Origin: Terramyces sp. JEL0728
Lineage: Eukaryota > Chytridiomycota > Chytridiomycetes > Rhizophydiales > Terramycetaceae
DNA length: 49,205 nucleotides
Assembly: GCA_027603945.1 (NCBI GenBank)
Contig: JADIIU010000098.1
Location: 1-49,205 of the forward strand
Direction: 5' to 3'
Part shown: piece by piece, positions 1-49,205 of the stretch
Numbering within the stretch: position 1 is the stretch's first letter
Layout of the letters: each line of letters starts with the position of its first letter
The notes under the pieces: model-generated
The model's database searches: none
Seen by the model: the letters and a program-made list of their open reading frames with translations, nothing else
Told to the model about the DNA's origin: nothing
Made by a program: the position numbers and the translations under genes

Positions 1-212
1 CCCTTTGTATTGTTACTTTGTTGCACTATTCGTCTGGCGCACTCCAATATTTCATACACTACAATTCTCCGGTTGCATACTTGAAAATGTCTGAATATGA
101 ATCGATCCTTTCAATTCCAATGTGCCATGTCTGAACACAATGTTGCAGGAGTTTGTCCAACGTGGTGCTAGAGTTGAAAGTCAATGAACGACATCTATCA
201 TTTACAAAAAAT

Positions 213-968
213 TTATTCATATTCGCTGTACTGGTAGTTCCATAGCCGTTCACCTGCTAAAACGTACTGTGGAATGTAATTTTTAGTTTGTGCTGTACAG
301 CCAACGTAAGCATTAATAGGGTGGTCGGCATAGTTAAAATCAATCATACAAAACTGAGAATCCATGTATTCTACCAACACTCTTCTCCCATAATCATAGG
401 TAGCAATCCCGCAAGTTCTATCTCTGAAATGTAGGACACTTGTAGAGTTGGGCGACAGCTGCCGTTCCATTTCCAACGTAACCATCTGTCCAGAAAGCAC
501 AAAATAAATTTGGTTTGCAAGGTGCTTGCCAATTATTTTGAATTTTGGATCGTAAGCAAAAGTGAGGTCTCTTGGGTTCATTTTGAGTAGGCTGGTGTAC
601 AATCGTCTGGCATGATCAACAAAAATCAGAGTAGAATCTTGAACAACTATCCAAAATGTGCTATTTACCTGGAGGATATATTGCTTGTCTGATGGTATAA
701 CTGCTTCGAGGATTTTCAGCTGTGGGTGAAATGAAATCACCAGCAATCCAGTTTTATATGTTACGGTGCCAACAAATTCCGGACAAGAGGGACAGTTTGA
801 TAGCAGAATCTCACAGTCATTAGTTGGGTTGGAACCGAGTGTTACAGTATTCTTCTTTGAATATTGCAGGGTTTGTCCGAAGGTGAGCCAGGAACATTTT
901 CGGGTCAGAAATTCGTAATCACTCTGCAGCTTTAGATTGAATTTCAAGGGTGCGTTGATTTGGAACAT
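213..968 (-). CDS. DUF1684-family protein
   Basis: This single-exon gene encodes 251 aa. The C-terminal third (about residues 180-245) carries the pattern I associate with DUF1684: a basic RR..VEY stretch, then IDFNYADHPINAYVG, then an AGERLW ending. The N-terminal half has the matching TLGSNPTNDC segment. The biochemical function of the family is unknown to me, and there is no signal peptide or membrane segment. The start is the ATG at 968, with a TATA-like box 24 nt upstream. The TAA stop sits inside AATAAA (plus-strand tttatt at 212-217), so the poly(A) signal overlaps the stop codon. I see no intron, unlike most neighbours. The family call is moderate; the reading frame is secure. Confidence 0.65.
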   Translation of the reverse strand: MFQINAPLKFNLKLQSDYEFLTRKCSWLTFGQTLQYSKKNTVTLGSNPTNDCEILLSNCPSCPEFVGTVTYKTGLLVISFHPQLKILEAVIPSDKQYILQVNSTFWIVVQDSTLIFVDHARRLYTSLLKMNPRDLTFAYDPKFKIIGKHLANQIYFVLSGQMVTLEMERQLSPNSTSVLHFRDRTCGIATYDYGRRVLVEYMDSQFCMIDFNYADHPINAYVGCTAQTKNYIPQYVLAGERLWNYQYSEYE

Positions 969-1670
969 TACATCTTTACGAAAGCTAATTTCTTTTATAC
1001 TCCGCCCTCTGCGTTCAGTTCTCTATACCAAATTTGGCAATGCGGGTTCCCATATCTGAATTACAAGCCAGAGGTAGCAATATTGGCATCTCCTGGGCAG
1101 GAACTCACAAATCACTTTTTCAAACTTTTCGACTTTAACGACCTTTCCAATTTCCCTTTGAATGAATATAAAAGCACTTTTATTTTTGGACTTTTGGTTC
1201 ACGATGAAACATGGAGGATCACATTCAGATGAAACTGAAAGAGCATTTCATGGTCGAAATGGGCTACTGGACGGGGAAATTATTACCAATTAAGATATTA
1301 ATGTGGCAAACTAGGCCATTTCTTGTCCGATTACATCGCCATCAAAGTAAGGCGGTTATTTCGAATAGGTTAGCTTGCGCTTTGGGTCGACAATCTTGAT
1401 TTCGACTATTTAGTTGATCAATTACTGGCACGACTTCTGAAATATGTTAAGTTTATTATTAGTCATGCAGTCTTCCTCTAACTGGCGAAGAACTCTTGAT
1501 CAGGTGCTTGTACGGGATGCTAAAGCATTTGATATTCAAATAATCGCAGAATTGTTCAACCACTTTAACTGCCCATAATACATATTCAATAGTGATAAAA
1601 AAGAAGATGATCCAGATATATAAAGATTCGGATTCAGCAGTGAATATTGGCGCACTGGGTTAATAACAGC
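969..1670. other. Intergenic stretch of about 700 bp
   Basis: This stretch lies upstream of the DUF1684 gene and downstream of the EPT1-like gene. Apart from the TATA box at 992-999, I find no recognisable gene. A short ATG frame on the plus strand at 1465-1578 (37 codons) reads like ordinary protein, but it has no recognisable family and no clear promoter. I leave it unannotated. Confidence 0.4.
992..999 (-). promoter_or_regulatory. TATA box of the DUF1684 gene
   Basis: TATAAAAG on the minus strand lies 24 nt upstream of the ATG at 968. At the usual TATA-to-start spacing, transcription would begin at or very near the ATG. Confidence 0.5.
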
Positions 1671-2761
1671 TTACATGTCGAATAACTGTGGTACACGGGA
1701 AATTAGAGCACCCAAGGCAAATGGCACAACGAGAAAGTTATAACTTGGATATTCAATATGAGTCACATGGTTGAGAATAATTAAAGCATTAATACGTCCA
1801 ATTGCGAATCCCCATGCCAATGCAAAGACAATAGTATTGTCTGGTGCCAAGTGGGTGCCAGCTGTAGCCCACAAGAATGCTGAAAATGCCATGATAAGAT
1901 AAGGGACGGTGGTCAATAGTGCACTAGTTACTGGGATGTTCTTCTTGCCACAAACGTCCAATACCCGCATGATACTGACCGGGATTTGGGTAAAGATCAG
2001 CAAGATCAGCATAATACCAACTGCAAAGTGACCAAACGATAACTCTCCAAGAAACGGCTTGACAAAAGGTAAAACTTGTGCTACGGGTGTTGTCCAAACT
2101 TGTGGTCCAACGAATCCAGAAATACAGAGAGATGAAATGGAAATCAATAGTCCCTCAGTCGGCCCGTTGATATATCCTAAAAATAATGTTCCGGTGTAAT
2201 AAGTTTCCCATGTAGAGAAAAAGAATGCAGTAGCAGCAATTCCAACTGACAATAGTGACCAATTACCCAATCCCAAGCATAATCCAGCAGCATTCAATAG
2301 CGCACCAGTAGTGCAGTTCAAAGCATCAACCCCACTAAATCAAATATCAATTACTGATCAAATAGTTCTCCAAGAGGGGAAGAAGATCCAGTTCTTCTTG
2401 CTTGCTTCCCATCAACGTTATCAAAAGTTGAATATAACCACAATCCAATTCCAAAACTAAAGTAAATCCAAGATGGTCCTGGGGTGTACATGTCTGGCGT
2501 GTATACCAAGAGCAATAAGAAATTGAAAAGCACAAAGACGAATCCTAACAGAGTGATTAAATTAGGTCTGGGTTAATAACAATATTTACGCCATCCATAT
2601 TGGAAAGAGAGTAGCTGCCCAAGTCCAGTATGGCTGCAAAATATACCTGGAGATTGGGGACTGCGTAAGTAATTATTTACCATATCGATTGACGAGTATT
2701 TGTATTTCTTTAATCCATTGAGAGCTTCGTCACTAACTGCGTTTGGATACCACTCCAACAT
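1671..2761 (-). CDS. EPT1: CDP-alcohol phosphotransferase (ethanolamine/choline phosphotransferase)
   Basis: This gene encodes the last step of the Kennedy pathway: phosphocholine or phosphoethanolamine moves from its CDP form to diacylglycerol in the ER membrane. Four exons (2761-2681, 2660-2590, 2567-2355, 2334-1671) are joined across introns of 20, 22 and 20 nt and give 342 aa. The family signature DG-x2-AR-x8-G-x3-D-x3-D is present as [10 protein letters not shown]...GELFDHGVD. The final His and Val of that motif appear only after the third intron is removed. The exon 2 product [10 protein letters not shown] also matches the family after splicing. About eight hydrophobic segments follow. 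The start is set at the internal ATG 2761, just before the conserved N-terminus; upstream sequence in the same frame has a second ATG at 2821. Which headgroup it uses cannot be read here. Confidence 0.88.
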
Positions 2762-2830
2762 TTTTATAACTTGGCTTTTTTTCAAAAAAAATCCATGAAC
2801 AAAAGAGGCAGTCAATGGCATGTCGGTTTA

Positions 2831-4169
2831 TTACAGATTTGCCATTCCGGAAATCAAATCTTCATAGAATGAAACCCCTTCCAAAAAGATATTTTCGTTC
2901 AAATATTCATTGTGGTCGTGCAAAAGGACAGGTGTGTTTTTGATTGCTGAAATGCCAAACGCAGGCACGCCGATTTGTCGAAGGAACCTAGAATCGGTAG
3001 CAGCGGGGAAGATTTCAGGTTCAATTGCAACATTGTGCTTTTTTGCCACAGTTTGCACCACTTGCCATTGCTTGTGTTCACTTAGCTTGGTGGATGGTGC
3101 TCCATCAAACTTTTGAACTGTGGTAACTTCAACGTCGTATTCAGCACACCATTTTCTAACCATCTTTTCGAATTCTTTGTGGTTTACAGTTGGTGCGATT
3201 CTAATATCAACTCCTGCCTCTGCTTCTTCGTGCACGACATTGTGCTGCACTCCTGCCTTAAGAATGGTGACGTTCGTAGTTGTAACCTAGATCAGTATGG
3301 ACTTACGTCACCCAGAGTGAATGGTTTTCCGTCTTGAGTCAATTCGAATTCCAAACGCCTCTGTTCAGAATCTATTGTTACAAAAGGGTACCTCTGAATG
3401 CAAGAAATTTATCCAGAGTTTTCAATAAGCGATAAGTCGCAGATGGCTCGATAAATTTGCTACCATGCCCTGGAATTAATTGTCAACGACCTGCGTTTCC
3501 TTTTGCCTTCAGCGTCAACCACCAAGGCGATCTTTCGCCATAGTACAATTTGAAAGCATTCTTTTCATTTGCAAGTCCTGCCATTACCTTGGTTTACCTT
3601 CATCTAATGCGAAGCCAGCGTTCAGTTCTTTAAACTCCTTACTCTTCACAAACAACTGCATTCCGTCACGACCGCCAATTTCTTCATCTGGAACCCTACA
3701 TTAACTTTGGAATACCATGTAAGATGCAAAGTCCTCTTGAATTTCTTGTTTTGCTGCAGCAGCTTTCTAATAGCTTCCATATACCATATCCCAACACACT
3801 TCATATCTTGCGCACCCCTAGCAACAATATCGCCGTTGTCTAGTTTAACTGCGTCAAACGGAGGGTGTTTCCAAAGCTGTTCAGAAACAGGAACAACATC
3901 AGTGTGACTGTTTAAAATCAATGATTTTTGAGTTGGATCTGTTCCAGGTACAGTCATAATCACCAGGGGCTTTCCTTGTACAAGCTAAATGAGATGAATT
4001 GTACTTCAACAGTTTTGCATTCAAGTTGCAGCTCTTTTGCGTATTTTTTAAGGAACGCAGTGCATGCTGCATAGTCCGGTGCTGGCTGTACAGTTTTAAT
4101 TCGGAGATATTCTCTGAATCTGGTCACTGCAACGTCTTCGACTTTAGCCTTCTTGGTTTGTGGGGACAT
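2831..4169 (-). CDS. ACY1: Aminoacylase-1-like M20 metallopeptidase
   Basis: Predicted to hydrolyse N-acyl-L-amino acids in the cytosol. Seven exons (4169-4005, 3984-3716, 3695-3598, 3577-3491, 3469-3392, 3371-3307, 3286-2831) with introns of 20, 20, 20, 21, 20 and 20 nt give 405 aa, close to the 408 aa of human ACY1. M20 landmarks are visible: the metal-binding SHTDVVPV, the ARGAQDMKC segment, VPDEEIGG (catalytic Glu pair, created only by splicing intron 2), YGERSPWW, and LLHDHNE near the C-terminus. It co-aligns with the animal enzyme from [12 protein letters not shown] onward. The stop TAA overlaps AATAAA. The neighbouring P450 gene ends only 32 bp upstream on the same strand. The GTCGTT donor of intron 4 is unusual. 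Confidence 0.9.
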
Positions 4170-4201
4170 TTTCAAGATTGCAGGAAAAATTAACACCAGA
4201 T

Positions 4202-5861
4202 TTATTTTCTCTTTGTAAATTTCAAATGGACATGTTTGGTTGTTTTAAGAGTAGCTTCGGTGAAGGAAGCTAGTGGGTCTCCGCCTGGAGGAATGCTGAT
4301 TTTATAATTCTGCGAAAGCATGATCAACACAACCAGCATTTCCACTTCTGCAAATCTTCTGCCAATGCATGCGCGAGGACCCTCAGAAAATGGAGTGAAA
4401 GCATATCGTTCAAATTCATAAAAACCACGAATGGTGGTATCGGTTTGGATCTTTTCGCGCACCTTTTCAGCAGATTTGGCACATTCAGGATCTTGAAACC
4501 ATCTTTCTGGCCTGAACTTTGCTGCATCCTTTCCCCAATACTTTTCATCGTACTGTACGCCATGCGAATGAATGAATATATCAGAACCGTCCGGGATAAT
4601 GTACTTGCCAAGGCTTTGGTTTCCTACGGTCAGCTTTGGCACAGCAACAACGGCTGGATATAGTCGAAGAGTTTCATTGATGATTGCCTACCATTAAATG
4701 ATATATACAAAACAGTACGGTACTTGATTGGTGTTCTTGTAGTCCGGCGGGTTGTTCCCACAGGTGCTCATGACTTCTTCATACAAACGAGCTTGTACTT
4801 CTGGATGGAGTGCAAGTAACGTAAGAATGTAGTTTAGTGTGCCAGCAGAAGTTTCATGACTAGTTAGCAAAAGCATACCCTGCAAACATGAAAATAAAAA
4901 TATTTCCAACAAGTTCTTCTTCCGTAAACGTATCGCTGTCTCCTTGGCAAGCTTTAACCATGGAAGATAACAAATTGCTCTTGTCAATGTTTTCTGGTTT
5001 CCTAGCCCAGGCAACAAATCCTTTCAAGTAGCTGTGGAACTCTATCGTTAATACAAGCTACCATCGAAATTTTGTTTCTGTAATTGCAAACTTTTGATTG
5101 GGAGATTATATGCAAAGTTGGGAGTCAAAATGAATTTAAAGAGGTTGTGGGAAACAAAAGTCAGGCTTTGTTTCAAAGTTTGGTGATATCCCGGTGGTTT
5201 GTCCTCTGGATTATCCACCCAGTTCAATCTTGTCCCAAAGCTGGCTGCGGAAATAACACCCAAAGCAAGATAAAACAGATCTACAGTAACATCAATCATC
5301 CCATTGATTTCACCACTAGTTTCCCAATGGTCCATCATCTGTTGGCAGGTTCTAACAGCTTCCTGGTGTACTAAAATAGTATTGCGTTCCGAGAATTGAG
5401 GAGATACAAATTTACGATCTAGTTTATAAATAGTTACGTCTCTTCCATTCTTTCCCCTCCAAAGTCAGTATATTTTCTCCAAAGATCTGCAATACATTGT
5501 AGTACTTTACAGGTTTAATAAATCCATTCTTTTTTTCAACTGTTTCCTGAATGAGGTCGGCGTCTGCGATTGACGCTACTATGAGATCCGGCGAAACAAT
5601 AAAAGTAATCCTGTCTTCTCCACGATACCTATCATACCTGTGGTTATAATTGAAATCGATTGGCATTGTTAAAAAGGACGGCAGATTATATCCTATTCTT
5701 TCGAATATTAGTTGAAATGGCAGATAAACTTTTCTAATGTCCAGTTTCGCATTTGGATTCAATTTTTTAATTAGTGCTACTTTTCTGTTGACCGATGCTA
5801 TGCAAATGACTGCCGCTGTTGCTATTGCAACTCCAGCAGAGATTAGCAATTTTGAAAACAT
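4202..5861 (-). CDS. Cytochrome P450 (paralogue A)
   Basis: A membrane-anchored haem-thiolate monooxygenase of 526 aa; the substrate is unknown. Exons 5861-5438, 5418-5062, 5041-4879, 4859-4709 and 4687-4202 are joined by introns of 19, 20, 19 and 21 nt. An N-terminal hydrophobic anchor (residues 4-22) is followed by the C-helix WKRHRK, the I-helix AGHETSAGT (built across intron 3), the K-helix NETLRLYP, and the Cys-ligand loop FSEGPRACIGRRFAE. The start at 5861 lies 25 bp after the stop of the next gene, so the two are packed head to tail. The stop overlaps AATAAA. It is a clear paralogue of the P450 at 9921-11688: three exons match exactly in length (357, 151 and 486 nt). Confidence 0.92.
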
Positions 5862-5886
5862 AAAGAGTCTGTGCGACAATTGAGAT

Positions 5887-6732
5887 TTATTTTTGATTGA
5901 GCGACCCAATATCTTTGACTGCGTTCCATAACTGAGCAACATTCATACTTGAATCAATTTCAACCTTGTCATTGACATCAAAAGTTATGTGAACTGCTTT
6001 GGAAGAGAACCGCAATTTACCATTGTGCAGTTGCTCAAAGTTGATTGGATCATTACCAACCGTTTCAACCAAATCCAGGCTTATTTCCAGCTTTTTAAGT
6101 TCGATTTCCACAGCTGCAGCAGCACTTTTATGGGTAGAGACGGTTTTCGCACCAAATTCATCGTCGTGCAATTGATTTGATCCCATATACTGTCGCACAT
6201 CAAAATGCTTTTCCAAATACTCTTTTCCCATGGTAGTCAAGTAAGTTTGAAGCGGGCCAAACTGTTTTGATTTTTTCATGCATTCATCTACCTTGTATTT
6301 TGGAACAAGAATACCATTATCGGATAATTCATGAAAATTTCGGATATCGTTTTCAAGGATGACTAGTTGCTCTTGATTGATAGATAACGATTCCAGGATT
6401 TTTTCATCATCTCGAATAGTGTCGCACGGTTGGAGGGCATGCGGGTCTTTCTTTGTGAAGCTTTGGTCAAATACGTTGCAAATGTGTGGTTGGTTCAGCG
6501 CATGGACTACTGGCAGGATGCATCCAAAGTCAGTGGCAGAATAAATGCACAAGTTAAAGTACGGAGCCAAAGCCGAAAGAAATGTTTCAATATCGGAACG
6601 AAGGTAGATAAAAGTCCCTTTGATTAGCATGTCTGGCTTGCAATCAGGAATTTTGGTTTCGGTCGAGTAACAAAAAGTATTAATCCAGTCAATTAATAAC
6701 ACAAGTTTCTTGCAATCGAATTGGGCAGTCAT
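5887..6732 (-). CDS. FCP1/TIM50-like HAD-fold protein, probably non-catalytic
   Basis: Single exon, 281 aa. The N-terminal part (residues 9-190) follows the FCP1/TIM50 layout: LVLLID at strand 1, a motif around residue 45 where a phosphatase would have RPG, ETFLSALAPYF.LCIYSA at strand 2, and LVILEND near strand 4. The FCP1 phosphatase signature DxDx(T/V) reads DWINT here, so the second Asp is replaced by Ile; activity is doubtful, as in TIM50 proteins. No presequence or membrane segment is visible, so mitochondrial TIM50 itself is not supported. The C-terminal 90 aa are not recognised. A TATAAGT box lies about 26 nt upstream of ATG 6732. The TAA stop overlaps AATAAA. Confidence 0.6.
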   Translation of the reverse strand: MTAQFDCKKLVLLIDWINTFCYSTETKIPDCKPDMLIKGTFIYLRSDIETFLSALAPYFNLCIYSATDFGCILPVVHALNQPHICNVFDQSFTKKDPHALQPCDTIRDDEKILESLSINQEQLVILENDIRNFHELSDNGILVPKYKVDECMKKSKQFGPLQTYLTTMGKEYLEKHFDVRQYMGSNQLHDDEFGAKTVSTHKSAAAAVEIELKKLEISLDLVETVGNDPINFEQLHNGKLRFSSKAVHITFDVNDKVEIDSSMNVAQLWNAVKDIGSLNQK

Positions 6733-7050
6733 AATGGAAGCGCTGAAAACTGGGGCTACTTATAGCGCATGAATTCTCACGCGTTTGCATGAATCTCGAA
6801 TCACTGTTATGGAAACAACGGATAATATGATAAGGGAAAATTTCAAATTTCAAAGAGAATACTATGAACTCTGGGAGGTTGCAATAAGCCAACTTCTACA
6901 GGGTATCTGGGCCATCTGCCAGTCTCGGCATACAGCTGGCATGGAACTAGAGGTATCCTACCATTTTTTCAAATACTCGGTCAGCTGCGGTTATTGTTGC
7001 CACTGAATTGAATAGAACTATGGGCAACCAATATGAAAAATAATCTTAAT
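6733..7050. other. Intergenic region upstream of the HAD-fold gene
   Basis: About 320 bp. Beyond the TATA-like box at 6758-6764 I see no gene, repeat or RNA structure. Confidence 0.4.
6758..6764 (-). promoter_or_regulatory. TATA-like box of the HAD-fold gene
   Basis: TATAAGT on the minus strand lies about 26 nt upstream of the ATG at 6732, the same short spacing as at several other genes here. Confidence 0.4.
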
Positions 7051-8201
7051 TTATTGTCGCTTGCGGTTTAATGAAGCCATTTTGAATTCTGGAACTTTAT
7101 AAGCCAGACTTTCAACTCCAGTACTTGGAGAAAACTGAAAGTCGCTAAAAGTATTACGTTTATCCAGAACCCCTTCATTACGAAGCTTTTCCAAATGCTG
7201 CAAATCTGGTTGGTAATGTGGGACTTCTGGAATCAATTGTCCAAACCCTACTCCTGTTTTAGGAGAGTAATTGAATTCCGCGTTGCTCTTGTTGATGTGT
7301 TTTAATTTTGAATTTTCAAGTACTCCATCAAATGAGGGTATTGTAACTGTCGGTATGGCATTGACGCCTGATTTTGGAGAGTAAGTGAAATCTGCAGATC
7401 TTCTTTTCTTTGGGGTTGATTCTTGGTTGACTACACTGGTTGTAGCAGATTCAAATGAAATACTAGTTTTTAGTTTCGTTGGTCTTTGTTCGCCAACGGT
7501 GTTTGAACGGTAGAATCTTTGTTGTGAATCAGTAGTCAACGAGCCATAATATGTGGCAAGCACGGTGTCAGAATTCCTTTTGGTTTGTGGATAATCAAAA
7601 GAAGATCTTGGAATGAAATCCGAGCTTCTCTTGGAGGATAGAGTCGCACGCGCGTATGGTGGTCGTTCAACGCTGTTCTTCCTTGGCGAACTCATGGTGA
7701 ATGCTTTGCGGACATTTTCTGGTCTTGTAGTATACGTGGTTAGCGAACTTTGATTGGAAGAAGAGCTTTTTGATATCCCTCTCGATAAACTCGCGGTTGA
7801 GCCCTTGGAAATCGCTCTCGATAATTCATTTGACGATAACGACCGGGAAGACTGATTTTTTTCAATTAGTTTCGCAAGAGTCCCAGTGTCGCTAATCCTG
7901 TCTCCTTTCTTTTTTGGATATCCCAGTTCTGCACCAGACGTTGGCTACCATTAGCAAAAATTACATTCACTTTTCGTTTTCTGTAAAAGTAGTACCAAGA
8001 GAAGTATAAAATCATTAGTAAAAATATTCCAGCAACGATAGAGACCGCAAGCACGAATCCCAGCTGCTCTGTCTGGTTTGGGCTTTGCGCACTGTCTCTA
8101 ACATGTTGTCCAAATGTTTCTTGGCTAGCAGGAATATCTGTTGGTGTAGGGAGTGAGCTGGCAATATTTACAGTGCTGCTTGGTATTAGACTTGAATTCA
8201 T
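7051..8201 (-). CDS. Single-pass membrane protein with SPxxGV repeats
   Basis: Two exons (8201-7965, 7944-7051) joined by a 20-nt intron (GTAATTTTTGCTAATGGTAG) give 376 aa. Without splicing the frame stops shortly after the membrane segment; with splicing it runs on for a further 297 residues. A Ser/Thr-rich N-terminus of about 47 residues precedes one hydrophobic segment (about 49-70, ending FYRKRKV). The long Ser/Arg-rich cytoplasmic tail holds three copies of a F-x-(Y/F)-SP-x-(T/S)-GV motif. The design resembles fungal single-pass plasma-membrane or wall-sensor proteins, but I recognise no family. The stop overlaps AATAAA. Confidence 0.75.
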
Positions 8202-8327
8202 TGTCCCTTAATTTAGTAAAGGACAGTAGTCCCTTTTTATTCTGGTGTACCGTTTATTCGAGTCCCCGCTCGCTAAATCACTCCATTAATCAAAGCCAAA
8301 ATACTACGAGGCTCATGGAATATCGGG

Positions 8328-8867
8328 TTATTTATTTAATTTACGAGCGGTATGTCCACGAAATTCCAGATTGTCGGCATGTCCTTCCCGAAAGCATCGG
8401 TTGCAGTATACATCATCGTCGCACTCTTTACAAATTACTTGGCCATCCTCATTACATATACAGCACCAACTATCTGTTTCGTCTTTGAAATCATCCAATT
8501 TTGGGGCGGCTGGAACACTCCCGACGGGTTTCTTGTTTCTGATTACTGCTTTATCAACTTTAACCTGTCCTAGTTCAGATAATCGTCGCTCGAATTTCTT
8601 TAGTTCGTCTTTTTCAATTTCGCCGTATTTCGATTCAAGTTTAACTTCGTCTCGGATTTGTTTCAATAATAGATCTGCTTCCTCTGACAGCGGCTCCTGT
8701 GTAGTTGGAGATTTTGAAATAACGTCCACTACTTGGTCGAAATCTACAAAAGTTGCTTGGGGAAGTTTGATGTGGATTGGCTCCTCAGCAATAATTTCAT
8801 CTAAATCAATATCATTCAGCAGATCCTTGTCATTGAGCAAGTCTGCCAGGATTTTATCATCGTCCAT
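8328..8867 (-). CDS. ANCHR/ZFYVE19-like zinc-finger protein (no FYVE domain)
   Basis: Single exon, 179 aa. The C-terminal 45 residues (WCCICNEDGQ, CKECDDDVYC, RCFREGH) match the B-box-like zinc finger at the C-terminus of animal ANCHR (ZFYVE19), the abscission-checkpoint regulator that binds VPS4 and CHMP4 proteins. The N-terminal half is acidic and helical, with LLND and LDEI segments that could act like MIT-interacting motifs, but the N-terminal FYVE finger of the animal protein is absent. The start is the ATG at 8867. The end reads AATAAATAA, so the poly(A) signal abuts the stop. A role with ESCRT-III in late cytokinesis is inference from the family. Confidence 0.7.
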   Translation of the reverse strand: MDDDKILADLLNDKDLLNDIDLDEIIAEEPIHIKLPQATFVDFDQVVDVISKSPTTQEPLSEEADLLLKQIRDEVKLESKYGEIEKDELKKFERRLSELGQVKVDKAVIRNKKPVGSVPAAPKLDDFKDETDSWCCICNEDGQVICKECDDDVYCNRCFREGHADNLEFRGHTARKLNK

Positions 8868-8905
8868 CTCAAAATAGTAAAAAACTGTTACCAAAAAAGT
8901 TAATA

Positions 8906-9253
8906 TTAAAACCGCAAGTGTCCGTGATGATGATGATGGAATTGTTGGAAAGGGCCGTAATGGTGGTATCGGTTACATCCAGTGAACTGTATGGCACCAT
9001 CACATAAGCTTTTGGCTGTGGATCCTGGGATGTATGGTTCAGCGCCAGTAGGCTGCGTGTAAGACAAGGCAGGGTGGTAGCCGCTGCTTGGAGAGGAAGG
9101 TAGACCGTCCTCAAAAGTGATAGGTGAAACTGGATGTGGATGTCTTGGATCATCCCAAGTGGAGACACCTGTATTTGTGTTGACAAAGTAATGCTGCTGA
9201 TGTAGAGGATCCCATATTGGCATGAATCCTGGGAGTACTAGATTTGGGTTCAT
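8906..9253 (-). CDS. WW-domain protein with His-rich tail (copy 1)
   Basis: Single exon, 115 aa. A WW domain occupies residues 7-38 (LPGF...HQQHYFVNTNTGVSTWDDPR). The first signature Trp is replaced by Phe; the second Trp and the DP are present. The last 20 residues include HHHHHGHLRF, a possible metal-binding tail. It looks like a diverged neighbour of the next gene (9349-9828): the same WW core (YFVNTNTGVSTWDDPR against YYVNTKTGISSWDDPR) and a His-rich end, without the Gly/Ala-rich middle. WW domains bind proline-rich ligands. The frame is open and supported by the domain, but the region between the WW domain and the tail is low in information. Confidence 0.65.
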   Translation of the reverse strand: MNPNLVLPGFMPIWDPLHQQHYFVNTNTGVSTWDDPRHPHPVSPITFEDGLPSSPSSGYHPALSYTQPTGAEPYIPGSTAKSLCDGAIQFTGCNRYHHYGPFQQFHHHHHGHLRF

Positions 9254-9348
9254 TGCTATTTCGCTGGCCTGGGTCTATTTATACGGCGGGAACAATGTTG
9301 TCAGCGGGTTGAAACAGAGAAGCTTAAAGAAAATGAATTTATTAGCTA

Positions 9349-9828
9349 TTAAAAGAAACCATGATGGCCATGATGGTGGTGGTGGTGATGGCCATGATGC
9401 TGATTGTGATGTGAACCAAAAACTGAACCAATGCCATTTCCATGGTGATGATGATTTCTATTCATATTTTCACCAATAAACATACCACCCAGTGCACCAA
9501 GTGCAAGACCGGCAGCACCAGCAGCAGCTCCAGTTGCCAAACCATTCATGGCACCGTTCTGAGGTGGTGGAGGCTGTTGTGGGTATTGCTGGCTACCTGC
9601 TGGATAACCATACGGATTGGCAGGTCTATATTGTGGGTTCTGAATAGTTGGGGTGTATGGAGGTGGTGTGTTGGTTTGTAAAGTTGGCTGGTAACTTTGA
9701 GGTGCTCGGGGATCGTCCCAGCTTGAGATGCCTGTTTTAGTGTTGACATAGTAGTAGCGTTGATAGTTTTGATCCCATTGAGCAATATAGCCTGGAGGAA
9801 GTGGTTGGCTGGTGTGGTTTTGATTCAT
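9349..9828 (-). CDS. WWM1-like WW-domain protein with His-rich tail (copy 2)
   Basis: Single exon, 159 aa. It has a WW domain at residues 9-41 (LPPGY...YQRYYYVNTKTGISSWDDPR), a Pro/Gln-rich linker, a Gly/Ala-rich hydrophobic stretch (GAAAGAAGLALGALGG) and a His-rich C-terminus ending HHGHHGFF. The order WW, PQ-rich linker, glycine-rich hydrophobic patch and polar tail is that of yeast WWM1, which interacts with the metacaspase; that partner is inference. The first signature Trp is again aromatic-substituted (Tyr). An AATAAA lies a few bases past the stop. With 8906-9253 it forms a tandem pair. Confidence 0.75.
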   Translation of the reverse strand: MNQNHTSQPLPPGYIAQWDQNYQRYYYVNTKTGISSWDDPRAPQSYQPTLQTNTPPPYTPTIQNPQYRPANPYGYPAGSQQYPQQPPPPQNGAMNGLATGAAAGAAGLALGALGGMFIGENMNRNHHHHGNGIGSVFGSHHNQHHGHHHHHHHGHHGFF

Positions 9829-9920
9829 ACAGGGAAGAAATTATTGCCCTGTCTAAAACCTGATGGCTTGGATCAGCTGTCTAACAGTTTCATGGAACAA
9901 TGGTACCAAAAAATAGAATT

Positions 9921-11688
9921 TTATTTTCGCTTATTCATTCTGAGAGTAACATGGTCTGTGGTTTTCAAGGTGATAAAGTTTGAGGATTTTAGCGCAGCAT
10001 CTCCATTTGGAACCGAAAATTCATATTTTTGACAGACCATGATCAACACAACCAGCATTTCTACTTCAGCAAATCGTCTCCCTAAACAAGACCGAACACC
10101 TTCTGAGAATGGTACGAATGCCCATCGATCAAACTTGAAGAACGATCTGATTGCAGTACTTTCGGAAATCCTTTCTCTCACTTTTGAGGCAGAACTCGCA
10201 CATTCTTGGTCTGAAAACCATCTTTCAGGTCTGAACTTTTCAGGATCTGGCCCCCAATATTTTGAATTGTAATGCAAACCGTGGGCATGGATACCAACAT
10301 GAGACCCATCTGGTATGACGTATCTTCCAAGTGTTTGTTCGCCAACAGCTACTTTTGGAATTGCAATTACAGGCGGATACAATCTGAGTGTTTCATTCAT
10401 CACTGCCTACTATTAAGACCACTTACGAATGTGTAAGGGATTTCATTCAAGTGCTTGTAATCTGGTATTTCATTGCCGCACACCGAAACGATTTCTTGAT
10501 GTAATCTTTCTTGAATTCTTGGATTGCTTGCCAGTAAAGTGAATGCATAGTTTAAGGTGCCTGCTGTGGTTTCGTGTCTATATTAAACAAAGTTCACCCA
10601 GCAAGAAGGAAAATGAACTGATTTCCAATCAACTCATCATCGGCAAGTGAAGAATATTCACTTTCATTCATAGATGCCTTGACTAGAGCGGACATCAAGT
10701 TGCTCTTGTTCAAATTTTCTGGTTTCTTTGCCTCCAAATACAATTCAGTCATATATTGGTGGAATTCTACATCAAGATATAGTACCATCAAAGTTGCTTT
10801 TGATATCTTTCAATTTTTGGATGGGAAGTTTAAACATGAATTTCGGTGTTGCAAGATAAGTTGTCAGCTTGTGTACTACAAACTGCAGGTTTTGCTTAAA
10901 TGTCCGCTTGTGTCCAGCTTGAATTTTGGTAGGGTCTTCAACCCAGTCCAATTGCTTTCCAAACGCAGCTGACGAAATGATGTGCAACGCAACATTGAAC
11001 ATGTTCTTTGTAATATCAACCCTGTCCTTAACTTCCCCACTCGATTCCCAGTATTCCATCATCTGCGATACTACTTGAATTGACTCTTTGTGCACCAAAA
11101 CATTATTTCTCTCACTAAACTGCGGAGACGTAATCTTCCGGTCTATATCAGCAACCACTTACGTCGTTTCCACTCCTTTCCTTCCAACGAAACCACATTT
11201 TCTCCGAATATTGAAAGCAACTTGTAAAAATGGGTTGGTCTGGGTTACTTCTATTCCTACTTTATAAAATCTTGTTTGCGCTCGAATACTTGCTCGCACA
11301 AACTGCTATCTGCGATTTGGAGCGCAATTGCATTTGGAGCAACAATAAACAAAACAGAGTCACCGCTAGATTATAAGTAAAGTACTGATCTGGATATCGT
11401 TTCAATTTAGCATCGTAAGACCACCCAAACGGCATTGATAAAACTCCACCGAACTTAAACTATTCTTAGCTAATCAATTACCCACATCGCCATCGGAAAA
11501 GGCAGATACAACTTTTTGATATTCACATCTACGTTCGGATTTAGTCTTTTCAGCTTGGCAACATTCCTTTGGACTGACCAAATAGCAGATAAAATGGTTC
11601 CCGCAACAATAACACCGACTGTTGCTAGTATTTTGTTTGCTGTGGATAGTCTGCTGGTGGTAGCGAACAAATCGGCTACGATGGTCAT
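9921..11688 (-). CDS. Cytochrome P450 (paralogue B)
   Basis: Monooxygenase of 541 aa; the substrate is unknown. Eight exons (11688-11482, 11459-11386, 11365-11261, 11239-11163, 11142-10786, 10766-10598, 10577-10427, 10406-9921) with introns of 22, 20, 21, 20, 19, 20 and 20 nt. Landmarks are an N-terminal anchor, WKRHRKITSPQF, the I-helix AGHETTAGT (assembled across intron 6), NETLRLYPP, and the haem loop FSEGVRSCLGRRFAE. The last four introns fall at the same codons as in paralogue A, while the first three are absent there. The ATG at 11688 is chosen because the in-frame codon further upstream is TTG. The stop overlaps AATAAA. Confidence 0.92.
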
Positions 11689-12066
11689 TGAATAGGAAAG
11701 TCTTGCTTTGTCAGTGCGCAATTATGAATCCGCTCACTACCATAGTTACTCTGGCCTTGTGGGATAATAGCTGCGTTTCAAACTAAAAGGCGCTCATTGT
11801 TACTCTGACCTGGAATCTGTCCAAATTTCTACAACTTTTTGCCAGTCAAGAATAGATGGATCGGAGATTGCAATGACCAGGTAATTCAGCACGACAGCTA
11901 CTTGGACAAGACAGATATATATCGACTAAAGCTTATTCATCATTAGCGCAAAGCTCTTTTCGTTTCCTGGGCTTGACTGAAAGCCAAGTCGAAAGCCCCT
12001 CTAATGATGAAACCTATTGCCTCACCTATAAATTAATCGACATCAAGGAAAGCGTCAACTCATTAG
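11689..12066. other. Divergent promoter region, P450-B / GH16-a
   Basis: About 380 bp between divergently transcribed genes. It holds the TATA box of the GH16 gene at 12027-12034. I see no further gene or structured RNA. Confidence 0.45.
12027..12034 (+). promoter_or_regulatory. TATA box of GH16-a
   Basis: TATAAATT on the plus strand lies 33 nt (box end to ATG) upstream of the start codon at 12067. Confidence 0.5.
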
Positions 12067-13197
12067 ATGTACACTGCAAAGCAATTCTCCCTCATTCTGT
12101 TGTCTTTAGTCGCAGCACAAAACTCTACCAACTCGAACGATCCGCAATACACTGGTTCATGCTTGACTACCAAATACAATATCACTGATATGTCTAGAAT
12201 CTTTGGCTTGGAAAATATTCCTGCTCTCGCCAATATCAAGGGTCTTGACGTTGGAAGATACGATTTCACTGTCGACTACAACACTCATTTGGTTAATGTC
12301 ACCAGTGAAGGCCTGCAATTGACTATTCAAAAGAACGGCGACGACAATCCAAGTGCCCCAAGAGTGTCTACCACCAGATTCATCCACTATGGCAAAATCT
12401 CTGTCACTATGAAAGCTCCAGCTATTTCTGGAATTGTAACTACTTTTATCGGTATGGGACCTCAGCTGCCAGATGCTAGATTTGACTTGAGCAAAGCGAA
12501 TCCAGACGGAGGCGACGAAATTGATTGGGAAATCTTGGGCAAAGATCCAAACAACATTGAAACCAATATTTTCTACCGTGGGTTCCAAGAATTAGGTGCT
12601 CGCGGTGGGTATCATGCCGTCCAAGGTGGTGTTGCTCAATTCCACAAGTACTCTATTGATTACCAAAAAGATCATATTACATGGTCTATTGACGACGTTG
12701 CAGTTCGCACTTACAAGATAACTGACCCAACTGCTTTGAACTCGCCAAACACTCATGGCATTCCATTCTTCCCGGACAGAGCAATGAAGGTCCAATTCTC
12801 TTTATGGTCTGACAAAACCAACACTTGGGCTGGCGGTGCACCAGCTTGGCCGGCAGGAACAACCTCTGCTGTTGCTGTTTACAAAGATATTGAAATTCAA
12901 TGTTATGACAATAACATGAAGCCTGTGCCAAAATGGCCTCTTGGTCCTCAAAACCCAGACTACACTCCAACTGCTCCTGGCCAACCAACAATTGCCGTTA
13001 GCGGTGCTATTCCACCACAAGCTGGCGTAGGTGGCCAAAACTTGACTCAATCCACAACTAATTCTACCACCAGTCCTAGTGTTACCGGAACTTCTGCAGG
13101 GTCAGCTGCAAGCTCTTACCCAACCCCACAAGCAAGTTCTTCGGTTTCATTGAGCTTCTGCAGTGGGCTTTTAGCATTACTCTTGGTGAACTTGTAA
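12067..13197 (+). CDS. Crh-type GH16 cell-wall transglycosylase (a)
   Basis: Intronless, 376 aa. Crh enzymes covalently link chitin to beta-glucan in the fungal wall. A signal peptide (about residues 1-19) is followed by a GH16 domain whose catalytic signature reads GGDEIDWEILG (nucleophile and acid/base Glu in E-x-D-x-x-E), then a Ser/Thr/Pro-rich stalk. The C-terminus is hydrophobic (residues about 358-376), as expected for a GPI-anchor signal. It is the first of a tandem pair; a 132-bp block (12739-12870) is nearly identical to the second copy. The stop TAA overlaps AATAAA. Confidence 0.9.
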   Translation: MYTAKQFSLILLSLVAAQNSTNSNDPQYTGSCLTTKYNITDMSRIFGLENIPALANIKGLDVGRYDFTVDYNTHLVNVTSEGLQLTIQKNGDDNPSAPRVSTTRFIHYGKISVTMKAPAISGIVTTFIGMGPQLPDARFDLSKANPDGGDEIDWEILGKDPNNIETNIFYRGFQELGARGGYHAVQGGVAQFHKYSIDYQKDHITWSIDDVAVRTYKITDPTALNSPNTHGIPFFPDRAMKVQFSLWSDKTNTWAGGAPAWPAGTTSAVAVYKDIEIQCYDNNMKPVPKWPLGPQNPDYTPTAPGQPTIAVSGAIPPQAGVGGQNLTQSTTNSTTSPSVTGTSAGSAASSYPTPQASSSVSLSFCSGLLALLLVNL

Positions 13198-13328
13198 TAA
13201 ATTTATTTTGAATCATTGCCATTTCCACATTGTCCATTCACTGCAAGTTGAGCCAGGTCACATTTTTTGTGACCATTCCTTTTGTAAACCGAGACGGCTA
13301 TTGAGTTCCCTGTCGTTTGGGCTGACGA

Positions 13329-13336
13329 TATAAAAT
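13329..13336 (+). promoter_or_regulatory. TATA box of GH16-b
   Basis: TATAAAAT lies 31 nt upstream of the ATG at 13367. Confidence 0.5.
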
Positions 13337-13366
13337 AAGCAGTTTCACAATAATTTGAGGAAAACA

Positions 13367-14530
13367 ATGAATAAACTTGTTGCACTATCGGCTTTGGTTA
13401 TGGCTATTGCAGCTGACCCTACCAACGACCCACAATACGTTGGCCAATGTTTGTCCACTACTTATGATTTCTCCGACATGAACAGGCTATTTTCCTTGGA
13501 TTCTCTAATTCCAGTGCAGTCCAACGTTGGGCTTGATGTAGGAAGATACGATTTCACTATCGACTACAACCAAAAGAATGTCAAGCAAGCTGCTGGTGGT
13601 GGTTTAGAGCTTTTGATTACTGCGAACGGTAACGACAATCCACTTGCTCCAAGGGTTTCTTCAACTCGTTTCATTAGATACGCCAAAATCTCTGCTGTTC
13701 TCAAAGCCCCAGCTATTTCCGGCATCGTCACTACATTTATCGGTATGGGACCACAACTTCCAGACTCTAGATTCGATTTAAGCAAAGCTAACCCTCAAGG
13801 AGGTGATGAAATCGATGTTGAAATTTTAGGAAAGAATCCTAAACAATTCACTTCCAATGTATACTTTCGTGGTTTCCAGGAATTAGGACCAAGAGGTGGT
13901 ACTCATGATGTCCCAAGTGGAATCGACCAGTTCCACACTTATACTTTTGACTGGAAACACAACTCCATCTCCTGGTCCCTTGACGGAAACTTGTTACGCA
14001 CCTACAACAAGAACGACCCTCTTGCATTAAACTCGCCAAACACCCATGGCATTCCATTCTTCCCGGACAGAGCAATGAAGATTCAATTCTCTTTATGGTC
14101 TGACAAAACCAACGTTTGGGCTGGCGGTGCACCAGCTTGGCCAGCAGGAACAACCTCTGCTTCAGCAGTTTACAAGTCCATCACTGTTCAATGCTATGAT
14201 GACAATGATAACCCAGTTCCACAATGGCCACTAATCCCACAAAACCCACCAGCTGCTGCAACCCAAAAAGGTCAACCAACTGAAGTTGCTACTGGTGGTA
14301 AGATTCCTGCTGCTGCTGCACCAGGTGGATCCTCAGGAGGCTCCTCAGGCAGCTCTTCTAACTCTAGTTCCAACTCAACACAGCTTCCACCGCTTACTGT
14401 TTCTGGAGCTCAAGCCGCTGCTACTGGTTATGCCACCACTGCTGCATCCACTACCCAACCATCATCTGCCCTTGTTTTGCAATCCTCATTCGCAGTATTG
14501 GCTGCCTCAATCGTATTCTCAATGCTATAA
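13367..14530 (+). CDS. Crh-type GH16 cell-wall transglycosylase (b)
   Basis: Intronless, 387 aa. The start is the ATG at 13367; an in-frame TTG 12 nt earlier is not expected to be used in a eukaryote. It has a signal peptide (residues 1-20, cleavage near AIAA/DPTN), a GH16 domain with GGDEIDVEILGK as the catalytic motif, a Gly/Ser-rich linker and a C-terminal hydrophobic GPI-type tail. Its role is chitin-glucan crosslinking, as for the upstream copy 170 bp away. The two copies differ throughout, except in a block encoding SPNTHGIPFFPDRAMK and what follows. Confidence 0.9.
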   Translation: MNKLVALSALVMAIAADPTNDPQYVGQCLSTTYDFSDMNRLFSLDSLIPVQSNVGLDVGRYDFTIDYNQKNVKQAAGGGLELLITANGNDNPLAPRVSSTRFIRYAKISAVLKAPAISGIVTTFIGMGPQLPDSRFDLSKANPQGGDEIDVEILGKNPKQFTSNVYFRGFQELGPRGGTHDVPSGIDQFHTYTFDWKHNSISWSLDGNLLRTYNKNDPLALNSPNTHGIPFFPDRAMKIQFSLWSDKTNVWAGGAPAWPAGTTSASAVYKSITVQCYDDNDNPVPQWPLIPQNPPAAATQKGQPTEVATGGKIPAAAAPGGSSGGSSGSSSNSSSNSTQLPPLTVSGAQAAATGYATTAASTTQPSSALVLQSSFAVLAASIVFSML

Positions 14531-14601
14531 ATATAAAAAGATTATTATTTTTATAAATTCCAGCTTGCAAGATATTTCATTGCCGTTTTTCCTCACCTGA
14601 C

Positions 14602-15280
14602 ATGCTTGTAAACGAATCGCAAGAAATACCTTTCCCTGAAGAAATGAGCATCGAAAACCAACTATTCCTTACCGCAGATGATCTATCAGAAATACCACCT
14701 ATACCAGAAAAGAAACAAGAAATAGAAAAGGAAGACTATCAAGAATACAAAGTCGCACCACTAACCAGACGATACTGGGAAATCCTACAGTCGCTCCAGC
14801 AAAAACTTCCATTCCTACTATTCATTATAAAGCGGCTAGAAAACACAGTGCCATTCCTACATGAATCCGAAGTGCACCTTTCTTCACATTCGATCCTGAA
14901 ATCCATTCAACAACGGACAAATTTATCACCGCCAGCTTCATTTTTACTATTCACGATTATTTCAAGTGTAGGAATAGCCAAGTTGTCGTTTAGAAATCCG
15001 TTGCTCACCACTCAACTTTATGGAATCTTGTATCCGCTGTATAGGTCTTTGAAGGCAGTTGAAACTCCAGAGCTGAATGACGATGAACGATGGTTGACTT
15101 ATTGTAATTATTATTAATTTAGGGTCTTGTTTTGGATTGTTTGTTTTATTAGATCACCAAGCCAAACTCATTTCGAGGCGTGTGCCTTATTACTTGCCCA
15201 AAGTATTGATTTTGTACTGGTTGCAGAGAGATGGATCTCTTTTTGTCTATAGACGAGTAATTCGTCGGCTTTTGAAATAA
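14602..15280 (+). CDS. Yop1/REEP (TB2/DP1/HVA22) ER-shaping protein
   Basis: Two exons (14602-15103, 15123-15280) joined over a 19-nt intron (GTAATTATTATTAATTTAG) give 219 aa. Splicing turns a premature end into the conserved WLTYW start of the second hairpin and the family tail YYLPKVLILYWLQ, followed by a basic VYRRVIRRLLK end. The two hydrophobic hairpins (about 113-145 and 168-205) are typical of proteins that curve tubular ER. The acidic N-terminal extension of about 100 residues is longer than in yeast Yop1. The stop overlaps AATAAA. Confidence 0.82.
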
Positions 15281-15828
15281 ATCGGAAAATAGATTCCTCT
15301 AATGTTCTGTATCAGCCAATGGATCTGCACGGTGCCTTCAATCTGATTGTCTTTTTTGTTAGCATACCACCCTAAGAAACAAGGACAGTCACTTGTGATA
15401 ATGATATGCGTGATAGCAGTTATCAAAAGTCGGCTTCTCGCTGATATCTGTCTCCAGCGGTTGTCTCCCCATGGCAAGCATATAAGTATACTATAAGCAG
15501 CTTGTATGAATGCCAGCCTGATGAAAATATCAGCCATTTCCCCCAAAAAGTTTGGCGTTTCTGCCGTTTTGATTGCCCACTTTCAGGGGCGAAATACAGT
15601 CGATTAATAGTAGAACCCAACCTAGGACTGAATGAAAAATATCTGTTTCAAATCAAGACTACTGTCAGTTGCCGAGCTTTATGGCTATTCAAAATATATT
15701 TTTATTTACTGTTATTTCCAAAATAAGAGTCGCCAAAACCAAACGTGGTAAAAAAAATTATTTCATGTGAAAAGCATATGTCAGCAATATTCCATTAATT
15801 TAAATAGCGAGAGAAACTGAAATCGTTT
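15281..15828. other. Intergenic stretch of about 550 bp
   Basis: It lies between the REEP gene and the ankyrin gene. A TTTAAATA element sits 23 nt before the ankyrin ATG. A minus-strand open frame of about 96 codons overlaps the end of the REEP gene and has no protein-like family features. I see nothing else. Confidence 0.35.
15799..15806 (+). promoter_or_regulatory. TTTAAATA element of the ankyrin gene
   Basis: TTTAAATA lies 23 nt before the ATG at 15829. The same octamer, on the minus strand, precedes the first M1 aminopeptidase at similar spacing. Confidence 0.35.
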
Positions 15829-16767
15829 ATGGAAAAAATTTCATTGGAATTTGATCTCATAGCCAAGCACCTACCTTACGAACCATATCACGAATTTTCA
15901 ATGGCGATCAACACTAATTCACTGGCAAAAATCCCAAAGCTTACTTTTCAAGCTTACAGAGAATCGGAATACCAAGCAAATCCAAGCAGTTACCAACTAG
16001 ACTTGGCTCTCTTGACTCTGGAATCTCTCTATTACCTCATTGAAAAAGGGCACTATTCTCAACTCGATCTAGCCCTGCAAAAGTTAACAAAATCAGATAT
16101 CTTGGATTTATTGGAAACCATGCCAGTATTTGATGAGCATGTCATTCTCCAACTTGTCAACATGGCCGGATTACCACAGGTTAGAAACAAACAAGAATTA
16201 TTTCAAGCTGCCATCCTCAACAATTCTATTAAACTAGTGCAAATATTAAACCAAGAAATTACTTTACAAGACCTCATACTATCAATCAAATACAGAAACA
16301 TTCAAATATTTGATTATATGCTTTCAAAATCAGAACCAAATATTGAATTACTACTACACGCAACAGATTTGAATCAACCTGCTATAGTTGAGCGTTTACT
16401 GCCACTCGTCGATCCCACTTTTGACTCTGGTTTATCGTTGCGCATAGCTTGCAAAAAAGGATACTTGGATATAGTCAAATTGCTAGTAAAAGATCAAAGG
16501 GTGGATATCCATAGCCAATCAAACTACTCACTTTGCTGGGCAGCTCGTAAAGGACACTTTGAAATTGTGAAATTATTGGTTGAAAATGGAGCTGATCCAA
16601 GCGACAATGATAATTTCGCAATTAAGCATTCGTGTAGAAATGGACATTATGAGATTGTGAAATTGCTCTTGCAAGATTCAAGGGTAGATAAACATGCGGA
16701 AAACGATTATTGCACTGCTTGGGCACACGAAAAAGGATTTGAAGAAATCATTCAGTTATTGATGTAA
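15829..16767 (+). CDS. Ankyrin-repeat protein
   Basis: Intronless, 312 aa. The C-terminal half (about residues 185-312) contains at least four ankyrin repeats with the core pattern G-(H/Y)-(F/L)-(E/D)-IVKLL, for example KGHFEIVKLLVENGADPS and NGHYEIVKLLLQDS. The N-terminal half is helical, with degenerate repeat-like segments. There are no membrane segments or other domains. Ankyrin repeats mediate protein binding; the partner is unknown. A TTTAAATA element precedes the ATG. Confidence 0.85.
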   Translation: MEKISLEFDLIAKHLPYEPYHEFSMAINTNSLAKIPKLTFQAYRESEYQANPSSYQLDLALLTLESLYYLIEKGHYSQLDLALQKLTKSDILDLLETMPVFDEHVILQLVNMAGLPQVRNKQELFQAAILNNSIKLVQILNQEITLQDLILSIKYRNIQIFDYMLSKSEPNIELLLHATDLNQPAIVERLLPLVDPTFDSGLSLRIACKKGYLDIVKLLVKDQRVDIHSQSNYSLCWAARKGHFEIVKLLVENGADPSDNDNFAIKHSCRNGHYEIVKLLLQDSRVDKHAENDYCTAWAHEKGFEEIIQLLM

Positions 16768-16836
16768 ATATATTTATTCTGGTTGAATCTTTTGGTTAAA
16801 TTTAAGCAGTGAAGGTTATGTTACCAATAGTTTATT

Positions 16837-18679
16837 TTAAAATGAGTTGAAAATGTGACTGAAATCAAACGCGTTCTGCGCAATTCTAGAAGAAGAGGAT
16901 AATGGAACCGCATTAGGATAAGTAGCATAATTAGCACATTGTCCGCTGCAGGCAGTATCACGATACAAGGACCAGAAGGATAATAATTGAACATAGGAGT
17001 TTGCAAGGCCAAAGTTAACCAGCTGCTGAGCATTGGCTAGGGTGAAGAATTCTCCAGAGACATCATTGGCGCCAATCATTGCTGTAACACCCATCTTTGA
17101 ACTAGTGTATCCAACAGCTTGTAACTGAGCATAACTGTTTTGGCATGCTTGGATGGCATAAGTGCCCATGCTATTCGCACCATCCTCACCTGGAATACCA
17201 TAATCCATCGCTAATACATTCAGCAGACCAAGGTTGACTCCTCTAGTCTTCAAGTTGGTCAACCAAGCAACACCAGATGCCAACATGCCAGAAGGAATAA
17301 CAGGAATAGTAACAGAAACGGTTAAGCCAGGGTTGGCTTGTTGAAGACCGGCGATAGCTTGAGCACGTCTATCATTAGCCGCTGTGTTGGAAATAGCGCT
17401 TCCTTCAATATCGAAATCAATCCAACTAACTTGATATCGATCAATGACTGATTGATATGCTTGCTGCAATTGAGCAACATCTGTAATTACTAGAGCCAAT
17501 TCTTGGTAGTCATAACCGCCAAATGAAATAGCAACATCTCCGCCGTTTGCACGAATGTTGCTGATAGCATTCAAGTAGAAGTTGGAAGTAATGTCATATT
17601 GAGTTCCCCAGGTAGGTTGGTTGCTAGCACCCGCAACGATAAACGACAAAAAGAACCATTTTGCACCAGAGTTTTGCATATCAGAAGTAGAAATTGTATT
17701 TTTAGTGACATCAACATAAGGAGAGAATACTTGAGCAGGTGGTGGATGCATAGGGAAGTGAGTTCCAGTCGGAGTGCCTGAAGAAGTGGAGGATTTTGTT
17801 GTACTGGTTCCAGTACTAGTTCGGGTACCTGTTGCAGCTGAGGATGTCGATGGAGCAGGTTGGCAAGATCCCCACCAAACAGAATTAGATACACAAACAT
17901 AACCAGGAGAACAACAAGTGCTTCCAGTATATCCGGTTCCAGAGCATTGAGACCATGCAGGCAATGGCGCACCAACACAGTTAGTTGGAGTTGCAGCTGC
18001 ACTAGCGGAGGTTGTTGTGCCTACAGCACTTGTTGTGGTAGGAACAACAGCATTGGTGGTAGTTGTAGTTGTTGGAACAGCGGCAGTGGTAGTTGCTTTT
18101 GTAGTAGTCTGAACAACAGCATTGGTAGTCGTAGTCTGAACAACAGCATTGGTGGTAGTTGGAAGAACAATAGCGTTAGTAGTAGTTGGATTGGTCTGTG
18201 GAGTACCGGGTACACAGGACATCCACCAAAAGGTTCCTTGACATGCATATGTAACACCACCAGTTGCTGCACAGCAGTTACTACCTACATAGCCAAATCC
18301 ACCACATTGAGAATATGGGGATAATGGCGAACCAACACAAGTATTTGGAGGTGTGGTAGGTACAGAATTGGCTGTAGTTGTAGGATTTATCACTACAGCA
18401 GAAGTAGTAGTTGGAATTACAGCAGATGTGGTAGGATTTCCCCCAGTTGAGCCTGGATCGCTTCCAGGGACACATTGGGAATACCATGCATTTGGTGGAT
18501 TACCAGCTGAACAGTAAGAGCCGGATACACAACAAGTGGAACCAGTCCATGAACCTCCACCACCTATGTTTAAATTAAAAGTTACATTGGCCCCACACTG
18601 GAGAACATGCTGATCCAGTTAATACTTTTGAAGATCCAAGCGTAGTTGCGTGAGCTACCGATAATAATGCAACAATCAT
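16837..18679 (-). CDS. GH18 chitinase with three CBM1-type modules
   Basis: Two exons (18679-18586, 18563-16837) and a 22-nt intron give a 606-aa secreted protein. A signal peptide (MIVALLSVAHA...) leads into CBM1-type module 1 (WGQCGG...WTGSTCC...WYSQC), which splicing completes at the Cys codon. Thr-rich linkers separate it from module 2 (YSQCGGFGYVGSNCC) and module 3 (WSQCSGTGYTGSTCC). The GH18 domain begins near residue 275 and carries ISFGGYDYQE and the catalytic WIDFDIEG (DxDxE). CBM1 binds cellulose or chitin, so a wall-chitin or prey/host-chitin hydrolase is likely. An AATAAA starts just past the stop. It is a tandem relative of 19226-21023. Confidence 0.9.
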
Positions 18680-19225
18680 TAAAAGATTAAAATTTTTTCA
18701 CCTTATTTGCCACCAGTTGTTTCACATACCACACATATAGTTTCAAGCATAATAGGGCTTCAGGCAATCACATCAACGATAGGGAATTCAAAATTTAATG
18801 TTTCAAAGAATTTCTAGTAAAAACTTTTAGGGAATCGATTCCTTTTTTATTACATTTTCATGTTGCTGGTACCAGGAAAAAAGTTTTGGAAATTGGTGGC
18901 GCGGTGAAACATGTTAGTAACTAAGACTGCCCCTAATTGGATCAGCCATGTGAGATTAGGCCCCACGAAATAAAGAACCTTGGTATTGCCTTCACAATAA
19001 ACCCTGGATATAAGATATCTGCAACTAAACTAGGAATATCCGATTTCTGGTAGTTTATTTGAGCGCAGCTGGGCATTTCAAGGAATTGGTATTTTAGTTC
19101 CGAAAACAACCAAGATAATTAATTAGCCGCATGCAATGGTGAGCAAATTGAGACTAATTCGCACTACTATATCGGTCAATCCAGATTTCGGATTGGATAG
19201 TGGCTAAAACATGCTAGTTTATTGA
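18680..19225. other. Intergenic region between the chitinase genes
   Basis: About 545 bp between two same-strand chitinase genes, presumed promoter of the downstream one. I see no gene, tRNA or clear repeat. Confidence 0.4.
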
Positions 19226-21023
19226 TTACGCATTAAGCGCGAGGAAAGCTTTTGAGTATTGATAAGGAGTTTGAGTAACTTGGCTGCTTGCGCTGTTATC
19301 TCTGTTCAAAGACCAGAAAGAAACTAGCCCTACCCAGGAGTTTTGTTGTGCAAATTGAATCACCATATTGGCATCGTCAAACGAAAAGATTTCACCAGGG
19401 ACATCGTCCACCCCGATGGAAACGATAATACCAGCCTTAAAATTAGACAATCCTGCTTGTGCACCTTGAGTGTTTATACCTCCAAGTGCTTGAATAGCAT
19501 AGGCACCCATTGGAGTGGTACCGGCTTGTGCGAAATAACTTCCAAAATCAAAAGCCATACAGTTCAGCACTAAATTAACGATACGCTTACAATCATAAGA
19601 CAGACCAAAAGTTTTTGCAGATTGGAGAATTGCAACACCAGAGCTGACCAATCCATTAGGCGTGCAAGGCAAAGAGAGGCCAATCTTTAAATTAGGATTG
19701 TTTTTCTTTAAAATTGCAAGTGCTTGAGATCTTAAATCGTTTGCAGGGCCATTATTGACCAAGTCTCCTTCAAGATCAAAATCAATCGCGTTGGCTTTGT
19801 AGGCAGTAATACACAGTTGATACTTTGCAGCAAGCGATGCAGCATCAGCAGCTACAGTGGCAAGTTCAACAACTATGATTATTCAAAACTTACTACTTGC
19901 TCCGCCAAAGGAAAGAACAATATCGCCTCCTTTTGCCCTGATGGCGCTGATTTGACTCCCAAAATACAGATTGTTTGGATCTACAGGGAGTGCATCATAA
20001 CTTCCCCAACATGGATTTCCATTTGAACAAGCGCCAATAAACGACAAGGTAAAGTAATTCAACCCGATGCTACTTTGAATTGATGCCAAATCAATGTATG
20101 GAATTGCTAGTATATCCGTGTATGGAGTAAATCGTCGCCCAGGATAATTTGGTGGTGGAGTGGCAGTAGCTGATGAAGAAGACGATGAGCTTGATTTCGA
20201 AGAAGATGCCAAGGTAGAACTTGAACTACTACTTGTGAGGGTAGAAGTTGTAGTGCCAGTAATGGTGCTAGTAATGGTCGACGAAGATCTGGTTGAAGTC
20301 AATGAAGATGTAGCTACACTGGTAGTCGATGATGAATGATATTGTGTGGTTGTCGCCGAATTACTAGTTGTGGATGTATACCCGGCAGTGGTTGTGGATG
20401 TATACCTGGCAGTAGTTGTGGATGTATACCCGGCAGTGGTGGTGATGGTTGGAACAGGGACTGTTGTGGTGATCGCATTGGTTGTTGTAACAGATAAAAC
20501 CGGTGCAGGCATACAACTTGCCCACCAATAGCCACCTTGGCAAGTATATGACACTCCATAATATGGAGCGCAACACGTACTTCCAACATAACCATACCCC
20601 CCGCATTGACTCCAAGGAGAGAGTGGGGTACCAACACAATTTGTTGGGGTTGGTGGTTGCGCGGTAGTTGCTTGAACAGTAGTAGGGACCGCCGCAGTTG
20701 TTTGAACAGTTGTTGCAACAGGTGGAGCCGTAGTAGCTACCGGATTCGTAGTAGGTGGGTTAACCACCGCATTGGTTGTGGTAGCAGCAGGAGCTGATCC
20801 TAAAATGCATTGTGAATACCATATATTCGGCGGGTTTCCTGAGGAACAGTATGCACCAGATATGCAGCAAGTTGCACCAGTCCAAAGCTTTCCTCCACCT
20901 AAATTAATACAAAATACATTGGCCCCATAACGCAGCACATCCTGATCCCACCAATACTTTATTGGATCCCGTCGTTAAACAATTCGCGATTGATAATAGG
21001 AAAAGATAGTTAAACTTTATCAT
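19226..21023 (-). CDS. GH18 chitinase with two CBM1-type modules
   Basis: Four exons (21023-20918, 20898-19894, 19872-19591, 19569-19226) with introns of 19, 21 and 21 nt give 578 aa. After a signal peptide come CBM1-type modules WGQCGGKLWTGATCC (completed by intron 1 at the same Cys codon as in the sister gene) and WSQCGGYGYVGSTCC. A Thr/Ser-rich linker with 24-bp repeats follows, then a GH18 domain with VLSFGGAS and the catalytic IDFDLEG. The third intron is 21 nt with no in-frame stop, so retention would add seven residues; removal restores alignment to the sister (LLNCMAFDFG against LLNVLAMDYG). An AATAAA starts two bases past the stop. Confidence 0.88.
20367..20438 (-). repeat. Three 24-bp tandem repeats in the chitinase linker
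   Basis: Three units (20367-20390, 20391-20414, 20415-20438) differ by one or two bases and encode an 8-residue Thr-rich unit (YTSTTTAG-like) in the stalk between the CBM and GH18 domains. Confidence 0.85.
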
Positions 21024-21528
21024 TTCGCCTAAAATTTTTTGGCCACTTTGTCCTTTTATAATGGCCACAAGCGTTGAAAAAACGAATTACTCAAAATTGA
21101 ACTTTCGATCTTCATAAGACGACATCGGCCAATATGGGAAGATTTATCCGAACAGATTGCCTTTCATGTTTGGTGAATAAATTCTCGCTGATACACCAGT
21201 AACTTCGCAATCTCAGAAAAGTGGGCTGCTTGATTTCTGCATTTACGGCACAATAATTTAACACGACTTACCAAAAACGTAATCCCAATCAGTCCATCTC
21301 CTAAAGATAGCGGCACGCCGAAACTGTTATAGCAGGCTTAAAATTTTACCACCGCGATCGTCACAATGAGCCTCCCTAAGCAATTCATAAAGCAAAGCGG
21401 AAATTAGATACTAATTGCAATTCAAGAATGCTAAATCGCTACTAATTTAATGCTATCCATTGTCAAGTAAATAGACTGCTATAACAAAATGAGATTGCAA
21501 TTTTTTTGTTTTTCAAAATCAGAGAATA
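21024..21528. other. Divergent promoter region, chitinase / CTNNBL1
   Basis: About 505 bp between divergent starts. No gene or repeat was recognised. Confidence 0.4.
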
Positions 21529-23128
21529 ATGAATATTGATGATATATTTAAGCAGCCAGAACCGGCAAAAAAACGAGTGAAATTGGACAGCGGTTCCATA
21601 AATGTAACGGAAAAGGATCAAAATCTCTCAACGTTAATAGACCAAGGAGAAAATGTCGCAGCAATCATAGATCTGCAAACTTTAAAGAAATTAGTCGCAG
21701 CATTCAATAAAACTTTACAGAAAAATACACTCCAGCGTAGCAAGTATGCTGGCGATCCAATGAAGTACATTGAATCGGAAGCGGATTTGGTGGAAGCTAT
21801 TAAAAACCTTACTTCAATATCGTCCGCACCAGAATTATATCCAACGCTAGTTGATATGGATTGTTTGCCCAACATCCTGTCTCTATTATCGCATGAGAAT
21901 ACAGATATTTCAATTCAGTGTGTGGAGCTGCTTAATGAATTAGTTGATGAAGATTTGGCGGCTGACGAGGAAGGAGTAGGGTTGCTTGTAGAGAAACTGG
22001 TAAAGCTGGATACCTTGGGTCTGTTAGTGTCCAATTTGCATAGATTAGACGATTCCAGATTGGACGACAAACAAGGTAATTATTATTAACTTTGGCATCT
22101 TTAATACACTCTCAGTGTTTGAAAATTTCATCTCTGTAGATCCAGAATTGGACTCCAAGATATTTAATACTGGGACACTGTTGGATTGGCTGTTGGAACG
22201 AATTGGCCGAAAGGAATTTGATTCTGTTAGGCAGTACTGTTCAGAATTGCTTTCCATATTAATTACAAATTCTGTAGAAAATAGAACAAAGCTGGTTGGA
22301 AAAGATGGCATTGAAATCTTGCTTCAAGTGCTTTCTAATTACATCAAGAAAGATCCCCAAGAAGGAGAGGAGGTTGAATTAATGGAAAATTGCTTTGATA
22401 TCCTCTGCTTACTTCTACATGAAGGAAAGCACAAGAAATTGTTTATGGAAGGGGAAGGGATCCAATTGATGCTCATCATGATAAAGTACTGATTGCTAAC
22501 ACAGACAAAAAAAGATGGCAAAGATGAGAGCATTCAAAACACTATCACACCTGATGCTGGGAGATTCCAGTGACGCTGCAGAACAATTGGTTGAGCTCTC
22601 TGGCCTGGGTTCGATATTTTCAGCATTTCTAAAGAAATCAGACTCCAAATACAAGAAACTATATCCGGACTACTCTCAAAAAGATCAAGAGGAGCATTTA
22701 GTATCCATCATCGCATCATTATTTCAAAGCCTGTCTCCTGAAACTGCCCAGCGATTGATTTACAAATTTATTGAGAGCGAGTATGAAAAGCTACACAGAT
22801 TGGTTCTTTTACATGATCAGTATAAGCTCAAGATTCAAATGGTGGATGCAGGAGAAGAGGACGAAGAGTACTTTGATTTACTTGAAGCTGGACTGTTTAC
22901 CTTGCAAATGATTGATTTAATAATGCTGTTTTTGATTACGAAATCACCGGAAATCCAATCGGTGCTACCAGAGCTATTAGGGACGATTAATGAGCGTTTA
23001 GACAACATCATCAACGTCTTGGAAGGTAAACTTTGCTGACATTAGTGTATTGTGAGAATTTGGATGAAGGAAAGGAAAAGCAGATGATATCCGATATGAT
23101 TTCCAGTGTTGACATTACCAACGAATAA
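21529..23128 (+). CDS. CTNNBL1: Beta-catenin-like protein 1 (spliceosome-associated ARM protein)
   Basis: CTNNBL1 is an armadillo-type component of the Prp19/CDC5L complex of the spliceosome. Exons 21529-22075, 22095-22485, 22505-23025 and 23046-23128 give 513 aa. Family landmarks include the N-terminal KR..RVKLD-type basic patch, DPMKYIESEADL, the segment G-IFNTLSVFENF across intron 1 (animal protein: GVHNTLAIVEN), ENRTKL..KDGIEILLQ, MENCFDILC, and RLDAGLF-like DLLEAGLFTLQ. Introns are 19, 19 and 20 nt. Intron 1 ends TTTG rather than TAG if the conserved residues are kept. The stop TAA lies inside AATAAA. A splicing factor here is apt, given the introns, but it is found widely. Confidence 0.9.
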
Positions 23129-23197
23129 ATTCATACCGTTTCTCGCTTACAAGACATCTATTCTCGACTGGAATCAACTGTAAAAATTGTTTATTAA

Positions 23198-23720
23198 TCA
23201 ACACGCACTTGTTGCTTTTGTATTGAGAATCAATCCAATAATCATTCCGTACAATCCCAATACTTCAGCAAAAATTAAAATTAATACCATTCCCACAAAC
23301 ATTCTTGGTTGATAAATATATGATCTGACGCCGGCATCTCCAACTAATCCGATGGCATAGCCTCCAGCAATCCCACTGAATCCAACAGACAATCCAGCTG
23401 CTAAATGCACACACCCTGCGAACAAGCTGTACCCCTTGGTAGGATCCAAATCATTTGCAATCAATACTGCAATTACCAGTCCATAAACACCAATAATACC
23501 AGCCATAACAACTGGAATCAAACTTTTCATCATTCTACATCAAGTATAATTACAATTCCGGTTTAACTTGTCCTAATCCTGCGATACCGATTCCTGATTT
23601 CGCTGTACCGTATGCAGCTCCTACTGCCGAAAATATCATTGCACAGGCTGCTCCTGCTAGACCTAGAAATGGCGCAAAGTACGGGCAAGCTTCCCCTCCA
23701 AGCGGAACTAGAGATTGCAT
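23198..23720 (-). CDS. VMA3: V-ATPase proteolipid subunit c
   Basis: Two exons (23720-23554, 23534-23198) joined across a 19-nt intron (GTAATTATACTTGATGTAG) give 167 aa, the usual length. Four transmembrane helices make up the proton-carrying ring subunit of the vacuolar ATPase. The essential helix-4 glutamate is in [11 protein letters not shown]. Splicing joins GLGQVKPEL to [13 protein letters not shown] exactly as in the family. It is convergent with CTNNBL1, with 69 bp between stops. Confidence 0.95.
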
Positions 23721-23753
23721 TTGAAAAATTTAACAACGCGAAAATAGAGTATA

Positions 23754-25509
23754 TTAAGGAAAAGGGTTATTACGAGAGTATTCTTCTGAGCGAGTGAGGC
23801 TTACAGAGTAAGCTGCAGGACGATCAAATTGGCGTTGTACGTCACCATCATAGGATGCTATATCCGGCATAAACGTTCTACTTTGTCTGGCTCCATAGTC
23901 TCCAAGAGATTCTGGAGGTATGTCTATAGCATCTGACTTTGGTAACTCATCTTCGCTTTCTTGTTTCTCTTTGCCTTTTTTCAAAGTAAACTTTTTCTTC
24001 AGCTTGGCTTTGACTTCGTATCGATCCACTCTTTTGGCAATGCAATTAGTAGTTACAGTCCATTGGTCTACTGCCAGTTCGGAAAGCATCGCAATGAGGT
24101 ACGTTGAGCTGCCAATAGCGAAAAAGATGAACCAAATAAATATCGATCTGGCAAGATATGTTTTCAGCGTATAATCGCCATAGCCTATTGTCATAAACGA
24201 ACAGTAAGAGAAATAGATTCCTTCTAGAATAGACCACTTTTCAAGGTAAGAGAATATAAACCCAGACACTAGAATGTTTGAGATTACTAAAATCAGAGAG
24301 TATACAATCTGCCGAGATATGGTAGACTGAGTAGTTTCAACAATGTGGGATTTTTTCAGCGCATCATTACCAACTATGACCACTGAGGGCAGTCTGCTGT
24401 TTCTGGTAATTCTGATAGTTTTTGGTTTAGTCTCCATATTGTTTGCCACTGGTGTTTGTGATAAATCTACTGGATCTAGAATCAAAAGTAATTACCATCT
24501 TCGCAATCTTCCAATAGGGGCACATTCTCTTCGATCGGAGATTGGTGGATCACACCAAACCTATATTGCTGAGGTGATTTCGAGATATTTGCCCTTTTTC
24601 CATGTCTAGGGATAGCTACTCTGCTGCTAGAGGGCAGATTAAATTCCTGCTGGTCTAGATCGCTGCGACTGTGGTGCAGATCTAGTACTGGCTCTGAAAT
24701 CCTTCTGTTAATTTTCTTTTTTGAATTAGTAACTTTAAGTTGAGAATCCGCATATACTTTGGAATACTGGGATGCTAATTGGATAGCCAGGAACTCTAAT
24801 AAAACATTGCGCAGAGACCACATATTTGAGCCTACCAGGCCAATACCAACAAAAGTAATTGGGGGAAGGAATGCCATACCACAAGTAGTTTTTGGCGAAT
24901 AATCCCCAAATCCAATCGTGGTAAATGTGCAAATACACCAGTACAATCCAATTTCAAAATCCCAGTCCTCCAAAAATCCATATAGTGCCGACACAACTGA
25001 CATGTAGAAGATGGATGCGATGGTTAACATGATAAACTGGCGCTGTTCGAGTGATAGTTCGTACAGAGTCCATGAATATAACTGATCGTGCGTTAAATTA
25101 TAGTGATGGTGATATACAGTAAGGCCCCAACAAAGAAAAGACAATGACGCTGCTAATAAATTGTATACAATTGCTTCAGAGTATTTTGATTCGCCAGATT
25201 TTAGTGTGAAATGAAAGAACAATAGAGTCAATATACACCCCAGTCCTTGTCCTAGAGATCCCATCATAATGATTCTATATGAAAGAGCAAGTACCTCGTC
25301 ATCCATTTGATCTTTTTTTCCAGCATCCTTACAAACAATGCGATAGTGCTGGTTATTCCAAATAGCAACGACAAGGCTGATAATAGCCAGATCACTTTTG
25401 AATTATGCTTATATAGATCAACTGGAACGGTGATTGATTGCAGATTAATGAACGTCGCTACTGGTAACGCAATTCCAGTCAACAGTGGAATATATTTTTG
25501 AATTCGCAT
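23754..25509 (-). CDS. TOK1: TOK1-type two-pore-domain K+ channel
   Basis: Three exons (25509-25295, 25274-24496, 24475-23754) with two 20-nt introns give 571 aa. There are eight predicted membrane helices, with two pore loops bearing K+ selectivity filters TTIGFGDYSP (about residue 215) and MTIGYGDYTL (about residue 435). This 8-TM, 2-pore layout is specific to fungal outward rectifiers of the plasma membrane. The long loop between the pores carries both Ser/Arg-rich stretches and intron 2. The cytoplasmic tail is Lys-rich, then acidic. The upstream gene on the same strand (VMA3) starts 33 bp after this stop. Confidence 0.92.
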
Positions 25510-25661
25510 AAATAAATTGAAAAATGTTGGAAAATTTAAGAGAAAAATATTTACCTGCGATAACACATAACGTATTTCTGCACTGAAATTAACACTGGAT
25601 GATTTTGCTTGAGCAAGCTAGTAGTATTATTCATAGAATGCAGGGATGTTTGTTTGAGCGT

Positions 25662-25735
25662 GGTTCTATGGTGTAGTTGGTTATCACGTCAGCTTTACAT
25701 GCTGAAGGTCTCCAGTTCGATCCTGGATGGAATCA
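25662..25735 (+). tRNA. tRNA-Val(UAC), copy 1
   Basis: A 74-nt cloverleaf. The acceptor stem GGTTCTA pairs with TGGAATC, the anticodon arm is TCAGC-TTTACAT-GCTGA (anticodon UAC), and the T arm is TCCAG-TTCGATC-CTGGA. The T-run that follows at once (TTTTTT) is a pol III terminator. No intron. Confidence 0.93.
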
Positions 25736-25880
25736 TTTTTTAGTCTACAAATAGGTTGGAAAAGAACACCCTAGCCGACACTTTGTATCGTTGGAATTGA
25801 AAGATCGCAATTTCTTTTGATAGGTTTGCATCTGCTCTGGAAACAGAAATTGTCAATAACTATTGACAAAAAGTAAAAAG

Positions 25881-25954
25881 TGATTCCATCCAGGATCGAA
25901 CTGGGGACCTTCAGCATGTAAAGCTGACGTGATAACCAACTACACCATAGAACC
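25881..25954 (-). tRNA. tRNA-Val(UAC), copy 2, with a T-stem mismatch
   Basis: Identical to copy 1 except T49 is C, which breaks the 49-65 pair (C opposite A) at the base of the T stem. The pol III terminator (CTTTTTAC) is intact. It may still work, or be a decaying copy. Confidence 0.88.
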
Positions 25955-26323
25955 ACGACTCGAAATTTGACTGTTCCTACTAGAATGTGTACCATTTACT
26001 AAAATTATGCTTTGAATTGGGCTTTGTAAAGAATATGAGGATTTTATGGCTGCTCCCGTACCTTCCCCAATCCAACTATCGCCATCCCCTCGAGCAGCAT
26101 ATCGAATCCGCAAAGATACAGAATCAATTTAATGTGTACATTTACTGCAAATCAAATCAAATTGACGTGGATATGGATGAACAATTTCACGATTGATTCA
26201 ATAGCAATGGCCTGCAACTATCTGGTGGTGTTTCATTCAGAATAAATTTCCAGTCGCACAAATAATTGCAATGCACAATAAAGAATTAACCCTACTGCAG
26301 CATACCAGTTCAAAAAGTAAAAA
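25955..26323. other. Spacer between tRNA-Val copies 2 and 3
   Basis: About 370 bp. A plus-strand frame of 53 codons from the ATG at 26035 is open, but I recognise no family. I see nothing else. Confidence 0.35.
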
Positions 26324-26397
26324 TGATTCCATCCAGGATCGAACTGGAGACCTTCAGCATGTAAAGCTGACGTGATAACCAACTACACCATAGAACC
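26324..26397 (-). tRNA. tRNA-Val(UAC), copy 3
   Basis: Same 74 nt as copy 1, on the opposite strand. It shares flanks with copy 2 (CGAGTCGT before it, TTTTTACTTTTTG after it), which points to a recent duplication of copies 2 and 3 including control regions. A pol III terminator follows. Confidence 0.93.
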
Positions 26398-26578
26398 ACG
26401 ACTCGAAAATTTTCCTAGCGCACACAATGTTGATTTTCAACTTTTCAAATAGTTTGCAATACAACCACCACTTCAACAAGGACAGGAACCTCACTCTCGC
26501 TATAATGAACAATAAAACCAAATCTCTCCAAATAACGCTATGGAGTGATCTAAACTTAAGAAAATATGTAAATAAATT

Positions 26579-27558
26579 TTAGAATTGCTTTGATTTTCTT
26601 CCGATTGTTCCATTAACAGTTGTATCATCAGTTATAAATATGTCTATTGGGTATCCAGCATGGTTTTTGGCAATGTAGTTCCAAGTTTGATTCCTAAACA
26701 AGTCAACGTCACTAATCTGATAGAGTTCTACTTTTTTCAAAACAACATTTCCATCTGGCAATCCCTGTTTTAATTCTTTTACGATTTCTACTAGCGCATC
26801 TACTTGAGTGTCAAACGCCATATAAATCTGCAATTCCTTTAGCAGTGGAAAAGCCCACAGCAACCCAAAGGATAAATTCTGTAAAAACAGCGGGTTTGGC
26901 GGTTTTTGATGCTGGATGGGGTATTTGATCATTCCTACTTGAACGTTTTCTATTCTTGACTTGTACTTTGTAAACATCCGCCAAAACTCTTTATCCACTA
27001 CATCAATCTGAAAAAACCTCTTCCCAACCTGCCAAGCGACCTTAAATTAGGCAATTTCTGAATCAACTCAAACAACCATTTTGCAGTATGCACTTTCTGA
27101 TCAAAGTCTGCAAGTAGTACTGTCAAGTTCTTCAAATACCCAAGTAGATCCATCGTCGGCTTCCAGTAGTCAATCACTATATCCAGAAACGGGCCATCAA
27201 ACACTAGTTTGGTAAGTGATAGTGGTAATTTCAAGTTGGTGTACGAAAAAAAAGTTTCTTGGTTTATGAACCGGCCAGATGATTGGTAAATTAGCGTCTT
27301 CAACTGCGGCAACTTGATTCGCATGTCCTTGTTGATATAAATAGTCAAAGAATCACAATCCGGAACTACTACTCTCTTTCCAGATTCTTTGACAACAAAA
27401 TGTTTAAATCCTTTTATCAATTTTGTGCTTTTATATAATTGAATATTGTAATTGTTTAAAACAGGATAAAATATTTTGAGGTGATCGACTAGATTCTCTT
27501 TGGTATCCAAGTCTCTGTAAATTATAAAGTACAGATATTCTGATTTTCGTGTTTCCAT
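26579..27558 (-). CDS. LRR-like protein of unknown function
   Basis: Two exons (27558-27018, 26997-26579) and a 20-nt intron (GTTTTTTCAGATTGATGTAG) give 319 aa. Irregular leucine-rich segments (LPQLKTLIYQS, LPLSLTKLVFDG, LKNLTVLLADF, LPNLRSLGR, FPLLKELQIYM) suggest a short LRR-like solenoid such as those behind F-boxes, but no F-box is visible. The donor GTTTTT is weak. The splice is supported because it removes a stop and joins LPNLRSLGR to a coherent helical continuation. The function is unknown. Confidence 0.6.
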
Positions 27559-27822
27559 TTTATAATCTTTGGATTCTATAAATTCTAATCTTGCGGTTAA
27601 TTTGAACCTCTTGAAACTAGAGTTGGAGATTTAATTACCAGCGGTTACTCTATTGTTACCTCAATTAACAGCACTGTACCTTTTACAAGTTTGTTGCATC
27701 GTTAACTGGTCTCTGGTGGGCAAGAATTCGTATACAAGCATCACTAATTCTAAAGGAAGCATTGGGAAAGGTAATATAGAATTCAAAAGAGATTAATTTT
27801 TTCAAAAAAAGAAATCTCCAAT

Positions 27823-30800
27823 ATGGAGGATGTTTGCAGAGTCTGTCGATCAGTTTCCCAAGAGCCGTTGTTCCATCCATGTAAATGTTCCGGCTCAATG
27901 AAATATATCCATCAGTCATGTCTTGAAGAATGGCTGCAACACTCTGGAAAGAAACACTGTGATATTTGCAACCACGTATTTGAATTTTCTCCCGTTTATC
28001 ATGAAAATGCACCTACAAGCATAGGGTTCTTTACGGGATCCAGTATAGTGATTAATAGGGTTATTAGGCAGCTGGTGTATTATTGGAGGGTGTTATTAGC
28101 CGGATTCTTATGGCTGATTTGGGTTCCTTTTGTCACTTGCTGGACCTATCGGATATTTTTGAATCCAAAGAGGATGTTTGACTTTCAAAATACAAATGCT
28201 CAACCAATTATATCAGTTTACTTGAAGGGTTATTTATCACAGGAATATTTAGCTATTATTGAACAGATTGAAATGTTTTATGATTGGCCACACTTGCTAA
28301 AGTATCTATGATTAATATTAGAGTGTTTTTATCTGATGTATTTGAAGGACAGATTGTGGCCGCTTTGATTGTTGTTCTAGGGCTGATGTTTTTGTTGTTG
28401 AGAGAATACCTAGCGAATGTTGAACCAAGGGATGAATTATTGGTGCAGAGAAATGAATTGGAGCGACAACTAGAGGAAATTAGAAGAAGACAGCAAATTC
28501 CTCCAGATGCTCAAGGTCAACCAAATATATTGCAACACGTTCAGCCTAATCCTGCCCGAGTGCCATTAGTTCAGCCAACCCCAGCTCAGCTACAAACAGT
28601 TCAGCCAACCCCAGCTCAGCTACAAACAGTTCAATCAAACACAGCTCAACTACAAACAGTTCAACCAAACACAGCTCAACTACAAACAGTTCAACCAAAC
28701 ACAGCTCAACTACAAACAGTTCAGCCAAACACAGCACCAATTGCTGATGAAATTGAAAAACAAATACCACAAAATCACACCAAAGATGCTTTCACCTTAA
28801 CTTCAGCCTCCAGTGAAGAAATCGTTCGAGGCGACAAAGATAAACATATTCTGGATACACCAAGGAGATACAATCTGAGGCCAAGAAGAGAAAAGGAAGA
28901 AATAAAACAAAAGCTGGAAAAGAAAAGCAGTCAAGAATTTTCGCCTGTATCTGATAATCCAGTAGAGTCTTCGAGCAAAGATTCCATACTGCAATACTTT
29001 GAAGAGGGTGAAAAATTGGTTTTAAAAGAAAGTCATGGGATGGGTAAAGGAAAGGAGAAACTTGCTGAAGAAAAGGCGGACCGAAAAGGCAAGAGAAAGA
29101 GAGATGAAAATGATGCTGAAGCTGCAAAAATGCGTCAAATGGATTTCGATTTTCAATCTCAAGTTAAAAAACACCGCGAAGTAGAACGCATTCGACTGCA
29201 ATCTCAAAAAGAACTCCAAACCCCAGAAACGCAAGCTGCGCAGTCAGATGAAGAAAACCTTGATAATTTCTTGGCTGATAATTTGCAAGACCTCATTGAT
29301 ATCATCGGTGATGAAAACAACTATCAAGTTAATCAAATACCACAAGTTAACCAACAGCCAGGAGTTAATCAGCTGCCGCAAGTTCGCCAACAGCCACAAG
29401 TTAATCAACGACTTGGTGAGCCAGATGCACAAGTTAATATTGGTTTGAACGTTGGTATCGCTGATGGAGAAATTGTAGCGCAAATTGAACTGAATGATGT
29501 AAATGCCTTTTTGGATTTGGTTGGTGTAAACGGTCCTGTTATCAAATTGCTTCAGAATGTTGTTGTTATTCATTTGCTCGTCATTTTGATTATCTGTCTA
29601 GGTTTGTGGGGACCGTATATTATTGGATCATCTATCTTTTACACATTGAACGATATTGTCTGGCCAGGCATAGAAAAAGCCTTTACTGTATCAATTGATT
29701 TCCTGCAAAGCGTATCAGACCCTATAATCGAGCCTATTGTTGATTTAATTGTTGGAATTGTTCACGAAAATGCTACAGAAAGTAAGAATGATGCTGTGGC
29801 GGCTGTGTTATCCTCAATTACCAGAAATGTTACTAATAGCACCAGTGCAGTTGAACGGACATTTATTCAGTCGCTTCAAGAGGACTTGGCATCGATTTTA
29901 TTTGGATATGTAATTATTGCCATTCTCGTTTTATTGTATGCAGTAATCATTATTAATTTTAGAGCCAGGCCGGCCTTTTGAACCATCCACTAGTTCGATC
30001 TATTGGGCAGCTATTCCACAGCGTCAATGAAAATCTACTACTTGCGCTCAAAATCACCGTATTTGTAGTAATGGAACTGGCTGTATTCCCTTTCTACTGT
30101 GGAGTATTCATTGATTTGCTCACAATTCCAATATTTGGGCCAGGAACAACAATAGCACAAAGATACTCTATTTTTGAGAGCCATCCGTGGATGTTTGTTT
30201 TCGTTCACTGGATATTGGGATCGACATTCATGTATCAATTTGCCACTTATGTTGCTTTATGCAGAGAAACTGTACGTCGGGGTGTATTGTGGTTTGTACG
30301 TGATCCATCTGATCCTAATTTCAATGCAATGAGAGAAATTATGAAACGCAGTGTAGCTGTTCAACTAAAAAAGTTATTTGTAGGTATCCTTTTGTATGGA
30401 ACTGTTCTGGTAGCGGTGGTTGGCGGAAGTGTGCAAATGATAGTGCTGTGTGACTACATTACCAGTAGGTACCTTGGCAAACATTCGCTGTTCCATATTT
30501 TCCCACTGCGCCTTGAATACTAGTAATTCAAATTAACCAAAGCGATACCCTTACCGAAATACCGTTTGATTTATTCTTTTTCCAATTTGGTCTGCCGCAA
30601 ATCGTCAAGTTAATTGCACCTAAAGCAAAGTTTAGATATTTGAACACTTTATGGTTTAATAATATGGCTCGATTTTCCCGCCTATCTTCATTCTTAATCG
30701 GAGGAGAGTATCCCAACGAAGAATCCGACACTGAAGAACCAGTAGAAATCCGTCATATGACTGTTGGTGAACCACAGAAAAAGATATCCAAACAGGTTGT

Positions 30801-32110
30801 GAATGAAGACGGAACTTTAAGCAGTCTTGTTTCGGAAGATGAAGATGGATGGGAAGATGAACACCAAAGCGAATTCAACCCCAAGGCATTATTTGAAGAG
30901 GAAAAAGTAATCAAGATCAAACCACGACACACGAGATTGCGCTATATGCGTGTACCAAATCACGATACTGTAGAGGTTATACCTGGCGACAGAATGCTTG
31001 TGTTTATGGATGAAGATAATGAGGTTTTTGGCCGTGCAACCGAAACCCCGGAACAAGTAGCCGCCAACTGGACCAAAGTTTATGTTCCAAACTTTTTCTA
31101 TACTCGGATTTTCTTCTTCCTGTACTCTATGATGTTTACGTTTATGGTGTTTATCCCAACCGTTCTTTTTGCTCCACGTAATTATTTGCTGATTTAGTTA
31201 TTGCCGGCCGTTATTTTTTCTACAAATTGGATCGAATTACAGTTGTACAAATCAGCATTCCAGGATATGTCATACCTATTGCTTCAAAACGTCCTGATGT
31301 TCCTACCCACGACCTGTTTTGTTTCTTTGCTGGGTTGTGTATTTTGTACGCTTTAGGATACATTCTTTATGGGGTTTACAGGCTGCTCGGGTTTGGCAAG
31401 CATGCCCTTCGTCGGCGATCTTCGATCCGTCGTCGCCCAGGCGTCAATTTGGACCATATGGCCACTGCTGAAATGACACCTTCCCTTTCTGAACGCCTTT
31501 TAACCTGGTGGACAAGAAAAGGGCTATTCGCAACATATAAATTCTTCAAAGCTAGCTATTTAGTGCTCGTAGTTGCATTGATTATCCCAATTTTAGTCGG
31601 TTCCTTGCTGAACGTATATTTAATGACTCCAATCCACAATTCACTAGGCCGTGTACCGATTTCTTATGTTCTGATGGAATGGTCCACTGGAGCTATGGCT
31701 ACTCGTGTTGGTTACAACATTTTATTGCTTGCGCCAAGAGGAAGGATACCACAAATCATACTGGAAGCTGCAAATGCGGGGCTTGTACAAATTAATCTGA
31801 GCAAACTGAACAAGCATATCTTTTTCCCATTCATTGGATATTCACTGGTAGCTGTTTCAATACCATATTTAGCAAACTTTATCGAAATCGTGGCCGGTAT
31901 AACTTTATTAATATAGATCTCCCAAAAGATTTACTTTCGGATATAGTGAAAATATTCGGTGCAGTGTCGGTGGTTGGACTTTACATTGGATACAAGATAA
32001 TCAAAAGCACCTATATTTCGATCAAGAATTGGCTTGACCATCTAAAAGATGATCAGTACTTGGTTGGAAGACGTCTTCATAATATTCAGGAAGCAAATGA
32101 ACAACAATAA
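27823..32110 (+). CDS. SSM4: Doa10/MARCH6 ER-membrane E3 ubiquitin ligase
   Basis: The central ER/inner-nuclear-membrane ubiquitin ligase of ERAD. Six exons (27823-28301, 28322-29942, 29963-30522, 30543-31177, 31198-31896, 31917-32110), all five introns 20 nt, give 1395 aa. Residues 1-50 are the RING-CH finger (CRVC, HPCKCSGSMKYIHQSC, HCDIC). Many membrane helices follow, split by a charged, repeat-rich cytosolic loop (about 185-540). The TEB4/Doa10 core is recognisable in KITVFVVMELAVFPFYCGV and REIMKRSV, and the family C-terminus in DDQYLVGRRLHNIQE. Human MARCH6 is about 910 aa, so the loop is large. The stop overlaps AATAAA, and the convergent UTP14 gene ends 22 bp away. Confidence 0.92.
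28581..28730 (+). repeat. Five 30-bp tandem repeats in the Doa10 loop
   Basis: Five units of 30 bp (about 90 % alike) encode a 10-residue unit, AQLQTVQPNT-like. A second, weaker VNQ(I/L)PQ repeat tract lies at about 29325-29410 in the same exon. The units are in frame and inside the cytosolic loop. Confidence 0.88.
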
Positions 32111-32132
32111 ATATTGCAATATATTAATGGAA

Positions 32133-34993
32133 TTAATGTTTTTCTTTTTGTGATGCAAAGCGCAATGGATGTATAACCGCACCTGTTTTTGTTGTGACTC
32201 TTGGCTGAATCATCTTGCCGTGCGCTCCTTGGGTGTTCCACTCCTTTCCAAGTGGTGTCATAATAGTGCGTTCATACTGTTCACGATTATCAAACCCGTG
32301 CGGGACTTGCGTCTGCATGTATTTTCCAGCCTACAATCAGGATCAATTACCTTTTTCTGCCTCTTTTCGTTGATGATAACATGGTTTAGGTGCTTATCCT
32401 GTCTTTTGCTCAGATCTACCCCGTCTTTTGTTTTGATTACCGTCACTTTGGGTTTCACAGCAGCGACACCTGGGCCAGACCAATTTCCCCAGCCCGGCAA
32501 CCCTTGCTCTTCAACAATTCCAGTTTCTTCTTTGGAAATCAATTTCTTTTCCCTTGCAAATTCCTAAATTAAATATCGAGTACTGCTTCAATGTCATCAT
32601 TTGCAAAAGCCATTCTCATAATTTGCTGGGTAGACATATCTTCCAATTCAGACGTATTCAAGATATTCTTTTCATTCGCTGGTGGCACTTCAGATGTGGG
32701 GTTCTTTCCTCTTTTTCTTTCCTTCTTGGCTTTAATCACGTTCGCTTGTATTTCAGGAATCAAAAGGGCTTCTGTTTCCTCTTCCAAAGATTTCAAATGT
32801 GCGTCTTTCACGGCTGCAAGTTTGGCAATAGCTTTCTCCGTTTTGCTGTTCTTTTCAAACTGCTTGTGCGTGGATGAAATAGATTTTTTGACAACAGAGA
32901 TGTCCTCTCCAGTTAACCATGGGTTAGCATCCTCATCAGCTTCCTCAATGCTGCTTGGCATGATATCAACTTTGAAGCTACGAGTTGGTTTGGCTTCTGT
33001 TTTTGATTTAAAAGATTTGGGAGCCTGTTCGCTCTTTTTCTCTGGCTTGGTTGTATTTACGTTAGCTTTGAATAAAACTTCTTTTTGTTCTTCAATATCA
33101 TCGAACGATTCCACTGCAAATATACCGGTAGATTTAGTTTGTACATTTACAGGGCCAGAAGCTTTTACTACAAAATCTTCGCCATCCGAATTATCGTTTT
33201 CCAACTCTGAATCATCTAAAATTTCTGATTTCTTTGCGGTAAATACGTGTCTTCCATTTTGACTTTTAATGTTGCTCACTTCTGGCTCTTCATAATCTGA
33301 ATTCAGGTGCTTTTCGTAATCTTCCAATTCACGTTGTGCTTCTAAAATTGCCTGTTCACTTTCGTATTTCTGCCTTTGAACTCCTTTTTGCATGAACTTC
33401 ATGGCGAATAAACCCTTTTTGGGACCGTCATCGTCACCATCCTTCAAATTATTCAGACTATTAATTCCACTCTGTAACACTTGCTCATCGTCGCTGGCAT
33501 GTTCTTCTTCCAAACCATCAGATTCATCAGAGTCGACACCGGCTATCTTTCTCCTGAGTTCTTCTCCCTTTCGTAATTGATCCATCAATGCTTTATGTCC
33601 CTGAAATTAGTTTCAATAACCTCTGACCCTTCTTCGTTTGCACGGCCCATTAATCGCTTCGCCCACTTTCCTGTATTCTTGTGCTTCAAAGTCATGCGTT
33701 CTTTAGCCCTTTCAAACTCCATCCGATCCATTTCTTCCTTTGCTCTTTCAGGATCTAATTTTTGTAATTCTTCCAGAGACAGCTCTGCATTATTCTTCTC
33801 TGCTGCTTTCTTTGCAATCTTGCGGTATGTTTTACTTTTAATTTTTGCAATTCTCTTTTGTTTCTTTTCTTGGAAAAACATCAGAGATCTCATCTTTGCC
33901 AATTCTGCTTGTCTTTCGGCCAACTACGATTAAACCGGAATACCTCTTCTTTTGAAATCTTTTGCAGTTCCAATTCTTCCATTTCCTTTTGCTTGCGTTC
34001 GGAGAGCCCAGCCTGTTCCAAAACTTGATTTATTTCCATTTCCATTTCGGTGAATGGCTCAAACTTTCCAACCAGAGCACCACTGGACAAATTAATTGGA
34101 GGAGGTTCGTTCATTGGAAAAGAAATTGTATCTGCTTCCCTATTCTTTTTGACAAGCTGCGTCCATTTTGAAACAGATTTATCTGCTTCTTCCTTTGCAG
34201 CCTGACGGTTAAATCTATCTTGAATCCTAGGTGCTAAAGGAGCTGCTAATGGTTTGGCATCTAAATTTTCCATTACATTCAATTGTTTTTTCATTTCGCC
34301 AAAATTTGTATCTTCGCCAGCAGCTGAAACCAAATCTGACAGTGCAACCTTCTTTCGACCAGTAGATTTATTGCCCAAAGTGAACTCTGACTCCTGGAAT
34401 GATTCATTTCTCTCTTGTATCCTCTTTCTTTTAGTCTTTGACGATTCCGTATTGTAGACGCTGTCCACCATGCCTTCCAATTCGACATCATCTTCCTCTT
34501 CCTCTTCACTATCCATAATATCGCCGATATCTTCACTCATATCAGATTCTTCATGTATAGGTAGCAGGTCTACTCTAGTGGCCTTGGATTTTGAAACAGG
34601 CTTTGGTTTTTCATCCAGCATTTCGGATAAATCCATATATTCACCTTCTTCCTCCTCTTCCAGTTCGGATTCACTTTCATTCAGATCCAACTCAGTCTTT
34701 TTCTTTCTTGTTGGTTCTTTTTTTGTGGAAGTAAAGAATAATCCATATCTTTCTTCATCAGAATCGTTGAATGCTTCATCTTCTGTGATTTCTTCGTCAT
34801 CTTCTGCATCAATTTTGTCGACAGAGTACTCTACACTTTCAATTTGGTCCAAGTTCTTTCCGTCAGTGTGTCCACCACCACCTCTTCTAGCCAGGAGTTT
34901 TCTGGTTTGGTCATCGTCATCTTGCGCATTAAATACATCCAGATTTACTTTCTTGCTCTTCTTCTTTCCCAGCTTTTTTATTATCTTGCCCAT
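32133..34993 (-). CDS. UTP14: UTP14-like U3 snoRNP / small-subunit processome protein
   Basis: A nucleolar factor needed for 18S rRNA processing that activates the Dhr1 helicase. Five exons (34993-33944, 33923-33621, 33600-32584, 32563-32351, 32330-32133), all four introns 20 nt and all phase 0, give 926 aa. The N-terminal 290 residues are acidic Ser/Glu tracts. The UTP14 core follows: LAERQAELAKMRSLMFFQE and KIKSKTYRK, NTGKWAKRLM, LPGWGNWSGPG near the C-terminus, then the FDNREQYERTIMTPLGKEWN tail. The last intron creates the KKAGKYMQTQVP junction. The start is the ATG at 34993. Confidence 0.93.
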
Positions 34994-35069
34994 TTTTTCT
35001 GCTAAAAAAAACAAAAAAAAATATCGGATTATTGTAATTTATTTCAAGTTCTAATGGCAATTGAAATTA

Positions 35070-37233
35070 CTAAATGTTCAATCGCTTCCAAGCCGCTTTC
35101 AGAATTAAAGCCAAAAGTTTGCTATACTCTATATCCTCCAACTTGGCCATATAAGCAAACTTGCCGTCCCAACACCAACCTGGGTTAGGATTGACTTCCA
35201 ATAACTTGATGGTACCTTCAGCATTACTTCGAAAATCAAAACGTGCATAATCGCGGCATTCAAATCTTTTCCACAATTCGGTACATGTTTTTTGGAGATT
35301 TCGAATAGTTTCATTGTCCAAATCTGCCTTTTCATAAGTGATGTCTGTCCAGTAAGGAGATTTAGGATCCCATTTAGACTCATATCCAAGAATCGGAGGC
35401 AAATTCCGGTCAACAATCTTGGAATAGTTGACTTGGATAACCGGCAAGAATTTGAAACCAGTTTCTTCATTGCCAATCATACCCACACCATATTCTTTAC
35501 CTTGTAAATATTCTTGAACTAGAATGTCGTGCAAGTTCATATCGCAGAGTTCCTCGATATATGAAATAAGATCAGTAGAGTTTCTAGCTATAGATCGTTG
35601 GGTAATACCAAGAGAGTTGTCTCCTTTGATGGGTTTGATGAATACAGGATAGCCCATTTTGGAAACTTGTTCTATAATACACGAGAGTGGCTGGATTTTC
35701 CCCAAATAAGTTATTTCTGTTGGGGTTGGTATACCAATAGCTTCTGCAGAACGATTAACCAAACCTTTATCATAGCAGAATGCAAGACAGTTTGGACCAG
35801 CTCCAGAATATGGAACTTGCAACAATTCAAGTAGAGCTGGAACGTGCAGTTCCTTTAATGCTTCATTGTTCCATCCTTCATCACACAAATTGAACACAAA
35901 CTCAGGCTTGTTCCTGGTCAGTTGTTCAATCACATCACTGTGGCTATCCAAAACAGTAATTGAATCGTATGAATAGCCACTTCTATCTAAAGCTTCTAGT
36001 AACTTGCGTCTGGTTTCCAAATCTTCTTCATTCCAAGTGTTGTTCAGTTTTCCAACACATGGCTGTGAAGGATCACCAAGTAATAGGGTTACATGAGGTA
36101 CTTTAATTTTCACAGGAAGTTTTGGAAGGACGGCGGGAGTAGTTTCAACTGCGGGCTTCAAACCAGTAATCACCATTCTTTGCTCCATCATGCCCAAATC
36201 TTCGTTTCGTTTTGAGAGTTTTTGAGTCATTGTAAAGGTTTTCGTTGACTTCGGAACCACAACTTGCAATCCTACCTCTTGCATCAAAACGTGCAGGTCG
36301 TCTCTAGAATAAAGACGCTCTTGATAGAATTGATCTCGCACCACACCCTTATTTGTAATCGTGATAATTTCTCTAGAGTTCAATCGGGTAGAGTCTTTTG
36401 AAAGTTCTCTTTCTCTACAGACAAAAGTGGTATCGTCAACCCATTCCCAGCTCTTTTCAGCAAAATTTTCACGCATGTAGTCTCCGTCAGTAAGGTCAAG
36501 AACTAATCTTCCTCCAGGTCTCAAGACGCGCATAATCTCCTTTAAAACCGCCTTGTCTTGGTCATCGTTAGAGAAATATCCAAAAGAATTTCCCAAGAGC
36601 AAGACAAGGTCAAAGTTTTCTTTTGGATATGGTATTTGTCTACAGTCGCCAACTGTAAAGAATGTTTGTGCAGTGACATTTTGAAATGCGGCTCTTTCCT
36701 AAATGGTCAGATAAATTGATACTTGAGCCAAAGATATCAAGTATGAGGATTGATCATGTCCATGAACTAGTAAATGCGGATATTCCTTGATGAGGTGAAG
36801 AGAATGTCTGCCCTGTCCACAACATAGATCTAAAATCTTTCCAGGTTCTATTTAAAAATCGCTTACCACCAACGCTTCTTTCGTCTACATCGACTTCGCT
36901 GCCCTTCATGAAAATGCTTTTTATCTCTGGTATTCTGATGAGCTCTTCTAATTCTTCGCGTGTTATAGCTGGATCTTCTACAACGTCACCATCAGTTTTG
37001 AGATACATGGCATCAGAGAACAGCGTTTTCCACCATTGTTCTGGAACCATTTCTTGCAAATTTGAAACCCTTCCGTAGCAGATTGGGGTATCCTTGTTGC
37101 GCGCCTTTTCAGAGTAATTTGTCGCAGCTTTGACGAGAGAAGCTGAGGACTCCATCAATTTATCCAAATCTCCTCTCCAAGCCGGTGGCGGTGGTTCTTT
37201 GTTTATGATCTTCTTGTTTCTTGGAGCAGACAT
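35070..37233 (-). CDS. SAM methyltransferase fused to a D-Ala-D-Ala ligase-like ATP-grasp domain
   Basis: Three exons (37233-36867, 36847-36723, 36698-35070) with introns of 19 and 24 nt give 706 aa. An N-terminal helical region (about 1-120, with PEQWWKTLFSDAMYL) precedes a class-I methyltransferase (motif I ILDLCCGQGRHSL at about 127, motif IV FDLVLLLGNSFG, then LRPGGRLVLDL). From about 350 to 700 comes an ATP-grasp ligase: FNLCDEGWNNEAL, VPALLELLQVPYSG, PVFIKPIKGDNSLG (ATP lysine loop), and LLEVNPNPGWCWDG (metal-binding Glu/Asn). The ligase half resembles bacterial D-Ala-D-Ala ligases. Methylation plus amino-acid ligation suggests a small peptide or modified amino acid product; that is inference. 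Introns show it belongs to this nucleus. Confidence 0.85.
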
Positions 37234-37474
37234 TAGTCTTCGCGGTAAGAACAAATTTGATCAAAAGTGAGCCACCGAGAACCACGACATGACAAATTCG
37301 CAGCCAATACAATTTATCCGTCTTGTTGCGAGTAGCTCCTTTGGCATTACTTGTCAGACAGCTTTAGCAGATGGGAAAAGTGGTCTTCAAGTGGGATTAA
37401 ATGGCACGGCCGAAATACCAGGAGCAGCTTGTGCTTTGTGAAATCATAAATAATATTTATTGAAGGACATACAA

Positions 37475-38454
37475 TTAGGCTCCCAGCAAGTTGCTATGCG
37501 CATGCTCAATGTGATACTGCATTAGTAATGGATTACCTTTAGACCATTCAAGTTTTTGTATCTCTTTGCGCAATCTGTCACCGTGCATTGATATGGTTTG
37601 TGAATAATATTGTTCATTTCTGGATCGCCAGTATCTTCACAGTGGCCGTGGTGCATATGATATTTCAAACCTCCAGGATTCTTGTACGACTTGCTGCAAC
37701 CCACTATCTTGCACTTGTAGGGGCGATCATCGCGATCAGCCACTTCTTCCATTTCTTCATCCTGCACTTCAGTTTGTGGCGCCGATGAATCATTCGCTGC
37801 TTCTGTATCCATAGCATCCTGATTTCTAATGTATTTTGTCGGCCCTTCTAGTGTAATTGGAAAAGTATTTGGAGGCGACTCAACCGTCTGTCTCCATGGC
37901 TGCGGAGGGGATGGCTGCATACGCTTTCTGATTATAGAAGTGTCGAACGCTGATAGGTGGTGATTTTCATTCTGATATATGTCAGATAATGCGACTGATC
38001 CGGTTTGAGGATTTCTGTTCTTTTTGTCGCTGTAATCAGTCATTTCAACATCTTGAACATTGTCAATAATGAATGGGAGATCATCATCTTCATCCATGTC
38101 GCTTTCCAGAATAACATGGTTCTCTTCGAAATGCTGTAATAGTTCATGCAAATCCCTCAATTTGATACCACAGCAGGAAAAGTCCTTACAGAACTGGTCT
38201 TCCATCCCAGCAAAGTACGCCAAATCCCTCGAAGGAGTTCCGACTGCCGAATTACCTTGTTGCTGGGTAGAATACTGAAAATTGTAATACGCTCTAACAT
38301 TACCAATTAATTACTCTAAGAAACCCGGGTTTGTGAAGGATTTGTTTAGCGAATTGCTAATTGATTTTGAGAGGGATCTTCCCAACGACTCCATAAACCT
38401 TGTTCTGTGTTCCATACTTCCTATCGGTACGTCTAGTGAGGGGTAATAATTCAT
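37475..38454 (-). CDS. SFP1: SFP1-like C2H2 zinc-finger transcription factor
   Basis: Sfp1 controls ribosome-biogenesis genes and cell size downstream of TORC1 in yeasts. Exons 38454-38315, 38293-37537 and 37516-37475, introns of 21 and 20 nt, 312 aa. The N-terminus has the SFP1-type IGSME..MESLGRSLSKS. A first zinc-binding unit FSCCG...LHELLQHFEENHV sits at about residue 95. The paired split C2H2 fingers near the C-terminus read YKCKIVGCSKSYKNPGGL and YQCTVTDCAKRYKNLNGL; the second finger's His pair (YHIEHAH) comes only from the last, 42-nt exon. The N-terminal exon join supplies the conserved YFAGMEDQFCKDFS context. Confidence 0.88.
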
Positions 38455-38925
38455 GGTTGAAATTTAAATAGTGAAGTCTAAAGAGGAAATTTCAGCCACA
38501 AGTCTAACCGCTGTCACAAAACAAACAACCCAATAGAACTTGAAAGTGATCAAACCAAACGGGTCGCTATTCAGCTTTGCTACTGCAGCCCAATTCTCCT
38601 AAGCGGTGAAATTTATTCTCGTTCAGCAGTCGTGAAAATCACTTTAAACATTTTGGAAATTTGGTCAGGGCACCAGACAATGTATGAAACAAACCTGGCT
38701 TGAAAAGGTTGTTTCTCAGTGAATATTAAGCGGGTAAGCGGTAATCCATAATATATGTTTGGAATGTGTAATAATCGAGCCCGCAATGTGATTCTCGTGC
38801 CATACGCAGGGAACGACTGATAACCGCTTGGTGTTATTCCGCATTCGAATATTCTGAATTTCTAAAACAGTCAGCTCGTGATGAGAAATATCACACTGGC
38901 ACATAAATTGATAATGAACAAGAAT
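38455..38925. other. Intergenic stretch of about 470 bp
   Basis: It lies between SFP1 (upstream side) and the end of M1-a. No gene, repeat or RNA was recognised; a TTTAAATA string lies about 9 nt before the SFP1 ATG. Confidence 0.35.
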
Positions 38926-41891
38926 TTATTGAGCTCTGTTTTCCAACCATTCAGCAACTTGGTGGCCGTACAAAGTTCTCCAAGCCAACAATTGCCGGGC
39001 AGTTTCCAGGCCTTTGAGGACGGCTAAAGTTGATCCAGTAGGAACTTTAAAGTCAGGGTCAATCATTTCAATAAACAAATTTTCAGCTTCGGCAATCAAG
39101 AATGGCTTGGTGAACGATTCAACGACACTCTTCAAAAGAGCATTAAGATCAAACAGTTTCAATTCAACAATTTCGTCCCACTATGGTTAGAAAAACTTAC
39201 CGAATCTAAAAGGAATAGCCATACTGAAATGTGACCAACTGGTGACAAGGTAGCAACTTGGGTAAGCAAAGTTGGAATATCTTGCTTTCTTACCTCTCCG
39301 CCGATAGCAAACGACAGGGTTCTTGCTTGCAAGTATGGAGTTGCAGTAGAAGCCAACGCATGCAAGTAAATTTGCTGTTCTGGGGCAAAGGTAGACTCCT
39401 TGAACTTGCTTAGAACAAATTCGTAGTCTTCCAAGTCCCCGTACAAGACACCAGCGTCATAGATAGCACCATAGACATCAGGTTTGACTGGAAGTTGATC
39501 AATCTTGCCATCTTTGATCATCCTAAAGTATTTTACTGCAGTTTGAACAGAGTCCTTGTGGTTGTTTCTTACAGCTTCAGAGAACAATCTTGAGCGAAGT
39601 TTTGCGCGAAGGTGGTGATCTTTAGTGTCCTTGGAGGTTTCGGTCCATCCAATATGCTTGATAACTTTTTCAATGATGGAAGTTTGGAATTTGATCAAAG
39701 GACCATAGGTTGGATAGATGGCAAAAATGTTCTTTAATGTCTCCATATCTTTCAGCGCAGTTTCCCAAACCAAAACGTTGGTTTCTTGTTCAAGAATTTC
39801 AAGTAAATCAAGAGCGATAGTAGAGTCTTCCAATCTGCCAGTAAAAGTCATTGAGAACACATCACTGATCAAACCAGCTCTTTCAACAGCAGGAAGGAAT
39901 TCCAGATCCTTTTTCAACCACTCAATAACATACTTGTAGGTCTTGGTGTTGTATAATGATCTATAGAATCCAGTTTGTTGGAAATTTGCCAGCAGAATAG
40001 AGTCTGCTGGATACTCCTTGTCGAATTTTACAGCAACCTTTCCTTGTTTGGCAATTTCAGCAAACCCTCTGCCTAATAGTTTTGGTATGCCAGTGGCATT
40101 GGAGTAGACTGCATAGGAGAGAGGGACGGACCAAAGTTGATCCGCTGGATCAGGAATCAAAAAGTTCAATGCATCAACTGGCTTCTTTAGTTCATCGTCG
40201 TCGACCAAGTTTGAGAACACGAATCTTTCTTGCTTGACTTTAACAGATCCCGTTTTCAATTCTGCAAAAGTCAAGAATGGGAAACCAGGCTGATCGGTCC
40301 ATCCATGCATAAATTTACCAATATCTTGATCAGTTCTTAATGCATCCCACAGTTCTTGAGTGTGGGCATTTCCATAAGCATGGTCAGTCAAGTAATTATG
40401 GAGCTTGGAGAAGAACAGTTCTTTTCCATACTTTTCATTCATCCATGACTCCAACATACGGATGATTGAAGAGCCTTTTCCGTACAAAATATCTGTGGAA
40501 GCCTTTTCGCTTGGATTTTCAACCTTTTGGGTAATTGCATGGGAGAATAGGGATTCGTCAGCATGTAGCGCTTTCACAAAGTCAGTCGGGATAAATTGAT
40601 CAGACATATTCCAATGCGGTTCAACAGCATCAGTGCCCTTGTATTGCATGAATCTAGCGAAACCTTCATTGAGCCATAAATCATTCCACCAATCTAAAAT
40701 TAAGAATAATTACCCATGGTTACCAAGTTTCCAAACCATTGGTGAGAGATTTCGTGCGCGACTACAGTAGCAACTCTTTGTTTATTGTCAGGGGTGGATC
40801 TTTTAGGGTCAAATAACAAGGCAGTGTCCCTATAAGTAATCAACCCCCAGTTTTCCATAGCTCCAGCATTAAAGTCTGGAATGGCAATCATCTAATGTTA
40901 TAACTTTGTTACATCAAGCTTAGGAAGTGGATACTTGATATCAAAAACATCTTCAAAGTATTCAAGAATTGGCACGCCAACTTTTAGTGCATAGTCGCCC
41001 AAGTCGGTGGAACCAGGGGCGGTGAATACAGACACCTCCACTCCATTCTTGGTTTTGGCAGAAATAGATTCAAAGTCAGATACGATAAAGGCGACCAAGT
41101 ACGTAGACATTCTGACTGTTGGGTGGAATTCGTAAAGCTTCTTGTCGCCAATCGGCGTGACGGCCTTTACTTGCATGTTGCTGAGGGTGTGATACTGTGA
41201 GTCAACAGTCATGCTAATTTCGAAAACAGCCTTCTTGTTTGGTTCGTCAAAGCAAGGGAAAGCCAAACGCGCGCTAGTATCTTCAAATTGGGTGGTAGCT
41301 AGATATCTGGTTTCTCCTTCCTTCTTGTAAGATGCCAAATAGTACCCGGCCATGTTTTGGTTGAGCTTTCCATAATATCCAAGCGATAATATATACTCAC
41401 CGACAGGAAGGGGCTTTTCAAAAAAGAAAGACATTTGGTCGTATTCAGGGCGGATAGAAGCATGAGAGAACTCGATTTCAACTTCTGATTCGGTGGATAC
41501 CAAATCAATAAATTTAACTTCGAGATCTTTCTGGTGCAAAACAATAATCTCGGTCTTTTTCAAGATTTCAATGGTGATATGGACTTTTCCTTCAAAAGTA
41601 AAGTCATGCAAGTTGGTAGCCTTGTCCAAAAGGTAGTACTTTGGTTCAATCCAAGAGGGCAATCTGATATTATTCCATTCTTTTTGAACAACCGTATTGG
41701 TTTCAAATACACCTTTGAAATGGAATGGAGCAATCGTGAACAGGCACAATGCAATTAGAATTCCATAAAAGTACCCTGACCAGCGTTTTGGCGATTTTCG
41801 TTGTTGGGATTCCACCTAGATTAGTTGCAAGTACCCCAAGCAGTGTCTAGAGTTAATCAAGTCTTACCAATTTTTCCGATGAAGTGTTCAT
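38926..41891 (-). CDS. M1 zinc aminopeptidase, type II membrane protein (a)
   Basis: Six exons (41891-41868, 41846-41835, 41815-40913, 40891-40714, 40693-39201, 39180-38926) with introns of 21, 19, 21, 20 and 20 nt give 954 aa. Exon 2 is only 12 nt (residues TLLG). A short cytosolic N-terminus leads into one membrane helix (about 29-44), then an ectodomain with the exopeptidase motif GAMENWGL and the zinc site [11 protein letters not shown] plus WLNEGFA. This is the aminopeptidase-N layout; it trims N-terminal residues from peptides outside the cell or in the endomembrane lumen. A TTTAAATA element lies about 29 nt upstream of ATG. The stop overlaps AATAAA. It is tandem with gene b, with different intron content. 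Confidence 0.92.
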
Positions 41892-41919
41892 TAAAGTCGG
41901 AAATGGCTCTTCCACTTTT

Positions 41920-41927
41920 TTTAAATA
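41920..41927 (-). promoter_or_regulatory. TATTTAAA element of the M1-a gene
   Basis: TATTTAAA on the minus strand lies about 29 nt upstream of the ATG at 41891. Confidence 0.35.
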
Positions 41928-42167
41928 GAAAGTCAGTTGCTTGTGGCTTTGCATACAAGCTCCTCATCCAATGCAGAGCAGATCAAAGCAAGAGAAAGAA
42001 GGAAGGCATGCTGCCAAAGATACCCGGAATCGTCTTGCAATGCACAATCATGCGTTTTAGGTCCAAAGATTTGCTTTTGGTTCCGCATGAAACATCTGTG
42101 TGCAGTGATGACTCAAGTTGCCTCTAAATTATCAGTAAGGTGTGGCATCCATTTATTAATTCATTGG

Positions 42168-45013
42168 TTAGAACCCTTCTTTTGTCAGCCAATCTGCGAC
42201 TTGACCACCATATAGACCCCTCCAAGCCAGCAGTTGGCGCGATGTCTCTAATCCTTTCGATACGGCCGTTTTAGATCCAGGAGGAACATAAAAGTCTGAA
42301 TATTCATCTGATACGAATAATCTATCTGCTTCTTTGATCAAGTATGGATTAGTGAAAGACGACACTACTGTCTTTAAAATTGAATTGAGTTTGTCAAATC
42401 CAACCTCCTCAAATATATCAACAGTATAGTCCCAATTATCCAACAGGAAGTACCATACAGTTAAATGTCCAACTGGAGAAAGGCCGGCAACTTGGTTAAT
42501 TAGCAATTCCAAGTCCTGTTTTCTAACTTGCCCACCAATTGCGAAATTGAGTGTGCGTGTTTGAAGAAATGCAGTTTTTGTTGATGCTAGTGCGTGCAGA
42601 TATAGCTGCTGATCTGGTGCAAATGTTGACTCCAAGTATAGCCTTTGAACATATTCATAATCTTCCAATCCGCCGTATATAACGCCAGCATCAAAAATTG
42701 CACCAAATACGTCTGCAGTGACAGGAACACTCTCTTTCTTGCCTTGTTTGATAAGGTTAAAGTATTCTAGGGCTTTAGCAACAGTCAGGCGATGGTTGTT
42801 TCGAACGGCTTCGCCGAATAATCTGGCACGAAGTAGCCCTCTTAAATGGTGCGAGTCTTTGTCTTTGGAAGTCTCTATCCATCCAATTGACTCGATAACA
42901 TTTTCAATCAAGCGTGTTTGGAAAGCGATCATAGGACCGTAAGTAGGGTAGAGGGCAAATATATCCTTTAGGGTCTCCATATCTTTGAGCACATTGTCCC
43001 AAACAAGGATATTTGTATCTTTTTTCAGCAGTTTCAAGAGCTCCATTGATATAGTTGGGTTTTTCAATCTCCCTGAAAATGTCATTGCAAAGGCATCACC
43101 AATCAAACCAGCTCTTTCAACAGGCGGGAAAAAGTCCAAGTCGGCATTTAGCCATTCGATAGCATATTGGTAAGTTTTTTCCTCGTACAATGATCTGTAT
43201 ACTCCTGTTTGACCGTAATTTGCAAATAGTACATAATTTGGATACTCTTTATCAAATTCAATCTGAATATCTTCTAAACTTGCAATTTCAGCGAAACCTT
43301 TGTATAAGCGGGTCAGAGTTCCTGTTTCATTCGAGTATAATGTGAAAGACACAGGTACAGACCATATTTGGTGATCATTGAAATCTGGATTAATCAAATT
43401 CGCAAATATAAACCTATTCTGCTTGACAATTGCGCGAGATTTCCCCAAGTCCTTGAACTCGAGGAATGGGAAACCAATATTATCAGTCCAAGAATCCATA
43501 AACTTGCTAATATCTTGATCGATACTAAGAGCATCCCATAGCTGGCTTGTTTTGGCATTCCCGTATGCGTGTTTCTTTAAATAAGTGGAAATTTTGTCGA
43601 TAAATGCATTTTTGTAGTATTTTTCATCCATCCACGCTTCAACCATACGAAGGACAGATGAGCCTTTGGCGTATGAAATAGCATCAAAGATCGTAGAAAT
43701 TTCTTCGGGGTTACTTACTGGTTGGGCGATTTGGTGGGTAAATAAAGATTCGTCTGCCTGTAATGCGCGAACAAGATCATTTACAATAAATTGGTTGGAC
43801 AGGTTCCAGGATGGTTCTGCTGCAGCCGCAGCTTTATATTGCATGAATTCAGCAAATCCTTCATTAAGCCATATATCAGTCCACCATTCCATGGTTACCA
43901 AATTTCCAAACCATTGATGAGCAAATTCGTGGGCAATTACTAATTTAACGATAAAATACCCGTTGCTACTCGTTGCTTATTACCTGGTGTTGAATTCTGT
44001 GGGTCGTACAAGATGGCGGTATCTCTATATGTTATTAATCCCCACTAGATTAACCACAAAATTACATTCTCCATCGCGCCAAACTTCATATCTGGAATTG
44101 CAATTAGATCTAATTTAGGGAGTGGAAAATCGATATCAAAGGCATTCTGGTAGTACTCTAAAATAGGGACTGTTACGCTGAGGGCATATTCTGCAAGCTT
44201 TGAAGACCCTTTTGCAGTATACACCGATAACTTTACGCCGTTGCTTGACTCGGTTGATACTGATTCGAAACTAGAGTTAATCCTCTCATACTCTGAAACA
44301 ACATAAGCAACAAGGTAAGTTGACATTTTCACACTTTGTTCAAAATGAAATGTATGTGTTACGCCATTATCAGCGGTGGTAATCAAAGGCATGTTATTCA
44401 AGGCATGGTAAGACTTTTCCGTTGTCATTGATAACTGGAATTTGGCTTTCATCTCTGGTTCATCCAAACAGGGAAAAGCAAATCTCGCTGAAATAGGTGC
44501 AAATTGGGTTGTTGCGATATACTTTGTTTCAGACCCCAACTTGTATGTAGCCAAGTAATACCCGGCATTGTTGTTTGCTAATTTGCCATTGAACTTTAAC
44601 GAAATTTGATATTCCCCTTCATCCAAGATGCTGTTAAAGTGATAAATTGCATACTGATATTGGGGCACATATTCCTGGTGGGACAATGGTATTTCTTGAT
44701 TTGAATGAAGGGGTTTGAAACCAGCAAAATCCACAGATAGCTCCTGATGATGTACAATAACAAAATCCGTCTTTTTGGAAATATTGAGGGCAATATTGAC
44801 AGTTCCATGAAAAACAAATCTGTTCATATCGGTAGTTATATCCAGCTCGTATTTCTCTGGCCTGATATACGATGGTAGCCTGATGTTGTGATATTTTGGG
44901 ATCGCAGCAATAGCGGAAATATTATACCGTGGCTGAAGCCAGATTGCAACGACGATAAAGCATAGTAGTAGGGTAATGTACTTGCTTCGGGCAGTTTCTG
45001 TTTTCCTCTTCAT
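42168..45013 (-). CDS. M1 zinc aminopeptidase, type II membrane protein (b)
   Basis: Three exons (45013-44065, 44043-43960, 43939-42168) and introns of 21 and 20 nt give 934 aa. A basic N-terminus is followed by a hydrophobic helix (about 12-27), then GAMENWGL (completed by intron 1) and the zinc-binding [11 protein letters not shown] with WLNEGFAEF (completed by intron 2). It is a tandem paralogue of 38926-41891, with the same domain order. It lacks three later introns or exon splits that gene a has (at VTMD/WW, at LLDS/WD and around the 12-nt exon). An AATAAA follows the stop at 12 nt. Substrate preference cannot be read from the sequence. Confidence 0.93.
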
Positions 45014-45072
45014 AAACCAAAATAGAAAAATCGGAGTAAAGACGGAATATTAAAAATGGTAGATTGAACAGC

Positions 45073-45080
45073 TATAAAAA
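45073..45080 (+). promoter_or_regulatory. TATA box of the secreted CBM gene
   Basis: TATAAAAA lies 32 nt upstream of the ATG at 45112. It favours that start over the ATG at 45081, which directly follows the box and opens a different frame. Confidence 0.5.
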
Positions 45081-45111
45081 ATGTTGTGCAGATCAGAAGA
45101 CCTTGATCTAC

Positions 45112-46329
45112 ATGATAACTTTACTTTTCTCAGTTTCTCAAGCAGCAGATTCAAATTTCGCGGTATTTGGTGCTAATGTAGGTTACTGCAAACTGGTTTA
45201 CGGATCCCATCAATGCTCCATTTATTTTTTTCCAGTGCACCATTAGTGTTCCTATCGTCCCTACCCCTGATTGGGAAACACTCTTTATTTGGCCAGGTAT
45301 ACGCGACTTTACAAGGTTTACAATCGTTGGTTGGTGCACCAAATTTCTTGCCGATAGACAACGGAGTGTTGCAAGTATAATGTCTCTAATATAGCCTGTC
45401 TTGGCTTTCGGACAATCTTGTGCACCAAATCAAGCCGCGGTAGAAATCAACTACGACTCTGAGTGGTGGGTCGAGCCAATGTACGTGAACACTTACGGAA
45501 AAGTACCAGGCTACACTGGTTGTAATGGAGGCAATATATTAAAAGTAAAGCCTGGAAATCAACTGCAAACCACAATGTACTTGAACGAAGGAACAACCAT
45601 CTGGACGCAAAATGTGACAAATCTCAGTACTGGTCAAACAGCACTATACAGCATCGATTTATTAGGCCAGCAACAAGCCTGGGCTGAATTTATTATTGAA
45701 ACATCTGGCGGTTGGCATAAAGACCCTCCGCTGGTAATTCCGGTTAACAATAGGTGGAAGTAACAGATATCACGCTTCGAGCTACTAATCCAGACAAGTC
45801 GTTTTGCAAGTATGCTGGTGACGCTTATGCTTTGTATCCAGGTGCTTCGGTGGTGTGCGAAACCCCTGTGATTGTAGGTAATGAATGTAAGATCTCGCAC
45901 TGTTTCTACGATGGATACGCTCCAACTACCATCCAGGAAATGCCCACATCAACTGTGAATCTGACAGTAACTCGTACAAATACAGAAACATCAACAAAAC
46001 CATTAGCCAAACTACCGACAACTACAGCCAGACAAACTTTATCCTTTTACAATACAGCATCCAAATCAACAACACATACAAAATCATTAGCGGTTCCAAG
46101 TAGACCAACGCAAACTCCAGTGTGCAGTGTATACCCTGTTCTATCAAGCAAATCAAACTGCGTATTGGATGGAAAGCTTAAATGTTCGGGTTCACAACTA
46201 GCAGTCTGTGAATACCAAATTCTCAATGGAAATCTTGAGCTTCGATACCGATTTATAAACTGTCCGGCTGGAACTACGTGCACAGTCTCCAACGATATCA
46301 CTCTATGTTTAAAGCCAAATTGCTTTTGA
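45112..46329 (+). CDS. Secreted protein, fungal lectin-like domain plus CBM19-like chitin-binding tail
   Basis: Five exons (45112-45162, 45182-45296, 45316-45374, 45395-45733, 45754-46329) and introns of 19, 19, 20 and 20 nt give 379 aa. A short signal peptide (MITLLFSVSQA) leads to a domain of about 220 residues with IPV-type motifs VPTPDWETLFIWPGLQ, FLPIDNGVLQPVLAFG and a Cys-containing FCKY loop. I know this layout from secreted fungal proteins but cannot name it securely. A Thr-rich linker follows, then a C-terminal Cys-rich module (CVLDGKLKCSG...YRFINCPAGTTC) that looks like CBM19, a chitin-binding family. Each splice restores the conserved motif across it. The ATG start is chosen by the TATA spacing. 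Confidence 0.72.
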
Positions 46330-46335
46330 ATACAT

Positions 46336-47633
46336 TTATTTCAACTGTGGTAATTCGTATTTTGTGTTGGATTTGAACCAAGCATACGCTTCGTTTAGTT
46401 GATGCTCGAGTGTTTCGGATGGAGATTCGCTCTTTCCAATTATTCTGCACGCCGTGTTCAGACAATTCAGTCCAAATCCAGTGTAGTTGCTGTTCACTGG
46501 AACCAAATACTTGAGTTCAATGTTCTTGTTTGGATATTCTTTTGCAGGTAATTCTTTCAACGTCCCGAGTTCTCTAGGAGCCATCAGGTCTCCTACTTGC
46601 ATATTCGGATTGACAGGGTCTATGGAAACATTTAATCCATTATTCAGTCTGAATTCATACTTGGGAAATTCCTTTTTTCCTCCAAGTAAAGAGTCAATCA
46701 AAAGAGCAATACTGCCACCAGGCCGTCTAGCAGCAATTTCACATATTAAAAATTCTGCATCATGCTCAAATAATTCCAAATGGAAAACCAAGTTTGGTGG
46801 ACACGGAAGGTTGTCCAATACCTGCTGGGTATACGCTTTTAATTTGGTGAACAAGTGCGATGATTCCGGGATAGACAGGTTTCCATATACCTTGCCTTTG
46901 GTAAATTCCAGATTTGTTGAAATGTATTTGAATGGCCAAATGAACTGAATTTTTCCATCGCTGGCATAGCCATTGACGTGATACATAGTTCCAGCCTAAA
47001 TTAGCTTAAAAATACAATAAATTTTTCAATAATCATATCTCCGGAATAATCCATTACCTTTCCCTCTTCATCAATTCTACTGTAGAATTCGTTTGTCAAG
47101 TACATTTCCAGATCATCGTGGTCTTTGATGACTCGGATGCCAGCTGAAGCGGAACCAAGTGTAGGCTTTACTAATACAGGATACCCATGAGCATTGGCAA
47201 AATTAATAACGTTGACTGGCGAAAATACCCGTTCAAATGGCGGAACTTTGATTCCTCTGGAAGACAGGTGGGTTTTCATTACTTCTTTATCCCTAAATAC
47301 CAGCGCGGAACTTGGTGATAGCCCATTACTGAGTTTGAAAGCCTGTCTAATGTAGGAAGCCCTAAGAATAAGATCTTCCTGCTTTGTATAAACAAAGTCC
47401 ATATGGTACTTTGCGTGCCAATCAAGAGCCACAAGCTCTACTCGTCCATTTGAAGTTGGATGTTGAATTTCACAAACTTGTTCACAATTTTGCTTGTCAT
47501 CATCAGACGCACCACCAGTACTCGTAATTAAAAATAGCTTGGCGCTATCATATTTGGTGATAAAATCCGAGTATATCGTTTTATTGTAGATGGATGATGA
47601 CGATACTTCGTCGATAATCAATATATTTACCAT
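46336..47633 (-). CDS. Stand-alone ATP-grasp ligase-like protein
   Basis: Two exons (47633-47016, 46995-46336) with a 20-nt intron (GTATTTTTAAGCTAATTTAG) give 425 aa. An N-terminal Rossmann-like segment (about 1-110) precedes an ATP-grasp fold with SALVFRDKEVMK, a GYPVLVKPTLGSASAG nucleotide loop, IIEKFI joined by splicing to AGTMYHV, and FLICEIAARRPGG as the metal-binding motif. It resembles carboxylate-amine ligases of bacterial type; the substrates are unknown. The stop TAA overlaps AATAAA. It is the second ATP-grasp ligase in the window, after the fusion at 35070-37233, and is of a different subfamily. Confidence 0.78.
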
Positions 47634-47877
47634 TTGGAAGATTACTTTTATCGTGGGGTAGTATTGCGCGACTCCACGATTTCACTTTGTTCCAATGGAA
47701 CAGGCCGGAAAAGTCCTCTTGAATAACATTAGTTTGCCGGTACTTTATACCTGGCAATGTCGATTTCGATCCATCAACCTTTCGAATCTAAAAATCACTG
47801 CAAGATGTTTTGTAGCATAAAGTAAGCGCAAGTCTCCACAAGTTCCATTACGCACCAAGTATCAGTTTATTAACCAT

Positions 47878-48243
47878 TTATTCAGCCGCTGGAGAAGCTC
47901 TAGCCCCTCTATCAATCTTCAAATCCCACTTGGGATAATCCATCTTTGTCTTATTTTCAGTCTCTGGAGGCAGCATGCTGTTAAATACCTGCCTACTGAA
48001 TGGCCCAAGAGTACTTGGAAAACACAAATCTAATAACTGCTTTTGCGCAAGGGAATAGTGCTCGTATCCTACCATCAAGTCGCTTCGTATTTTTCGCATA
48101 TCTTTTGGCGTTCTCATACTAAACCCGAATAAATACTGTTCAAACTCTTCAATGCAGTCTTGAACGTCTATGGATGAAATATGCGGTATCTCCTGTCGGT
48201 GCTGCAAGTACAAGTTTGTCATGTAATCGTGTAGTGTAAACAT
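47878..48243 (-). CDS. Hypothetical 121-aa protein
   Basis: Single exon. The ATG at 48243 is chosen over an upstream non-ATG in-frame codon. The protein is charged and helical, with no membrane segment, and ends in Ala/Ser (RASPAAE). I do not recognise a family. Its reality is supported by position: it starts 38 bp after the Derlin stop on the same strand, and its TAA stop lies in AATAAA, as in its neighbours. Confidence 0.6.
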   Translation of the reverse strand: MFTLHDYMTNLYLQHRQEIPHISSIDVQDCIEEFEQYLFGFSMRTPKDMRKIRSDLMVGYEHYSLAQKQLLDLCFPSTLGPFSRQVFNSMLPPETENKTKMDYPKWDLKIDRGARASPAAE

Positions 48244-48280
48244 TGAAAACACGAAAAATATATCGAATATTTTTGTTGAT

Positions 48281-49064
48281 TTATTCAGAGCCTAGTCTAT
48301 GTCCTGTACCCCAAGCAGAGCGTGTGGTAGGTCTAGCAGGCGGAGCTTGGCCTTGAAACCCTTGGAATCCATGTACACCGGTTGGTGCTGGGAACCAATC
48401 TTTCAAGAACCATGGTGCAGGAAGTATCACCCTGCCATTATTTTGAGTCGGATATTTAACCAAAGCATATTCTACAACATATCCAGCCGCGATTCCTATT
48501 AATGAAATTACTGGATCTCCGCCCATTACAACATTCTGAAATTAAACGTAATTACCCATAGTAATAGTACCCACGGCAAAAACATTGCTTTGAATTGCAA
48601 CCCAAACATGAATGTAACTACCTCGTTGCCTTTTACTTGAGCATACAGTGTGGTTACCGCAATTCCAAATGTGTCAGTGAGAACCGGAAGCGACATGTAA
48701 ACCCCAATTACCTATCATTAACTTGGTTTACATCCAAGACCGCCATAATCAAAATAATTGCCCAGGCGTATTCATATGGTTTTGAAGAAAAGTGTCCTTG
48801 TTCCAAAGACAGTGACTGCTGATACAACATGATCAAGTGCCAGATAATCGCTTGTCCTCTTGAATAGAAATGGCATGTAATTAATCTCCATATTTCGTAC
48901 TTTTGGTAAATGAAAGGGAAAATCAGAATCAACTGTCTTGGATGGCAGATTCCAAACTGCGCTGCAAGTGACAATACTACGGTCCCGATGATTAAAAACC
49001 TTGTAATTGGCGGGACTGAATTTACCCAATCGTTCAATTCCCTGAAACTTTGTGCAAACGACAT
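48281..49064 (-). CDS. DER1: Derlin-family ERAD protein with an SHP box
   Basis: Three exons (49064-48732, 48711-48556, 48535-48281) with two 20-nt introns give 247 aa (human Derlin-1: 251). Rhomboid pseudoprotease membrane helices cover about 18-200. Family landmarks are NSVPPITRF at the N-terminus, YEIWRLITCHF, LPWVLLLW joined to NVVMGGDP by splicing, and LIGIAAGY. The C-terminal WGTGHRLGSE matches the Derlin SHP box (WGQGFRLG in human Derlin-1), which docks Cdc48/p97. It acts in ER retrotranslocation, the same pathway as the Doa10 gene at 27.8 kb. The start is the ATG at 49064. The stop overlaps AATAAA. Confidence 0.92.
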
Positions 49065-49165
49065 CTCGAGATTGTATGAAAAAAGACTAAAATAATCGTT
49101 GGCCCAAGACGAAAAAAGGAAATCGCATTTTACCGCAACAAACAAAAACAAAATAATGTAAAAAG

Positions 49166-49205
49166 AGCCCGACGTGGGGGTCGAACCCACAACCTTGAGA
49201 TTAAG
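49166..49205 (-). tRNA. tRNA-Lys(CUU), 3' part
   Basis: The window edge cuts a tRNA at the anticodon. The visible part runs from CTT (positions 34-36) through the 3' anticodon strand TCTCA, T arm GTGGG-TTCGACC-CCCAC, and acceptor GTCGGGC with U73 (as in yeast tRNA-Lys-CUU). A TTTTT terminator follows (plus-strand aaaaa at 49160-49164). Confidence 0.85.

What the first reader, a model, noticed from the sequence alone, without database searches (positions are those of the whole stretch)
1671..49064. Sixty spliceosomal introns of 19-24 nt, most exactly 20 nt, across 21 genes with checkable joins
The direct evidence is frame arithmetic and motif repair. Removing each GT..AG unit restores both the reading frame and conserved family residues (for example V-ATPase c, Derlin, Doa10, UTP14, P450 I-helices). 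In every one of the intron-containing genes the exon total is a whole number of codons. Lengths: 12 of 19 nt, 35 of 20, 9 of 21, 3 of 22, 1 of 24. Of the 10 introns whose length is a multiple of three, 9 contain an in-frame stop, so retention would be caught. Known introns this small are in the Bigelowiella nucleomorph (18-21 nt) and some ciliates; I know of no fungus or fungal relative described with a uniform 20-nt set. How a U2-type spliceosome spans 20 nt is unexplained.
Basis: partly seen in the sequence, partly recalled or inferred. Interest (0 to 1): 0.95.

Follow-up and report, generated by a model that had tools for sequence, protein, structure and literature searches.

The report
Twenty-base introns throughout a chytrid genome
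A chytrid fungus appears to carry about one 19-22-base intron per kilobase of genome, each little more than the splicing signals themselves, which would add fungi to the few groups with introns this short and open the lower size limit of introns to experiment.

Summary
The window is a contig of Terramyces sp. JEL0728 (Chytridiomycota, Rhizophydiales; name from a protein record). A gene model with a flat prior over intron lengths 15-130 nt, run on the window plus 200 kb from 20 other contigs, put 203 of 531 introns at 19-21 nt; a complement-motif control put 13 of 508 there. The introns are nearly all signal: GUA(A/C/U)UU, UAYUAAY, N, YAG. The branch A sits at position 14 or 15 with 5 or 6 nt after it, also under the flat prior (48, 49, 45, 37). 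That explains 19, 20 and 21 nt. U2 snRNA keeps GUAGUA; U2AF65, SF1 and Prp8 are present; U1 and U6 were not found. Of 16 junctions tested on homologs, 11 are gapless in at least 95%. Deposited NCBI proteins remove five of these introns. Read-through proteins of three uncultured relatives decode to 19, 22 and 20 nt. No RNA evidence was available. Such introns are known in heterotrich ciliates, mikrocytids and nucleomorphs; my searches found none printed for fungi.

The parts
1655..48731. 67 predicted introns of 19-22 nt in 21 gene models (both strands); all coordinates are in the output
   Evidence: Gene model (peaked length prior); flat-prior runs
23535..23553 (-). 19-nt intron in V-ATPase subunit c (GTAATTATACTTGATGTAG), joins [13 protein letters not shown]
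   Evidence: Pfam PF00137 matches downstream; sequence; model. The family residues across the join are recalled
3985..4004 (-). 20-nt intron, aminoacylase-1-like gene 2831-4169
   Evidence: Junction after residue 55 inside a gapless 191-residue alignment to aminoacylase-1 (1q7l_A)
3696..3715 (-). 20-nt intron, same gene
   Evidence: Junction at residue 145 inside the same gapless alignment
3578..3597 (-). 20-nt intron, same gene
   Evidence: Junction at residue 178 inside the same gapless alignment
3470..3490 (-). 21-nt intron, same gene
   Evidence: Model only
3372..3391 (-). 20-nt intron, same gene
   Evidence: Model only
3287..3306 (-). 20-nt intron, same gene
   Evidence: Model; also found by the scan without a motif model
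2661..2680 (-). 20-nt intron, choline/ethanolamine-phosphotransferase-like gene 1459-2821
   Evidence: Junction at residue 47 in a gapless block against 8urt_A
2568..2589 (-). 22-nt intron, same gene
   Evidence: Junction at residue 71 in a gapless block
2335..2354 (-). 20-nt intron, same gene
   Evidence: Junction at residue 142 in a gapless block
5419..5437 (-). 19-nt intron, P450 gene 4202-5861, EWKR|HRK, phase 1
   Evidence: Same codon and phase as intron 11143-11162 of the paralog
11143..11162 (-). 20-nt intron, P450 gene 9921-11688, EWKR|HRK, phase 1
   Evidence: Paralogous position; family match
5042..5061 (-). 20-nt intron, P450 gene 4202-5861, NFD|EFH, phase 1
   Evidence: Same codon and phase as intron 10767-10785
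10767..10785 (-). 19-nt intron, P450 gene 9921-11688, NFD|EFH, phase 1
   Evidence: Paralogous position
4860..4878 (-). 19-nt intron, P450 gene 4202-5861, inside the AGHET motif, phase 2
   Evidence: Same codon and phase as intron 10578-10597
10578..10597 (-). 20-nt intron, P450 gene 9921-11688, inside AGHET, phase 2
   Evidence: Paralogous position; region aligned to CYP3A4
4688..4708 (-). 21-nt intron, P450 gene 4202-5861, before AIINETLRL, phase 0
   Evidence: Same codon and phase as intron 10407-10426
10407..10426 (-). 20-nt intron, P450 gene 9921-11688, before AVMNETLRL, phase 0
   Evidence: Paralogous position
40892..40912 (-). 21-nt intron, M1 aminopeptidase gene 38926-41954
   Evidence: Removed in deposited P0004; gapless in 101 of 105 homologs
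40694..40713 (-). 20-nt intron, same gene
   Evidence: Removed in deposited P0004; gapless in 106 of 106 homologs
39181..39200 (-). 20-nt intron, same gene
   Evidence: Removed in deposited P0004; 0 of 113 gapless in the 15-residue window, with a family indel a few residues downstream
44271..44291 (-). 21-nt stop-free intron, M1 gene 42168-45013; kept as YERINSS in deposited P0001
   Evidence: Insert not shared by the other aligned relatives; spliced join gapless in 103 of 105 homologs
44045..44065 (-). 21-nt intron, same M1 gene
   Evidence: Removed in deposited P0001; gapless in 103 of 106
43940..43959 (-). 20-nt intron, same M1 gene
   Evidence: Removed in deposited P0001; gapless in 107 of 107
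33924..33943 (-). 20-nt intron, UTP14 gene
   Evidence: Found by the scan without a motif model; Utp14 Pfam match
32564..32583 (-). 20-nt intron, UTP14 gene
   Evidence: Found by the scan without a motif model
24476..24495 (-). 20-nt intron, two-pore K+-channel-like gene (label recalled)
   Evidence: Found by the scan without a motif model
45734..45753 (+). 20-nt intron
   Evidence: Found by the scan without a motif model

Best explanation
They are U2-type spliceosomal introns shrunk to almost nothing but signal. Positions 1-6 are the 5' splice site (GUA[A/C/U]UU), about positions 9-15 are a UAYUAAY branch motif that can pair with GUAGUA of U2 with the branch A (position 14 or 15) bulged, then one or two free bases and YAG. 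Length is clamped by two short spacings: 5' site to branch A (14 or 15) and branch A to 3' end (5 or 6 nt). These combine almost freely to give 19, 20 (two ways) or 21 nt. Shown here by computation: the lengths, the signals, the two spacings, the restored proteins, core factors in the genome, and short introns in relatives. Inferred: that they are spliced as lariats by the U2 spliceosome; that recognition is by intron definition without a polypyrimidine tract behind the branch point; and that U1 and U2 must act in turn rather than side by side, because the 5' site to branch distance (13-14 nt) is far below the roughly 50 nt given for human introns (PMC6692369, passages).
For: Length peak against control (203 of 531 vs 13 of 508). 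Spacings: 61+69+60+45 = 235 of the 295 introns with a clear branch point in the peaked-prior set, 24 more having none, out of 319, independence p 0.12; under the flat prior, 48+49+45+37 = 179 of 250 with a branch point among 309 calls of 15-40 nt. U2 snRNA with intact GUAGUA, 140 bits. U2AF65, SF1-HH and Prp8 PROCN present, and U2AF65 itself matches human U2AF65 after removal of 19-20-nt introns. 11 of 16 junctions in UPF1, ADE2 and two M1 genes gapless in at least 95% of homologs. Deposited NCBI proteins P0001 and P0004 remove five of these introns. Two P450 paralogs share all four introns of the one at the same codon and phase, lengths differing by 1 nt. Read-through proteins of three uncultured relatives decode at one length each: 19, 22, 20 nt.
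Against: No RNA read was available. U1 and U6 snRNA were not found. 5 of 16 tested junctions are not gapless: three at variable N-termini, one in ADE2 (3 of 119), one at 39181 (0 of 113). U2AF65 is retained although 5-6 nt leave no room for its usual tract. Only 249 kb (1.7%) of the genome was sampled, and introns over 130 nt (200 nt) were not sought. One relative carries a 54-nt insert at an intron site (P0027). The decoding control is weak for P0262: 399 of 2000 shuffled tails fit some length, 10 of 2000 a length of 19-22 nt.
Confidence: 0.92

Rival explanations
1. Assembly or base-calling artefacts, or frameshifted pseudogenes, that happen to look like introns.
For: No raw reads could be examined.
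Against: Errors would not bring GT, a branch motif and AG at fixed spacing, nor fall at the same codon and phase in paralogs, nor appear in independent metagenome contigs.
Confidence: 0.01
2. Segments removed from DNA (as ciliate internal eliminated sequences are) or by a non-spliceosomal RNA cutter (tRNA-type or HAC1/XBP1-type).
For: Known machines remove very short inserts (recalled).
Against: Ends are GT..AG with a motif matching U2. A 20-nt piece leaves little room for a stem at each end (not folded here).
Confidence: 0.02
3. Many are real introns, but the genome also has a sizeable class of ordinary longer introns that the model misses, so the set is not uniform.
For: P0027, a relative, shows a 54-nt insert; introns over 200 nt were not tested; both models make calls at longer lengths.
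Against: For 31-130 nt the GT-AG model makes fewer calls per length (2.63) than the complement control (4.22). In the motif-free scan GT..AG is not above the range of the controls at 31-50 nt (1.25; controls 1.65, 3.3, 1.25) or 51-100 nt (2.18; controls 1.6, 3.6, 1.78).
Confidence: 0.1

Closest known systems
Chlorarachniophyte (Bigelowiella) nucleomorph introns
   Same: 18-21 nt, narrow range (PMC10245619, passages)
   Different: Relic endosymbiont nucleus with extreme genome reduction; here a 15-Mb assembly of a fungus, with roughly 19,000 introns by extrapolation from the peaked-prior set
Heterotrich ciliate introns (Stentor, 15-16 nt)
   Same: Free-living host, near-fixed length, branch A at a near-fixed place (position 10 or 11); commonest intron GUAAUUUUUAUAUAG shares the GUAAUU start (PMC9505925, passages)
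   Different: Shorter; Stentor lacks a strong branch consensus, whereas here UAYUAAY is clear
Mikrocytid introns (16-17 nt)
   Same: Extremely short, uniform and conserved in sequence (PMC10245619, passages)
   Different: 224 introns and a reduced spliceosome of 17-19 proteins in parasites; here introns are dense (1.28 per kb)
Encephalitozoon cuniculi introns (22-76 nt)
   Same: Fungal relative with introns down to 22 nt and strict motifs (PMC3629993, passages)
   Different: 37 introns in all, wide length range, intron-poor parasite
Paramecium and Nyctotherus introns (about 25 nt)
   Same: Ultra-short introns (PMC5014332, start of abstract in the listings)
   Different: Longer; ciliates

Membership tests
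U2-type spliceosomal introns | GT..AG ends | tested here: met
   By construction in the models; the motif-free scan has 8, 13, 3 hits at 19, 20, 21 nt for GT..AG against at most 1, 2, 3 in three controls
U2-type spliceosomal introns | Branch motif complementary to the organism's U2 snRNA | tested here: met
   UAYUAAY at 9-15 of 19-nt introns; U2 with GUAGUA
U2-type spliceosomal introns | Removal restores a conserved protein | tested here: met
   11 of 16 junctions gapless in at least 95% of homologs
U2-type spliceosomal introns | U1, U2, U4, U5, U6 snRNAs in the genome | tested here: inconclusive
   U2 found; U1 not found; U6 not found; U4 and U5 not searched
U2-type spliceosomal introns | Spliced mRNA and lariat | not testable with these tools
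   No RNA reads available
Ultra-short uniform intron class (nucleomorph, heterotrich, mikrocytid) | Narrow length range below about 25 nt | tested here: met
Ultra-short uniform intron class (nucleomorph, heterotrich, mikrocytid) | Branch A at near-fixed distance from both ends | tested here: met
   A14/A15 and 5/6 nt in 235 of 295 and, with a flat length prior, 179 of 250
Smu1/RED-assisted short-intron splicing | RED and SMU1 genes present | tested here: inconclusive
   PF07808 no candidate; PF17814 no match; neither search had a positive control; that SMU1 carries PF17814 is recalled
Ciliate-type DNA elimination | TA-bounded segments | tested here: not met
   The segments are GT..AG

The most novel reading that the evidence does not exclude
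A whole clade of chytrids (Terramycetaceae, uncultured kin and relatives of Kappamyces) runs dense splicing, about 19,000 introns per genome, on all-signal introns. The spliceosome there tolerates a 13-14-nt 5' site to branch distance and mostly accepts two settings on each side of the branch point. It keeps U2AF65 but has no room for its tract, and perhaps lacks Smu1/RED, the factors that short introns need in human cells.
Probability: 0.55. Interest if true: 0.85.

Novelty: new member of a known kind. Interest (0 to 1): 0.74.

Why it matters
Introns this short were known in ciliates, a relic algal nucleus and parasites. A cultured chytrid (JEL strains are held in a culture collection, PMC7537106, start of abstract in a listing) with sequenced relatives makes the lower size limit of spliceosomal introns open to comparison and experiment: which spliceosome changes came with the shrinkage, how U1 and U2 share 20 nt, and why two settings are usual on each side of the branch point. 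It also warns that gene finders with a larger minimum intron will misread this clade; a deposited protein (P0001) retains one such intron.

Tried and rejected
Tried without result: U1 by Rfam and by a motif pattern; U6 by Rfam (two hits under the gathering score, which look like chance) and by pattern (of the four pattern hits, the three loci re-scanned held no U6 at E 0.01; L032 was not re-scanned). SSU rRNA: three attempts unanswered because the machine was busy. RED and the LisH domain expected of SMU1: nothing found, but without a positive control absence is not shown. SPF45/RBM17: six G-patch loci; two gene models obtained (L045, L046), neither identified by a search; the other four not resolved.

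Considered and rejected: artefact, DNA elimination, non-spliceosomal cutting (see rivals). Selection for stops in multiple-of-three introns: 47 of 71 against 40 averaged over frames, weak and biased. A deficit of 21-nt introns because they are multiples of three: 45 against about 51 expected under independence (arithmetic on the table, p 0.12), not shown. A first crude ORF-joining scan had a high background and was replaced. My first shuffle control for the decoded tails (6, 0, 19 of 2000) was too kind, because most shuffles lost the leading V; repeated with V kept first it gave 45, 0 and 399 of 2000 for any length, and 0, 0 and 10 for 19-22 nt.

Rows dropped: 24 of 319 introns without a clear branch motif, and 60 of 295 in other spacing classes, are outside the four-class table (59 of 309 and 71 of 250 under the flat prior); introns outside 18-24 nt were left out of the branch analysis; L034 was left out of the 249-kb counts. 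The 20 stretches are from the 20 largest contigs, one (C5) placed on V-ATPase matches, so they are not a random sample. In the ADE2 relatives, 3 of 5 tails decoded; P0246 and P0244 stop too early, and P0291 and P0303 were not tried.
Full report
WHAT THE WINDOW IS. The window is contig C98 of a 15.0-Mb assembly in 231 contigs. Its aminopeptidase ORF is identical to NCBI protein HDV01_007899 of Terramyces sp. JEL0728, recorded on a contig of 49,205 bases, the window's length (P0001; P0004 = HDV01_007898 likewise). Terramyces is in Terramycetaceae, Rhizophydiales, Chytridiomycota. The name rests on those protein records. That the genus is saprotrophic is recalled.

THE OBSERVATION. I built a gene model (hexamer coding scores, donor and acceptor weight matrices, all trained on these same sequences) and ran it on the window and on 20 stretches of 10 kb from the 20 largest contigs, 249,205 bases in all. 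With a flat prior over 15-130 nt, 203 of 531 predicted introns were 19-21 nt (52, 104, 47), against 13 of 508 for a control using the complement of the same matrices (Fisher p 1.8e-52). For 31-130 nt the real model makes fewer calls per length than the control (2.63 against 4.22), so no class of longer introns up to 130 nt is visible. A second control that only reversed part of the acceptor still peaked (122 of 423), as expected because it keeps the donor and the AG. A scan that uses no intron matrix, only coding potential on both sides and loss of frame on retention, gave 8, 13 and 3 hits at 19, 20 and 21 nt, against 1, 1, 0 (CT..AC), 1, 2, 3 (GA..AG) and 1, 2, 0 (GT..AC). The peaked prior favours these lengths, so the flat-prior run is the fair test. 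In the peaked-prior set over 249 kb, 106 of 142 gene models hold 319 introns of 18-24 nt, 1.28 per kb, which extrapolates to about 19,000 in the genome.

INDEPENDENT CHECKS BY PROTEIN FAMILIES. For four genes, UPF1 and ADE2 from other contigs and two M1 aminopeptidases of the window, I aligned the spliced proteins to 118-120 homologs each and asked whether the 15 residues around each junction are free of gaps. 11 of 16 junctions are gapless in at least 95% of the homologs that cover them. The five failures: three junctions in variable N-termini (UPF1 residue 41; M1 residues 30 and 34), ADE2 residue 88 (3 of 119), and M1 39181 (0 of 113), where the alignment shows a family indel a few residues downstream although the join itself matches relatives. 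Against solved structures, the spliced aminoacylase gene aligns to aminoacylase-1 over 191 residues without a gap, across three of its six introns; the other three lie outside that alignment. The phosphotransferase aligns without a gap across three of five; of the other two, one lies near a gap and one outside. U2AF65 aligns to human U2AF65 across the introns at its residues 133 and 172. Two P450 genes in the window, with four and seven introns, share all four of the former at the same codon and phase; lengths differ by 1 nt and the sequences differ outside the signals. The three further introns of the second gene have no counterpart in the first.

DEPOSITED ANNOTATION. NCBI's proteins for two window genes already remove five of these introns, so the introns are in the databases whether or not anyone has remarked on them. 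One, P0001, keeps a stop-free 21-nt intron as seven extra residues, YERINSS, not shared by the other aligned relatives.

RELATIVES. No DNA of relatives was fetched. But many proteins predicted from metagenome contigs appear to read into introns, and some of their tails can be decoded. For ADE2, tails of P0332, P0266 and P0262 fit a GT..AG intron followed by the conserved exon in a shifted frame at exactly one length each, among lengths 10-39: 19, 22 and 20 nt, and each also allows TAA ending at a branch A of 14, 16 and 14. With the leading V kept and the rest of the tail shuffled, 45, 0 and 399 of 2000 fit some length and 0, 0 and 10 a length of 19-22 nt, so P0266 and P0332 are strong and P0262 (rich in leucine) is weaker. 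Two further tails, P0246 and P0244, stop too early to decode. In the M1 family, P0024 and P0013 carry 7-residue inserts (21 nt), P0013 also an 8-residue one (24 nt), and P0007 has a tail compatible with a 19-nt intron (read by hand). P0027 has an 18-residue insert (54 nt) at the same site as one of P0013's, so longer introns exist in some relatives. In an ADE2 tree the three decoded relatives fall in one clade with Terramyces, Boothiomyces and Kappamyces, with Gorgonomyces next and Batrachochytrium and Entophlyctis outside (node supports were printed after re-rooting and may be shifted by one node). The introns of Kappamyces, Gorgonomyces and Batrachochytrium themselves were not seen.

ANATOMY. 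In the 71 introns of 19 nt, position 3 is A in 92%, position 5 is T in 46% (G only 14%), position 6 is T in 68%; positions 9-15 read T A Y T A A Y, with position 12 T 92%, 13 A 86%, 14 A 96%. In the peaked-prior set the branch A lies at position 14 with 5 nt after it in 61 introns, 15 with 5 in 69, 14 with 6 in 60, 15 with 6 in 45, together 235 of 295; 24 of 319 introns show no clear branch motif. The two choices are not significantly linked (p 0.12). Part of this regularity is built in, since the acceptor matrix holds the branch motif and the peaked prior holds the length. The flat-prior run is free of the second: among 309 calls of 15-40 nt, 250 have a branch point, with 48, 49, 45 and 37 in the same four classes (A14+5, A15+5, A14+6, A15+6), and the branch A is at 14 in 96, at 15 in 91 and at 16 in 15. 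A 20-nt intron is thus six bases of 5' site, two or three spare bases, a seven-base branch motif, one or two spare bases and YAG.

MACHINERY. U2 snRNA is present with the canonical GUAGUA (140 bits). Present too are U2AF65 (252 bits, below the family cut-off of 310, probably because the unspliced gene was searched), SF1, the PROCN domain of Prp8 in an open frame of 1409 codons and UPF1. U1 and U6 were not found, whether through divergence, an intron inside them, or gaps in the assembly. RED and the LisH domain expected of SMU1 were not found, but no positive control was possible, so loss is not shown. This matters because Smu1 and RED are needed in human extracts when the 5' site to branch distance is short, and about 50 nt is given there as the minimum (PMC6692369, abstract and passages). 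High-affinity U2AF65 binding is reported to need at least eight pyrimidines (PMC8363638, passages), which do not fit in the 5-6 nt behind the branch A here. So either U2AF65 binds elsewhere in the intron or acts through SF1 and SF3B1 contacts; that is inference.

KNOWN CASES. Heterotrich ciliates 15-16 nt with branch A at position 10 or 11 (PMC9505925, passages); mikrocytids 16-17 nt, and nucleomorphs 18-21 nt (PMC10245619, passages); Trichomonas down to 23 nt (PMC12316389, passages); E. cuniculi 22-76 nt (PMC3629993, passages). Searches for fungal or chytrid cases (listings seen, and passages of PMC9698843, PMC13391722 and PMC5364385) showed none with introns near 20 nt. Five of those listings showed only the top 20 or 30 rows of longer hit lists, and only the open-licence part of the literature is held, so this is not proof of novelty.

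VERDICT. The introns pass the tests that I could run, with the exceptions told above. They belong to a known but rare kind, ultra-short U2-type introns, in a new place, a clade of chytrid fungi, with an unusually clear rule for their length. RNA evidence is the missing step.

Noticed in passing
window 44271-44291: Deposited protein HDV01_007899 (P0001) retains this 21-nt intron as YERINSS; an annotation error that relatives expose.
   Followed up: yes
window 25662-26397: Three tRNA genes within 740 bases, two of equal score on opposite strands.
   Followed up: no
window 12067-14530: Two adjacent, similar GH16 genes, modelled without introns, near intron-bearing genes.
   Followed up: no
window 16837-20940: Neighbouring genes with fungal cellulose-binding (CBM_1) domains and Ser/Thr-rich linkers.
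   Followed up: no
window 23754-25326: Gene with GFGDY and GYGDY stretches resembling a two-pore K+ channel (label recalled; translation).
   Followed up: no
P0027 (relative, ENA contig): 54-nt in-frame insert at an M1 site where another relative (P0013) has 21 nt; may show an intermediate of intron shrinkage or growth.
   Followed up: partly
G000 (whole assembly): Neither U1 nor U6 snRNA found by Rfam models or motif patterns.
   Followed up: partly
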